From NCBI GenBank assembly GCA_963281255.1, contig OY725492.1, positions 806,001-870,000 of the forward strand: 64,000 bases of DNA, read 5' to 3'. Both the position numbers and the translations under genes were made by a program. The DNA comes from Aphrocallistes beatrix. Lineage: Eukaryota; Porifera; Hexactinellida; Sceptrulophora; Aphrocallistidae. The notes under the pieces are model-generated. The model ran no database searches. It saw only the letters and a program-made list of their open reading frames with translations, and was not told the origin of the DNA. Positions 1 to 64,000 of this stretch are shown here, one piece after another (the first letter of the stretch is position 1; the number at the start of each line of letters is the position of its first letter).

Positions 1-207
1 GTAGAAGTCCAGTCAGAATTACAGACATTGTGTCAATAGTTAGATTCAAAGATCTTTCAGTTGTATCCAACTCAAATCCATTATATATAACTTGGTAACT
101 TGTTAAAACTCCATTTTGATCCATCAATTCTGGAGCATTCCATTCTGCCTGTATTGCAGTGCTGTTTATACTATATACTGTGAAGTTAATTGGAGGAGTT
201 GAAGGAA
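1..207 (-). CDS. FN3 exon, U0 slot A (cut by window edge)
   Basis: First 69 codons of an FN3 exon; the rest lies left of the window. It carries the slot A marks: N-F-T-V-Y-S near residue 8, F-E-L-D-T-T-E-R (which removes the residue-43 sequon) and L-N-L-T-I-D. No stop is present in the visible part. The intron on its right (208-415) is the short, conserved A-B intron. Confidence 0.88.
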
Positions 208-415
208 CTAGAAAGAGATGGAAGAACTAATAGAAGACTCTTAGTTAGAATAATTCATCAATCAAAAGTAAAAAGAAAGCAAAGATACTTTAAAATTGCC
301 TCTCTTGAGTGGTTCTATAACTAATCGAAAATTAAAATAGGTTTCAATATATTATATACAGCATCATGTTTGACATTTTGACATGTATATCTAACTAATT
401 ATGCATAAATCTTAC

Positions 416-715
416 TTGCTTCGTGAGTGCGTGCACAATTTGGAAAACTAAATTTACTGAATCCTGCTCCGTTTCCAACGCGAACCAATACACAATAATA
501 AACATTTGGTAGAAGTCCAGTCAGAATTACAGACATCGTGTTAATACTTAGATTCAGAACTCTTTCAGTTGTATCCAACACTGATCCATTATATCTAACT
601 TGGTAACTTGTTAAAACTCCATTTTGATTTATCAATTCAGGAGCATTCCATTCTGCCTGTATCGCAGTGCTGTTTAAGGGAAATACTGAGAGGTTAACTG
701 GAGGAGTTGAAGGAA
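416..715 (-). CDS. FN3 exon, U0 slot B
   Basis: Complete 300-bp domain exon. Slot B marks are S-V-F-P-L-N-S-T near the start and S-V-L-D-T-T-E-R-V-L in the middle. Here D30 of the D-Q-N-G turn is N (I-N-Q-N-G) and the end reads S-K-F-S-F-P-N-C. Donor A|GTAAGA, acceptor TAG. All four sequons are intact. Confidence 0.92.
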
Positions 716-1393
716 CTAGAAATAGATGTATGTAGGTGAATATAGTTCATTAATGCACTCTAAAAATAGTATGGTTAGAAAGTACAATTAAATTAAAGCA
801 TGTATTATTGTATCAATGTTTAGTCCCTTTATCCATTCATATATTATTTAGTAATATAATTAAATGACGATGACTCGTTTATAGGCAACCTTACATGTTA
901 AAGTTTTTACCGAAACAAGCATTTATTATCTAAGTTCTAGATCACAACTACATATTTTCACTAGTTGTTACTCCAACTGATTCAAATAATAACTCTTTTT
1001 AAATAATAACTCTTTTCAAATAACAAAGTAACTACGTATGTTTGCGTTCTAAGTAGAGTGATTCCTTAGAACAGAGTCTGGATGAGCTTCTTTTGAAATA
1101 GTACCAGAGAAAACTGCATATTTTACAATATTTCTTTTCTGAAATTAAATTATAAAAAAGTTACAATTATAAAATTTTATATTGTCACATATCACAAATG
1201 ATTGGCAATCTATTTAAGTAGACAAATTATCAAAACTTTCAGTCTCCTTAGAAAATTAGATTCAATTGGAATCTATGTTTCCACATTTTTGTTGGAGCAA
1301 GATTATTGTAAATCAATTAGAAAAACGCTCATACATAGACAGATTTACTCAATTTGAGAATTCAGAGCATAACTGGAGCACACTAAATCTTAC
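716..1393 (-). other. B-H intron of U0
   Basis: Intron of 678 bp. Most of it aligns by eye with the U4 B-H intron (57177-57778), including a run about a calcium-free AT-rich stretch with GATTCC and GCTTCTTT motifs. No gene, RNA or mobile element was recognised. Confidence 0.6.
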
Positions 1394-1693
1394 TTGCTTC
1401 GTGAGTGCGTGCACAATTTGGAGAACTAAATTCACTGAATCCTGCTCCGTTTTCAATCCGAATTATTACACAGTAATAAACATTTGGTAGAAGTCCAATC
1501 AGAATTACAGACATCGTGTTAATACTTAGATTCAAAGATATTTCAGTTGTATCCAACTCTGAACCACTATATCTAACTAGGTAACTTGTTAAAACTCCAT
1601 TTTGATCTATCAATTCAGGAGCATTCCATTCTGCCTGTATCGCAGTGCTGTTTATGGAATATACTGTGATGTTAACTGGAGGAGTTGAAGGAA
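1394..1693 (-). CDS. FN3 exon, U0 slot H
   Basis: Complete domain exon. Reads Y-L-V-R-Y-S-G-S-E-L-D with N43 replaced by S, so one sequon is lost, then T-E-I-S-L and I-I-R-I-E-N-G-A-G. The right-hand intron starts with the slot H signature (ACAACACT, then a T-run and ATTAATAG) shared with U1 and U4. Confidence 0.92.
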
Positions 1694-2021
1694 CTAGAAA
1701 TAGATGCATGTAGGTGAATACAACACTCTAATTTTTTTATATAATAATATTAATAGTATAGAATCATTAACATTGAATATTTCATCAATCGTGATTATAA
1801 TAGGGGCTCGTTTCATCTCTGATATACTGATAATTTAATTAAATATGAAATCAGATGAAACAAAGTTCAAATGATGTTATTATCAACTTTGATATCAAAA
1901 AAATAACTTCTATATTAATAATATACAGGGTGCCTCAAAAGTTCTTTAGCAAGCAATTTACTTTCGTGATTTGACTAAGATTAGTTGTAGGGCATTAATC
2001 GATCCTCAAAAAAAGGATCTA

Positions 2022-2784
2022 CAGGGTGGCTTTTAAGTTCTTTCCCAAGCTTCATTAGGTATAAAATTTATTATACTCAAAAAATCTTAGTTATTATGGT
2101 CCTTAGAGATTGTAATTCAAATATTCTCAATTATTTCAAAAGACTTTTCGAGTCTAAGACTTAGAACTGTGTTTTGTATGGTGAGTTTTGTGGAGAAAAT
2201 ATGTGTCCTGGCGCGCAGAGAAATTCGAGAATCAGGGCCCACTGCTTTTCAAATTATCTTTCTAGAGTCTTCAAATTCTAGGACAAATTAGCTCTCACAT
2301 TTTCCTTGGACACTCTAAATTTGTAGAAATATAGGATGTTTAGATCTGTATATATTGAGTACCATTTGGATCAGATTTTTGGTGATATGAAAAAAAGTGC
2401 CATTATGGGTGATTTTGCAAAATATACCTAATTTGAACACGTGAAATAATAACTTTATCTCGTTTCTGATAATGAATTCAATGGATTTGTGAAATATTTT
2501 CATGGTGAATGAAAGGTATCTGGTGCTAAATCGTCATGGAACATCGATTATAGAGACAGAAGCAGTGACCCTGATTCTCGAATTTCTCTGCGCGCCAGGA
2601 TACATATTTTCTCCACAAAACTCACCATACAAAACACAGTTCTAGATCTTAGACTCGAAAAATCTTTTAAAAACATGAGAATATTTGAATTACAATCTCT
2701 AAAGACCATAATAACTAAGATTGCTTGAGTATAAGAAATTTTATACCTAAAACAAGCTTGGGAAAGAACTTAAAAGCCACCCTG
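2022..2784. mobile_element. Long-inverted-repeat MITE
   Basis: 763 bp flanked by TA. Ends CAGGGTGGCTTTTAAGTTCT and its inverse. The arms match for about 220 bp each, including the phrase CCTGGCGCGCAGAGAAATTC on one side and its complement on the other, leaving a loop of about 320 bp. Nested in the larger element at 1926-4927. No coding remnant recognised. Confidence 0.8.
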
Positions 2785-2802
2785 TAGATCCAGGAATACA
2801 AG

Positions 2803-3225
2803 TCATTTCGCACCTAAACCATTTCGTACTTAATTGCAATTTCGTACCTAACACAATTTCGTACCTAATACAATTTCGTACTCATTACAATTTCGTACCT
2901 AACACAATTTCGTATTTATAAAAACACAGTTTCGTATTTATAAAAACACAGTTTCGTATTTATAAAAACACAATTTCGTATTTATGAAAACACAATTTCG
3001 TATTTATAAAAACACAATTTCGTTTTTATAAAAACACAATTTCGTATTTATAAAAACACAATTTCGTTTTTATAAAAACACAATTTCGTGTTTATAAAAA
3101 CACAAATCTGAAAGTGTATTGAGTACGAAAGAGTATTGGGTACGAAAGTGTATTGGGTACGAAAGTGTATTGGGTACGAAAGTGTCATAATTAAGGTACG
3201 AAAGAGTGTTGGGTACGAAGTGACC
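2803..3225. repeat. TTTCGTAC minisatellite in foldback arrangement
   Basis: The left half repeats ATTTCGTACCTAACACA-like and then about nine 22-bp units of ATTTCGTATTTATAAAAACAC type. From about 3115 the motif reverses to GTATTGGGTACGAAAGT. The outermost parts of both halves are inverse to each other, so the array could fold. Confidence 0.85.
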
Positions 3226-3645
3226 GATACCCAGATCCAGATCCCGATCCTAACTTATAAAAGGATCTTCGATCCGATCACGACCCCCAAAAGATCCTCT
3301 CAATAATAGTCAGAGGACTATCATTTTTTTTTCCTGGAAGGAGATGCCTTATGGCATGGACGGCGTGTAATGTCCGTCCGTCTGCGGCAGCCTGGGAGCG
3401 TACTTAGTGCTTAAGTTAGTACAAGTATTCAAACCATAAACACATTAAAAAATATATTTAATCAACATAAATTTCAACACTTTCACCTCCAACTTGGGGA
3501 TTAAAAAGAGAAAGGATCGGATCGAAATCAGTGAAAGTTTTGATCCGATCCCGATCCCGATCCTACTTTTAAAAAGGATCGTTGATCCGATCGCGATCCG
3601 GGATCTTTCGATCATGGATCGAAAGATCCTAATAACCTAATTAGT
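3226..3645. repeat. GATCC/GATCGGATC-rich repeat
   Basis: Dense degenerate GATCC, GATCCGATC and CGATCCCGATCC motifs at both ends (3230-3300 and 3510-3630) in opposite orientation, around a middle with a CCGTCCGTC-rich fragment resembling dispersed repeat Z at 41260-41320. Probably another nested repeat. Confidence 0.6.
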
Positions 3646-3759
3646 TGGTTATATTTCAGATTAGTCTGCATAAATGAAATCTAGCACTCTTCTAGCATAG
3701 AAATGAGTTCGACTCATATATAGAGGAGATATCTTATAAAATTTGAGGTATAACATACT

Positions 3760-3960
3760 AATGACTCTAAAATTGTATATATCAATAAGTTAATAACTCT
3801 TAAAATAGTCATATTATAAAAGTGCGAAGCCATATAAATGCTATCCTACATTAGTCGTTGATATCTTACTTATATCTTCAAACAAAGCTTTGCTGTGGTA
3901 GTGTTAAAATATGAATATATACTTATAAAAACCAAAAGTGATGAGATTAAAAGTGGGGTG
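3760..3960. repeat. Dispersed repeat Z, copy 1
   Basis: Shares TAGTCGTTGATATC, AAACAAAG and GTGTTAAAATATGA-type phrases with 15580-15945, 23200-23400, 41090-41335, 43888-44025 and 53290-53465. Longer copies run into a TACGGAC-rich tail. Class unknown; no coding remnant recognised. Confidence 0.5.
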
Positions 3961-4945
3961 GTCCCATGTCTGACGGCCTTGCATACATAAATACATTTTG
4001 ATATCATATATATTCTACAGGGTGTCTCAAAAGTTCTGCAACGAATTTTGCTAATGTATTATACATAGATAAATAAATCGAACATCCGATATCTCATTTT
4101 AATCAAAAATAGAGAGGATTAACTTAATTATTTTGCATTCTAATGGCCTGTATTTCTCAATTCATTTGCAATCAGGCTATCTTTTAAGCAATTTTTTTTT
4201 TACTTCTAAAAGTTTTTTATTTCTGATTTTTTTTTCTAGAATTTAGATTATAATATAAATTTTTTATATATGACTAAGAAATGGTTGGATATTTTATATT
4301 AGCGAATTATTACATGATTGTGTTCGAAGTATGATAAATTTTACATTCCTAGCCAATATTGGGAGTTTCAGATGGCTTCGAGTACAATAACGTTTCAAAT
4401 TTTTGAATTTATATTAATAAAAATCCCAATATAATATATTTTTTTTATTCCGGGGATTATTTTTTTTAATCCTAAAAAAGAACAAAAAAATTTTTTTAAT
4501 CCTTAAAAGATACACTGTTTGCAATGATCGATCATATATTTCATTGTCTCGTAAAGAATATTTTTTGACTGCATAAAAGATCTCACATCCCAGGTACATT
4601 TTATGGCTATACTTTAAAAAGACTCGTTCTTATCGAAGATTACTGCTACATAAATCAAAAGTAATAATATTATTTTAGTATTATGAAATGAATCAATTAC
4701 AGAATATAGGTGTAATATTTCATTAGAAAAATAGTCATCTTCAAACTTAGCACTTTTAATTATTTAAAATTTTATAAGAAATGTTTTTTGCGTAATGAGT
4801 TGAGCCCATTTCTATGCTAGAAGGGTGCTAGATTTCATTTATGGAGACTAATTTGGAATGCAATCAAGTGATCTTAGTCAAATTAACAAAGTAAAATTGG
4901 TTGGTGCAGAACTTTTGAGACACCCTGTATATGCATAAACTATAC

Positions 4946-5245
4946 CTGCTTCGTGAGTGCGTGTACAATTCGCAGAACTAAATTCACTGAATCCAGCTCT
5001 GTTTTCAACACGAATCATCACACAGTAATACACATTTGGTAGAAGTCCAGTCAGAATTACAAACATCGTGTTAATACTTATATTCAAAGATCTTTCAGTT
5101 GTATCCAACTCTGATCCATTGTATCTAATTTGGTAAATTGTTAAAACTCCATTTTGATCTATCAATTCAGGAGCATTCCATTCTGCCTGTATCGCCGTGC
5201 TGTTTATGGAATACACTGTGAGGTTAATTGGAGGAGTTGAAGGGA
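4946..5245 (-). CDS. FN3 exon, U0 slot K
   Basis: Complete domain exon with donor G|GTATAG, typical of slot K, and acceptor TAG|TCCC. Differences from siblings: T-M-F-V-I-L-T, E-N-R-A-G instead of E-N-G-A-G, and S-S-A-N-C-T-R-T near the end. All four sequons are retained. A transposon end at 4927 lies 18 bp into its downstream intron, leaving the donor intact. Confidence 0.9.
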
Positions 5246-5378
5246 CTACAAAGAGATGTATGTAGGTGAATGTAATTCATTTATACACTCGAAATGTAAG
5301 CTTAGTTCATTGTTAGTTGGAAGCTCATTTAAGCTCCACCGCCAAATATTTAGTTAATACATAAAATGTAATTGTTGA

Positions 5379-5402
5379 TATATATATATATATATATATA
5401 TA
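5379..5402. repeat. (TA)n microsatellite
   Basis: About 12 uninterrupted TA units in the K-L intron of U0, next to a GC-rich unclassified stretch (5404-5495) with ACCCGGGGGG and CTCGAGCCCCCC inverted motifs. Confidence 0.9.
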
Positions 5403-5504
5403 TGCATGGGCGCCGAACCCGGGGGGATGGTGCGACTCGAGCCCCCCTAGAACTCCAAAATTGCCCATAGATTTCGAAAAGTTCAGGGCCCCTGTGTATA
5501 AGAA

Positions 5505-5860
5505 ACGAAATGAATGAAGAAACTACTAGGCACAGAAAGCTGACTTTCTGTGTGTCGGAGTCTTTTGGCTATGGTTCCACTAAGCTCTGACCTCAGATGA
5601 AAATGTCGACTCATCATGGAATTATGACGTCATTGTCACCTTTCTATAATTAGAAATTTCAGTTTTTCATTTAAAACTCACCCATTAAGTTTGGTGATTT
5701 TTCGAGTGATATCGATTATAAAAGTAAGAGAGACATATTTAGAGGTGTTATCCTATCGACCTTATAGTTAATCAACGCGAGCCTATGCGCCCAAAAGCCG
5801 CCTCTGGCAGCAGACAAAGTGTACACCAGCCGCATAGTGCAAGCAAGCGAATCGCGCTTT
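5505..5860 (-). mobile_element. Family X element, minus orientation
   Basis: Begins with the X-type GATTGAAGAAACT-like head region, carries the body phrases GGAATTATGACGTCATTGTCACC and ATCGATTATAA, and ends in the GC-rich hairpin module (5784-5860, GCAAGCAAGCG). See 49955-50491 for the fullest copy. Helitron-like nature is inference. Confidence 0.6.
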
Positions 5861-6150
5861 TTTTATTAAATAATTAGACCATGATTAATGGAATCTCGCC
5901 CACCCACATCCCCACTGAAGGTCTTTTTTTGAAAAATTGATTTTCTTGATATGAAAAGCAAGGTAGGATGAAGTAAAAATTACAACATAATCACATAGCA
6001 TTTCCGGATACACCCAAAATCATTAGCTATGAGATAAGTAAACCTTGAAAATCTTGTTAAAAGACACTTTAGATGGTCGATATATGGATAATTCACTCGA
6101 TAGGGTTTGGACAAAATTTCATATATATATTTCAAATGCATAAACTTTAC

Positions 6151-6450
6151 CTGCTTCTTGCGTGCGAGCACAATTCGGAGAACTAAATTCACTGAATCCA
6201 GCTCCGTTTCCAACACGAATCATTACACAGTAATAAACATTTGATAGAAGTTCAGTCAGAAATACGGACATCGTGTTAATACTTAGATTCAAAGAAATTT
6301 CAGTTGTATCCAACTCTAAACCAAGATATCTAACTTGGTAACTTGTTAAAACTCCATTTTGATCTATCAATTCAGGAGCATTCCATTCTGCCTGTATCGC
6401 AGTGCTGTTTAAAGAATATACTGTCAAGTTAACTGGAGGAGTTGAAGGGA
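6151..6450 (-). CDS. FN3 exon, U0 slot L (K-like downstream end)
   Basis: Complete domain exon. Its transcript-upstream part and flanking intron (ACAAATATAAG) match slot L, while its downstream end (GCGAGCACAATTCGG on plus) and flank match slot K of U3 and U4. Distinct residues: Y-L-G-L-E-L-D (residue-43 sequon lost), S-V-F-L-T-E-L-L-S-N. Donor G|GTAAAG. Confidence 0.9.
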
Positions 6451-6608
6451 CTACAAATATAAGTATGTAGGTAAATATTACAAGTACATATTAATTCAGT
6501 TTTTGAGATAGTACTATTAATATTCAAGAATCTTTAACTCAATAATATTTTATCAATCATGGGCATACTTTTATCTGCTGTATAATGGAGCGCAACCCAC
6601 TTTTTTTT

Positions 6609-6697
6609 AGGGCATACCTAATTTCTGGGACGGGACGGGATTCTTCCCAGAAATTTGGCATTTTAACTCGTCCCGTCCCGGAAATTAGGAATGCCCC
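6609..6697. mobile_element. Short hairpin insertion (GGGCAT...ATGCCC)
   Basis: About 90 bp whose two 30-bp arms (GGGCATACCTAATTTCTGGG and inverse) nearly pair. It interrupts the CCCAC-T-run-AGCAAAA sequence that is continuous in the L-M introns of U3 (47640) and U4 (61920). A tiny MITE is the likely explanation. Confidence 0.6.
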
Positions 6698-6724
6698 TTT
6701 TTAGCAAAAAAAACACTGGATATA

Positions 6725-7199
6725 CACTGCCTGAACAAAAGTATTCGTACACCCCATAATTCCCCATACAAATAGTTATAATACTGATTTATTTAGCGAG
6801 TCAAGGTATTTAATTGGTAAGAGATACGCTTAATTTAACTTCAAATTCGAATTCTCCATATTCGAATTACTCACTTTTTAATCTTTCAACTTGTTTACAC
6901 TCCCACAAGGTTAAATTTTTCAAACTGTGCCACCTCATACCACCAATGCCATCATATACAATGGTGATCACTCGCGACATGTGGCATAGGAAAGCAAATG
7001 CTGAAAATACTTAATCTTGAAGAAGAGTAATTAAGTTGAAAACTTATAAAGTGGGTAATTTGAATGTGGAGAATTCGAATTTGAAGTCAAATAAAGTGTT
7101 CTCTTACCAATTAAATACTTTGACTCGCTAAATAAATCAGTATTATAACTATTTGTATGGGGAATTATGGGGTGTACGAATACTTTTGTCCAGGCAGTG
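6725..7199. mobile_element. CACTGCCTG MITE, copy 1
   Basis: 475 bp with TA on both sides; ends CACTGCCTGAACAAAAGTAT and inverse, arms over 70 bp including CCCCATACAAATAGTTATAA. The same site in U3 and U4 L-M introns is empty: GGATATATAACATAC there against GGATATA-element-TATAACATAC here, so insertion duplicated one TA. Tc1/mariner-type by target and ends. Confidence 0.9.
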
Positions 7200-7664
7200 T
7201 ATAACATACTTAATATATGGCAGTGTTTGTCACGGATATATCAGTGTATAATTTTTATCCAAGAGCAAATTTCGCCTAAAGAGAAGTAGTTGAAGCATGA
7301 CGCTCGATTGTATCATATTTATCATTTGACACGACCATCTACTCTTGAATACAATTTGTGCCAGATTGGCTCAAATGTATGACTAAAGACATTAAACAAA
7401 TAAGGTTAGACATTAGCAAGTCTCACTTTTCAGGTTATCATCAGGGAATTTAAATATTCAATTGAAAAATTATAACAACAGAGGTATCGAAACGGTGAAA
7501 TGTACCTATCCACACTTTTGCAGATGAATTGTTATGCAGAAAAGCAAAGAAAGCCGTAATTGGCTCACTTAAAAGAGTATATTATATATTCAAATTTCCA
7601 GGAGTATTAATATATAGATAGAGAGCAATATTTTCAAAGAAATTTCATTATACATAAATCTTAC
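7200..7664 (-). other. Rest of the L-M intron of U0
   Basis: Paralogous to 36360-37558, 47660-48126 and 61950-62417, sharing GTCACGGATATA and TATGCAGAAAAGCAAAG phrases. No gene or element recognised. Confidence 0.6.
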
Positions 7665-7964
7665 TTGCTTCTTGAGTGCGTGCACAATTTGGAGAACTAA
7701 ATTTACTGAATCCTGCTCCATTTTCAATCCGAATTATTAGACAGTAATAAACATTTGGTAGAAGGTCAGTCAGAATTACAGACATCGTGTTAATACTTAG
7801 ATTCAGAACTCTTTCAGTTGTATCCAACACTGATCCATTATATCTAACTTGGTAACTTGTTAAAACTCCATTTTGATCTATCAATTCAGGAGCATTCCAT
7901 TCTGCCTGTATCGCAGTGCTGCTTAAGGGAAATACTGTGATGTTAACTGGAGGAGTTGAAGGAA
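7665..7964 (-). CDS. FN3 exon, U0 slot M
   Basis: Complete domain exon. Its start reads F-P-L-S-S-T, so the residue-15 sequon is lost (N to S) and the beginning looks slot-B-like; the rest and both flanks are slot M. Other marks: L-T-D-L-L-P-N, Y-Y-C-L-I-I-R-I, S-K-F-S-S. Donor A|GTAAGA. Confidence 0.9.
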
Positions 7965-8000
7965 CTACAAAGAGATGTATATATATGAATATAATGTTTT

Positions 8001-8560
8001 ACAAGCTCGCTTTGCGTGCTTGAAGCTGCGCGGCTTGCGGACACTGCGTATCCGCAGATTCGCGCTGCGGGAGCCTAGGGTATATCAAAGAAACGCTTGA
8101 TTATTATATAATTCTCTACTGAAAAATATCATTTATCTATGGTGAATCTGAAATCAGAACTAGGGATGAAAATTAGTTTCATGATAAAAAGAATTCGAAA
8201 TTTACACACTTCAAAACCATTGTCAAATGTTGAATGCTAGTTTCTAGCATATTTTTGAGATTTATTTACCACATGTATTTATTGTAACCAAAAATAAATG
8301 AATAATTTATCACATATATACCACAATATGATATTTGAATTCTGCACGACTAAAACCTTATGTCAACTGCTGAAAGTTAGTCTCTAGCTTATTTTTGGAA
8401 TTTGTTTACTTTTCTAATATCAGATACCGATATTTGACACTTCGTTACACAACATTTTAGTTACAGAAATTTCGTTGCACCGACACTTTGTTACACGACA
8501 TGTTATTAATTTGATTGGCTAATAATTTTATTATAAATTTACGTGTTGTATTACATTTAA
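8001..8560. repeat. GC-rich module plus Y-type body, U0 M-G intron
   Basis: The module (8001-8080) is made of small palindromes: CTGCGCGGC, GCGGACACTGCGTATCCGC, CGCGCTGCGGG. The body repeats phrases found after the modules at 19450, 37895, 49064 and 63560 (GAATGCTAGTTTCTAGC, ATGTCAACTGCTGAAAG). The position is the same in every unit, so this insertion predates the unit duplications. Confidence 0.6.
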
Positions 8561-8798
8561 TTTACTTAATAACGTATTAAATTTTAAATCTGACTCGAGA
8601 GAGTGAGAAGGTTTTCTATTCGCACGCTGAATTAGAAAGATTTTTTGATGTGACTTGTACTTTGGTATCAAAAGTTCGATAAATAGGACCAAATTTAGGG
8701 ACGTTCCATTTTTTGCATTATACAAGGAACATTTCACAAGAAACATCTTACGAAAGCACAAACTTGAATAAATGAGCGAGGTTCCTCCCCCTGGTCAG

Positions 8799-9003
8799 CA
8801 ATTCCGGCTGATCAGGTCAACAAAAGGAGCGGACAAACTAGTTGAAGGAGGAGGATTCGTTTACGGGAAGCAGAGGAGAGTAGGATGTAACGCACTAGCA
8901 TGTGAGTGGAGATGAGTCTGTAAAGCAAGGATACACACCAGGGGTATGGAGATAGTCAAGCGTACCAGCGAGCATCTACATGCACCTGATAAGCAGGAGG
9001 TCT
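8799..9003 (+). pseudogene. FLYWCH zinc-finger fragment of a MULE-type element
   Basis: Plus-strand frame with one in-frame TGA. The translation has S-T-K-G-A-D-K-L-V, G-G-F-V-Y-G-K-Q-R-R, C-E-W-R-x-V-C-K-A-R-I-H-T and S-E-H-L-H-A-P-D: the spaced Cys...Cys...His-x-His pattern of FLYWCH fingers, which often sit before MULE transposase domains. At 9003 it joins head-on to the minus-strand relic at 9004-9818, and its last 65 bp recur inverted at 9690-9745. Rearranged and not functional. Confidence 0.75.
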
Positions 9004-9818
9004 TGATTGTAATCAGCTTGCAACCCTTCAGCTTGTATCTTGCGCCAGATATTCTGTGTGAGGTGAAAGAAGCAACACTTCACGAATGCCTCAGGGCAGA
9101 AATGCTCAAAGCTATTAATGGCAACCTTTTCGAAGTCCATGAGCATCTGAGTTGGGTGAGCTGTGGGACAGAGTACTACCTGGATCTGTTTCCACATCCT
9201 CATGTAAGTAGCTTGCGTCTTGTTAGGTAGGAGAACGAAGAGGCTCAGGAGAAGATGACCATGCTGTAAAGGGTCAGGTCCTCCACGAAATCCTTGTATT
9301 ACATATGCTTGTGCAGAAAGGGAAGGAACTGTTTTGAAGGTTCTATCAGCTAGTCAGACTTGGGATGCTTGCAGCATTAAAATAAGGATTCTCTGTGACT
9401 CAGGACCCGAGTCATAAAGAAGGAATTGCTCCTCTTAAGCTGTCTGCTGGTATTCCAATGGAAGATCGAGCTCTTCCAGAGTGGTAGGCTGTGCAGGTGC
9501 TGCAAGTATTCGCTTTCTTTGACGCTCTATTGTACGCTTCAGGTTGTCTAGCTTAGGCAACTTAGCAGCAGTTCCCTCAGACACTGTCTGAAGGCATTCT
9601 CCTACTATCGTATGTGAACTATCCTGAGTTTCGTATGCTCGCCTCTTAATGCCTACCTTAGTCTCACGACAACTCACCTCCTGCTTATCAGGTGCATGTA
9701 GATGCTCGCTGGCACGCTTGACAATCTCCATGCCCCTGGTGTGAATCCATGCTTTACAGAATTCACTCCAATCATATTTGCCATGCGTCATATCTCCTCT
9801 CTCCTCCTCCATTGACAT
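9004..9818 (-). pseudogene. MULE-type transposase relic
   Basis: Read leftwards: 9818-9435 gives the end of an FLYWCH domain (A-W-I-H-T-R-G, E-H-L-H-A-P-D) and a linker rich in R/K with A-A-K-L-P-K-L-D-N-L-K-R-T-I. After a frame change, 9430-9204 gives L-L-Y-D-S-G-P, A-D-R-T-F-K-T-V-P-S (MULE proteins usually have A-D-G-T-F) and L-L-P-N-K-T. Then 9203-9004 gives M-D-F-E-K-V-A-I-N, C-F-F-H-L-T-Q-N-I-W-R-K-I-Q and G-L-Q-A-D-Y-N-Q, the region around the second catalytic acid and the C-x-x-H motif. Stops and shifts show decay; the C-terminal part is missing, replaced by the inverted FLYWCH piece. Confidence 0.8.
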
Positions 9819-10359
9819 CTGCAGCTACCGACGAAGGCACGCGTACAAGAAAAGATGTGGTGGCCGCAATTTGTTATAACTATATTTAGTGCATAATTTA
9901 TAGTATCTTAGATATTAGCTTAACATATTATTTTAGTCTATTTTATTACAATATTAGATATAAATTGTATTACTTTCGGTGACCAACTTTCGCTAATCTA
10001 AACACTTCGATGTAGAATCTGGCTCAATGCGGAGGCATGTATCACATTAGCTAAGTAGGTGGGTAGTCAAAGTAAATACTTATTGGATCTTGAGCTGTAT
10101 TTATATTATGAAAGTGAACTTAGGCTTAAAGGGTTGGAAACCGCTACCGTAAGTCATTATTTCAATGGCAGTCATAATCATACTCAACCGGTGGTAATTT
10201 CAAACGAAATAGTGAGCAGACTTTTAAATCTGTATAAAATCTGCCAAAGTATGCAGACTACATGCATCATCATAGATCAACTGAAAGAACAGAATAAAAA
10301 TAATGGGGTAATCATAGAAAATCAGTTATCGGAATTTTATTAGTCTTCCCGGTGAGCTC

Positions 10360-10925
10360 TCTAAAATTTCTAACTCCCTACCACCATCAGTAGTCACTTA
10401 TTGGAGCCAGATGTCCCTTGAACTCTTTATCACAGTGTACTATTCCATTAAAAATGGTAAAGCTGTACAAAGTGGAAACTTCCAACGGGTCCTAATATTA
10501 TCATTTGGAGCAGTGAAACTCAACATCGGGTGAGATTGGCTGGTACTCCTGAGCCATACCTTGTTCTGCTGCTTATGCTTTGACTCTGAAAATCGTGTCC
10601 AGGTTTCATCTCCTGACTATTGTACAGATCTCAAATAATCGCCTTTTATCATAATGGCCACAGGTGTGACTTTGCTGAATTAAATCGAGCCCTCTTTTGT
10701 CTCTCAAGAAGCAAAGGTGGTACCCAACGGGAAGAAAGTTTCCTCAGATCAAGATGCAGATCTCGTGAACTGCCTCCGATGACGAGTTTAGGTGGTTAGC
10801 AATACTCTCGATCGTTATATGTGGATCTTCTTCGAAATTTTCTATACCAGAGATATGTTGTTCGAAGTTGTCGTCGTAAGATAATCTCCTATTGACTCTC
10901 TCCTACCATGAAAACGTATACTCTA
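10360..10925 (-). pseudogene. Mariner-type transposase relic
   Basis: Degenerate, with several stops and frame changes. Readable pieces in order: E-N-F-E-E-D-P-H-I-T-I-E-S-I-A-N-H-L (N-terminal helix-turn-helix region), L-R-K-L-S-S-R-W-V-P-P-L-L, Q-K-R-A-R-F, then G-D-E-T-W-T-R-F with K-x-K-Q-Q-N-K-V-W (first catalytic Asp block), and F-N-G-I-V. This order is that of mariner transposases. The C-terminal half is missing. No terminal repeats were found around it. Confidence 0.75.
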
Positions 10926-11446
10926 CTTCTTCACTGTAGATTCTGAACATGTTTCACTACCATAAACTAGAGATAGATCATTGAAAAAGTTCTTGGAACA
11001 TCTTCTATAATTAATCGGATTATATTGACTCTATACTCTGCATTAAACTTCGGTGTTTTTCATACATATCACTGTGAGTTAAATAGCTAAAAGTAAATGG
11101 ATGTACTGTACCTGCAAAAGTGGTTGACTAATTTAGACAAACCAAAGGACAGGGTGTCCTAAAGGTCTTGGCCGGTATATTTCGATAGGTCATTTTTGTT
11201 TATTTTGAAACCCCTATAGTCTCATTTTATCCACTTTGTTAACTGAATTCATTTTTACTATTCGAAATTTACGCTCCTCTAACTACTTGATTTTATTTTC
11301 TATTTCAAATGTCTATTTTCCAACGTCTGGATTATCCTTCCAAAATGAATGTGCAAAATCATGGGATTTCAGTTCGCTCTCAGGCAATTAGAACGATTGA
11401 AGGGGGTTTTGGACAAAAAGTTGCCTTGAGGTTGGGTAACAATGAC
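10926..11446 (-). other. Unassigned M-G intron sequence of U0/U1
   Basis: AT-rich intronic DNA between the mariner relic and the X fragment. No open frame, RNA or repeat recognised. The plus-strand open frame at 10059-10343 to its left is also unassigned. Confidence 0.5.
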
Positions 11447-11596
11447 GTCATAATTCTATGATGAGCTGACATTTTGGTCTGAGCTCAGAACTTATTGGGA
11501 CCATAGCCAAAAGACTCCCACATGCCAAAAATCAGCTTTCTGTGCCAGGCAGTTTCTTCAATCAATTCGTTACACACGAGTTTTAATAGTAAGGAT
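11447..11596 (+). mobile_element. Family X end fragment
   Basis: Carries the X end: CCCACATGCCAAAAATCAGC, then CTTCAATCAATTCGTTACA, then the terminal GAGTTTTAATAGTAAGGAT. The same terminus meets the same intron sequence (TTAAAAATCG) in U2 (20337), U3 (39113) and, slightly altered, U4 (50470). Confidence 0.75.
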
Positions 11597-11776
11597 TTAA
11601 AAATCGTATTTCGAAACTGCATCATAAATAATTTGCGGATTTTGATACAGAATAGATCCATAAAGCAAGCAAGTGTGAAATGCATTAATCTAAAATATGC
11701 AGCAGCATCAATCATTCAAATCGTTATGTTTTAATATTTTACATGTGTATATATATACATACATATATATACGCTA

Positions 11777-12454
11777 GGGTGCTCCAAAAAATTCCAAAGT
11801 TTGAATCTTATGATGCACACTCTTCAAATAGTTTACCTTCATCACCAAGTATTCACCATTAAATTTTCATGCAATTTGGAGATAGTTTAGTGGTCGCGCA
11901 AGGTAGCCTCCCCCTCGTGCTAATTTATAATGGAATATGTCAGGGTTGAGGCCAGAAGTTGTAAAAAGCGTACTTCTGACATTTAAATATACTCGTAGCT
12001 TGATTTTTGTGATATTTGAGGGTGGTTTGATATCAGCGAATAATACATTTTAATAACCTAAAATCTACCGGTTCCGAGATATTGGTGAAAACAGTTGGGA
12101 CCATTAATAATTTCAAGTATGAATGCTGATCCCAACTGTTTTCACCAATATCTCGGAATCGGTAGATTTTAGGTTATTAAAATGTATTATTCGCTGATAT
12201 CAAACCACCCTCAAATATCACAAAAATCAAGCTACTAGTATATTTAATTGTCAGAAGTACGCTTTTTACAACTTCTGGCCTCAACCCGGATATATTCCAT
12301 TATAAAAAAGCACGAGGGGGAGGCTACCTTGCGCGACCACTAAACTATCTCCAAATTGCATGAAAATTTAATGGTGAATACTTGGTAATGAAGGTAAACT
12401 ATTTGAAGAGTGTGCATCATAAGATTTAAACTTTGGAATTTTTTGGAGCACCCT
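11777..12454. mobile_element. Near-perfect 678-bp palindrome (foldback MITE)
   Basis: Ends AGGGTGCTCCAAAAAATTCC and inverse. Arms of about 325 bp are nearly identical, including GTGGTCGCGCAAGGTAGCCT and the inverse; the loop is about 25 bp near 12100-12125. It splits the G-slot intron of U1, which is uninterrupted in U2-U4. Pol III or protein-coding remnants were not seen. Confidence 0.85.
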
Positions 12455-12498
12455 AATATACGCGTATACTTAAATATCTCATTATGCATATATCTTAC

Positions 12499-12798
12499 TT
12501 GCTTCGTGAGTGCGTGCACAATTTGGAGAACTAAATTCACTCGATCCTGCTCCGTTTCCAACGCGAACCATTACACAGTAATAAACATTTGGTAGAAGTC
12601 CAGTCAGATTTACAGACATCGTGTTAATATTTATATCCAAAAGTCTTTCAGTTGTATCCAACACCGATCCACTATATCTAACTTGGTATCGTGTTAAAAC
12701 TCCATTTTGATCTATCAATTCAGGAGCATTCCATTCTGCCTGTATCGCAGTGCTGCTTATGGAATATACTGTCAAGTTGAGTGGAGGAGTTGAAGGAA
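12499..12798 (-). CDS. FN3 exon, U1 slot G
   Basis: Complete domain exon. Slot G marks: T-P-P-L-N-L-T-V, V-L-T-R-Y-Q-V-R, L-L-D-I-N-I-N-T-M, S-V-N-L-T-G (a sequon found only in slot G) and V-R-V-G-N-G-A-G. Residue 15 is S (I-S-S-T), so that sequon is lost, and S-S-E-F replaces L-S-E-F. Confidence 0.92.
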
Positions 12799-13565
12799 CT
12801 AGAAATAAATATATGGTAAAAAGTACAATTAAGGCATGTATTGTAGTATCCATACTATCAATACTAAATATTTCATCTGTCATAGGTTTTATTCAAGCCG
12901 TAATAAACCATAATTTTACATAGTTTTCCAATTTAATTTGGATATTTATCAATTTTATTAAAAGTTATCTAACCACCACAAAGACTTAAAACTGTTATTT
13001 TACACTCTGGACCTGCATTATTATATTGCTAACACATAGATCTAAGATAATAGGATATATTATACCAATACCAAATCCTTACTATTTAATTATGAGCAAT
13101 ATCCAAAGAACACCAAATCAAAACACGACCTACTATAACTAAACTCTTATTTAATACAGGTCACGCAACTAAAATAACCAATATCATTTACGCAATTTCA
13201 TCTTGTAGATCGTCTCACCGCTATTAATATTTAGAGGGGCCCTCCCCAAATTTGAAGAGTAGGAAAAATAGGGGAGCCCCCCCAAATTTGGAGAACCTCG
13301 AGGAATATATGATAGCGTTGAAATTTGGGGAGCCTCCCACCCTCGAGTACGTATATGGAAATATTATATATTTTGGGAAATGCCCAAATTTGGGAGCCCC
13401 CAACCACAAAAGAACCCATACAAGCACTCCACAAAAAAAAAAAGCTGAGATGTATAATTCTATATATACAGATGCACTCACACGAAAAATACAAATGTAT
13501 CTGACATTATATTTTAAACTCTTATATTTATAAGATATACATATTTTATTCTGCATAAATCTTAC
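12799..13565 (-). other. G-A intron of U1 with C/G-run motifs
   Basis: The stretch 13215-13430 holds GGGAGCCCCC and CCAAATTTGG runs and recurs in the same place in U2 (22765-22975), in remnant form in U3 (40960-40990), and in U4 (52310-52450). The rest resembles 21000-21060 and 51060-51330. No gene seen. Confidence 0.6.
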
Positions 13566-13865
13566 TTGCTTCTTGAGTGCGGGCACAATTTGGGGAACTA
13601 AATTCACTCAATCCTGCTCCGTTTTCAATCCGAATTATTACACAATAATAAACATTTGGTAGAAGTCCAGTCAGAATTACAGACATCGTGTTAATACTCA
13701 GATTCAAAGTTCTTTCAGTTGTATCAAACTCAAATCCATTATATTTAACTTGGTAACTTGTTAAAACTCCATTTTGATCTATCAATTCAGGAGCATTCCA
13801 TTCTGCCTGTATTGCAGTGCTGTTTATACTATATACTGTGAAGTTAACTGGAGGAGTTGAAGGGA
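13566..13865 (-). CDS. FN3 exon, U1 slot A
   Basis: Complete domain exon with slot A marks V-N-F-T-V-Y-S-I-N and Y-N-G-F-E-F-D-T-T-E-R-T-L. I-I-R-I-E-N-G-A-G follows the Y-Y-C. The 213-bp intron to slot B on the right is of the short conserved type. Confidence 0.92.
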
Positions 13866-14078
13866 CTAGAAATAGATGGAAGAACTAATAGAAGACTCTA
13901 AGTTAGAATAATTTCATCAATCAAAAGTATAAAGAAAGCAAAGCTATTCAAAAATTGCCTCACTTGAGTGGTTCTATAAAAATCGAAAATTATAACAAGT
14001 GTTAATATATTACTAGTATATACAGCATCATGTCCAATATTTTAACATGTTATATAATTAATTATGCATAAATCTTAC

Positions 14079-14378
14079 TTGCTTCTTGAGTGCGCGCACA
14101 ATTTGGGGAACTAAATTCACTCAATCCTGCTCCGTTTTCAACACGAATCATTACACAGTAATACACATTTGGTAGAAGTCCAGTCAGAATTACAGACATC
14201 GTGTTGACATTTAGATTCAGAACTCTTTCAGTTGTATCCAAAACTGATCCATTATATTTAACTTGGTAACTTGTTAAAACTCCATTTTGATCTATCAATT
14301 CAGGAGCATTCCACTCTGCCTGTATTGCAGTGCTGTTTAAGGGTAAAACTGTGATGTTAACTGGAGGAGTTGACGGAA
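14079..14378 (-). CDS. FN3 exon, U1 slot B
   Basis: Complete domain exon. Start reads V-N-I-T-V-L-P-L-N-S-T; the middle V-L-N-L-N-V-N-T-M loses the residue-55 sequon. M-I-R-V-E-N-G-A-G follows Y-Y-C. Donor A|GTAAGA. Confidence 0.92.
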
Positions 14379-14504
14379 CTAGAAATATAAATAGATGTGT
14401 GTAGGTGAATATATTTCATCAATGCATGTATTTTGATATACAACAGCATTTGCAGAAAAAAAAATTTTACTCATTATATTTTGAACTCTTGATTTGTGTA
14501 TATA

Positions 14505-15069
14505 CAGGGTGGTCCACGGATGATCTACTGATTTTAAAATGTTATATTTCAGAAACTTCATCTCAGAGTTTGGGAATGACCACTCGTTTTATTGCCCAAA
14601 CTAATACATTTTGATATTTACTAGCAAAAGTCCCGTTAGATAATGTCATTGCGTTTAAAGACTGAGATGAAAGTTCCCATTGTGAAATGGTACTATGACA
14701 ATGTTAAGAGTATAGTCAGAACACAAAGGATGGTTCTAGCAGTGAAAACTGGACCTGGTGCTGGTTTATTGGCAACTGAACCATTCTCCTCGAATTTCTT
14801 AACAAGATTCCTGATTATTTGTCCACATGGAGCTGTTTTACACTTGTAAATTCTCTTGAAAGTGCTCTGTATTCTGACTATACCATTTCACAATGTTGAC
14901 TTTCATTTCAGTCTCTAAACGCAAAGACATAATCTAACGGGATTTTTGCTAGTAAATATCAAAATGTATTAGTTTGGGCAATAAAACGAGTGATCATTGT
15001 TAAAAATCTGAGATGAAGTTCCTGAAATATAACATTTTAAAATCAGTAGATTATCTGTGGACCACCCTG
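14505..15069. mobile_element. CAGGGTGGTCC MITE carrying a transposase start
   Basis: 565 bp with TA on both sides; ends CAGGGTGGTCCACGGATGAT and near-inverse. The two arms pair over more than 150 bp and each includes the first codons of a transposase-like frame (see 14735-14930). The U4 B-H intron shows the empty site (GTGTATACATATAATTATGG). Confidence 0.85.
14735..14930 (-). pseudogene. Helix-turn-helix relic of a Tc1/mariner-type transposase
   Basis: Minus-strand reading from an ATG at 14930: M-S-L-R-L-E-T-E-M-K-V-N-I-V-K-W-Y, a frame break, then C-G-Q-I-I-R-N-L-V-K-K-F-E-E-N-G-S-V-A-N-K-P-A-P-G. The second block is the recognition-helix region seen in many Tc1/mariner relatives (I-R-N-L-V-x-K-F-E-x-T-G-S-V). 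The start region is repeated inverted at 14643-14700 on the plus strand. No catalytic domain remains. Confidence 0.7.
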
Positions 15070-15095
15070 TACATATAATTATGGCTAAATCTTAC

Positions 15096-15395
15096 TTGCT
15101 TCGTGAGTGCGTGCACAATTTGGAGAACTAAATTCACTCAATCCTGCTCTATTTTCAACCCGAATTATTACACAGTAATAAACATTTGGTAGAAGTCCAG
15201 TCAGAATTACAGACATCGTGTTAATACTTAGATTCAAAGATCTTTCAGTTGTATCCAACACTGATCCATTATATCTAACTTGGTAACTTGTTAAAACTCC
15301 ATTTTGATCTATCAATTCAGGAGCATTCCATTCTGCCTGTATTGCAGTGCTGTTTAAAGAATATACTGTCAAATTAACTGGAGGAGTTGAAGGAA
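15096..15395 (-). CDS. FN3 exon, U1 slot H
   Basis: Complete domain exon: V-N-L-T-V-Y-S-L-N, N-G-S-V-L-D-T-T-E-R-S-L, I-I-R-V-E-N-R-A-G-L. All four sequons intact. Its donor side carries the slot H flank ATGGCTAAATC. Confidence 0.92.
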
Positions 15396-16032
15396 CTAGA
15401 AAGAGATATATGTAGGTGAATACAACTCATGTAGGTGAATACAACTTTTTTTCTAGAGATTAATATTAATAGTACAGAATCATTAATTAAATATGAAATC
15501 TTGAAATGAAACTAACTTAGTCAAATTCTAGCCACGAATGAGGCAAATGGGGCAATGTCGGATTGAGTTAGCATAAAGATCTGAAATATATATTAAAATG
15601 ACTTATAATAGCCGTTGAGAATTCGCTTTTGTATATGTAAAATTGTAAATAAACCATAAAATATTAATCTTACAACATTCAAAGTGCAAAATCGGAGCAT
15701 GCATGGTGAAACACCCTAATTAGTCTTTCAAATATACTTATATCTCGAAAAAGCTTTGCAGTGGTAGTGTTGAAATATGAATAAATACTTATAAAAACAG
15801 GAAGTGATAAGATTTTGCGAAAAAATGTTGACGGTGCACATCTACCCCAAAGAGAGATCCTACATGATTTGATAAAAATCTTTCAGATTGCGGGGGGCGC
15901 AGTCGTTTGCGTACGGACATACATACATGCATACACATGAGCTGCACTAAAAAGCGATATCTTCAGAAACATTAAATCCGTTATGTTTTAAACTTTTTAT
16001 ATGCGTATATATTTCACATGCATAAATCTTAC
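15396..16032 (-). other. H-K intron of U1 with repeat Z
   Basis: Begins with slot H intron sequence. From about 15580 to 15945 it holds repeat Z, ending in the phrases GAGATCCTACATG and TACGGACATACATAC also seen at 41200-41270 and 53330-53400. No gene seen. Confidence 0.6.
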
Positions 16033-16332
16033 CTGCTTCTTGAGTGCGTGCACAATTTTGAGGACTAAATTCACTAAATCCTGCCCCGTTTTCAACTCGA
16101 ATCAATACACAGTAATACACATTTGGTAGAAGTCCAGTCAGAATTACAGACATCGTGTTAATACTTAGATTCAGAACTCTTTCTGTTGTATCCAACACTG
16201 ATCCGTTATATTTAACTTGGTAACTTGTTAAAACTCCATTTTGATCTATCAATTCAGGAGCATTCCATTCTGCCTGTATTGCAGTGCTGTTTATGGAATA
16301 TACTGAGATGTTAATTGGAGGAGTTGAAGGAA
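16033..16332 (-). CDS. FN3 exon, U1 slot K
   Basis: Complete domain exon: I-N-I-S-V-Y-S-I-N start, V-L-D-T-T-E-R-V-L-N-L, V-L-I-R-V-E-N-G-A-G and the unusual F-S-P-Q-N-C. Donor G|GTAAGA. All four sequons intact. The flank GCGATATCTTCAGAAAC is shared with U4-K. Confidence 0.92.
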
Positions 16333-16370
16333 CTACAAAGAGATGTATGTATGTCATTAATTGATATTTT

Positions 16371-16795
16371 TCAAGCGCGATCCGATTGCTTACGCGGCGC
16401 AGGCTGGGGGATACTTTGTATCCGCCGGAGGCGCCCTTTTGGGCGCCTGAGCTAACATAGACAAATAATACACTAGATAATGTCTCTAAATACGTCTGTC
16501 TTACTGTTATAATCGATATCACTCGAAATATCACAAACTTTGTCAATTTTAAAATTTTTGATGCGTAATGATGTCATAACAGAGTGATGAACCATCATTT
16601 TTATGATAGTTGTATCATATATCCGATATATTAATAGACACATTCTATTGAAATTTCAGCCTTTTAGCACCTAAATGACTGAGTTAGTGTCGAAAAACTG
16701 AATTTTCGAATTATAAAAAGGTGACATTGACGTCATAATTCCATGATGATTTGACATTTTCGCCTGAGGTCAGAACTTAGTGGAGCCTCTGTATA
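16371..16795 (+). mobile_element. Family X element, truncated
   Basis: GC-rich module at 16371-16450 (GGCGCCCTTTTGGGCGCC palindrome), then the X body with TGATGTCATAACAGAGTGATG and TGACGTCATAATTCCATGATG. It breaks off at TAGTGGAGCC before the CTTCAATC end. Confidence 0.65.
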
Positions 16796-17473
16796 TCTAA
16801 ATGTAATACGTAGAGATAGGCTATATAAATTTAATCCATTGAACTCATTGAAACCTTGTCTCCTGATTCGTTTATAGGCTAGTTCTGTTCTGAAAATTTT
16901 GCTGTTATTTAACTCTATTTATACTAGGCCTCAGTTTTGCGCACTTGATGCTAATTCCCGTTTTACCATTGAAAATCAATGTATTTATGTTTTCATATTT
17001 AGATAGTTCTAGGAATTGCAAAGGTAAATTCGAATAGTTTCACTTCTTATGCGATTTTAACCACTTTCACCACTCAAAATGTGGCAAATAGAGTCCGTGA
17101 TCTTAAAGAAATTGATATTACTTCGCTAGGTAAAAAAGAGAGGTCGCTGAAAATATCATTGTATAGGTTATATGTATTCTATGTAGAATTCATTGCGATA
17201 ATTTTGCTGTAGAATTGATGATAACATTGATGAACAAAACAGCAAAATCTATTTTCATTAAGTGCCCAAAACTGAGGTCTATATATGGAGTTGGGTAACC
17301 ATAAATCAAAGGCTAATCCTCTATGGAATATTATAGGCAAATCGAAAATACCCAATATTCATTACTCTCTTACATATATACAGATATGGATCACTATTTA
17401 TTGATTGCCCAAGTAATTTTAAGCATTTTTGAATATTCATAGTATATACGTAATTATTCTGCATAAATCTTAC
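16796..17473 (-). other. K-L intron of U1, unassigned part
   Basis: A CCTCAGTTTTG phrase near 16928 and its inverse near 17270 (CAAAACTGAGG) suggest an inverted repeat of about 350 bp (TAGGCCTCAGTTTTGCGCAC and AGTGCCCAAAACTGAGGTCTA). The last 100 bp match the slot L flank of U3 and U4 (TTTATTGATTG). Confidence 0.5.
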
Positions 17474-17773
17474 CTGCTTCGTGAGTGCGTGTACAATTTG
17501 GAGAACTAAATTCGCTCAATCCTGCTCCGTTTTCAACCCGAATTATTACACAGTAATAAGTATTTGGTAGAAGTTCAGTTAGGATTACAGACATCATGTC
17601 AATACTTAGATTCAGAACTCTTTCAGTTGTATCCAACACTGATCCACTATATCTAACTTGGTAACTTGTTAAAACTCCATTTTGATCTAACAATTCAGGA
17701 GCATTCCATTCTGCCTGTATCGCAGTGCTGTTTAAAGAATAAACTGTCAAGTTAACTGGAGGAGTTGAAGGAA
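17474..17773 (-). CDS. FN3 exon, U1 slot L
   Basis: Complete domain exon: P-E-L-L-D-Q-N-G, Y-S-G-S-V-L-D (residue-43 sequon lost), L-S-I-D-M-M, L-T-E-L-L-P-N-T-Y-Y. The D-M-M and N-T-Y-Y marks are shared with U2-L only. Donor G|GTAAGA. Confidence 0.92.
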
Positions 17774-17919
17774 CTAGAAATAAAAGCATGTAGGTGAATG
17801 TTACATACTAATTTGGTTTTTGAGATACGCTCAGTCCACTCTAATTGTCCACTTCTGTAATTGTCCAAGTTCTATATTTGTCCACTTAACAGAATAAGAG
17901 TACTATGTGCAAAGATACT

Positions 17920-19035
17920 TCGAAGATCTAAGCGAAATCTTCATACCACGCTGTGATAGGTGACAACTTGTGCTAACCAATGAAATTCGTTTTTATATTA
18001 TTCAAATACATTAGGATCTAAACAGTGGTGACTTATGCAATCAAAAACAGACTATTTGTGATTGAAATTTATTGGTTCATGTGAGAACCAATCAATTATC
18101 AGACTTTTACAATGCGATTCACACAATTCTATTTCATTAAATAATTGAATACAGCTATTTTGAGTCTATAATTTGATTGTTAAAAGTTATTTAATGATCG
18201 AATTGATTGATCGTAACATATAACATAGTCATTTCTCTGAATCAAAATTAATCTATTACAAGCGCGCTTCGCTTGCTTGCGCTGCGCGGCTTGCAGACAC
18301 TGTGTGTCTGCAGATTTACCCAGTGGGAGCTTGGGAATATTAGAGAAACAATACGTCGCTTTCTTACTAAGTACGCTGGATTGTCATTTGTCTACGGTTA
18401 CATTTAATAAATCAGAACTGTAGCAGAAATTTTGTTTCGTGATAAATATAATTTACTTCGTATTAAGTCAACTAATCCTGAATGTAAGCTAAATTTGAAT
18501 ACACAAAGTTCACATTGCTAAAGATTATTATACTTAAATAATCAATTCCAGTCCATGTCGTTAAAAGTTATTTTATGATCGAATTGATTGATCGTAGCAT
18601 ATAACACACTTTAATTGTTGTTAACAATCAAATTATAGACTCAAAATAGCTGTATTCAATCATTTATATGAAATAGAATCGTGTGAATGGCATTATAAAA
18701 GGCTGATAATTGATTGGTTCACATAAACCAATGAATTTCAATCACAAATAGTTATTTTGATTGTATGCATAAGTCAATACTATTTTATTCCAATGTATTT
18801 GCATTATAAAATAATTGAATTTGATTGGTCAGCACATTTTGTCACCTATCTCGGCGAAGTGTGAACATTTCGCTTAGATCTTCGAACTTAATCCTAGATT
18901 CATCATTTGACACCTACATGCCAATTTTCGTATCTCTACGACTTGCCAATTCTTCAATCAATAGGACAAACAAACAAAAAAACAAAAAATCAAAAAAACA
19001 AAAAAATCCTAGCATTTTAATATATAGGAGTATTA
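17920..19035. mobile_element. Foldback repeat with GC module in its loop
   Basis: Arms of about 310 bp (17925-18230 and 18595-18900) are inverse to each other, both containing CCAATCAATTATC-type and TGATCGTA phrases. The loop carries the GC-rich module at 18258-18335. The right end continues into the family Y head (CAATCAATAGGACAAACAAAC, then TTTTAATATATAGG). A single related arm lies at 58806-59170. Confidence 0.65.
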
Positions 19036-19113
19036 ATAAATAGATAGAGAGAGTATTAATAAATAGATAGAGAGCAATATTTTCAAAGAAATTTCATTAT
19101 TCACAAATCTTAC

Positions 19114-19413
19114 TTGCTTCTTGAGTACGTGCACAATTTAGAGAACTAAATTCACTGAATCCTGCTCCATTTTCAATCCGAATTATTACACAGTAATAAA
19201 CATTTGGTAGAAGTCCAGTCAGAATTACAGACATCGTGTTAATACTTAGATTCAAAGATCTTTCAGTTGTATCCAACTCTGAACCATTATATCTAACTTG
19301 GTAACTTGTTAAAACTCCATTTTGATCTATCAATTCAGGAGCATTCCATTCTGTCTGTATCGCAGTGCTGTTTATGGAATATACTGAGATGTTAACTGGA
19401 GGAGTTGAAGGAA
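19114..19413 (-). CDS. FN3 exon, U1 slot M
   Basis: Complete domain exon: V-N-I-S-V-Y-S-I-N, A-I-Q-T-E-W (A21 changed to T), N-G-S-E-L-D-T-T-E-R-S-L, S-S-L-N-C. Four sequons intact. Donor A|GTAAGA. Confidence 0.92.
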
Positions 19414-19449
19414 CTAGAAATAGATTTATATAGGTAAATGTAATATATT

Positions 19450-20135
19450 ACAAGCGTACTTTATGTGCTTGCGCTGCGCGGCTTGAGGACACTGCGTATC
19501 CGCAGAGTCGCGTTGCGGAAGCCTGAGATATATCAAAAAATTCTTAATTATTATCTAATTATATACTAAAAAACGAATTATTTACCACTTAAATACCACA
19601 ATATGATATTTGAAATCTACACGACTAAAACTTTAAGTAAACTGCTGAAAGTAGGTTTCTAGCCTATTTTGGTAGTTTGTTTACTTTATTTCTATATTAT
19701 AACAAAAGGAAACAAATAGTTATCATACAGATTCGAGAATATGATGTTCGGGATCACACAACCCAAATATTCCATGGCAATCGTTTGGAAGCAGGTCACT
19801 CGCATTTTTTTAAAAATTTGCTAAAAGGTGCGAAAATATACATAATACATTTTTAGTGATAATTATATACTATAATCTTGTATATTAAAACGCTAGGATT
19901 TTCTTTTGTGTGTTTGTCCGAATTGATTGAAGAATTGGTAAGTAGTAGAGATATGAAAATTGGCATAAGCAAATTCCACTGTATTATTCTACGTTCTGAG
20001 ATCTTGCTTACTTTATTATGTCACAGCAAAAAAATGAAAATTCGGTATCGACTTTATCTGCGATGTATTCAAATCGCAAATCAATCAAACATCGCATTGC
20101 TAGACTTCGTTACAGATTTAAAATAAAGTTGTAAC
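19450..20135. repeat. GC module, Y body and a second Y head
   Basis: Module at 19450-19526 at the conserved slot M site, body to about 19860. From 19877 a separate family Y head starts (TATATTAAAACGCTAGGATT, then GTTTGTCCGAATTGATTGAA) in plus orientation and fades by 20135. Confidence 0.6.
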
Positions 20136-20227
20136 AAATATTGCTTTTTGAACAATTGCAATTTTACGACATATTGATTGACTTTGTATCAGGATCAATT
20201 AGGAATCACGGCAAAGTCAATCCATAA

Positions 20228-20299
20228 CTCCGAGTTACGGGTATCTCCTTTAGCCGGGAGGATGCCCGCCCGGTTGAAGGAGGTGGAAGTAACTCGGAG
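20228..20299. other. Strong two-stem hairpin, candidate structured RNA
   Basis: Outer stem of 11 bp (20228-20238 with 20289-20299), a symmetric 6/6 internal loop, inner stem of 14 pairs including two G-T (20245-20258 with 20269-20282), and a 10-base loop. It is GC-rich in an AT-rich intron and occurs once in the window. Could be a structured RNA, or a decayed foldback; there is no polymerase III box or poly-T stop to decide. Confidence 0.45.
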
Positions 20300-20506
20300 G
20301 TCCGGATCTGAGAGAGTCTATTGTATACTAAATATATTAATCGAGTTTTAACAGTAAGGATAAAAAATCGTATTTCGAAACTGTATCATAAACTATTTGC
20401 GGATTTTTTTTTACAGGATAAAGCAAGCACGTTTGAAATGCATTCATCTAAAATATGTAGCAACATCAATAATACAAATCGTTATGTGTTAAAATTTTTA
20501 CATATG

Positions 20507-20511
<5 letters not shown>

Positions 20512-20541
<30 letters not shown>
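20512..20541. repeat. (TA)n microsatellite
   Basis: About 14 TA units just left of the U2-G donor, 26 bp from the exon. Confidence 0.9.
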
Positions 20542-20544
<3 letters not shown>

Positions 20545-20566
20545 TCTCATTATGCATATATCTTAC

Positions 20567-20866
20567 TTGCTTCGTGAGTGCGTGCACAATTTGGAGAACT
20601 AAATTCACTCAACCCTGCTCCGTTTCCAACGCGAACCATTACACAGTAATAAACATTTGGTAGAAGTCCAGTCAGATTTACAGACATAGTGTTGATATTT
20701 ATATCCAAAAGTCTTTCAGTTGTATCCAACACCGATCCACTATATCTAACTTGGTAACGTGTTAAAACTCCATTTTGATCTATCAATTCTGGAGCATTCC
20801 ATTCTGCCTGTATCGCAGTGCTGTCTATGGAATAAACTGTCAAGTTGAGTGGAGGAGTTGAAGGAA
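20567..20866 (-). CDS. FN3 exon, U2 slot G
   Basis: Complete domain exon. T-P-P-L-N-L-T-V, S-I-D-S-T (N15 to D, sequon lost), L-L-D-I-N-I-N-T-M, S-V-N-L-T-G. Very close to U3-G and U1-G. Confidence 0.92.
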
Positions 20867-21436
20867 CTAGAAATAAATATATGGTTAAAAGTACAATTAA
20901 GGCATGTATTGCAGTATAAATACTATCAATACTAAATGTTTCATCTGCCATAGCATAGCATACATAGCATAAGAAAATAGTATATAATGAATCTTATTAT
21001 AGACCTCGCAAAACGTTGCCAGAAATTACGAGCAATATCCAAAGAACACCAAATCAAAACACAGCTATGAATTCTTAGTGTTTATGATCTATACTATTTG
21101 AATTATGGCTAAAACATTCAACTGTCTGTTTCCATAGGAACTGAGGAATGCATATACATTCAATTTAAGATATTCAGTTGTTTTTTTTAATTAAGGCCTT
21201 CTTATTGTTGTTTTATCAAAAAAATCAAGCTCTAGAAATGCAGATAACGATGTTTTAAATGATCTACAACAGCAGCATTTTCGCTCTAAAAAGAGCCTAT
21301 TGCGCAATCACATGATGACATATGTTTTACAGCTAAATCGCATACGCTGATATGATATTTGTATATGGTAATAATACTTTTCAAAGGTCTATCGTATACG
21401 GTTTTTGATTTATCAGTCTAATTAAATTTTGACTAT
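20867..21436 (-). other. G-A intron of U2, first part
   Basis: Contains one arm of a palindromic repeat whose two-armed form is at U4 52870-53275 (TCTATCGTATACGGTTTTTGATTTATC here; matching phrases there). No gene seen. Confidence 0.55.
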
Positions 21437-21444
21437 GTTAAAAC

Positions 21445-21901
21445 CAGGCGCGGCGTCACAAGGGTGAAGAGGAGTAGTTGGCTCCCCTGGTTCAAATCCT
21501 GCCAAGATTTCAAGATTATAGGCCTAGGTTTGAGGATGCTTAGTTTATAAATTAAAGTGAGGAGCTTTACAAGATCAAGATATAAGCTGTAATCGACAGA
21601 TTCATGGAGAAAAATCGGAGGATAGTACTTGCATAGGCAAATCACATACACGTATTCTAACTTGTTAATTAATATGATATACAAATTCTTGATTTGGTTG
21701 AATATTGTTATTTCAGGACCGAAGCCACCAGAGTTTAAGTGGTCCGGTTGAACCCAAGTAAACCGTAGCAAATATTTAAAGTTGAATAGAATTCTGCGCC
21801 GTACCGGTGGTTAATTCTCTGTATTTAGAAATGATTGCATGAAAAAACCCCAATAAAAATGGCTGCCCTCCCCTGTTCGATAAACCTGGCGCCGCGGCAT
21901 G
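21445..21901. mobile_element. hAT-like non-autonomous element 1
   Basis: 457 bp between GTTAAAAC (21437-21444) and ATTAAAAC (21902-21909), an 8-bp duplication with one change. Ends CAGGCGCGGCGTC and, inverted, CATGCCGCGGCGCC, alike but for an indel. An 8-bp target duplication and CAGG-type ends suit hAT. The U4 intron has the empty site (GTGTTAAAACTAGC at 53214). No transposase. Confidence 0.6.
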
Positions 21902-21909
21902 ATTAAAAC

Positions 21910-22450
21910 GGGGACGCAGCATTAGATCGAATTCTTTAGTTGTCGATAGATTGAAAATTAACAATTGTCGATAGATCGACTCCATTTCTAAGGAGGTTGT
22001 CGATAGATCGACTCTGTCGCGATCGATTGTTTGTAGTTTTTGAATCGAATTTAATTTAGCTATGTTGTCGATTGATCGACTTCATTTTAAGGCAAGATAT
22101 CTGTAAGAATACAAGGAAAGTATGCACTTTTTGTTTATTGCGAACCTGAAAGCAAAAGTAGCATTTCTTTCTGAAAGGGGGTTTCAAGAGGCATTTCAGA
22201 TGAGGAATGGCAATCAAATGACTGGCCGTTTTAGGATTTTTGGCGTAATGATTTGAGTATCAATCTTTCAGTATAGAAGAATGAGGCATTTTGCCCCAAT
22301 CTTCTTAGAAATCATTTCGATCAATTGACAACCTCCCTAAAATGGAGTCGATCTATCGACAACTTCCTTAGAAATGGAGTCGATCTATAGACAATTGTTA
22401 ATTTTCGATCTATCGACAACTAAAGAATTCGATCTAATGCAGGCGCCCCG
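21910..22450. mobile_element. hAT-like element 2 with GTCGATAGATCGAC motifs
   Basis: Lies between ATTAAAAC (21902-21909) and ATTAAAAC (22451-22458), directly next to element 1. Ends GGGGACGCAGCATTAGATCG and, inverted, GGGGCGCCTGCATTAGATCG. Arms of about 110 bp carry several copies of the palindrome GTCGATAGATCGAC. Confidence 0.65.
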
Positions 22451-22764
22451 ATTAAAACTGGTCTTGTATTTTTCAGGCCTCTAGGTGACATATATGGCCG
22501 CGTATTAAGTAGGCCATGCTCATGTTGGGGCAAACCCTAAATTCAAAGTTTAGAAGTAACAGAAAAGATGGGTCCATAATGATTTAAACTATTCTCTAGA
22601 TAGAAACTATGCTGGTTCGATAGGTTTTGCTTTCCTTTGGATTGAAACTCATATATAGCTAAACTCTTAATAAATACAGGTCACACAACTAAAATAAGCA
22701 ATATCATTTAAGCAATTTCAATTTAATCCGATGATAATGTTATTGTGGATCGTCTCACCGCAAT

Positions 22765-22975
22765 TAAAAATTTAGATGAACTCTCCCCAAATTCGAAGAG
22801 AAGGAAAAATATGGGGATCCCCTCCAAATTTGGAGAACCTCGAGGAATAGATTATGGCGTTGAAATTTGTTTGTCCCCCCCACCCTCAAGTTTATGGAAG
22901 TATTCTATATTTGGAGGAATGTCCAAATTTGGGAGCCCCCACCCCGAAAGGAACCTTTACAAGTAATCCACAAAA
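22765..22975. repeat. C/G-run repeat of the G-A intron
   Basis: CCTCCAAATTTGGAGAACCTCGAGG and GGGAGCCCCCACCCC phrases, the U2 counterpart of 13215-13430. The same motif set, greatly expanded, makes up the arms of the foldback element at 31466-33897. Confidence 0.6.
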
Positions 22976-23199
22976 AATCTTCGAGAATATAGAGATAAGA
23001 ACCGACATAAAATTTTCGGTCGACAGACCGAAGTGCAGCTCAAGGAAGTTTTGAAATGTAAATACGTATCGGAATACATCGTGTAATACTCATTTTAGAG
23101 CATTGTAAGTGTGAAATTTGGTATCTACATATTAAAATATAATAGCTGTTGAGAGCACACTCTTAATTAAATGAAAAGATATTTTTTTCAAAATGTGCG

Positions 23200-23400
23200 A
23201 AAATATGTATATATATCAATACGTTAATAACTCATAGAATATTCACATTATTTATTTAAAGTGTGAAAATCAGATCTTAAATGGTGAGATACCGTACTTT
23301 AGTCGTTGAGATCTCGCTTATATCCCTAAACAAAGATTTTCAGTGGTGGTGTTAAAATATGATTATATACTTGTAAAAACGGGAAGCTATTATAACAAGA
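23200..23400. repeat. Dispersed repeat Z, copy in U2
   Basis: Shares GTTAATAACTCATAGAATATT, TAGTCGTTGAGATCTCGCT and GTGTTAAAATATGATTATA with the other Z copies. The TACGGAC tail is absent. Confidence 0.5.
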
Positions 23401-23456
23401 TGTATCTATGAGGTTCTAATGTATATTAAAAATAATCTGAGATGTATAATTATATA

Positions 23457-23918
23457 CACTGCCTGAACAAAAGTATTCGTACATCCCATAATTCCCCATA
23501 CAAATAGTTATAATACTGATTTATTTAGCGCTTCAAGAATATTTAATTTGTGAGAGATACACTTAATTTAACTTCAAATTCGAATTCTCCACATTCAAAT
23601 TACCCACTTTATAAGTTTTCAACTTAATTACTATTCTTCAAGATTAAGTTTTTCAGTATTTGCTTTCCTATGTCACATGTCGCGAGTGATCACCATTGTA
23701 TATGATGGCATTGGTGGTATGAGGTGGCACAGTTTGAAAATTTTTAACCTTTTGGGAGTGTAAACAAGTTCAAAGATTAAAAAGTGAGTAATTCGAATTC
23801 GAAGTTAAATTAAGCGTATCTCTTACCAATTAAATACCTTGACTCACTAAATAAATCAGTATTATAACTATTTGTATGGGGAATAATGGGGTGTACGAAT
23901 ACTTTTGTTCAGGCAGTG
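23457..23918. mobile_element. CACTGCCTG MITE, copy 2
   Basis: 462 bp with TA on both sides, same ends as the copy at 6725-7199. U1 (13455) and U4 (53560) show the uninterrupted site. A third, left-end-only fragment follows the (TA)n at 27407-27500. Confidence 0.9.
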
Positions 23919-24019
23919 TATATACAGCTGCATCTATACAAAAATACAAATTTATCCAAAATTAAATTTAAAATTTTATATTTATAGAATTTACATATTC
24001 AATTCTGCATAAATCTTAC

Positions 24020-24319
24020 TTGCTTCGTGAGTGCGTGCACAATTTGGAGAACTAAATTCACTGAATCCAACTCCGTTTTCAACCCGAATTATTACACAAT
24101 AATAAACATTTGGTAGAAGTCCAGTCAGAATTACAGACATCGTGTCAATAGTTAGATTCAAATATCTTTCAGTTGTATCCAACTCAAATCCATTATATCT
24201 AACTTGGTAGCTTGTTAAAACTCCATTTTGATCTATCAATTCAGGAGCATTCCATTCTGCCTGTATCGCAGTGCTGTTTAAACTATATACTGTGAAGTTA
24301 ACTGGAGGAGTTGATGGAA
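24020..24319 (-). CDS. FN3 exon, U2 slot A
   Basis: Complete domain exon: V-N-F-T-V-Y-S-L-N, N-G-F-E-L-D-T-T-E-R-Y-L-N-L-T-I-D. G83 of the usual N-G-A-G is followed by V (N-G-V-G). Followed on its right by the 207-bp A-B intron. Confidence 0.92.
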
Positions 24320-24526
24320 CTAGAAATAGATGGAAGAACTAATAGTAGACTCTAATTTAGAATATTTCATCAATCAAAAGTATAAAGAATGCAAAGATAT
24401 TCAAAAAATGCCTCATTGAGTGGTTTTATAACCAATCGAAAATTATAATAGGTGTTAATATATTATATACAGCATCATGTTTAATATTTTGACATGTATA
24501 TATAATTAATTACGCATAAATCTTAC

Positions 24527-24826
24527 TTGCTTCGAGAGTACGCGCACAATTTGGAGAACTAAATTCACTGAATCCTGCTCCGTTTCTAACGCGAACCAAT
24601 ACACAGTAATAAACATTCGGTAGAAGTCCAGTCAGAATTACAGACATCGTGTTAATACTTAGATTCAGAACTCTTTCAGTTGTATCCAACACTGATCCAT
24701 TATATTTAACTTGGTAACTTGTTAAAACTCCATTTTGATCTATCAATTCAGGAGCATTCCATTCTGCCTGTATCGCAGTGCTGTTTAAGGGAAATACTGT
24801 GATGTTAACTGGAGGAGTTGAAGGGA
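24527..24826 (-). CDS. FN3 exon, U2 slot B
   Basis: Complete domain exon: V-F-P-L-N-S-T, S-V-L-D-T-T-E-R-V-L, V-L-V-R-V-R-N-G-A-G (E81 or G81 replaced by R), A-R-T-L-E-A. The plus-strand end TTCGAGAGTACGCGC is shared with the chimeric exon of U3. Confidence 0.92.
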
Positions 24827-25458
24827 CTAGAAAGAGATGTATGTAGGTGAATATAGTTCATTAATACACTCTAAATAATAGTGTGGTTAAAAGTATAATT
24901 CAATTGAAGATTGTGTTTTTGTATCAATTTATGGTCCCTTTATCCATTCATATATTTTTTTAGTATTGGATTTCAGATTCATAAACTACAAACCCGAATT
25001 GCTAATTTTTGAAATTTTTAACACAAATACTTATTCTCATGTAGAAAATTATCAACCTCTGCCACTTAATGTCACTAATCGCCATCATATTTAATGGCCG
25101 TGACGGGACAAGTAGCATCAGGTATCAGGGGTAGATATTTATAATAATTTTATTAGTTAGTAATTGAGTTGAGGATCTCAATTATGAATAATTAGAATGT
25201 GTGGATTACGAATCTGAAATCAAAAATAGAATAATTCTTACTTTTTGAGTACATACTAGTAACAATTTATGAATTGTCCGATTTGAATACTATAGTATGG
25301 GGGTTTCGTGGTGGTCGAATACCTTTGTCCGAGTACTGTACATGTTTTGATGCATCCATACTGGGGCTGCACCAAAATGAATATCGAGAAAATAACATAC
25401 ATACAAATTGATTAGAATGAGCTATTATGTTATCTTAGCAAGTATGGCTAAATTTTAC
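24827..25458 (-). other. B-H intron of U2
   Basis: First 120 bp are the slot B flank. From about 24970 to 25340 two arms (TTTCAGATTCATAAAC and ...ACGAATCTGAAAT; GTGACGGGACAAGTAGC in between) form a loose inverted repeat, probably an old MITE of about 370 bp. No gene seen. Confidence 0.5.
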
Positions 25459-25758
25459 CTGCTTCGTGAGTGCGTATACAATTTGGAGAACTAAATTCAC
25501 TCAATCCTGCTCCGTTTTCAACACGAATCATTACACAGTAATACTCATTTGGTAGAAGTCCAGTCAGAATTACAGACACCGTGTTAATACTTAGATTCAA
25601 ATATCTTTCAGCTGTATCCAACTCGGAACCATTATATCTGACTTGGTAACTTGTTAAAACTCCATTTTGATCTATCAATTCAGGAGCATTCCATTCTACC
25701 TGTATCGCAGTGCTGTTTAAAGAATATACTGTGATGTTAACTGGAGGAGTTGAAGGAA
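25459..25758 (-). CDS. FN3 exon, U2 slot H position, K-derived
   Basis: Complete domain exon. Its donor-side flank (TATGGCTAAAT) is slot H, but the exon and about 550 bp of the intron on its right match U2-K (27765-28425): GCGTATACAATT, TCAAATATCTTTCAG and CCAACTCGGA are shared only by these two. Residues: A-I-Q-V-E-W, L-D-T-A-E-R-Y-L, N-T-V-S-V-I, P-N-E-Y-Y. Donor G|GTAAAA, as in K. Confidence 0.9.
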
Positions 25759-26312
25759 CTAGAAAGAGATGTGTGTAGGTGAATGTAATTAATTAATACA
25801 CTCGCAATGTAAGCTTAGTTTATTATTAGTTGGAAGCTTATTTCAGTTCCCTCCGCCCGCATCAATATTTAGCTGCTGCGTACGTATAATGTCATTATTG
25901 TCATTATTGCAATCAGAATCCCATTATATTTCAGGTGCGAAGGAATTTACAGATATCCCTCGCGTTCGCGGGGTTTACGTTCCTGAGAATTGCCGCGAAT
26001 GGCAAAATCGCGAACGGCAAGACGTTAGTTCAATGAGAATAGTGGGAATACGTTCCTAGATTATAAAAACGACGCTAGATACAGTTTGCTAAATACGTTA
26101 TTGATTCAATAGGTGAGCTGTAATATTGATACAAACACTGGCACAAGTGAAATGGTAGTACAAGTACTTGTAATAAATGAAGTGATAAATAAAAGATATA
26201 GATCCCCAAGTCGCAAACTATTTAGGTAATTACCATACCTAAATAGTAAAGTCTAGCTTTTAATACTAAACTATAAATATGTAGATACGTATAAGGTTAT
26301 GGACTTGTGGTA
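25759..26312. repeat. Intron tract duplicated from slot K
   Basis: Near-identical to 28065-28425 apart from about 200 bp present only here. Contains the left part of a CAGATATCCCTCG-ended MITE (from 25950) whose right end is missing: the match stops at 26312 and slot H intron resumes at once. Confidence 0.8.
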
Positions 26313-27347
26313 CACTTTAATTTTAGATATTAATATTAATAGTAGGAATCATTAACATAGAATATTTCATCAATCATGAGCTTAATATGGGCTCCTTTAA
26401 TATGTGGTATAATGGTATTTTAATTAAATATGAAATCAGATGAAACTAACTTAGTTATATTTTAACAACGAAGAAGTCAAATGGGGCAATGTCGCATTGA
26501 GCTAGGATATATGAGCAACTTAATACACGGCTGTCTATGTCACCGAAAGAACCAAATAAATACACCGTTTATGATTTGTCCTGAAATTTTGCCTCTTATA
26601 CCAGTAAACATAACTTTGTTTCGTATTCGAGGATATTGATTTCATTGGAATTAATTTTACAGCTCTTTGTCAACGGTTAAACAGTTTAGGCGCCATTGAC
26701 TTTAAAAATTGCTCCAATGAAATAAGCGCCCATGAATAAACTCAACAAATTGTTTCTATAAGAGACACTGTTTCCTCCAGAAACTAATTTGTAAAATGGT
26801 CTTCTATTGCTTCTATTGTAGCCCATGGTTAGTGTAACAGATTTCAAATGATGTTATTATCAATTTTGATATTTAAAAAATAATTGTTATATAAATACTA
26901 TACAGGGTGACTCAAAAGTTCTGCAACAAGCAATTTACTTTCGTGATTTGATAAGATCACTTGGTTTTATTTCAAATTAGTCTGCATAAATGAAATCTAG
27001 CACTCTTCGAGCATAGAAATGAGTTCGACTCTCATATAGGAGAGATTTCGTATAAAATTTTAAGTAATTACATATTAATGACTCCACAATTTGTGTCAAA
27101 TTTCAAGATTACTATTTTCATGATCAAATATTAATTAAATTTATCACTTCTTAATTCTGTAATAGATTCATAATACTAAATTATACCATTACTTTTGATT
27201 TGTACAGCGGTAATCTTCCATAAGAACAAGTATTTTAAAAGAATAGTCATAAAATGCACCTTGGATCTGAGATTTTTCTATCAATTTAAAAAATATTTTT
27301 ACAAGACAACGAAATATTAGATCCATCATCCTTACTATTAAAACTCG

Positions 27348-27350
<3 letters not shown>
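26313..27350 (-). other. H-K intron of U2
   Basis: 26313-26900 is slot H intron, paralogous to 58350-58800. From 26905 a CAGGGTGACTCAAAAGTTCT end starts a partial copy of the element at 1926-4927, lasting to about 27080. No gene seen. Confidence 0.6.

Positions 27351-27406
<56 letters not shown>
27351..27406. repeat. (TA)n microsatellite
   Basis: About 27 TA units, preceded by the family X terminal motif (CCTTACTATTAAAACTCGAT at 27329) and followed by a CACTGCC MITE end at 27407. Confidence 0.95.
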
Positions 27407-27409
<3 letters not shown>

Positions 27410-27764
27410 TGCCTAAACAAAAGTATTCTCCATAATTCCCCATACAAATAGTTATACTACTGATTTATTTAGCGTTTCAAGAATATTTAATTTGTGAGAT
27501 CTTTCGTTTAAATCCCGCCCTCCCATGAGGAGGTACTACAACGGCGAAATGTACCTTTGACGCCAATCCATGCATATTATTGAAATATATTGGCTGGAAG
27601 ATAGTAAACCCAGAATTACCCCACTAAAAGGTTCTATAATAAATCAAAAAATGCAGGGACATGTGTTAATATATGTATAAATAGAAAGCGATATTTTCAA
27701 TAATTCAATCAGTTATGTTTTAAACTTTTGATATGCATATATATTATATATGCATAAACTATAC

Positions 27765-28064
27765 CTGCTTCATGAGTGCGTATACAATTCGGAGAACTAA
27801 ATTCACTCAATCCTGCTCCGTTTTCAACAAGAATCATCACACAGTAATACACATTTGGTAGAAGTCCAGTCAGAATTACAGACATCGTGTTAATACTTAA
27901 ATTCAAATATCTTTCAGTTGTATCCAACTCGGATCCATTATATCTAACTCGGTAACTTGTTAAAACTCCATTTTGATCTATCAATTCAGGAGCATTCCAT
28001 TCTGCCTGTATCGCAGTGCTGTTTAAAGAATATACTGTGATGTTAACTGGAGGAGTTGAAGGAA
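27765..28064 (-). CDS. FN3 exon, U2 slot K
   Basis: Complete domain exon: V-N-I-T-V-Y-S-L-N, S-Y-R-V-R-Y, N-G-S-E-L-D-T-T-E-R-Y-L, M-I-L-V-E-N-G-A-G (R79 to L). Donor G|GTATAG. Four sequons intact. The left flank GATATTTTCAATAATTC is slot K. Confidence 0.92.
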
Positions 28065-28253
28065 CTAGAAAGAGATGTGTGTAGGTGAATGTAATTAATT
28101 AATACACTCGCAATGTAAGCTTAGTTTATTATTAGTTGGAAGCTTATTTCAGTTCCCCCGCCCGCATCAATATTTAGCTGCTGCATACGTATAATGTCAT
28201 TATTGTCATTATTGCAATCAGAATCCCATTATATTTCAGGTGCAAAGGAATTT

Positions 28254-28559
28254 ACAGATATCCCTCAACGGCACAAGTGAAATGGTAGTACAAGTAATAA
28301 ATGAAGTGATAAATAAAAGATATAGATCCCCAAGTCGCAAACCTAAGTACCATACCTAAATAGTAAAGTCTAGCTTTTAGCACTAAACCTATAAATATCT
28401 AGATACGTATAAGGTTATGGACGTATGGTAGCCCATGAAACTATTGAAGAGAGTAACGAAAACCGAGAATAGTCGAGGGAACGAGTCGGGAATAGAAAAA
28501 ATTTTCCGTAAATAGTCGAAACCGCGAATGGCAAACTCGCGAACGGCGAGGGCTGCCTG
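28254..28559. mobile_element. CAG-ended MITE, 306 bp
   Basis: TA on both sides; left CAGATATCCCTC, right (inverted) CAGGCAGCCCTCGCCGTTCG. The copy in the H-slot tract (from 25950) keeps a longer left interior with CGCGTTCGCGGGG, so this copy has lost about 200 bp. Ends and TA target suit a pogo-like MITE. Confidence 0.65.
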
Positions 28560-29021
28560 TATCACAATTGATTGAGTTAGATAATCAATATACTAGTAAT
28601 AGTTGTAAACTAGCATTACGATAAATTTTAATGTTTTTTGATACTTCAAAACATTAATTAAGTGTTCAAGGCTAATTATACATCAAATTAACAGTTTTGA
28701 TTACCTTATGATAGGAAATTAACGCTCCATCAAATTTACGCGAATTTTTCAAATCAGTATTAGAAAAATTTCAACACCAATTAACGTTAATTTCATGGAG
28801 CCATAGCCCTCTGTATATAAGGTCTGCCAAATAGATCTCAAAAATGGACCAGGGATGTGGTCGAAGGTGGTTGAACTAATACATGATCTGCCACGCAGAA
28901 TAGAGCTTCGGAAAAGACTACTTCATATAGAGTCAATATAATTTCCACGTATAGATTCAACGGTATACGAGATATTAATCCATTAATGACCTGGGGTCCA
29001 TTCTGTTTATAACTTGGACCC

Positions 29022-29285
29022 CACAACGTGTAATTGCACGTGTAATTACACATGTAATTACACGTGTAATTACACATGTAATTACACATGTGATTACACA
29101 TGTGATTACACATGTAATTACACATGTAATTACACATGTGATTACATGTGTAATTACACGTGTAATTACACATGTAATTACACATGTAATTACACATGTG
29201 ATTACACATGTAATTACACGTGTGATTACACATGTGATTACACATGTAATTACACATGTAATTACACGTGTAATTACACGTAATT
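29022..29285. repeat. 12-bp palindromic satellite
   Basis: About 22 copies of a 12-bp unit GTAATTACACAT with variants CACG and GATT. The unit is self-complementary (TGTAATTACA), so the array reads alike on both strands and gives false open frames of Cys-Asn-Tyr-Thr. Confidence 0.95.
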
Positions 29286-29697
29286 CCGAATATTTAATTT
29301 CCGCAACTGTATGATAAATTATTTATTTATTTATGTATACAATATATCGTACATAAAGTGAATAGATCTCAAAAATATGCTGGAAACTAGTTTCAACGGT
29401 TGATCTAGGGTTTTACGGGTGCTACTTATGCATATCGCCTTTTCGAAACTGTATGATAAATTCACATATTGAAAAGTCCAAAGAACATGCAAAAATAAAC
29501 CTTCCCGAATGCAAAAATAAACCTTTGTCGTTATCTTCGACGGAATTTCTATGGGTCCATCGAAAGAATTGCCCGAATACCTTAAGCTTAACGTAGTTGC
29601 CATTAGTCAAGATCATACATCTCAACCTGATGATAAAAGCGGGACGCATCAGAAAGGTATTATACACGGAATCCCCAAAAACGGAAGTTTTTTGGCT

Positions 29698-29993
29698 ATA
29701 ACTCAACCAATTTAGGTGATAGAAGGCTGAAATTATAATTCAATGTGTATATTAATATATCTCAAAAATGCTACAACAATCGTCAAAAATGATGACGCAT
29801 CACTCTGTTGTGACGTCATCATTCTGCATCAAAAATTGACAAATTTTGTGATTTTTCGAGTGATATCGATTATAACAGTAAGAGAGACGTATTTAGAGAT
29901 ATCATCTCCCATATAGTTAATCAATGTGACCCCATGCGCCTGTGACGGACAAAGTATCCGCTAGCCGCACAGCGCAAGCAAGCGAAGCGAGCT
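29698..29993 (-). mobile_element. Family X element, minus orientation, partial
   Basis: Body phrases ATGATGACGCATCACTCTGT and TTTTTCGAGTGATATCGATT, ending in the GC module at 29933-29993 (CCGCACAGCGCAAGCAAGCG). Confidence 0.65.
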
Positions 29994-30054
29994 TTTTATT
30001 AAATAATGAGATAATATATAATGAAATACCGACCGCCCGCATCCCTACCATAGG

Positions 30055-30190
30055 CGTCGTAACCCACCCGGTTACCCGGCAATGGCCGGGCGGCCCAGAG
30101 GGAATGCCGGGTAGTACCCGGTCTCCCGGGTGCTACCCGGTAAATGACCGGGTACTACCCGGTCTAATGCCGGGTGCTACCCGGTGAAAA
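30055..30190. repeat. CCCGG-rich tandem motif island
   Basis: Repeats of TACCCGGT and ACCGGGTA, in both orientations, so neighbouring units can pair. Strongly GC-rich against its surroundings. Function unknown. Confidence 0.7.
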
Positions 30191-31123
30191 GCTTAGTGCT
30201 ATTATGTACTAGTAATTGGCTGTTACTAATTCCTCATGTAGATCAAGGGTTCACGGCCCATTTGGCTGACGGTAACGCTGGATCAGCTGAAGATACGGCC
30301 CGATTAACTGACTGAACGGCCCTGGATTATTGTGGCCGGGCAGTCCAAGGGTAGGAAATAAAGTTTACGACGCCTATGATCCCTACTGAAGGTCTTTTTT
30401 TGAAAAATGATCTTCTTTGACATTTTTCGCTCATTATCTCAGTAACATTAAAAATTGCTAGTAGTCCATTCAATCCATTGTTTGAGTTGGAACAAACTGC
30501 AACAGATTTTATTTCAGTGATAAATGAACGAGCGAAGGTACTTAAGTAACATACTAAAAATCCCATCGGTATAACATCCCTAAATGTCACTTTGCCATAT
30601 TCTGACACATTTTAAGATGTTTAATGAATAGAACTTCTATAGTTTAAAACTATTTGTATGATGATATTCGAAATCAACGTAAAGTTCCCTTCGTTATATT
30701 ATTAATAAGTGGTCACATGACTGCTATACTTTGAAATATTTTTCTCTCGCATTGTAGGAATGTGTTAGGAGTTCAACAACATTCCATTCTCAAATTTTGT
30801 CTAAACTCTATCGAGTGACCCCTTGTTCGATTCCGAACAGCTAGCTGGGTATAGTTATCCATATATCGACCCTCTAAAGTGTCCTTTAACATGATTTTCA
30901 AGATTACATATCTCATAGCTATTGACTTTGGGAGTATCCGGATATGCTAAGTGATTTTGTTGCAATTTTTACTTCATCCTACCTAGCGATTCATATCCAG
31001 TCAACCTGTGGTTTAAGTTGGGACAAATTGCAATAGAATTTATTCGAAAATGTATACGAGAAAAGCTACTAAATGACATAGTAAAATTCAAAAAATCCCA
31101 TTGATATAACATTCCGAAAGAAA
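30191..31123 (-). other. Unassigned part of the U2 K-L intron
   Basis: Two segments with GTTTGAGTTGGAACAAACTGC-like wording at 30480 and 31010 suggest a diverged repeat; ATCGAGTG and CCTCTAAAGTGTCCTTTAAC near 30820-30890 resemble 6060-6110. No gene was recognised. Confidence 0.4.
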
Positions 31124-32300
31124 TCCTTACTATTAAAACTCGATTAATGTGTTTATATATATATATATATGTAACGAATTGATTGAAGAAACTGCAAAGC
31201 ACAGAAAGCTGATTTTTGGCATGTGGGAGTCTTTTGGCTATGGCTCCGGTAAGTTCTGAGCTCGGACGAAAATGTCGACTCATCATGGAATTATGACGTC
31301 ATTGTCACCTTTTTTATAATTATAAATTTCAGTTTTTCGACCATAACTCAGCCATTTTAGGTGATAGAAGGCTGAAATTTTAATAGAATGTGTATATTAA
31401 TATACTTCACATATATAACTATCATCAAAAAATGATGACTTATCACTCTGTTATGACGTCATCATTGTAGGGTTTCAGTTGGGGGGGCCCCCCCATATTT
31501 GGGGGGGACCCCCCCATTTCTATCAAATTTTGGATCCCATTTTGGGGGGCCCCTTCAAATTGGGGGGTACCCCCCCAATTTTTATTATTATTATCCTCGA
31601 TTTGGGGGAGCCCCCCCAAATTTGGGGGGTACCCCCCAATTGTTTCTATTTTAGCAGTCTATATGGGGGGTCCCCTCCAGAATTGGGGGGGACCCCCCAA
31701 ATTAACATTTAGATTTCTGCCTAGGGGTACCCCCCCAAATTTGGGGGGCCCCCTCCGATTTTATCATTAGTCATATTTTAATTTGGGGGGGGGTCCCCCC
31801 ATTTGTATTAATGTAGCGATTTCAAGCTCTAGTTATTTCTGGAAACAAGCATTAAACATCGTTAATCTTTAAGATTCTGTATTATTTCGTTATTTTTTTA
31901 AATTTATCTTTGAGTGTGTCTGGGCGTGTCTGTGTCTTCTATTATAATAATAGAACATTGAAACCCTATTGATTACGTGTTATTTTTCAAGAATGTAAGC
32001 AGTGTGATTCAACTTTGATTAATATTTAAATATTCTGAATTCGAATTCCGCAGTTTAGATTACATCCTAGGTTGTTTTTACTGGGCCGATATTTATTGTT
32101 TAGACGAAGTATTGTGTAATACCAAAATAATCGAAGAGGCTTGCTCTCAACGGCTAGTTAGGGTAATCGAGTACGCTCAAAAATCAAATTTAATAAAATA
32201 ATCCCTTTGGATTATTTACAAGTTACAACAATTAGTGTGCTTTTGTTAACTAATAAAATACTAACACACACTGCTACGAGTGCTACAGATGATACATAGC

Positions 32301-32360
32301 AGGGGTGCTCAAACTTTTAAATCTACGGGCCACTTTAAAAATTAGGCTCCGCCTTACGGG
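32301..32360 (+). repeat. hAT-type terminal sequence
   Basis: CAGGGGTGCTCAAACTTTT followed by GGGCCAC motifs, as in many hAT elements. No matching opposite end was found, so this is a fragment. Confidence 0.55.
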
Positions 32361-32888
32361 CCACAAATCATAGATCGCCTGTGGCTTTAGTTTAATCAAT
32401 TTTCAAGCTATACTATTTGACCTCATATTGCATTAACAATGGATTCTACTTGTAAATTCAGGTTATTGACTTAAATTATAATCTTTTGAATGGATTCGAA
32501 TCATTTGATGTCTCTTTTGAACTCAGCTTGTTTTCTAGCAAGTGGGCAATAGTACTAAACTTAGATTTGAGGTATGCTATGTACTGTTCATAGTAGAATA
32601 ACATTGCAGAAAAATATACCTAAACTACGAAATTTAGCTAATGAGAGTGATAATGTTGCTTGGGTTTAACTAAACTAGAACTCGCCATTTCAATTTAGGT
32701 TCTGCCTCCTACGTTATACTTGTGAAGCTCTAACAATTGATAGAATTCGTAAATGCAAACTATCGTTAGCAAATATGTATTCATACTAGGAACATTGATG
32801 CATTTGTAGAGTATCTATAATTATTTCTATATGGTGTTTAGAAAAAATAATTATTATCTGACGATTGAAGCACGTCAATCTACTGTAT

Positions 32889-33235
32889 ACAAGCACGCTT
32901 CGCTTGCTTGCGCTGCGCGGCTTGCGGACACTGCGTGTCCGCAGATTTACCCAGTGGGTGCTTGGGAATATACGTCGCTTTCTTGTTTTATACTAAGTAC
33001 GCTGGATTATCATTTGTCTACGGTTACATTAATGAAATCAGAACTGTAGCATAAATTTTATTTCTTGATAAATATAATTTACTTCGTATTAAGTCAACTA
33101 ATCCCGAATGTAAGCCCAATTTGAATACACGAAGTTCACATTACTAAAGATTATTATACTTAAATAATCAATTCCAGTCCATGAGTCCAAAAAAGTGCAC
33201 AATCTCAGTTTTTTGGTATTCTCAATGTTTTCTCG
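32889..33235 (+). mobile_element. GC module and Y-like body
   Basis: Module 32889-32968 and following text nearly repeat 18258-18550 (CAGATTTACCCAGTGGG, GTCTACGGTTACATT, CAATTCCAGTCCATG). The latter is the loop of the foldback at 17920-19035. Confidence 0.65.
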
Positions 33236-33254
33236 TTATAACACCACCTTGATC

Positions 33255-33490
33255 GACCTGTCACGCCTTAACTAGTACGAGGGGAGCAATTGTGGATGCC
33301 ATAACTGGCCGCCCCTTTCCACAACAGGTCGGGGCCGGACCAGTCATGGCGTAGAAGCCGTCAGGCATTGCACTTTTCAGAATAGTGACCTTTATAAATC
33401 GTCTAAAACTATTCGCAGCGGACGGGGAGAGCAGGGGCGGTTTCCTATGGGCTGACCTCGGTCGAACAGCTCTTACGGCTCTGAAATACA
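33255..33490. other. GC-richer unassigned segment
   Basis: About 235 bp of clearly higher GC inside the foldback element, with a 76-codon minus-strand open frame (P-R-S-A-H-R-K-P-P). No family was recognised; composition hints at foreign or captured sequence. Confidence 0.35.
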
Positions 33491-34429
33491 ATTCAATTAT
33501 AAATTGTCAGGTTATATCAACATTAACTAGTAAACATTAATTGCCAAAACATTAGTAGTAGTAGAAACAAATGGGTAATACTTTTCATAAAATTATAAAT
33601 GGGGGGACCCCCCCAAATAAAAATATGACTAATGATAAAATCGGGGGGACCCCCCCAAATTTGGGGGGGTACCCCCCAATTCTGGAGGGGACCCCCCATA
33701 TAGACTGCTAAAATAGAAATAATTGGGGGATACCCCCCAAATTTGGGGGGGCTCCCCCAAATCGAGGATAATAATAATAAAAATTGGGGGGGTCCCCCCC
33801 CAATTTGAAGGGGCCCCCCCAAATGGGATCCAAAATTTGATAGAAATGGGGGGGTACCCCCCAAATATGGGGGAGCCCCCCCAACTGAAACCCTACAATC
33901 ATTACACATCAAAAAATTTAAAATTGACAAATTTGGTGGTTTTTCGTGCGATATCGATTATAACAGTAGGACAGGAGTATTTAGGGATGTTATCTCCATT
34001 ATTATTAATCAAAGGGCGACTCCGACGGACACAAAGTGTCCGCCAGCCGCGCAGCGCAAGCAAGCGAAGCGTGTTTGTTACTAATAATATTCAGTGATCA
34101 GTTCAGGGACTGACGAATTCATGCAGCTTTGTCATATATACACTCTACACACAGGTGAATATTCAAGACAGTGCTTCTTACAAGGGCTATGCAGTCAGAT
34201 TTGCAGTTTCCTTGATGGTATCCAAGAGGGATTCATGAGCTGGTGGCAGAGCAGTTATTACTGGAATCAACTTCCTATCAGTTCGACTCCATCTCCAGTC
34301 CACAGGCCGCTTGAACCTGATAGTATACCCTGAGACAGGGGTGATCCCAGGGAGGGGAATCCCAGACATTTGCCTCGAGTTTGATTTTTCTTCCCCAGAA
34401 TTCGTTGGACTACTTGTGTTAAAATCATA

Positions 34430-34963
34430 GTAAAGGCCCCGGATTTTTTTTTGGCCCCGGTATTGAAAATTTCTGCCCTGACATTGTGGTATTCGGTTGC
34501 TGATGTGGGAGGTTGGGTTTTCCGAATGTAGAAACGATGATCCAGAAGAGACCTTCTGGCAACAGCGTTAGTACATCAAAGGATCCACTCTATTATCTAG
34601 AACTCTTCGATAGATGGCAATGTTGTGTCTCATCCATTGATTTATTTGGGTATGCAATACTCGGATATTACACAACGTTCTTTGAGGTACTAACGCTGTT
34701 GCCAGTGAGTCTCTTTTGGATAATCGTTTCTACATCCAAAAAACCAAACCTCCCACATCAGCAGCCGAATATCACAATGTCAGGGCAAAAACTTTCAAAA
34801 CGGGGGCCCAAAAAAAATCCAGGGGATGTTTTGGATTCAATGGAAAAAAGCCCCTCACAGACGGGCCAGAAGTGTGCTTCCACATTCCTTGGATGATGAC
34901 ACAATACATGTCATCCAAGGAATTTGGAAGCACACTTCTAGCCCGTCTGTGAGGGGCTTTTCT
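34430..34963. mobile_element. Double inverted-repeat insertion
   Basis: Two hairpins side by side: arms 34455-34580 with 34680-34812 (GCTGATGTGGGAGGT and inverse; GGCAACAGCGTTAGTAC and inverse), then arms 34846-34896 with 34913-34963 (CCCTCACAGACGGG and inverse). Probably one palindromic MITE with an inner rearrangement. Confidence 0.6.
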
Positions 34964-35640
34964 TACATCAATTGAAGTTTGTAGGATGAAAATTGTAGAT
35001 GTAAATTTTGGCCGTGTCATCATGATGACATCAACATAATTAATTAGCATAGTTTTGTATAGTCATCTACGCAACACTTTCTACAACATATGTTTATTTC
35101 TATTTCTTATCATTACAACTCTATTTCTTATCATTTTAACAAGCCATTTATAATTATTGCTGTGTCATCATGATGACGTAAGCATAATTAATTAAGATAA
35201 TTTTGTTGAGACATCTATATTGAACACTTTATTGAACAATTGTTTATCCCAAACTATTAAAATTTGAGCTCTAATAGGCAATTAGCATTCCAATTAGGCG
35301 ATGATGACGCGACAAAATATTTAACCGCAAATTGCTCAGAGGTCCTATTTCAGATAGATTTAGGAATAAAATAGGTTTTAGAGGGCCTCATACTTCACCA
35401 GTGTTACCAATCTCAAGTTTCTAGCTCTTTTAGTTTATGTGAAATAAGCAAAAGAATGAAATCACAAATGCTACGTAATGATGATGATTTAGGATATATT
35501 GAAAATCGTATGAGTAGATGCACATCTACATATATACCCGCAGCTTTACAAAATATTTCAGGGCGATATCTTTTAAACTCTGGTCTGTGCACCACTTACG
35601 GCCGGCCTGCCCTACACCAGCACTCATTTTAGTGCTGTGC

Positions 35641-35687
35641 TCCTATATTATTATATTGGATCATAGATCCAATATAATAATATAGGA
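35641..35687. repeat. Perfect 22-bp inverted repeat
   Basis: TCCTATATTATTATATTGGATC (here named by its ends TCCTA and GGATC) pairs perfectly with its inverse across a 3-base loop. Confidence 0.85.
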
Positions 35688-35903
35688 AGCACACTAAAAA
35701 TTGAAGTGTTAATTAAACCCTCTGACGAGACTGCAAATTTGGATCAGAAAATATGTGTTGAAATACTTCTGTCCGCTCAATGTATAGTAAGTAGTAACCA
35801 CAATACTCATAATATCGCATCAAATCAAAATACCAATCAAAGTGTTTTTAAGGATTTTTGATATTCATAGTATACCTATATATTTATTCTGCAAAAATTT
35901 TAC

Positions 35904-36203
35904 CTGCTTCTTGAGTGCGTGTACAATTTGGAGAACTAAATTCACTTAATCCTGCTCTGTTTTCAACCCGAATTATTACACAATAATAAGTATTTGGTAA
36001 AAGTCCAGTCAGAATTACAGACATCATGTCAATATTTAGATTCAAAGTTCTTTCAGTTGTATCCAACACCGATCCATTATATCTAACTTGGTAGTTTGTT
36101 AAAACTCCATTTTGATCTATCAATTCAGGAGCATTCCATTCTGCCTGTATTGCAGTGCTGTTTAAAGCAAATACTGTCAAGTTAACTGGAGGAGTTGAAG
36201 GAA
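35904..36203 (-). CDS. FN3 exon, U2 slot L
   Basis: Complete domain exon: V-F-A-L-N-S-T start, L-T-N-Y-Q-V-R, R-T-L-N-L-N-I-D-M-M (residue-55 sequon lost), P-N-T-Y-Y, E-N-R-A-G. Donor G|GTAAAA. The 7.8-kb intron on its left is the longest in the window. Confidence 0.92.
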
Positions 36204-36629
36204 CTACAAATATAAGCATGTAGGTGAATATTACATACTAATTCAGTTTTTAGATAGTACTAGTATTAGAATCATTAACACAATAATATCTCATCAATCA
36301 TGGGTATAATTCGAGTTATTTTTATCTGCGGTATAATGGAGCGCAACCCACTTTTTTTAGCAACAATAGTGGGTATATACTTAATATATGGCAGTGTCTG
36401 TCACGGATATACCAGTTTATAATTTTTATCCAAAGCAAATTCCGCCTGAAGAGAAATAGTTGAAGCATCATGCTCGATTGGAACCGTAGTTAGCATTTGA
36501 CATGACCATCTACTCTTGACTACAATTAGTGCCAGATTGGCCCAATGTTTGACTAAAGAAATGAAACAATTGAGGTTAGGCATTAGCAAGTCTCTTTCAA
36601 GATACCATCAGGATCCTTTGATGTTAAAC

Positions 36630-37140
36630 TGAAGAATTGTGACAGCAGATGAAATATGGCTTAATCACTATGGTCCAGAAACAAACAGGAATCTATGGAG
36701 TGGCACCATGCTGATTCTCCATATCCCCATTAAGTTTAGAATAGCGAGGTCTGCGAAGAAGATTATGGTTAGAATCTTTGAGGAAAGTGACGTTCTTCTT
36801 ATTGATTATATACCTCGTGCCCGTGGTCAAACGGTTACCGATATTTATTATGACCTATGTTGCCGAAACTCCTGTAGAACATATAAAGGATAAAAGACGT
36901 GGCATGCTCAGAGCTGAAGTGATTTCACTATGAAAATTATACAGTTCAAAACTGTAAGCTTTACCCGCTGAAATTCGTCAGTATTGATTTGAAATGTTTC
37001 TCCACCTACCGTATTAACGAAACTACGTGGTGAGAAATGTGACTGTGATGAAAAATACTTTCTTTTGCAGTGGATACGAGAACTTGTTAAACGTTGGGAA
37101 AAGTGTATTGATCTCCTAGGGGATTGTGTAGAAAAATAAT
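36630..37140 (+). pseudogene. Mariner transposase relic
   Basis: Plus-strand frame from 36639 reads T-A-D-E-I-W-L-N-H-Y-G-P-E-T-N-R (first catalytic Asp block; mariners have G-D-E-T-W), then A-K-K-I-M-V-R-I-F, V-L-L-I-D-Y-I-P-R and G-Q-T-V-T-D-I-Y-Y. After 36893 the frame breaks; the H-D-N and S-P-D-L-A-P catalytic blocks are not readable. The end is recognisable: I-R-E-L-V-K-R-W-E-K-C-I-D-L-L-G-D then a stop at about 37140. Runs against the FN3 gene, inside the L-M intron. Confidence 0.85.
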
Positions 37141-37558
37141 TTGCTTTTGAGGTTGAGGCTAATTACCTATTGAGTTCATAACCAACCACCAAAACAGATT
37201 TGCTTACCATAGGAGACACAGATTTCAACAAAATTATAAACTGGTCTTGCATTGTTTAGTACTTTTTGGAAACATTCAAGGCCGTGCATTAAGAAGCCCA
37301 GAGTTCAACAAACTTCAAATAATGTTAATATCAACCTTTGATAATAAATATAACACACACATTTCAAATGAGGAGCTATCAAAACAGTGAAATATACCTA
37401 TCCACAAGTAATTAAATAGATAAATTGGTATGCAGAAAAGCAAAGCAAGCTATAAATGGCTTACTTAAAAGATTATACTATGAACAAAATTTCAAAAATG
37501 TTAATATATAAATAGATAGCAATATCTTCAAAGAAATTTAATTATGTCTAAATCTTAC

Positions 37559-37858
37559 TTGCTTCGTGAGTGCGTGCACAATTTGGAGAACTAAATTGAC
37601 TGAAACCTGCTCTGTTTTCAACTTGAATCATTACACAGTAATAAACATTTGGTAGAAGTCCAGTTAGAATTACAGATAATGTGTTAACACTTAGATTCAA
37701 AAATATTTCAGTTGTATCCAACTCTAAACCACTATATCTAACTTGGTAACTTGTTAAAACTCCATTTTGATCTATCAATTCAGGAGCATTCCATTCTGCC
37801 TGTATCGCTGTGCTGTTTATGGAATATACAGAGATGTTAACTGGAGGAGTTGAAGGAA
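37559..37858 (-). CDS. FN3 exon, U2 slot M
   Basis: Complete domain exon: V-N-I-S-V-Y-S-I-N, Y-S-G-L-E-L-D (residue-43 sequon lost), T-E-I-F-L-N-L-S-V-N-T-L, M-I-Q-V-E-N-R-A-G, S-Q-F-S-S. Confidence 0.92.
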
Positions 37859-37894
37859 CTAGAAACAGATGTATATAGGTGAATATAATATATT

Positions 37895-38895
37895 ACAAGC
37901 GCGCTTAGCGTGCTTGCGCTGCGCGGCTTGAGGACACTGCATATCCACAAAGTCGCGCTGCGAGCACTTGGAATAGCAAAGAAACGGTTGATTGTTTTCT
38001 AATTTTTTTCTATAAAACGTCATTTATCTACGGTGAATCTGAAATCAGAACTGGAAAAGAAAATTAGGTCCGAAGATAAAAAGAATTCGAAATCTACAAA
38101 CCTAAAAACAAATGCTAAAGGTTGAATGCTAGTTTCTAGCATATTTTTAAGATTTGTTTACTTAATGAATTTATTATAAACATAATTAAACAAATAATGT
38201 ATCACATAAATACTACAATATTATATTTGAAATCTACACGACTAAAACCTTATGTCAACTGCTGAAAGTTGGTCTCAAGCCTATTTGTGTAGTTTGTTTA
38301 CTTTATGTATATATTGTAGCAAAAGTAAACAAATATTTATCATGCAGATTCGAAAATACGATGTTCGAAATCTACAACCCAAAAACCCCATATTAACAAT
38401 TGGAAGCTAGTCTCTAGCCTATTTTTTGGAATTTGTTCACTTTATGTATTTATTGTAATCAAGAGTAAACGAATAATTTATTATATATATTGGAAATATA
38501 TATTCAGAGTCTACAACCTAAAACTACATGACAACCGTTGAATGAAAGTCTCTAGCATATTTTTAAAATTCGCCAAAAGGTGTGAAGATACACATATTAC
38601 ATTTAATATTGCTATGCACTATAAAATAATTAAGATATCTATATGAAATAACTTTTTGTTTGAAGTACTAATAACAATGATACTCTATTGAAGGTCCAAA
38701 CATTGATTTCTAATGTAAAAGTGAAGCCATATATTTTGAATAGAAGGTATTAAAAATGTTTTCCATTATTTTTGCAGAGTTGTCAAAATTTCGCTTAGAT
38801 CTTCGAACTTAACGTAGACTCATCATTTGACACCTACATGCCAATTTTAATATCGCTACGACTTTCCAATTCTTCATTTTTTTCTCTTTTGTTCG
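37895..38895 (-). mobile_element. Family Y element with GC module, U2 M-G intron
   Basis: Module at 37895-37972, body with repeated GTTGAATGCTAG and GCTAGTCTCTAGCCT phrases, then GCTTAGATCTTCGAACTTAA and CACCTACATGCCAATTTTAA near the head at 38800-38890. The terminal TTAAAACGC motif is missing. Confidence 0.6.
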
Positions 38896-39325
38896 TTTGT
38901 TCGAAATGGTTGGAAAAATGGAGGGTCGAAGTGCTATAAAGATTTATATATACGTCAGTGTCAAATAATGAATCTAAGTTCTAATATCAAAGTGAAATTT
39001 TCACACCTCTGAAAAAATGGAAAACACTTTTTATACATTTTCTGTAGATTATATCGCCTCAATCTCACAAAAGCGAAGCGCGCTTGTATATGTATATACA
39101 CAAAAAAATATTAATCGAGTTTTAATAGTAAGGATTTAAAAATCGCATTTCAAAAATGTATCATAAACTATTTGAGGACTTTTTACAGAATAGATCCATA
39201 AAGCAAGCAAATTTGAAATGAATTCATCTAAATATGCAGCAGCATCAATAATTCAAATCGTCATGTTTTAAAATGTTGACATGTGTAATATACATATATA
39301 TCTCATCATGCATAGTATATCTTAC

Positions 39326-39625
39326 TTGCTTCGTGAGTGCGTGCACAATTTGGAGAACTAAATTCACTCAATCCTGCTCTGTTTCCAACGCGAACCATCA
39401 CACAGTAATAAACATTTGGTAGAAGTCCAGTCAGATTTACAGACATTGTGTTAATATTTATATCCAAAAGTCTTTCAGTTGTATCCAACACCGATCCACT
39501 AAATCTAACTTGGTATCGTGTTAAAACTCCATTTTGATCTATCAATTCAGGAGCATTCCATTCTGCCTGTATCGCAGTGCTGTCTATGGAATAAACTGTC
39601 AAGTTGAGTGGAGGAGTTGAAGGAA
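39326..39625 (-). CDS. FN3 exon, U3 slot G
   Basis: Complete domain exon: S-I-D-S-T (sequon lost), R-Y-Q-V-R-F-S-G-S, L-L-D-I-N-I-N-T-M, S-V-N-L-T-G, G-N-R-A-G. The X terminal motif stands 190 bp to its left at 39113, as in U1 and U2. Confidence 0.92.
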
Positions 39626-40493
39626 CTACAAATAAATATATGGTTAAAAAGTAAAAACTAAGGCATAGCTTGCAGAATCAATAGTATCAATACAAAATAT
39701 TTCATCTGCCATAGGTCTTTTTCAAAACCACAACCGCGCTATTAATTACGAGCATTATCCAAAGAACACCAAATCAAAACACAGCAATGAATTCTTCATA
39801 AGTTCCGACCTATAAAGCTTAAATAATTTCAATTAGCTATTATAAAAACCCCGTTGTTTTGTTGACAATTTACCTCGTAATTAGGATGAATTAAGAACTA
39901 CAATCAACGTTACTTTATTAATAAAAATTTTCTGGGTTCAGAAACCTGAAATAAATCAAACCTACCTGTTCTAATTGTTCACCAAAATGTCAACGAGGCA
40001 AGGTACGATTGGGTTGGTCAGTTCTTTTTTTTCCATTATAGAATATTGTAAAATGGAAATAATTAAAGTTCAATGAAAAGTTTATCCAAATTGTAACAGG
40101 GCTAAAAAATTAATGAAAGTAAAAGTACGATCATATTTAAAATTTGGAATATAAACAATAGCTAAGGTCTAATCTAAACATTGATGTAACTAAAGAAATC
40201 CAAGTTGTTGAAATATGTCATGTCATGGCCTATTTAATACACGGCCGTGTATGTCACCGAGAAGGCCTGAATAATAGAAGGTCAGTTTTAGCACAGTCAA
40301 AATTTAATTAGACAGATAAATCAAGAACTGTATACGATAGACCTTTGAAATATATTATTACCATATGCAAACATCATAAACAACAATAAGAAGACCTTAA
40401 TCCAAAAATTCTGAAAATCTAAAATTGAATGTCCATGCATTCCTCAGTTGCTATGGAAACAAAAAGTTGAATGTTTAAACCTTAAATCAAATA
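39626..40493 (-). other. G-A intron of U3, first part
   Basis: Matches U4 51060-52930 piecewise (GATGAATTAAGAACTACAATC, GGAATATAAACRATAGC). It includes one arm of the palindromic repeat described at 52870-53275. No gene seen. Confidence 0.55.
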
Positions 40494-40681
40494 CAGTCGA
40501 CTCCGCTCAAAAGGGTCACATCGATCAGAGGACATTTTGTCCCGATTAAGCGGAGAACCCTATTAACCGAAAATATTTTGTATTAGATTCTATGTATGAG
40601 AGCTATTCCGGTCCTGCCAAAAATGACCCGATTAAGCGGTTGACCCGATTAAACAGTGACCCTATTATGCGGAGTCGACTG
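40494..40681. mobile_element. CAGTCGACTCCGC MITE
   Basis: 188 bp with TA on both sides; ends CAGTCGACTCCGCTCAAAAG and inverse AATAGGGTCACTG-like interior with AGCGGAGTCGACTG-type end. The matching arm in U2 (21070-21100, inverted) reads CAAATAGTATAGAT, the empty site. Ends and target suit a pogo/Tigger-type element. Confidence 0.85.
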
Positions 40682-41089
40682 TAGTATAGATAGTAGACAC
40701 TTGGAAAATACACCATTCAATTCGCTAACTACTTCTTCTCACATGATACTAATAACACTCACTGTTCATGATTTTATTTTCAATATTTTTTAGTTTTCTA
40801 TGATTTTGTCACATCTCATTACTCCTCTATAGATCGTGATAAAATCCTAGATAACTCAGAGAATATTGAAAATAAACACATGAACACTATTGTTATCATA
40901 TAGTAAGTAGTAGCTTGCAGATTGAATGGTAAAAACATTTCTTAGTGCCTAATTAATATTTAGAGGGGCCCTCTTCAAATTTGAAGAGTAGGAAAAATAT
41001 TATATTAGTAATTAATAATTTTATTGTGGATCGTCTCACCGCAATTAAATCTTGAAATAAGATTTCTGTCAAAGAGTGTGAAAATATCT

Positions 41090-41335
41090 ATATAAATCGA
41101 TATGTTAATAACTCAAAAAATATTCGCATTACTGCTTCCAAAGATTGATAATCGGATCCTAAATAGTAAAATATTGGTGCACAGCTACACCAAAAAGAGA
41201 TCCTACATGCAAAACTTGGTAAAATCGGAATATTAGATTGGCAGTAGCGCACAGACAGACATACATACGGACGGCGAGTTACTCCGTCCATGCCATGAGG
41301 GAATCTCCCATACGGGAACTGCACTAAAATTGATT
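41090..41335. repeat. Dispersed repeat Z with TACGGAC tail
   Basis: Has both the GTTAATAACTC part and the tail with GAGATCCTACATG, TACGGACGGCG and GGGAATCTCCC. Best-preserved tail in the window; a partner is at 53290-53465. Confidence 0.5.
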
Positions 41336-41438
41336 GAGAATCAACTATTATATTATTTTAACAAGATGTATCTATGAGGTTCTAATGTATTATGAAAATC
41401 ATCTGAGATGTATAATTCTATATATACAGCTGTATCTA

Positions 41439-41917
41439 CACTAACCGGAGAAAAGTATTTGTACACTATATTATTCCCCATACAAATAGTACTAAATTGG
41501 CTCTTTTCATGAAGGGAAAAGTATTCAAACTCTAAGAGCTATTAGGAGTCTGATTTAAGATTCAGAATCTTCACATTCGAATTAGTAATAGTTTAAGATT
41601 TCTAAATAAATTGCTCAACCCAATTAGTAAATTATCAACCAGTGACACAAGAGGTAGTACATCACCATCATGTATAGTGATAAAAAGGGACATATGTGGC
41701 ACAAAGTGGCAGTGATTGATGATTTGAAAACATTGGGAATTAATAATTGATTAGAAATTTCCTGCAATAACTAATTCGAATGCGAAGATTTCGAATTTGA
41801 AACCCGATTAGTTGTATCACTTACCGTTTCGGAGTTTTAATATTCATGAATAGACCCATTTTAGTATTAAATGCACGTAAGATAATGAAGTGTGCAAATA
41901 CTTTTGTCCCGTTAGTG
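41439..41917. mobile_element. CACTAAC MITE
   Basis: 479 bp with TA on both sides; ends CACTAACCGGAGAAAAGTAT and, inverted, CACTAACGGGACAAAAGTAT. Related in design to the CACTGCC MITEs (AAAAGTATT, CCCCATACAAATAGT). U4 gives the exact empty site (CATCTATACGAAAAA at 53567). Confidence 0.9.
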
Positions 41918-42004
41918 TATACGAAAAATTCAAATGTATCTGACATAATATTTTAAAATCTTATGTTTATAGGATATACATATTTTATTGTGCATAAATC
42001 TTAC

Positions 42005-42304
42005 TTGCTTCGTGAGTGCGTATACAATTTGGAGAACTAAATTCACTGAATCCTGCTCCGTTTTCAACACGAATTATTACACAGTAATAAACATTTGGGA
42101 GAAGTCCAGTCAGAAATACAGACATCGTGTCAATAGTTAGATTCAAAGATCTTTCAGTTGTATCCAACTCAAATCCATTATAAATAATTTGGTAACTTGT
42201 TAAAACTCCATTTTGGTCCATCAATTCAGGAGTATTCCATTCTGCCTGTATTGCAGTGCTGTTTAAACTATGTACTGTGAAGTCAACTGGAGGAGTTGAA
42301 GGAA
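42005..42304 (-). CDS. FN3 exon, U3 slot A
   Basis: Complete domain exon: V-D-F-T-V-H-S-L-N (N8 to D, sequon lost), E-W-N-T-P-E-L-M-D-Q, I-I-Y-N-G-F-E-L-D, L-T-I-D-T-M-S-V-F-L-T. The A-B intron to its right is 214 bp. Confidence 0.92.
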
Positions 42305-42518
42305 CTAGAAATAGATGGAAGAACTAATAGTAGACTCTAGTTAGAACTTAGAATATTTCATCAATCAAAAGTATAAAGAAAGCAAAGTTATTCAAAAATT
42401 GCCTCTCTCGAGTGGTTCTATAACTAATTGAAAATTATAATAGGTGTTAATATATTATATACAGCATCATGTTTAATATTTTGACATGTATATATAATTA
42501 ATTATGCATAAATCTTAC

Positions 42519-42818
42519 TTGCTTCGAGAGTACGCGCGCAATTTGGAGAACTAAATTCACTCAATCCTGCTCCGTTCCCAACGCGAACCTTTACACAGTA
42601 ATAAACATTTGGTTGAAGTCCAGTCAGAATTACAGACACCGTGTTAATAGGTAGATTCAAAGATCTTTCAGTTGTATCCAACACTGATCCATTATATCTA
42701 ACTTGGTAACTTGTTAAAACTCCATTTTGATTTATCAATTCAGGAGCATTCCATTCTGCTTGTATCGCAGTGCTGTTTAAAGAATATACTGTCAAGTTAA
42801 CTGGAGGAGTTGAAGGAA
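42519..42818 (-). CDS. FN3 exon, U3, chimera of slots B and H
   Basis: Complete, open, exactly 300 bp. The plus-strand left part (CGAGAGTACGCGC, ACGCGAACC) and left flank are slot B. From about 42641 the text is slot H (TTAATAGGTAGATTCAAAGATC, TTTTGATTTATC, Y-S-L-N-S-T), as is the right flank (ACAACACT, T-run, ATTAATAG). Thus the downstream third of the domain comes from B and the upstream two thirds from H. Residues include L-N-L-P-I (sequon lost, as in U4-H), N-T-V-S-V and L-Q-P-N. Confidence 0.92.
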
Positions 42819-42881
42819 CTAGAAAGAGATGTATGTAGGTTAACACAACACTATTTTTTTTAAGATAAGAAAATTAATAGT

Positions 42882-43135
42882 TCAAGCGCGCTTCGCTTGC
42901 TTGCGCTGTGCGGCTGGCGGCCACTTTGTGTCCGCCGGAGGCGCCGTTTGGGCACCTAGGTTTTCATTGATAAAAATATAGGGTATATAATATGTGAAAA
43001 CTTTTGTAACTTTTCGAGATAACACTCGAAAAGTTACAAAAGTTTTCACATTTTCAATTTTTGATGCGTTGATTGACGTTAAATGATGACGTTATAACAG
43101 AGTGATGCGTCATCATTTTTTGATAAGAGTGATTC
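42882..43135 (+). mobile_element. Family X fragment with a perfect hairpin
   Basis: Module 42882-42960, then 25-bp arms 42994-43018 and 43025-43049 pair perfectly over a 6-base loop. In other X copies this place holds a single CACTCGAAAAATCAC stretch, so the hairpin arose by a local inverted duplication. Body resumes with ATGACGTTATAACAGAGTG. Confidence 0.65.
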
Positions 43136-43320
43136 CACTCTAGACAGGTGATGGCCGTTATACACACTTTTAGGTCAGTAAGGGACTACAAACGGGTGGC
43201 CGCTGGCCGCGTTGAGCATGTGGCCGCTATACACAGGTTCAATATTATGGAATTTCGGACGGGACTATTCATTAGTGACCGCTATAGACAGGTGACCGTT
43301 ATAGCAGGTTCGACAGTATA
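43136..43320. other. Unassigned GGCCGCT-rich stretch
   Basis: Repeats of GGTGGCCGCT, TGTGGCCGCTATACACAGG and GTGACCGCTATAGACAGG with CTATAGACAGG near both ends (43143 and 43280): likely the remains of a small MITE. No gene seen. Confidence 0.4.
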
Positions 43321-43888
43321 TCTTATATATTAAAACACTAGGATTTTTTCTTTTTTTGTGTGTGTTTGTCCGAATTGATTGAAGAATTGGCAAGTCGTAG
43401 AGATATGAAAATTGGCATGCAAGTGTCAAATGATATGACTACGATTAAGTTCTAAGATCAAAGCGAAAATTTCACACCTCTACAAAAAATGGAAAACAAT
43501 TTTTCACACCTTTACTATACAAAATAGATTACCACACTATCACAATGGAAATCATTGTACGGACAATAGATAGTCATTGTTACTAATACTTCAAAGCTAC
43601 AATTTATGTTTGATATCTTAAATGTATCATAATGTATAGCAATAAAAAAAGATTATGTGCGTATTTTCACACCTTTATATACATATTTTCACACCATTTG
43701 ACGAATTTTGAAAAATATGCTAGAGACTAGCTTCCAACTGTTGACATGTGGTTTTTATGGGTGTAGAATTCGAATATTATATCTTCAGATCGATATGATC
43801 AATAATTTGTTTGAAATAGTTACATAAAGTAAACAAATTACAAAAATAGCAAATCGCGCAACGCAAGCAAACGAAGCGCGCTTGTACT
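43321..43888 (+). mobile_element. Family Y element, plus orientation, nearly complete
   Basis: Head TTATATATTAAAACACTAGG, then GTGTTTGTCCGAATTGATTG, GGCAAGTCGTAGAGATATG, body with TTTCACACCT phrases and GCTAGAGACTAGC, ending in the GC module (43849-43885, GCAAACGAAGCGCGCTTGTA). AT-rich 5-prime start and GC-rich hairpin 3-prime end resemble Helitrons; this is inference. Confidence 0.6.
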
Positions 43889-44050
43889 TATAAAAACCGA
43901 ATGTGATGAGATTTTTCGAAAAAATTTGACAATGCACATCTACACCATAAAGAGATCCTACATGCGAAATTGGGTAAAATCGGGCTGGTAGATTTCGCAG
44001 TAGCGCGCGTACGGACATATGACTAAATATTTCACATGCAAAAACTATAC

Positions 44051-44350
44051 CTGCTTCTTGAGTGCTAGCACAATTCGGAGAACTAAATTCACTCAATCCT
44101 GCACCGTTTTCAACACGAATCATTACACAGTAATAAACATTTGGTAGAAGTCCAGTCAGAATTACAGACATCGTGTTAATACTTAGATTCAAAGATCTTT
44201 CAGTTATATCCAACCCTGATCCATTATATCTAACTTGGTAACTTGTCAAAACTCCATTTTGATCTATCAATTCAGGAGCATTCCATTCTGCCTGTATCGC
44301 AGTGCTGTTTAAGGAATATACTGTGATGTTAACTGGAGGAGTTGAAGGGA
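44051..44350 (-). CDS. FN3 exon, U3 slot K
   Basis: Complete domain exon: V-N-I-T-V-Y-S-L-N, N-G-S-G-L-D-I-T-E-R-S-L (T49/T50 region altered), M-I-R-V-E-N-G-A-G-L, P-N-C-A-S-T (R96 to S). Donor G|GTATAG; acceptor TAG|TCCC. Confidence 0.92.
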
Positions 44351-44500
44351 CTACAAAGAGATGTATGTAAGGAGAATGTAATTCATTGTAACTACTTGTA
44401 GCATTTCGATAAATTTTGATGATTTTTGATACTTCAATGCTTTAATTAAATGTTCATCGCTAATTATATATCAAATTATCGATTTTGATTGCTTTAGAAA

Positions 44501-44855
44501 ACGAGCGTACTTCGCTTGGTTGCGCTGCGCAGCTAAAGGACACTTTGTGTCCGCCAGAGGAGCCCTTTGGGCGCCTAGGCACAATCTGATTAATTATAAG
44601 GTAGAGAACATCTCTAAAAATTACTGTTTTAATCGATATTATTTGATGCGTAATGATGCCGTCATAACAGAGTAGTGAGTCATCCTTTTTGATGAGAGTT
44701 ACATCATATATGAGGTAGCCTTCTATCACCTAAAATGGCTGAGTTATAGTCGAAAAACTGAAATTTCGAATCATAAAAAGGTGACAATGACGTGATAATT
44801 CTATGATGAGGCGACATTTTCGTCTGAGGTCAGAACTTAGTGGAGCTTAAATATA
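44501..44855 (+). mobile_element. Family X element, truncated at its end
   Basis: Module at 44501-44580, body with ATGATGCCGTCATAACAGAG and GGTGACAATGACGTGATAATT; stops at TTAGTGGAGCTT beside a short TA run and the Tc1 copy. The U4 counterpart at 60142-60613 continues to the normal end. Confidence 0.7.
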
Positions 44856-44865
44856 TATATATATA

Positions 44866-46156
44866 CAGTCTGTCCGATAATTATTGAGAAAATGTTTAAT
44901 TGAATATCCTTAGTATTTGAAACGAAATTTCAATACCTATTCATCTGAATCTTAGATATTCCTCTATTTGATGGATATTTTTCTATAATTAGTATGGTAT
45001 AAACTTGGTTTTTTATTAAAATTATGCAAAAATATGTGATGCGTCATCATTACTTAGCACTATCTGACTAATGTTAGTTTGTTGTGAATTTCTAAAGAGC
45101 TTAGATACACTAGTTATTGAGATGTTTCAAGTTTCAAAGAGGAATGAAATTCGAACCCTCTGGACCTCAAAGATATACAACCCGAAACAAATTAGCCGAG
45201 CACTCGACGTTTCCTTAGCGACAGTCTACCGTGTAATTCGCCGAATTTCAGAACAACATTCACTAGATCACCATCGTGGTGCAGGAAGACCGGCTATAGT
45301 CTATCAGGCGATTAAGAAAAGTGTGGTTAAGCAAATCAGAGATGATCCAAAGGTCTCCATTCGCGAAATTTCATCGAAGTTACCTTGTTCAGCTAGCAAA
45401 ACAAGCGTCCATCGTTGTCTTAAAAAGTTGGATTATTCAAAGCCCTTTCCGAAGAAAGTTCCCATGTTGTCTGAGACAAATCGTATTAAACGTCTAGATT
45501 GGACAAGAACTAATATAGACAGACCGTGGAATCAAGCAATCTTCGCGGATGAAGCATCCTTTTGGCTTTTTGGTGGCTCAGTGAGGATGTGGACTAAGAA
45601 TAGTGAATTCAGAGTTTCCCCCACTGTTAAGCATAGGGACATTCCCACTCTGTATTTTCGAACACAATATGAACGGTGAATTCTTTGTGAAGATTCTAGA
45701 GGTTCATTTACTGGCGCAAGCAAATGTTTTTCATGAAAGAAATTGGTTTTTGGTACAGGTAATGATCCCAAACACACTTGTAAGAAGGCAAGGCATTGGA
45801 TGCAGCAAAATATGCCTCAAAACACCTTTGGTTGGCCAAGTCAGAGTCCTGATATCAACCCAATAGATAATCTATTCGGATGGATAAAGCATAACCTTAG
45901 TAGAGATCGACCAAGAACAAAATCAGACCTTAAAGATCGGATTTCTGTCTTATGGGATTCCATAACCCCGGAGTTTTTGGAACCTTACTGGTCTGCCGAA
46001 AAGGTGTCAAAAAGTGATCAACAGCAATGGTAACAAGATAAATTACTGATCATCAGACACATATAGTAATATTCTGCTTAAAATTTAATAATGGAATTGA
46101 ATAATTGATATTCATTTTAGTACTTAGGTGATTCTCAATAATTACCAGACAGACTG
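44866..46156 (+). mobile_element. Tc1-type transposon, 1,291 bp
   Basis: Ends CAGTCTGTCCGATAATTATT and inverse; the 25-bp terminal repeats (44866-44890 and 46132-46156) differ at two bases. A TA lies on each side, the Tc1 target. The interior carries a broken transposase (45071-46033). Full length and well-kept ends suggest a fairly recent arrival; it is plus-oriented, against the FN3 gene, in the K-L intron of U3 only. Confidence 0.92.
45071..46033 (+). pseudogene. Tc1-type transposase, frameshifted
   Basis: Frame 1 (45071-45679, 202 codons) has two helix-turn-helix regions (K-Q-I-S-R-A-L-D-V-S-L-A-T-V-Y-R; V-S-I-R-E-I-S-S-K-L), a G-A-G-R-P linker between them, and the first catalytic Asp in A-I-F-A-D-E-A-S-F. 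The frame then shifts to one reading H-N-M-N-G-E-F-F and Q-A-N-V-F-H-E-R-N-W, and again into G-N-D-P-K-H-T, W-P-S-Q-S-P-D-I-N-P-I-D-N-L-F-G-W-I-K, ending at 46033. The last shift falls in the codon of the second catalytic Asp, as if one base were lost. The third acid position is Asp (P-I-D-N) where Tc1 usually has Glu (P-I-E-N). Not functional as it stands. Confidence 0.9.
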
Positions 46157-46170
46157 TATATATATATATG

Positions 46171-46540
46171 TAACGAATTGATTGAAGAAACTGCAAGGCA
46201 CAGAAAGCTGATTTTGCCATGAGGGAGTTATTTGGCTATGGCTCCACTAGGTTCTGAGCTCAGACAAAAATGTCGACTCATCGTGGAATTATGACGTCAT
46301 TGTCACGTTTTATAATTAGAAATTTCAGTTTTTCGACCATAACTCAGCCATTTTAGGTGATGAATCAAAAGATGACGACTCAACACTGTCATGGCGTCAT
46401 TATTAGTTGTCAAAAATTGAAAAATTTTGTGATTTTGGGGTATAATCGATTTTAACAGTAAGACAGATGTATTTAGAGATGTTTCTACCTTATAAATACT
46501 CCATATAGGCCTAGGCGGAAACAAAGCGTCTCCCAGCCGT
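46171..46540 (-). mobile_element. Family X element, minus orientation
   Basis: GTAACGAATTGATTGAAG at 46171, body with TGGAATTATGACGTCATTGT, ending in a degenerate module (GCCGTGCAAG). The part 46370-46545 and the sequence after it to 47160 match 60650-61440 of U4, so this insertion predates the U3/U4 split. Confidence 0.65.
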
Positions 46541-47192
46541 GCAAGAATTTAAAATCAATATTTGGATACTAATGAAAAGTTGGAATTTTCCCATTGAAAA
46601 TGGTTTAGAAATCAAATTTGCAAATAAAACTTTTAAAATCGTGAAATAAGCGCATTAAAAGGTTAGTAAATAACCTAAACCGATGTGAACAAATATTAGA
46701 AAGGTGTTGTGTGATAAAAGGATATCATGCCTCTTATACTATATTTTTGCACAATTTTGCAACTTAAAAAGTGGGATAAAAGTGTCAGTGAATTGAATAA
46801 AACACATAATTCCCCATCCGTTGGTTCAAATGCTTTAAATAATTCAATCAATATGATATTTGCTACGTAGAATTGAATATAATGTTTAGTTTTGCTCTAA
46901 ATTTACATATAACTAAAATACATCCGAGGGAACTACAAAAATAAATTGAAAATGCTGTATTCTAAACCAGTGTTCCTAAAATCAAGTGCAGTAACCACAG
47001 TAATCATAATATCAAATCAAATCAAAATACCAATCAAAGGCTAATCCTCTATGGAATATTATAGGCATATCGAAAATACGCAATTTTCATTACCCTCTTT
47101 TTACAGATATGGATCATTATTTATTGATTGCCCAAGTCCTTTTGAGCATTTTTTAATATTCATGGCATATAATTATTCTGCATAAATCTTAC
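46541..47192 (-). other. K-L intron of U3, conserved part
   Basis: Nearly identical to 60820-61471 in U4. No gene or further element was recognised. Confidence 0.6.
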
Positions 47193-47492
47193 CTGCTTCA
47201 TGAGTGCGTGAACATTTTGGAGAACTAAATTCACTCAATCCAGCTCCGTTTTCAACCCGAATTATTATACAGTAATAAACATTTGGTAGAAGTCCAGTCA
47301 GAATTACAGACATCGTGTTAATACTTAGATTCAAAGATCTTTCAGTTGTATCCAACTCTAAACCATTATATCTAATTTGGTAACTTGTTAAAACTCCATT
47401 TTGATGTATCAATTCAGGAGCATTCCATTCTGCCTGTATCGCAGTGCTGTTTAAAGAATCAACTGTGAAGTTAACTGGAGGAGTTGAAGGAA
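47193..47492 (-). CDS. FN3 exon, U3 slot L
   Basis: Complete domain exon: V-N-F-T-V-D-S-L-N, E-L-I-H-Q-N-G (D30 to H), Y-N-G-L-E-L-D (residue-43 sequon lost), Y-Y-C-I-I-I-R-V, S-P-K-C-S-R-T (N93 to K). Both Cys retained. Donor G|GTAAGA. Confidence 0.92.
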
Positions 47493-48126
47493 CTACAAAT
47501 ATAAGCTTGTAGGTGAATATTACATACCAATTTGTTTTTTGAGATAATACTATTAATACTACAAGAATCATTAACACAATAATATTCCATCAATCATAGG
47601 TGTAATTCGAGTTATTTTTATATGCGGTATAATGGAGCGCAACCCACTTTTTTTAGCAAAAAAAAGTGGATATATAACATACTTAATATATGGCGGTGTC
47701 TGTCACGGATATACCAGTTTATAATTCAAGAGCAAATTTCGCCTGAAAAGAAATAGTTGCAGCGTCATGCTCGATTCGAACCGTAGTTAGCATTTAATAT
47801 GACTTTCTACTCTTGAATACAATTTTAGCCAGATTGGCTCAAATGTTAGAATTAAGAAATAAAACAAGTGAAGTTAAACATTAGTAAGTCTCTCGTATTC
47901 AAGATATCATCAGGAAATTTAAATATTCATCTCAAAAATTATATCAACAGAGTTATTGAAAAAGTGAAATGTACCTATCCACACTTATAGAGATAAATTG
48001 GTATGCAGTATAGCAAAGAAAGCCGCAATTGACTCACTTAAAAGAGTATATTATATATAAAATAATAATATATACGTAGATAGAAAGCAATGTTTTCAAA
48101 GAAATCTCATTATGTTCAAATCTTAC
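47493..48126 (-). other. L-M intron of U3 (uninterrupted form)
   Basis: 634 bp without insertions; serves as the empty-site reference for 6609-6697 and 6725-7199. Aligns throughout with 61772-62417. No gene seen. Confidence 0.65.
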
Positions 48127-48426
48127 TTGCTTCTTGAGTGCGAGAACAATTTGGAGAACTAAATTCACTCAATCCTGCTCCGTTTTCAACACGAATCATT
48201 ACACAGTAATACACATTTGGTAGAAGTCCAGTCAGAATTACAGACATTGTGTTAATACTTAGATTCAAAGATCTTTCTGTCGTATCCAGCGCTGATCCAT
48301 TATATCTAACTTGGTAACTTGTTAACACTCCATTTTGATCTATCAATTCAGGAGCATTCCATTCTGCCTGTATCGCAGTGCTGTTTATTGAATATACAGA
48401 TATGTTAACTGGAGGAGTTGAAGGAA
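48127..48426 (-). CDS. FN3 exon, U3 slot M
   Basis: Complete domain exon: V-N-I-S-V-Y-S-I-N, N-G-S-A-L-D-T-T-E-R-S-L, M-I-R-V-E-N-G-A-G-L, P-N-C-S-R-T-Q. The spelling CTTTCTGTCGTATCCAGC on plus is shared only with U4-M. Confidence 0.92.
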
Positions 48427-48513
48427 CTAGAAACAGATGTATATAGGTGAATATCATATTTTATAAGCCCACCTTGCGGACACTGCGTATCTATAATAAG
48501 GTAAATATAATAT

Positions 48514-49060
48514 ACAAGCGCGCTTCGCTTGCTTCAACCGTCGGAAACTAGTCTCTAGCGAAATTTTGTAATTTGTTTACTTTATGTATATAAAGTAAAC
48601 AAAAGTAAACAAATAATTTATCATACAGATCTGAAAATACGATATTCGAAGTCTACACCCCTAAAATCCCATGTTAACCTTTAGAAGCTAGTCTCTAACA
48701 TATTTTTAAAAATTCGTCAAATGGTGTGAAAATATGTATATAACCATTTTTATTGCTATACACTATAATAAAATTAAGATATCTAATATAAGTTGTGGAT
48801 TTGAAATATTAGTAACAATGACAATCTATTAGAGTGTCAATGATCTCAATTGTGAGAATGAAGTCATATATACTGTATAGAAAAGGTGTGAAAAATTGTT
48901 TCCATTTTCTTTGCAGAGGTGTGAAAATTTCGCTTAGATCTTAGAACTTAATCGTAGTCATATCATTTGACACCTACATGCCAATTTTCATATCTCTACG
49001 ATTTGCCAATTCTTCAATTAATTCGGACAAACAAATAAATCCTAGCGTTTTAATATATAG
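48514..49060 (-). mobile_element. Family Y element with truncated module
   Basis: Module cut to ACAAGCGCGCTTCGCTTGCT (48514-48535), body, and head ending CCTAGCGTTTTAATATATAG at 49060. A complete sibling is at 62827-63556; the module loss is specific to U3. Confidence 0.65.
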
Positions 49061-49063
49061 GAT

Positions 49064-49954
49064 TACAAGCGCTCTTCACGTGCTTGCGCTGCGCGGCTTG
49101 CAGACACTGCGTATCCGCAGAGTCGCGCTGCGGGAGCCTGAGATATATTAAAGAAACGTTGAGTATTATCTAATTCTCTACTGAGAAATCATTTATCTAC
49201 GGTGAATCTGAAATCAGAACTAGGGAAGAAAATTAGGTCCATGATAAAAAGAATTCGAAATTTACCGAAAAACCAATGTTAAAGGTTGAATGCTGGTTTC
49301 TAGCATATTTTTTAACAAATACTTTATCACATAAATACCACAATATGATATTTGAAATCTACTCCACTAAACCCTATGTCAACTGCTGCAACGTAGTCTC
49401 CAGCATATTTTTGGAGTTTGTTTACTTTATGTATATATTGTAACAAAAGTAAATAAATATTAATCATACAGATTCGAAAATGCGGTATTCAGGATCCACA
49501 ACCCAAATACCCTATGACAACCGTTGGAAGCAAGTCTCTAGTATTGTTTTCAGTATTCGCCAAAAGGTGTGAAATATACATAGTACATTTTTTCGTGTCA
49601 TACACTATAATATAATTAACATATCTAATGAGATAATTTATTGCTGAAGTATTAATTACAATGATAGCTTTGTAGTGCCGTAGAATGATTTATATTGTAA
49701 GAGTGTATACATATCGTTAATTTCTTATAGTGTTGTACAATGGAAAAGTAGGTGTATATTTTCGTATCTCTTGTCTATATAAAGTTTTCACACCTATGAC
49801 GAAATTTTAAACATTTTACAATTGAGCAGGAATTTTTAAGTATGATACATTTATGTAATTAACCGTTGTGTTAACCACAGAAGATAATGGAACTAGCAAT
49901 GTGCCGAAATATACGTGACACAAATCGTCAATAGTTAGTTAGTATTTAATAATA
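49064..49954. repeat. GC module and Y-type body
   Basis: Module 49064-49140 directly abuts the Y head to its left, at the conserved slot M site. Body to about 49700 matches 63560-64000 nearly base for base. Confidence 0.6.
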
Positions 49955-50491
49955 ACAAACGCGCTTCGCTTGCTTGCGCTGCGGGGCTGGCGGAGACAAA
50001 GTGTCCGTCAGAGCTCTCGTTAGGACACCTAGCTCACATTAATTAATTATAAGGTAGAAAACATCGCTAAAAACGTATGTATTACTGTTGTAATTGATAT
50101 CACTAGAAAAAAAAAAAATTTGTAAATTTATGAATTTTTGATGCGTAATGATGACGTTATAACAGAGTGATGCGTCATTTTTTATGAGAGTTGCATCATA
50201 TGTGAGATATATCAATATACACATTCTATTAAAAAGTCTTCTACCACCTAAAATGGCGAAGTTATGGTCGAAAAACTGAAATTTCTAATTATAAAAAAAA
50301 GTGACAATGACGTCATAGTTCCATGAGGAGAGAACATTTTCGTCTGAGGTCCGAATTTAGTAGAGCCATAGCCCAAATACTCCCATATGCCAAAAATCAG
50401 CTTTCTGTGCCTGGGAGTTTCTTCAATCAATTCGCTAAAGAATATATATATATATAGATACAAATAAATATTAATCGAGTTTAAATATTAA
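49955..50491 (+). mobile_element. Family X element, fullest copy
   Basis: GC module 49955-50030; body with ATGATGACGTTATAACAGAG and GACAATGACGTCATAGTTCC; CCCATATGCCAAAAATCAGC; CTTCAATCAATTCGC; short AT run; terminal motif near 50470-50491 (GAGTTTAAATATTAAGAAT). Read in reverse it starts AT-rich and ends in GC-rich hairpins, as in Helitrons (inference). Confidence 0.65.
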
Positions 50492-50698
50492 GAATTTCAA
50501 AACATATTTCGAAACTGTATCCTGAATTATTTGCGGATTTCTTCAAAATAGATCCATAAAGCAAGCAAGTTTGAAACGCATTCATTTAAATATGCAGTAG
50601 CATCGATAATTCAAATCGTTATATTTTAAAATTTTGACATGTGTATATACGTACATATAATATGTATATTTAAATATCTAATTATGCATATATCTTAC

Positions 50699-50998
50699 TT
50701 GCTTCGTGAGTGAGTGCACAATTTGGAGAACTAAATTCGCTCAATCCTGCTCCGTTTCCAACGCGAACCATTACACAGTAATAAACATTTGGTAGAAGTC
50801 CAGTCAGAATTACAGACATAGTGTTAACATTTATATCCAAAAGTCTTTCAGTTGTATCCAACACCGATCCACTATATCTGACTTGGTATCGTGTTAAAAC
50901 TCCATTTTGATCTATCAATTCTGGAGCATTCCATTCTGCCTGTATCGCAGTGCTGTTTATGGAATAAACTGTCAAGTTGACTGGAGGAGTTGAAGGAA
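50699..50998 (-). CDS. FN3 exon, U4 slot G
   Basis: Complete domain exon: T-P-P-V-N-L-T-V, S-I-N-S-T (residue-15 sequon kept, unlike other G exons), L-L-D-I-N-V-N-T-M, S-V-I-L-T-G (slot G sequon lost), C-A-L-T-H (R96 to L). Confidence 0.92.
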
Positions 50999-51330
50999 CT
51001 AGATATAAATATATGTTTAAAAGTACAATTAAGGCATGTATTGCAGCATCAATACTATCAATACAAAATATTTCATCTGTCATAGGTTTTATTCAAGCCA
51101 TAATAAAACATAATTTACTTAGTTTTCCAAATTAACTTGGTTATTTATCAATTTAATTAAAAGTTATTTAATAATATAGTATATAACATCCACAAAGACT
51201 TAAAAATGTTATTTTACACTCTGGACCTGTATTATTATATTGGAAAATAGATCTAAGATAATGGTATATAATGGATCTTATTATAGCAATAGCAAAACGA
51301 TACCAGAAATTACGGCTAATATCCAAAGGT
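50999..51330 (-). other. G-A intron of U4, first part
   Basis: Paralogous to 12799-13100 of U1 (ATAGGTTTTATTCAAGCC). No gene seen. Confidence 0.6.
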
Positions 51331-51760
51331 CTGTTGCATGAAAAAATGCCCCACCGTGAAAAAATGCCCCCACCATGGATATTCATGTAATATGGGGGGG
51401 GGGGGGGCAAAATTTAATGGAGTTAGCGTGAAAAATTGCCCCCCCGTGAAAAAATGCCCCCCACCATGGATATTCTAAAGTATGCCAATGCTTATACAAA
51501 ACATTTTGAATGCTATTTGGCTTCTATTCGTTTACTAAAGCATTGCAAATCAACAAACTAGTCGTGTGAAGTAATAACAATGACTTTCATAAATGTATCG
51601 TATATAAATAGTATCAGCAATATTTAGTGTTAAACTCAAGAATATCCATGGTGGGGGACATTTTTTCACGGGGGGGCAATTTTTCACGCTAACTCCATTA
51701 AATTTTGCCCCCCCCATATTACATGAATATCCATGGTGGGGGCATTTTTTCATGCAACAG
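51331..51760. mobile_element. 430-bp palindromic MITE with G/C runs
   Basis: Ends CTGTTGCATGAAAAAATG and inverse. Arms of about 140 bp contain CCACCATGGATATTC and long G or C runs; the loop is about 150 bp. U1-U3 have the uninterrupted site (TATCCAAAGAACACCAAATC), the flanks here being TATCCAAAGGT and GTCTCCAAATC, so a short GGTC-type duplication is likely. Confidence 0.85.
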
Positions 51761-52869
51761 GTCTCCAAATCAAAACATAGTGATGAATTCTTAATAAATT
51801 CCGACCTCAAAAGCGCCAAAGAATTTCAATTAGCTATTAACAAACCCGCTGTTTTGTTAACAATTTACTTCGTAATTAGGATGAATTAAGAACTACAATC
51901 AGCTTTACTTTATTAATGAAAGTTTTCTGGGTTGTGTAACCTGAAATAAATCAAACCTGCCTTTCTAATTGTTCACCAAAAATGTCAACGAAACAAGGTA
52001 CGATTGGGTGTTCAGGTGAGAGTTAACTTAAAATTGTCATATCTCACAAAAGATAGTCGCCTTTAAATTAGTATACAAATTATAATCCCTTTCAGTCTCC
52101 TTAGAAACTTGAATTTGATTTAAATATTTGTATGTTTCCACGTATTTGTGGCTGCAAAATTATTGTAAATAAATTAGAAAAGCGATTATAAGCGGATTTG
52201 CTCAATCTGAAGATTCAGAGCATAGCTAGAGCATGTTCCGATTAGTGGAGTAGGTGCCCTCAAAATTTCTGGAGCACTCAACACTTTAGTTTTCATATCA
52301 GCTACACTCATACTGGGCCCTGTGGGGGTTCCTTTGGTGGGACCTCCCAAATTTCAACGCAAAAATCTATTTTCTTGAGGTTATCCAAATTTGGGGGGAC
52401 CTCCTCATATTTTCCTATTCTTCCTCATATTTGGAGAGGGACCCACTAAATTTCTAATTCCAGTGTAGACGAACGACAATAACTTCAACCTATCAGTCAG
52501 ATTTAAATGAATTACATCAATGAACATAAAGAAAAAAAAAGTTGATGTGATCTTAGTTGTGCGATTACATATGTTTAGTTATTATTTTTCTTACTTAGGA
52601 CAGACAAAGTTTCCATCTACAATTGACACAATTGTTATTATTACTTTTGTCATATTTGTTATTATATTAACTTCTTTATTTCGCAATTATTTCTCCATCA
52701 TAGAATATTGTAAAATGGTAATAATTAAAGTTCAATAAAAAGTTTATCAAAATTGTAACAGGGCTAAATATTTATAAAATTAAAAGTACGATCATAGTTA
52801 AAATTTGGAATATAAACGATAGCTAAGGTCTAATCTAAACATTGATGAAACTAAAGAAATCCAAGTTGT
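51761..52869 (-). other. G-A intron of U4, middle part
   Basis: 52070-52230 repeats wording of the U0 B-H intron (TATGTTTCCACRTATTTGT, TTCAGAGCATA). 52310-52450 is the C/G-run repeat. 52680-52860 matches U3 40060-40210. No gene seen. Confidence 0.55.
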
Positions 52870-53285
52870 TGAAATAGGGGTCACCTAGAAGGCCAGAAAA
52901 ATAGAAAGCCAGTTTTAACACATTCAAAATTCAATTAGACTGATAAATCAAAAACCCTATACGATATACCTTTGAAATGTAGTATTACCATATACAAATA
53001 TCACAAACAACAATAAGAAGACCATGATCCAAAATCTGAAAATCTTAAATTGAATGTCTATTAATTCCTCAGTTGCAAAGGAAACAGCATTATGACATTT
53101 CAAATTTTTGTAGCCAAATTGCATACGCTGATGTGATATTTGTGTATGGTAATCATCCATTTCAAAGGTCGATCGTATACAGTTTATGATTTATTGGTCT
53201 AATTAAATTTCGACTGTGTTAAAACTAGCTTTCTATTCTTCAGGCCTCCTACGTGATATACACGGCCGCGGATTAAGTAGGCCAT
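52870..53285. repeat. Palindromic repeat, two-armed copy
   Basis: Arms 52870-53050 and 53090-53285 are inverse (AGAAAGCCAGTTTTAACAC and GTGTTAAAACTAGCTTTCT; ACCATATACAAATATCA and inverse). U2 and U3 each keep one arm, in opposite orientations. Right end CACGGCCGCGGATTAAG. Confidence 0.65.
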
Positions 53286-53289
53286 GCTC

Positions 53290-53465
53290 ATTTGCGAAAA
53301 ATTGTTGACGGAGCACATTTACTCCAAAAGGAGATCCTACATGCGAAAGTTGGAAAATCAGACTGTTAGATTTCGCAGTAGGGCACGTACGGACATTCAT
53401 ACGAACGGACGAGATACGTTATCTGTGCCATAAGGGAATCTCCCTACAGGAGCAGCACTAAAATT
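53290..53465. repeat. Dispersed repeat Z tail
   Basis: AAAATTGTTGACGGAGCACA, GAGATCCTACATGCGAAA, TACGGACATTCATACG and AGGGAATCTCCC, as at 41190-41335 and 43920-44020. Confidence 0.5.
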
Positions 53466-53653
53466 GTTTGAGAATCAACTATTATATTATTTTAACAAGA
53501 TGTATCTATGAGGTTCTAATGAATATTGATAATCATCTGAGATGTATAATTCTATAATACAGCTGCATCTATACGAAAAATACAAATGTATCTAACAATA
53601 TATTTTAAACTCTTATATTTATATATACATATTTTATTCTGCATAATTCTTAC

Positions 53654-53953
53654 TTGCTTCGTGAGTGCGCGTACAAATTGGAGAACTAAATTCACTGAAT
53701 CCGGCTCCGTTTTCAATCCGAATTATTGCACAATAATAAACATTTGGTAGAAGTCCAGTCAGAATGACAGACATCGTGTCAATAGTTAGATTCAAAGATC
53801 TTTCAGTTGTATCCAACTCAAATCCATTATATATAATTTGGTAACTTGTTAAAACTCCATTTTGATCTATCAATTCAGGAACATTCCATTCTGCCTGTAT
53901 TGCAGTGCTGTTTAAACTATATACTGTGAAGTTAACTGGAGGAGTTGAAGGAA
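53654..53953 (-). CDS. FN3 exon, U4 slot A
   Basis: Complete domain exon: V-N-F-T-V-Y-S-L-N, E-W-N-V-P-E-L, I-I-Y-N-G-F-E-L-D, Y-Y-C-A-I-I-R-I, S-S-P-I-C-T-R-T (N93 to I). The A-B intron to its right is 2.9 kb instead of the usual 207-214 bp. Confidence 0.92.
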
Positions 53954-54103
53954 CTAGAAATAGATGGAAGAACTAATAGAAGACTCTAGTTAGAATATTT
54001 CATCAATCAAAAGTATAAAGAATGCAAGAATGCTAGTTATTCAAAATTGGCTCACTTGAGTGGTTCTATAACTAATCGAATATTATAATAGTTGTTAATG
54101 CAT

Positions 54104-54983
54104 CAAACCGCGTTTCGCTTACTTGCACTCCGCGGCTTGCGGACACTTTGTGCACGCAGAGTCGCCCTTTGGGCGACAGGAGTTACTCAATCTAACATAT
54201 TTTGGGATTTTGTTAACTTTATATAAATATTGTAAACAAAAGTTACTAATAATTTCGAATATGTATCCGAAAATATAATATTCGAACTCTACACCCCTAA
54301 TCCCATGCCAAGCGTTGGAAGCTAGTCTCTAGCTTATTTTTGTAATTTGTTCACTTAATGTAACTATTGTAAACAAAAGTAAACAAATAATTTATCATAT
54401 AGATTCAAAAATATAATATTCGAACAATACACCCCTAAATCCCATTCCAAGCGTTGGAAGCTAGTTTCTAGCTTATTTTTGTAATTTGTTTACTTAATGT
54501 AACTATTGTAAACAAAAGTAAACAAATAATTTATCATATAGATTCAAAAATATAATATTCGAACTCCCCACCCCTAAAACCCCCATGTCAACCGTTGGAA
54601 GCTAGTCGCTAGCATACTTTTCAAAATTCGTCAAATGGTGTTAAAATATTTATATAAAGGTGTGAAAATGAACACAAAACCTTTTTTATTGCTATACACT
54701 ATAATATAATTGAGACAGCTATATAAGTTATTGCTTTGAAATATTAATAACAATGACAGCCTACAATAGTATCGTACAATGATTTCTATTGTGAGAGTGA
54801 AGCCGTACATAGTATTCTAAAAATAGAAAAGGTGCGAAAATTTTACTCATATCTTTGAACTTAATCGTAGATTCATCATTTGACACCTACATGGCAATTT
54901 TCATATTCCTACGACTTGCCAATTCTTCAATCAATTTGGACAAACAAACAAAAAAACTCCTGGCGTTTTAGTATATAAGATGA
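54104..54983 (-). mobile_element. Family Y element
   Basis: Module 54104-54180 (GTCGCCCTTTGGGCGAC palindrome), body with three GTTGGAAGCTAG phrases about 130 bp apart, head CTCCTGGCGTTTTAGTATAT. First of several insertions that lengthen the U4 A-B intron. Confidence 0.65.
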
Positions 54984-54993
54984 TGCTGTATAT

Positions 54994-55253
54994 CGTATAT
55001 ATTAAAACGCCAGGAGTTTTTTGTTTATTTGTCCGAATTGATTGAAGAATTGGCAAGTCGTAGAGATATGAAAATTGCCATGTAGGTGTCAAATGATGAA
55101 TCAACGATTAAGTTCGAAGATCTAAGCGAAATTTTAACACTTCTGCAAAGAAAACGGAGAACAATTTTTAACACCTTTTCTATGCAATATAGTATATGAC
55201 TTGACTCTCACAATAGAAATCATTGAACGACACTACAATAGATTAACATTGTT
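54994..55253 (+). mobile_element. Family Y head, cut by an X element
   Basis: TATATATTAAAACGCCAGGA, GTTTATTTGTCCGAATTGAT and GGCAAGTCGTAGAGATATG, then body until the X module at 55254. Head-to-head with the Y copy ending at 54983. Confidence 0.65.
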
Positions 55254-55718
55254 ACAAGCGCGCTTCGCTTGCTTGCGGACACTTCGTGTCCGCCGGAGGT
55301 GACATTGGTTAATTAAACGGGATATATCATCTCTAAATATGTCCATCTTAGTTTTAAAATCGATATCGCTCGAAAAAACACCAAATTTGTCAATTTTTAA
55401 AATTTTGATGAGTAATGATGACGTCATAGCAAAGTGATGAGTCATCATTTTTTGATGATAGTTCATATGTGAGGTGTTAGGATATGTTAGGATACAGATT
55501 CTATTAAAATTTCAGCCTTCTATCTCCTATAATGGCTGAGTTATGCCCGAATAACTGTGTTGCTTAACTTTTAAAAATGTGACAATGACGTTATAATTCC
55601 ATGATGAGTCGACATTTTCGTCTGAGCTCAGAACTTACTGGAGCCATAGTCCAAAGACTCCCACATGCCAAAAATCAGCCTTCTGCGCCAGGCAGTTTCT
55701 TCAATCAATTCGTTACAG
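55254..55718 (+). mobile_element. Family X element
   Basis: Short module (55254-55300), body with GAGTAATGATGACGTCATAG, and end CTTCAATCAATTCGTTACA. About 90 percent like the next copy at 56184-56719 by eye. Confidence 0.7.
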
Positions 55719-55729
55719 ATATATATATA

Positions 55730-56109
55730 CAAGCACGCTTCGCTTGCTTGCGCTGCGCGGCTTGCAGACACTTTGTGTCCGCAGAGTCTCTCTGCGGGCG
55801 CCTGGAGTTTATCAATCTAGCTTATTTTGGGAGTTTGGTCACTTTATATAAATATTGTAAACAATATTAAACAAATAATTTCTCATATAGCTTCGAAAAT
55901 ATGATATTCGAAATCTACATCCCTGAAAATCCTATGTCAACCGTTGGAAGCTGTTTCTAGCCTATTTTAGTAATTTGTTTACTTTATGTATCTATTGTAA
56001 ACAAAAGTAAACAAATTAATTATCAAATTTACTCGAAAATATGATATTCGAAATCTACACCCCTGAAAACCCCATGTCACCAGTTGGAAGCTAGTCTCTA
56101 GCATATTTT
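55730..56109. mobile_element. GC module and Y-type body, truncated
   Basis: Module 55730-55803 begins after a short AT run that ends the X copy. Body to CTAGTCTCTAGCATATTTTA, where AT-only DNA takes over. Confidence 0.6.
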
Positions 56110-56183
56110 ATAATAATTATATAATAATTATATAATTATTGTATGATAATTATATAATTATCATATAATTATTATATAATTAT
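56110..56183. repeat. AATTATATAATAATTAT low-complexity palindromic run
   Basis: 74 bp of A and T (with two exceptions) made of ATAATTATAT units inverse to each other. Confidence 0.85.
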
Positions 56184-56719
56184 TACAAGCGCGCTTCGCT
56201 TGCTTGCGCTGCGCGGCTGGCGGACACTTTGTGTCCGCGGGAGGCTCCCTTCGGTCGCCTGGAGATGACATTGGTTAATTATAAGGGAGATATCATCTCT
56301 AAATATGTCCATCTTAGTTTTAAAATCGATTTCACTCGAAAAGTCACCAAATTTGTCAATTTTTAAAATTTTGAGGAGTAATGATGACGTCATAGCAAAG
56401 TGATGAGTCATCATTTTCTGATGATAGTTGTCTCATATGTGAGGTATGTTAGTGTACAGATTCTATTAAAATCTCAGCCTTCTATCTCCTATAATGGCTG
56501 AGTTATGCCCGAATAATTGTGTTGCTTAACTTTTAAAAATGTGACAATGACGTCATAATTCCATGAGTCGTCATTTTGCTCTGAGCTCAGAACTTACTGG
56601 AGCCATAGCCAAAAGACCCCCACATGCCAAAAATCAGCTTTCTGCGCCTGGCAGTTTCTTCAATCAATTCGTTACAGAGATATATATATATATAAACAAT
56701 AATCGAGTTTTAATAGTAA
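56184..56719 (+). mobile_element. Family X element with terminal motif
   Basis: Module 56184-56264, full body, CTTCAATCAATTCGTTACA, AT run, then GAGTTTTAATAGTAAGGAT. The terminal motif is doubled at 56735-56757. Confidence 0.7.
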
Positions 56720-56876
56720 GGATAAATATACAATAATCGAGTTTTAATAGTAAGGATTAATATTTTAAAGCTACAACCTATGTTTAATATTTAAATTTAT
56801 GATAGTTTATAGCAATAAAAAGGGTTATTGCATATTTTACACCTCTACATATACACAAATTCTGCATTACTCTTAC

Positions 56877-57176
56877 TTGCTTCGTGCGTGCGTTCACAAT
56901 TTGGAAAACTAAATTCACTCAATCCTGCTCTGTTTCCAACGCGAATCAATACACAGTAATAAACATTTGGTAGAAGTCCAGTCAGAATTACAGACATCGT
57001 GTTAATACTTAGATTCAGAACTCTTTCAGTTGTATCCAAAACAGTTCCATTATATTTAACTTGGTAACTTGTTAAAACTCCATTCTGATCGATCAATTCA
57101 GGAGCATTCCATTCTGCCTGTAACGCAGTGCTGTTTAAAGGAAATACTGTGATGTTAACTGGAGGAGTTGAAGGAA
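56877..57176 (-). CDS. FN3 exon, U4 slot B
   Basis: Complete domain exon: V-F-P-L-N-S-T-A-L, Y-N-G-T-V-L-D (sequon N-G-T), V-L-I-R-V-G-N-R-A-G, S-F-P-N-C-E-R-T. Four sequons kept. Confidence 0.92.
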
Positions 57177-57778
57177 CTAGAAATAGATGTATGTAGGTGA
57201 ATATTGTTTATTAATGCACTCTAAATAATAGTATGGTTAGAAAGTACAATTAAATTAAAGCATGTGTTTTTGTATCAATGTTTGGTCCCTTTATCCATTC
57301 ATTTATTATTTTTAGTAAAATAATTAAATAATTATGACTCGTTCATAGAGCAACCCTACATTTTAAAATTTTTAAACGAAATAGCATTTACTATCTACGT
57401 GAGTTCTAGATCACAACTACATGTTTCCACTAATTATAACCAAACTGAAATATAATAATAACTCATATCAGATAACTAAAGTAACTACGTATGTATGTGT
57501 AGTTCTAAGTGATAAAAACGATCTTCCTTCGAACTAGAATCTGGATCAGCTTCTTTCGAAATACTTAGTACGAGAGAAAACTAAATTTTTTATAATATTT
57601 CCTCTCTGAAATTAAATTAGAGGTATAGTTTCAATTATAAAATTGTACATTGTCATCTATCATAAAGGATCGGCGAATTAATTAAGTAGACAAATTATCA
57701 AACCTTTCAGTATCCTTAAAAACTAGGATTTTAATTGAAATCTACGTTTCCACATTTGATGAGAGCAAATTTATTGTT
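57177..57778 (-). other. B-H intron of U4, conserved part
   Basis: Aligns with 716-1393 of U0 almost end to end (GTTCTAGATCACAACTACAT, AATCTGGATCAGCTTCTTT). No gene seen. Confidence 0.6.
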
Positions 57779-57955
57779 AACAAGCCTGCTTAGTTTGCTT
57801 GCGCTGCGCGGCTGGCCGACACTTTGTGTCCATCCTTGGGCGCCTAGGCTCTCATTGATGAATTATATGCTAGATAACTTCTCTAAATACGTCTGTCTTA
57901 CTGTTATAATCGATAACACACGAAAAATCACTAAATTTGTCAATTTGCATTTTAT
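57779..57955 (+). mobile_element. Family X fragment
   Basis: Module 57779-57850 with a shortened palindrome, then CTAAATACGTCTGTCTTACT and AATCGATAAC, breaking off near 57950. Confidence 0.6.
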
Positions 57956-58030
57956 AAAAAATAAAAATAAAAACCATAATATTTGAACCCTGGATAGGTG
58001 TGTATACATATAATTATGGCTAAATCTTAC

Positions 58031-58330
58031 TTGTTTCGTGAGTGCGTGCACAATTTGGAGAACTAAATTCACTCAATCCTGCTCCGTTTTCAACACGAAT
58101 CATTACACAATAATAAACATTTGGTAGAAGTCCAGTCAGAATTACAGACATCGTGTTAATAGGTAGATTCAAAGATCTTTCAGTTGTATCCAACACTGAT
58201 CCAATATATCTAACTTGGTAACTTGTTAAAACTCCATTTTGATTTATCAATTCAGGAGCATTCCATTCTGCCTGTATTGCAGTGCTGTTTAAAGAATATA
58301 TTGTGAAGTTAACTGGAGGAGTTGAAGGAA
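58031..58330 (-). CDS. FN3 exon, U4 slot H
   Basis: Complete domain exon: V-N-F-T-I-Y-S-L-N, E-L-I-N-Q-N-G, R-Y-I-G-S-V-L-D (residue-43 sequon lost), S-L-N-L-P-I (residue-55 sequon lost), M-I-R-V-E-N-G-A-G-L, T-H-E-T. Best match for the H part of the U3 chimera. Confidence 0.92.
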
Positions 58331-58805
58331 CTAGAAAAAGATATATGTATGTGAATACAACACTCTTATTTTTTATATATTAATACTAATAGTATAGAAT
58401 CATTAACATAGAATATTTCATCAATAATGAGTTTAATATGTGCTCTTTTCATCTGTGGTATAATGGTATTTTAATTAAATATGAAATCAGATGAAACTAA
58501 CTTAGTCATATTTTAACAACGAATAAGTCAAATGGGGCGATGTCGGATTGAGTTAGGATATATGAGCTACTTAATACACGGTTGTGTATGTCACCGAATG
58601 CACCAAATAAAAACACCAGTTTATGATTTGTCCTGAAATTTTGCCTCTTACAGCAGCAAACATAACTTTGTTTGCGTTTGCGTATTCGAGGATGTTCATT
58701 TCATTGGAATTAATTTCACAGCTCTTTGGTCAGCGGTTAAGTAGTTTAGGCGCCAATAACAGGTGACTTTAAAATTGCTTCAATGAAATCAGCGCCCTTG
58801 AATGT
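58331..58805 (-). other. H-K intron of U4, first part
   Basis: Paralogous to 26313-26720 of U2, including TAATACACGGTTGTGTATGTC and GGCGCCAATAACAGGTGAC-type wording. No gene seen. Confidence 0.6.
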
Positions 58806-59180
58806 CTTATATATTAAAAAGCAATTTTTTTGTGTTTTGTTTGTTAGTTTGTGCAGAGTTGATTGAAGAATTAGGAGGTGCTAAAAATGTGAAATTTGGA
58901 GCACAGGTAAATAAAAACGAGTCTACGATTAAGTTCGTAGATCTAAGCGAAATCTTCACACCTCGCCGAGTTAGGTGATAAATTGTGCTGACCAATGAAA
59001 TTCGTTTCTACAATCGAAGACACTATTTTTGATTGCAATTCATTGGTTTAAGCGAGAACCAATCAATTATCTCAGGTTTTTATAATGCGATTTATACGAT
59101 TATCTTTCATATAAAATTATAAATGATTAAATACAGCTATTTTGAATCTATTATTTGATCATTAACTGTAGAATGCCCGG
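58806..59180 (+). mobile_element. Family Y-like head with single foldback arm
   Basis: TTATATATTAAAAAGCAATT, GTTGATTGAAGAATTAGG, then text matching one arm of the foldback at 17920-19035. The second arm is missing. Confidence 0.55.
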
Positions 59181-59686
59181 CATTTATATGGCTTCACTTG
59201 CATGGAAAAATGGTTGGGAGACCATAAACTCAATTTTCTTCTCCAGTTCTGAATTCATGATTAATTAAAACCCGGCAATGACATGAGGACACATCCTACC
59301 ATTTTCTCACGTCGAATAAAACTTTCGAACAATGTTCATCTTTCGTTTAAATCTTGCCATTCCATGAAATGGCATTACAACGGAGAAATGTACCTTTGGC
59401 GTCAATCCATGCATACTATAGAAAAGAATTGGCTGGAAAATAGAATAGAAAGCCCAGAATTACCGCACTTAAAGGTTCTACAATAAACCCAAAATTGCTG
59501 AGATATTAATATATAAATAAAAATGTCATTCGACAGACCGATAGTGCAGCTCCAGGAAGTGAAGTGATATATACAAGGGCATCACCCCACAGGAGCAGCA
59601 CTAAAAAGCGATATCTTCAAAAACATTCAATCTGTTATGTTTTAAACTTTTGATATGCCTAAATATTTCACACACATAAACTATAC

Positions 59687-59986
59687 CTGCTTCTTGAGTG
59701 CGAGCACAATTCGGAGGACTAAATTCACTCAATCCTGCCCCGTTTTCAACTCGAATTATTACACAGTAATAAACATTTGGTAGAAGTCCAGTCAGAATTA
59801 CAGACATCGTGTTAATACTTAGATTCAAAGATCTTTCAGTTGTATCCAACACTGATCCATTATATCTAACTTGGTAACTTGTTAAAACTCCATTTTGATC
59901 TATCAATTCAGGAGCATTCCATTCTGCCTGTATCGCAGTGCTGTTTAAGGAATATACTGTGATGTTAACTGGAGGAGTTGAAGGAA
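59687..59986 (-). CDS. FN3 exon, U4 slot K
   Basis: Complete domain exon: V-N-I-T-V-Y-S-L-N, N-G-S-V-L-D-T-T-E-R-S-L, I-I-R-V-E-N-G-A-G-L, F-S-P-P-N-C. Four sequons intact. Donor G|GTATAG. Its right flank (TGTAAGGAGAATGTAATTC) is shared with U3-K. Confidence 0.92.
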
Positions 59987-60141
59987 CTACAAAGAGATGT
60001 ATGTAAGGAGAATGTAATTCATTGTAACTACTTGTAGCATTTCGAAAAATTTTGATGGTTTTTGATACTTCAATGCTTTAATTAAATGTTCATCGCTAAT
60101 TATATATCAAATTATCGATTTTGATTGCCTTATCATAGAAA

Positions 60142-60613
60142 ACGAGCGTGCTTCGCTTGGTTGCGCTGCACAGCTGACGGACACTTTGTGTCCGTCAGAG
60201 GAGCCCTTTCGCCGCCTAGGTATACTTTGATTAATTATAAGGTAGAGAACATCTCTAAATATGTCTGTCTTACTGTTTTAATCGATATTATCGATATGAA
60301 AATCAAAAAATTTTCGATTTTTGATACGTAATGATGACGTCATAACAGAGTCATGAGTCTTCTTTTTTTGATGAGAGTTATATCATATATGAGGTATATT
60401 AAAATACATCTTATATATTAAAACGCTAGGATTTTTTGATTTTTTAGTCGAAAAACGAAATTTCGAATTATAAAAAGGTGACAATGACGTGATAATTCCA
60501 TGATGAGTCGACATTTTCGTCTGAGATCAGAACTTAGTGGAGGCATAGCAAAATGACTCCCACATGCCAAAAATCAGCTTCCGGGAACTGGTTTCTTCAA
60601 ACAATTCGTTACA
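60142..60613 (+). mobile_element. Family X element with small nested Y-head fragment
   Basis: Module 60142-60220, body, then a 40-bp Y head piece (CTTATATATTAAAACGCTAG at 60405), then the rest of X to CAATTCGTTACA at 60613. Same location as the X copy at 44501 in U3. Confidence 0.65.
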
Positions 60614-60649
60614 AATATAGACATTGTAATAGAATGTGTATATCAATAT

Positions 60650-61471
60650 AAAAATGACGACTCATCACTGTCATGGCGTTATTATAAGTTGTCTAAAATT
60701 GACAAATTTCGTGATTTTGGGGTATAATCGATTTTAACAGTAAGACAGATGTTTTTAGAGATGTTTCTACCTTATAAATACTCCATATAAGCCTAGGCGG
60801 AAACAAAGCGTCTGCCAGCCGTGCAAGAATTTAAAATCAATATTTGGATACTGATGAAAAGTTGGAATTTTCCCATTGAAAATGGTTTGGAAATCAAATT
60901 TGTAAATAAAACTTTTTAAAATCGTGAAATAAGCGCATTAAAAGGTTAGTAAATAACCTAAACCGATGTGAACAAATATTAGAAAGGTGTTGTGTGATAA
61001 AATGATATAATGCTTTTTTGATTTTTGCCAAATTTTGCAACTTAAAAAGTGGGATAAAAGTGTCAGTGAATTGAATAAAATACATAATTCCCCATCCGTT
61101 GGTTCAAATGCTTCAAAGAAGTCAATCTATATGATATTTGATACGTAGAATGGAATAGAATGCTTAGTTTTGCCCTAAATTTGCATATAACTGAAATACA
61201 TCCAAGGGAACTACAAAAATAAATTAAAAATGCAGTATTCTAAACCAGTGTTTAAAATCAAGTGCAGTAACCACAATACTCATAATATCAAATCAAAATT
61301 AAAATTACCAATCAAAGGCTAATCCTCTATGGAATATTGCAGGCAAATCGAAAATATATAATATTCATTACTCTCTTATATACAGATTTGGATCACTATT
61401 TATTGATTGACCCAAGGATTTTAAGGATTTTTGAATATTCATAGTATATATTTATTCTGCATAAATCTTAC
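60650..61471 (-). other. K-L intron of U4, conserved part
   Basis: Starts with an X-derived piece (TCATGGCGTTATTATAAG to GCCGTGCAAG) and continues as sequence nearly identical to 46545-47192 of U3. No gene seen. Confidence 0.6.
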
Positions 61472-61771
61472 CTGCTTCGTGAGTGCGTGTACAATTTGGA
61501 GAACTAAATTCACTCAATCCTGCTCCATTTTCAACCCGAATTATTATACAGTAATAAACATTTGGTAGAAGTCCAGTCAGAACTACAGACATTGTGTTGA
61601 TACTTAAATTCAAAGATCTTTCAGTTGTATCCAACTCTGATCCATTATATCTAACTTGGTAACTTGTTAAAACTCCATTTTGATCTATCAATTCAGGAGC
61701 ATTCCATTCTGCCTGTATCGCAGTGCTGTTTAAAGAATATACTGTCAAGTTAACTGGAGGAGCTGAAGGAA
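61472..61771 (-). CDS. FN3 exon, U4 slot L
   Basis: Complete domain exon, the only one starting P-S-A-P-P. V-N-L-T-V-Y-S-L-N, N-G-S-E-L-D-T-T-E-R-S-L, S-V-V-L-T-G, Y-Y-C-I-I-I-R-V. Four sequons kept. Donor G|GTAAGA. Confidence 0.92.
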
Positions 61772-62417
61772 CTACAAATATAAGCATGTTGGTGAATGTT
61801 ACATACTAATTCGGTTTTTGAGATAGTACTATTAATACTCAAGAATCATTAACAAAATAATATTTCATCAATCATGGGTATAATTTGAGTTATTTTTATT
61901 TGAGGTATAATGGAGCGAAACCCACTTTTTTTAGCAAAGAAAAGTGGATATATAACATACTTAATATATGGCAGTGTCTGTCACGGATATACCAGTTTAT
62001 AATTTTTATCCATGAGCAAATTTCTCCTGAAAAAAGAAATGGTTGAAGCATCATGCTCGATTGGAAACGTAGTTAGCATTTGACATGACCATCTACTTTT
62101 GAATACAATTAGTGCTAGATTGGTCTAAATGTTTGAATAAAGAAATGAAACAAGTGAAGTTAGACATTAGCAAGTCTCTCTTATCAAGATATCATCAGGA
62201 AATTTAAATATTCACCTGAAAAATTATAACAACAGAGTTATCGAAATGGTGAAATGTACCTATCCATACTTTTAAAAAAATGGTATGCAGAAAAGCAAAG
62301 AAAGCCGTAGTTGACTCACATAAAAGAGTATATTATCTAGAAAATTCCAGGGGTAATAATATAAACGTAGATAGAAAGCAATATTTACAAAGAAATCTCA
62401 TTATGCTCAAATCTTAC
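61772..62417 (-). other. L-M intron of U4 (uninterrupted form)
   Basis: 646 bp paralogous to 47493-48126 along its length, without insertions. No gene seen. Confidence 0.65.
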
Positions 62418-62717
62418 TTGCTTCTTGAGTGCGTAAACAATTTGGAGGACTAAATTCACTGAATCCTGCTCCGTTTTCAACACGAATCATTACACAGTAA
62501 TACACATGTGGTAGAAGTCCAGTCAGAATTACAGACATCGTGTTAATACTTAGATTCAAAAATCTTTCTGTCGTATCCAGCACCGATCCATTATATTTAA
62601 CTTGGTAACTTGTTAAAACTCCATTTTGATCTATCAATTCAGGAGCATTCCATTCTGCCTGTATCGCAGTGCTGTTTATGGAATATACAGAGATGTTAAC
62701 TGGAGGAGTTGAAGGAA
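62418..62717 (-). CDS. FN3 exon, U4 slot M (most upstream in transcript)
   Basis: Complete domain exon: V-N-I-S-V-Y-S-I-N, N-G-S-V-L-D-T-T-E-R-F-L, L-P-H-V-Y-Y (N71 to H), F-S-P-P-N-C-L-R-T. Its preceding exon, expected to be a slot G of the next unit, lies right of the window. Confidence 0.92.
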
Positions 62718-62753
62718 CTAGAAATAGATGTATATAGGTGTATATAATATTTT

Positions 62754-62810
62754 ACAAGCCCGCTTTGCATGCTTGCGCTGCCCGCCTTGCGGACACTGCG
62801 TATCTATAAT
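62754..62810. repeat. Truncated GC module at the slot M site
   Basis: CAAGCCCGCTTTGCATGCTT to GGACACTGCGTATC, then ATAATAAGGTAAATATAATA leads into a second module. U3 has the same structure with a deletion inside (48473-48500). Confidence 0.65.
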
Positions 62811-62826
62811 AAGGTAAATATAATAT

Positions 62827-63556
62827 ACAAGCGCGCTTCGCTTGCTTGCGCTGTGCGGTTTGTGGATACTTTATCTCAGCAGAGTTGCCCAATGGGCGCC
62901 TGGAGTTACTCAATTTAGCGTATTGTGGGAATATGTCTACTTTATATAAATATTGTAAACAAAAATGATTTCTCATATAGACCCGTACATACGTATACAA
63001 TTCTAAATTTACACCCCTGAAAACCCCATGTCAACCGTTGGAAACTAGTCTCTAGCGAAATTTTGTAATTTGTTTACTTTATGTATATAACGTAAACAAA
63101 AGTAAACAAATAATTTATCATATAGATCTGAAAATACGATATTCGAAGTCTACACCCCTAAAACCCCATGTCAACCTTTGGAAGCTAGTCTCTAACATAT
63201 TTTTAAAAATTCGTCAAATAGTGTGAAAATATGTATATAACCTTTTTTATTGCTATACACTATAATAAAATTAAGATATCTAATATAAGTTGTGGCTTTG
63301 AAATATTAATAACAATGACAATCTATTATAGTGTCAATGGTCTCAATTGTGAGAGTGAAGTCATATATACTGTATAGAAAAGGTGTGAAAAATTGTTTTC
63401 CATTTTTTTGCAGGGTGTGAAAATTTCGCTTAGATCTTCGAACTTAATCGTAGTCATATCATTTGACACCTACATGCCAATTTTAATTTCTCTACGATTT
63501 GCCAATCCTTCAATCAATTCGGACAAACAAACGAATCCTAGCGTTTTAATATATAG
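62827..63556 (-). mobile_element. Family Y element, complete copy
   Basis: Module 62827-62905, body with GTTGGAAACTAGTCTCTAGC, GCTTAGATCTTCGAACTTAA, CACCTACATGCCAATTTTAA, CAATCAATTCGGACAAACAA and terminal CCTAGCGTTTTAATATATAG. About 730 bp, no coding frame. Best reference copy for Y in the window. Confidence 0.7.
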
Positions 63557-63559
63557 GAT

Positions 63560-64000
63560 TACAAGCGCTCTTCACGTGCTTGCGCTGCGCGGCTTGCAGA
63601 CACTGCGTATCCGCAGAGTCGCGCTGCGGGAGCCTGAGATATATTAAAGAAACGTTTGAGTATTATATAATTCTCTACTGAGAAATCATTTATCTACGGT
63701 GAATCTGAAATCAGAACTAGGGAAGAAAATTAGGTCCATGATAAAAAGAATTCGAAATTTACCGAAAAACCAATGTTAAAGGTTGAATGCTGGTTTCTAG
63801 CATATTTTTTTAACAAATACTTTATCATATAAATACCACAATATGATATTTGAAATCTACACCACTAAACCCTATGTCAACTGCTGCAACGTAGTCTCCA
63901 GCATATTTTTGGAGTTTGTTTACTTTATGTATATATTGTAACAAAAGTAAACAAATATTTATCATACGATATTCGGGATCCACAACCCAAATACCCCATG
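63560..64000. repeat. GC module and Y-type body, runs off the window
   Basis: Module 63560-63638 and body nearly identical to 49064-49510, continuing past the right edge. No FN3 exon is present between 62717 and 64000. Confidence 0.65.

Follow-up and report, generated by a model that had tools for sequence, protein, structure and literature searches.

A putative sponge adhesion-GPCR gene whose fibronectin type III exons keep a seven-exon higher-order repeat mainly in their introns

Coding higher-order repeats are already known from NBPF and titin. Nebulin is likewise organised in seven-module super-repeats, its modules being actin-binding units of about 35 residues and not extracellular fibronectin type III (FN3) domains. 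Human NBPF genes carry 3mer higher-order repeats (Olduvai triplets), in which tandem exon-intron monomers inside the gene follow one another in a fixed order of types; each of the three monomers has two exons in about 1.6 kb, and copies lie about 1–2% apart and monomers about 17–19% (PMC9584774). The A-band super-repeats of titin place FN3 and Ig domains in fixed-order blocks and are explained by super-repeat duplication (PMC10665226). In Piccolo b of teleosts one zinc-finger exon has been amplified 8 to 16 times, which is attributed to unequal crossover between homologous exon sequences (PMC3484663). Among receptors, the adhesion GPCRs of the sponge Amphimedon combine a 7tm_2 domain with HRM and long ectodomains, with fn3 and Ig named in the legend of a domain figure (PMC4302439), and VLGR1 (ADGRV1) has been termed the largest member (PMC9146371).

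The locus described here belongs to the glass sponge Aphrocallistes beatrix. Fibrillar-collagen C-terminal and nuclear-receptor domains were detected, as fits an animal; searches for Wnt and innexin gave no match, but as they gave none in control genomes either, this does not show absence. Lack of Wnt has been published for glass sponges (PMC10280926). The window, the whole stretch of DNA that was analysed, is 64,000 nucleotides long, and positions counted on the contig carry the prefix C6. It holds 33 FN3 exons, all on the minus strand, of which 32 are complete and one is cut at the window start, its remainder being taken from the neighbouring locus. Every one of the 33 is 300 nt long, of phase 1-1 and free of stop codons, with an AG acceptor and a GT donor throughout. 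The initial annotation had sorted these exons into seven types that recur in a fixed order over five units, and all of this was found: the order is M-L-K-H-B-A-G in transcript sense, or G-A-B-H-K-L-M on the plus strand. The make-up of the units also agrees and sums to 33, with U4 (exons 15-21), U2 (28-34) and U1 (35-41) complete, U3 (22-27) having six exons and U0 (42-47) lacking G. The exons, in window positions, are as follows.

1..207, minus, FN3 exon 47: slot A, U0; remainder below the window at C6:805908-806000
416..715, minus, FN3 exon 46: slot B, U0
1394..1693, minus, FN3 exon 45: slot H (upstream flank), U0; coding sequence M-like
4946..5245, minus, FN3 exon 44: slot K, U0
6151..6450, minus, FN3 exon 43: slot L (upstream flank and donor), U0; coding sequence nearest K
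7665..7964, minus, FN3 exon 42: slot M (both flanks), U0; coding sequence B-like
12499..12798, minus, FN3 exon 41: slot G (LLDIN), U1
13566..13865, minus, FN3 exon 40: slot A (FEFD variant), U1
14079..14378, minus, FN3 exon 39: slot B (LPLN variant), U1
15096..15395, minus, FN3 exon 38: slot H (upstream flank), U1; ATGGCTAAAT at 15081; AlphaFold-modelled domain
16033..16332, minus, FN3 exon 37: slot K (downstream flank), U1; coding sequence an M/K tie
17474..17773, minus, FN3 exon 36: slot L, U1
19114..19413, minus, FN3 exon 35: slot M (both flanks), U1; coding sequence nearest H
20567..20866, minus, FN3 exon 34: slot G, U2
24020..24319, minus, FN3 exon 33: slot A, U2
24527..24826, minus, FN3 exon 32: slot B, U2
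25459..25758, minus, FN3 exon 31: slot H (position and ATGGCTAAAT at 25444), U2; exon K-like; upstream flank shares 192 bp with that of K30 at 99% identity
27765..28064, minus, FN3 exon 30: slot K, U2
35904..36203, minus, FN3 exon 29: slot L, U2
37559..37858, minus, FN3 exon 28: slot M (both flanks), U2
39326..39625, minus, FN3 exon 27: slot G, U3
42005..42304, minus, FN3 exon 26: slot A, U3
42519..42818, minus, FN3 exon 25: H/B hybrid (switch from H to B near nt 228), U3; downstream flank B
44051..44350, minus, FN3 exon 24: slot K, U3
47193..47492, minus, FN3 exon 23: slot L (both flanks), U3
48127..48426, minus, FN3 exon 22: slot M, U3
50699..50998, minus, FN3 exon 21: slot G, U4
53654..53953, minus, FN3 exon 20: slot A, U4
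56877..57176, minus, FN3 exon 19: slot B, U4
58031..58330, minus, FN3 exon 18: slot H, U4; ATGGCTAAAT at 58016
59687..59986, minus, FN3 exon 17: slot K, U4
61472..61771, minus, FN3 exon 16: slot L (both flanks), U4
62418..62717, minus, FN3 exon 15: slot M, U4

The marks proposed for the types hold with few exceptions. LLDIN occurs in all four G exons, FELD in four of the five A exons (the fifth has FEFD) and FPLN in three of the four B exons (LPLN in the other). The donor class claimed for K and L, a final exon base G, is present in 10/10 of them, and 22/23 other exons end in A, the exception being exon 31 (25459-25758), a K-like exon in the H slot. As for the intron flank thought to mark H, the three copies of ATGGCTAAAT in the window each lie 15 bp below an H exon and adjoin no other exon, but one of the four H exons is without it. 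The seven-slot order goes on beyond the window, with 63 such exons at C6:761363-894630, so that the whole array comprises seven passes of the order, one with six exons, and part of an eighth; it is about twice as long as seen in the window, a feature that the initial annotation had missed. A paralogous array 0.5 Mb away on the opposite strand is built from the same slot types, although its main repeat period is 19 exons.

The window looks like the middle of one minus-strand adhesion-GPCR gene. On the same strand, from upstream to downstream, lie C-type-lectin/Ig exon pairs, about 61 FN3 exons, an open TSP3-like/HRM exon and an exon with a GAIN-like region, 7TM_2 and tail. The Pfam families fn3, 7tm_2, HRM and Lectin_C score above cut-off, whereas GAIN (PF16489; E 9.2e-6, 25.7 bits, cut-off 26.5), TSP_3 (18.7 bits, cut-off 25), Ig_3 (26.9, cut-off 30) and ig (21.2, cut-off 21.8) fall below. 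The 686-aa open frame C6:769696-771756 matches 7tm_2 (PF00002; E 3.8e-33, 115 bits, cut-off 20.6), which indicates a secretin/adhesion-type 7TM domain, and no further 7tm_2 is found among the matches listed between C6:770907 and C6:936385. The GPS motif usually reads H-L-T/S; in the open frame LTCDSGHSTAFVVLIG, read by eye before the first transmembrane segment, has H-S-T at the putative GPS cleavage motif. The array and the 7TM exon share a strand and open splice sites, and a single transcript is predicted from the sequence. Fibronectin type III identity is indicated by the fn3 match of exon 38 (PF00041; E 6.5e-13), by the seven strands of its AlphaFold model (mean pLDDT 83) and by PDB profile matches to RPTP, Robo, Dscam and contactin chains. 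The product would be a long glycosylated, disulphide-bearing FN3 stalk that holds lectin/Ig domains away from a GAIN-7TM signalling unit, with the number of repeats tuning the length of the stalk.

The slot labels follow position in the cycle, since none of 5000 shuffles of slot order within units reaches the observed same-slot excess (z 10.8 for exons, 12.6 for upstream and 10.4 for downstream flanks). Over the 62 introns of the whole array, edge-anchored shared sequence peaks at lag 7 with 8072 bp, and none of the lags 1-6 and 8 exceeds 1215 bp. This measure was used because 82 of 187 HSPs from all-intron BLAST between units fall on other junctions, matches that are probably for the most part mobile elements. 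Flank classes from raw BLAST scores were also noisy and were replaced by leave-one-out assignment to positional slots, which places 29/30 upstream and 23/23 downstream flanks (those assignable among 32 window exons) in their positional slot, and the coding sequence of 22/32. Flanks of different slots can be aligned in only 18 and 6 of 1158 pairs in the two flank sets. Same-slot flanks diverge by 0.110 and 0.123 in the alignable pairs (88 and 73 of 168); about half are unalignable, so that intron divergence is measured on the survivors. It rises little with unit distance (0.110 at 1, 0.133 at 6 and 0.155 at 7, the last from 4 alignable pairs), and hence no order of unit duplication is proposed. 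The introns thus find their counterparts in the same slot of other units and hardly ever in a different slot, which supports growth by seven-exon blocks. This is a coding higher-order repeat with monomer types in fixed tandem order, and the seven-exon duplication is recorded mainly in the introns. The likeness to alpha-satellite DNA that had been drawn is clear there but weak in exons, where identity between units is 93.1% for the same slot and 90.2% for different slots.

Flank trees, expected to group by slot, largely do so, needing 8 and 9 label changes where 6 is the minimum and shuffled labels give about 22, although single clades are formed only by L, A and G upstream and by M and K downstream. 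The exon tree does less well than the flanks: only A and G are single clades, and there are 11 label changes overall, with 2 for B and 4 each for M, L, K and H. Compared with shuffled labels, H is no better and M, L and K are hardly better; none of these four slots holds its exons together in the tree. Clustering by adjacency, which would have counted against the repeat, is absent except for K30/H31.

The FN3 exons are mosaics. Linkage within them declines with distance (r2 0.104 to 0.025; 0/2000 permutations as extreme), and the summed longest shared runs of different-slot exons exceed all 200 column shuffles, both tests leaving possible clustering of variable sites by selection out of account; four gametes occur in 2191/3003 site pairs, a count without chance baseline. 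Some exons appear as single products of exchange. Exon 5, an A/B hybrid, represents the gain of one exon, and exon 25, an H/B hybrid, the loss of one. Upstream of exon 25 the flank is weakly assigned to K (72 against 63 for M) and matches exon 17 of the paralogous array, at an H position there (119). It is because exon 25 is a hybrid that U3 has six exons, an explanation absent from the initial annotation. In exon 31 the neighbouring K30 has been copied together with 192 bp of its upstream flank, over which the two flanks are 99% identical. The claim that blocks were duplicated "rather than single exons" was therefore too strong.

An ancestral block of seven FN3 exons may have been duplicated in tandem by unequal exchange, after which near-identical 300-nt exons would offer short stretches of homology to other exons; gene conversion and, occasionally, crossing-over along these would add or remove exons singly, as in exons 5 and 25, or in blocks. 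Owing to equal length and phase 1-1, such exchange would keep the frame and yield usable hybrids; being confined to exons, it would leave the seven-slot register in the introns and a partly homogenised coding sequence. Block duplication with exon-confined exchange is probably the history of the array, as part of the best explanation overall, which is likewise considered likely: one adhesion-GPCR gene, seven-exon block duplication, exon conversion and an FN3 stalk.

It is also conceivable that no exchange took place and that exon-only copies were inserted shortly before the seven-exon block was duplicated, so that introns of different slots were never homologous and the exons go back to a recent common ancestor. 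Different-slot dS (0.172, 1113 pairs) is indeed little above same-slot dS (0.132, 162 pairs), and cross-slot homology extends only some 27 nt above the exon and 20 nt below it, the pattern to be expected of an exon-only copy. The paralogous array, from which 12 of 32 exons with flanks giving a clear slot were used, fits as well: same-slot dS to it is 0.183, against 0.172 for different slots within the array (all pairs), and the per-exon contrast between the two has a mean of 0.004, is positive in 24/51 exons and is negative on average in four of the seven slots (H, B, A and G). Since slot types are present in both arrays, a different-slot dS within the array that does not exceed same-slot dS to the paralogous one also counts in favour of exchange; yet a strong signal of concerted evolution had been expected here and only near-equality was obtained, so that exchange is bounded in time, since roughly the split of the arrays, and is not shown to be recent. 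The mosaics, with their linkage decay within 300 nt and excess of shared runs, speak against insertion alone, as does the disagreement of exon class and positional slot in 10/32 window exons, though margins are often small; the two hybrids (exons 5 and 25) and the copy of K30 in exon 31 have the look of direct products of exchange. Insertion without exchange is consequently thought unlikely.

A similarly low probability is given to the exons being splicing alternatives, as in Dscam, instead of a constitutive rod, an arrangement that would be compatible with the block-duplication history. Phase 1-1 and 300 nt allow any subset of exons to join in frame, and exon 12 (C6:873782, outside the window), which has a frameshift and a stop, would have to be skipped. 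However, among the shared intron k-mers (9, 10, 12) sought as candidate docking elements, those that were given a position sit at the two splice sites adjoining the exons, and rods of tandem FN3 domains encoded one per exon are a common arrangement. Shared k-mers other than those placed are GAAGCGCGCTTG (12/60 introns), GCAGCGCAAGCA and GATTGATGAAAT, found in 11-12/60 introns, and distant selector/docker pairs may exist.

Selection on codons and splice signals could, in principle, hold exons alike across slots in place of exchange. The FN3 exons are constrained: 60/61 are exactly 300 nt with splice sites kept, both cysteines and 25 residues are invariant among the 60 scored, and dN/dS is about 0.45-0.52. 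Selection on exon length follows from the comparison with same-slot flanks, whose aligned columns contain 280 gaps/11535 and 244 gaps/9543. Nevertheless, same-slot dS is as large as same-slot intron divergence where alignable (0.11-0.12), so that synonymous sites evolve about neutrally, and constraint predicts neither mosaics nor hybrid exons, which makes this explanation very improbable. Least credible of all is an assembly artefact in order or copy number, for although the sequence is known from an assembly alone and a 200-N gap (C6:891597-891796) lies near one array end outside the window, the window has no N, same-slot exons differ by about 7% between units, flank indels are many, the three full units range from 6915 to 17292 bp, and the opposite-strand array has the same slot types.

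Repetitive proteins are usually too diverged or too homogenised for their growth to be read. In the FN3 array gene two processes stand side by side, block duplication in the introns and exon-confined exchange in the exons, and the breakpoints of hybrid exons can be mapped, giving an unusually clear record of repetitive-protein growth. It can now be tested whether arrays with one exon of equal length and phase per domain evolve by within-exon conversion. More speculatively, and with little probability attached, the diverged introns might fix the seven-slot register while conversion continually reshuffles FN3 surfaces and number, giving individuals different receptor arms, as in a self/non-self recognition system, with paralogous arrays turning over their higher-order period (7 against mainly 19) like satellite arrays.

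Among the best-ranked matches listed from the open-access literature there is neither a higher-order repeat of FN3 exons nor an FN3-array adhesion GPCR of comparable size, and the locus adds a giant FN3-arrayed putative adhesion GPCR and a paralogue with a different higher-order period. It resembles the Amphimedon adhesion GPCRs and ADGRV1 in its 7tm_2, HRM and predicted long ectodomain, but the cited passages on these describe no FN3 array of comparable size. The repeats of ADGRV1 are Calx-beta. Piccolo b shares exon amplification through unequal crossover between homologous exons, although its source passages tell of additions and deletions of individual exons and describe no seven-slot order. 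Nebulin, as far as the passages on its super-repeats and triplicate region go, shares multi-exon blocks repeated in a giant gene. Titin, in the parts of its source cited, likewise has FN3 domains in fixed order within repeated blocks, but is an intracellular protein of muscle whose blocks also contain Ig domains and whose best conserved part lies in one long exon, whereas the FN3 array has one domain per exon, an FN3-only block, a predicted surface receptor as product, and an intron register with exon mosaics. NBPF, as its source passages present it, shares the intragenic tandem higher-order repeat of exon-intron monomers in fixed type order; unlike NBPF, the FN3 array has seven one-exon monomers, with exon copies about 7% and monomers about 10% apart, and it is in the introns that the contrast lies.

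A scan of the minus strand for exon-start patterns recovers all 33 FN3 exons that the initial annotation counted in the window. All 33 are exactly 300 nt long, open in frame and flanked by AG before and GT after, one of them having been completed with sequence from the neighbouring locus. Because every joint splits its codon in phase 1, each exon represents a 100-residue module. A DNA profile built from these exons detects 63 minus-strand FN3 exons at C6:761363–894630, C6 being the contig that contains the window (C6:806001–870000) in a genome of 100.5 Mb and 28 contigs. Numbered in transcript order, exons 1–61 of this array (array 1) lead to an open 3′ end made of two frames found by open-frame and domain scans:

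C6:773672–774223, minus strand, HRM frame with a weak TSP3 match
C6:769696–771756, minus strand, frame of 686 aa, 7tm_2 plus a GAIN match slightly below cut-off

On the 5′ side of the FN3 array, outside the window, are four tandem pairs of C-type-lectin/Ig-like exons (about C6:895700–904110, minus strand). One exon of each type was domain-scanned, with Lectin_C above cut-off and Ig models just under it, and the remaining ones are similar by eye. A genome-wide search for 7tm_2 gave none between C6:770907 and C6:936385 among the matches listed. Owing to the lectin/Ig exons upstream, the HRM/GAIN/7tm_2 3′ end and the lack of a listed 7tm_2 in between, array 1 is read as one predicted gene for an adhesion GPCR that carries about 61 FN3 domains. 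The lectin/Ig pairs form a second, two-exon repeat within the FN3-array gene, and a partial lectin exon lies beside them at C6:905561. Exons 62 and 63, the latter having lost its donor GT, are found beyond the open 3′ end, adjoining a second, broken TSP3/HRM/GAIN/7TM end (about C6:757000–763000, minus strand).

Across 60 scored exons (1–61 minus exon 12), neither Cys75 nor Cys94 ever varies, and sequons occur at residue 8 in 56, residue 15 in 50, residue 43 in 28 and residue 55 in 39. The structure predicted for exon 38, using the 32 complete exons of the window, shows seven strands and a mean pLDDT of 83.1. Exactly 300 nt are retained by 60 of the 61 exons of array 1, whereas same-slot flanks, the introns beside exons that share a position in the repeat, contain 280 gaps in 11535 and 244 in 9543 aligned columns. 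This difference indicates strong selection on the reading frame, and amino-acid constraint is estimated as moderate, with a dN/dS of about 0.5. Exon 12 (C6:873485–873782) has an altered length, a frameshift and an in-frame stop, reflecting either a real change or an assembly error.

The initial annotation also proposed that the exons fall into seven types whose fixed order is repeated over successive units, and this order is borne out. Slots were assigned by cycle position, which in transcript order runs M-L-K-H-B-A-G. At lag 7 the mean identity in the window is 0.925 for exons (permutation mean 0.905, sd 0.003), 0.598 for 150 bp upstream (0.472, sd 0.024) and 0.619 for 150 bp downstream (0.503, sd 0.016), and the lag-7 peak persists across all 63 exons. 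Intron sequence that is shared and starts from an exon edge amounts to 8072 bp at lag 7, against 717, 234, 100, 233, 200 and 1215 bp at lags 1–6 and 470 bp at lag 8. Further peaks occur at lag 14 and at lags 13, 20, 27, 34 and 41, the latter series being expected since a six-exon unit shifts the register. When slot order is shuffled within units, none of 5000 trials reaches the observed same-slot excess for exons, upstream flanks or downstream flanks. The order continues upstream of the window in exons 2–14, as a part-unit with one extra exon (5) and then a full unit, and downstream in exons 48–55, the last four less certainly; exon 1 falls in none of the slots, and a separate tail is made up of exons 56–61.

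Clustering by slot had been predicted for trees of exons and flanks alike, and it holds largely for the flanks but only in part for the exons. For the 33 window exons, label changes number 11 in the exon tree, 8 upstream and 9 downstream (minimum 6, shuffled about 22). The upstream tree has single clades for L, A and G and the downstream tree for M and K, the remaining slots requiring 2 or 3 changes. The exon tree resolves A and G as clades (supports 96/89 and 100/100) and requires 2 changes for B; the other four, M, L, K and H, take 4 changes each and do not group by slot. Leave-one-out assignment in the window agrees with the slot given by position in 29 of 30 assignable cases for upstream flanks, 23 of 23 for downstream flanks and 22 of 32 for exons; for the whole array the figures are 43/44, 36/36 and 37/52. 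Same-slot flanks diverge by 0.110 upstream and 0.123 downstream in the pairs that can be aligned (88 and 73 of 168), and among 1158 pairs of different-slot flanks only 18 and 6 can be aligned. For the exons, dS is 0.132 within slots and 0.172 between them, with dN at 0.060 and 0.090. Within slots, synonymous sites therefore evolve about as fast as introns, whereas between slots the introns are nearly always past alignment and the exons are still alignable.

Exchange between exons would explain two signals, both of which could be inflated by clustered variable sites: linkage (60 exons, 78 informative sites) decays from an r2 of 0.104 at 1–4 nt to 0.025 at 220–299 nt (correlation −0.144; 0/2000 permutations as low), and the longest shared runs of the 1113 different-slot pairs total 32395, where column shuffling gives 26039 (sd 1170, maximum 30671, 200 shuffles), with 8.9% of pairs singly attaining the 0.01 level. 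All four combinations appear in 2191 of 3003 site pairs, a count with no chance baseline behind it. Individual hybrids are also visible. Exon 25 carries H-type sites up to about nt 228 and B-type sites beyond, with a B downstream flank, and in exon 5, which lies outside the window, the sites are A-type up to about nt 71 and B-type from there on, with an A flank upstream (score 287) and a B flank downstream (score 291). Both are what within-exon crossing-over is expected to produce, one removing an exon and one adding one. Exon 31 is K-like, with 192 bp of its upstream flank matching the K30 flank at 99% identity, and retains the H mark ATGGCTAAAT below the exon. Outside the exon, homology between slots covers the splice signals, about 27 nt on the upper side and 20 nt on the lower.

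A paralogous array on the plus strand begins at C6:1374225, and its analysed portion (C6:1403539–1469304) contains 32 exons of like kind; a 7tm_2 domain comes after them at C6:1488072. Among the flanks in this array, several correspond to slots M, L, K, H, B, A and G of array 1, and the downstream flanks of the last six exons match those of array-1 exons 56–61 in order. Its repeat is mainly of 19 exons, with lag-19 pairs aligning in 7/13 cases upstream and 5/13 downstream; among other lags to 24, counts are 0–2 at lags 1, 6, 7 and 13 and none at the rest. Since slot types are shared, they seem to predate the split of the two arrays, the period differing between loci. Across the two arrays, exons of the same slot have a dS of 0.183 (86 pairs, involving 12 of the 32 paralogue exons), and same-slot flanks differ by 0.166 and 0.164 in the pairs that align (48 and 35 of 86). 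If the slots are older than the split, unexchanged different-slot exons should differ by more than 0.183, and the value within array 1 is 0.172, not above the cross-array figure. The contrast is small, with a per-exon mean of 0.004, positive in 24 of 51, and slots H, B, A and G run in the opposite direction. Because of this small margin, the claim is limited to apparent exon exchange since roughly the split of the arrays, as opposed to recent homogenisation.

The window also contains the following elements, the first two in array introns:

8976–9353, minus strand, MULE transposase fragment
45068–45679, plus strand, Tc1/mariner-like transposase frame
2055–2750, nested inverted repeats with arms 2134–2237/2569–2672 (95%) and 2055–2140/2665–2750 (91%)
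29029–29279, 31479–31703, 33657–33884, 38272–38523, 54191–54621 and 55816–56114, tandem repeats

The nested inverted repeats are probably one foldback element, and the tandem repeats comprise a 12 bp unit repeated 21 times, 61–62 bp units containing long stretches of G and of C, and a 139–140 bp unit at three places. Elsewhere, very long open frames of 5186, 2759 and 3276 aa (C19:2152523–2163412, C19:2387336–2393107 and C1:766305–773993, on two further contigs) each have many FN3 matches and a 7tm_2 match without introns, and FN3 adhesion GPCRs thus seem to occur in this genome in intron-rich as well as intronless form. At least 134 places match 7tm_2 genome-wide (150 candidates scored, some genes double-counted by exon), many of them clustered on contig C4. 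The predicted adhesion-GPCR repertoire is large for a 100-Mb genome.

In adhesion GPCRs the ectodomain binds ligands and the GAIN-7TM part signals, which by analogy suggests that the array-1 product is a putative adhesion or force-sensing receptor. As an FN3 domain is 3–4 nm long, 61 of them would form a stalk of about 200 nm. The matches listed in the open-access literature include no adhesion GPCR with a higher-order repeat of FN3 exons and no precedent for the split between intron register and exon mosaic. Related behaviour is described in three reports, namely coding higher-order repeats in NBPF genes (PMC9584774), super-repeats in titin (PMC10665226) and unequal crossover within amplified exons of piccolo b (PMC3484663).
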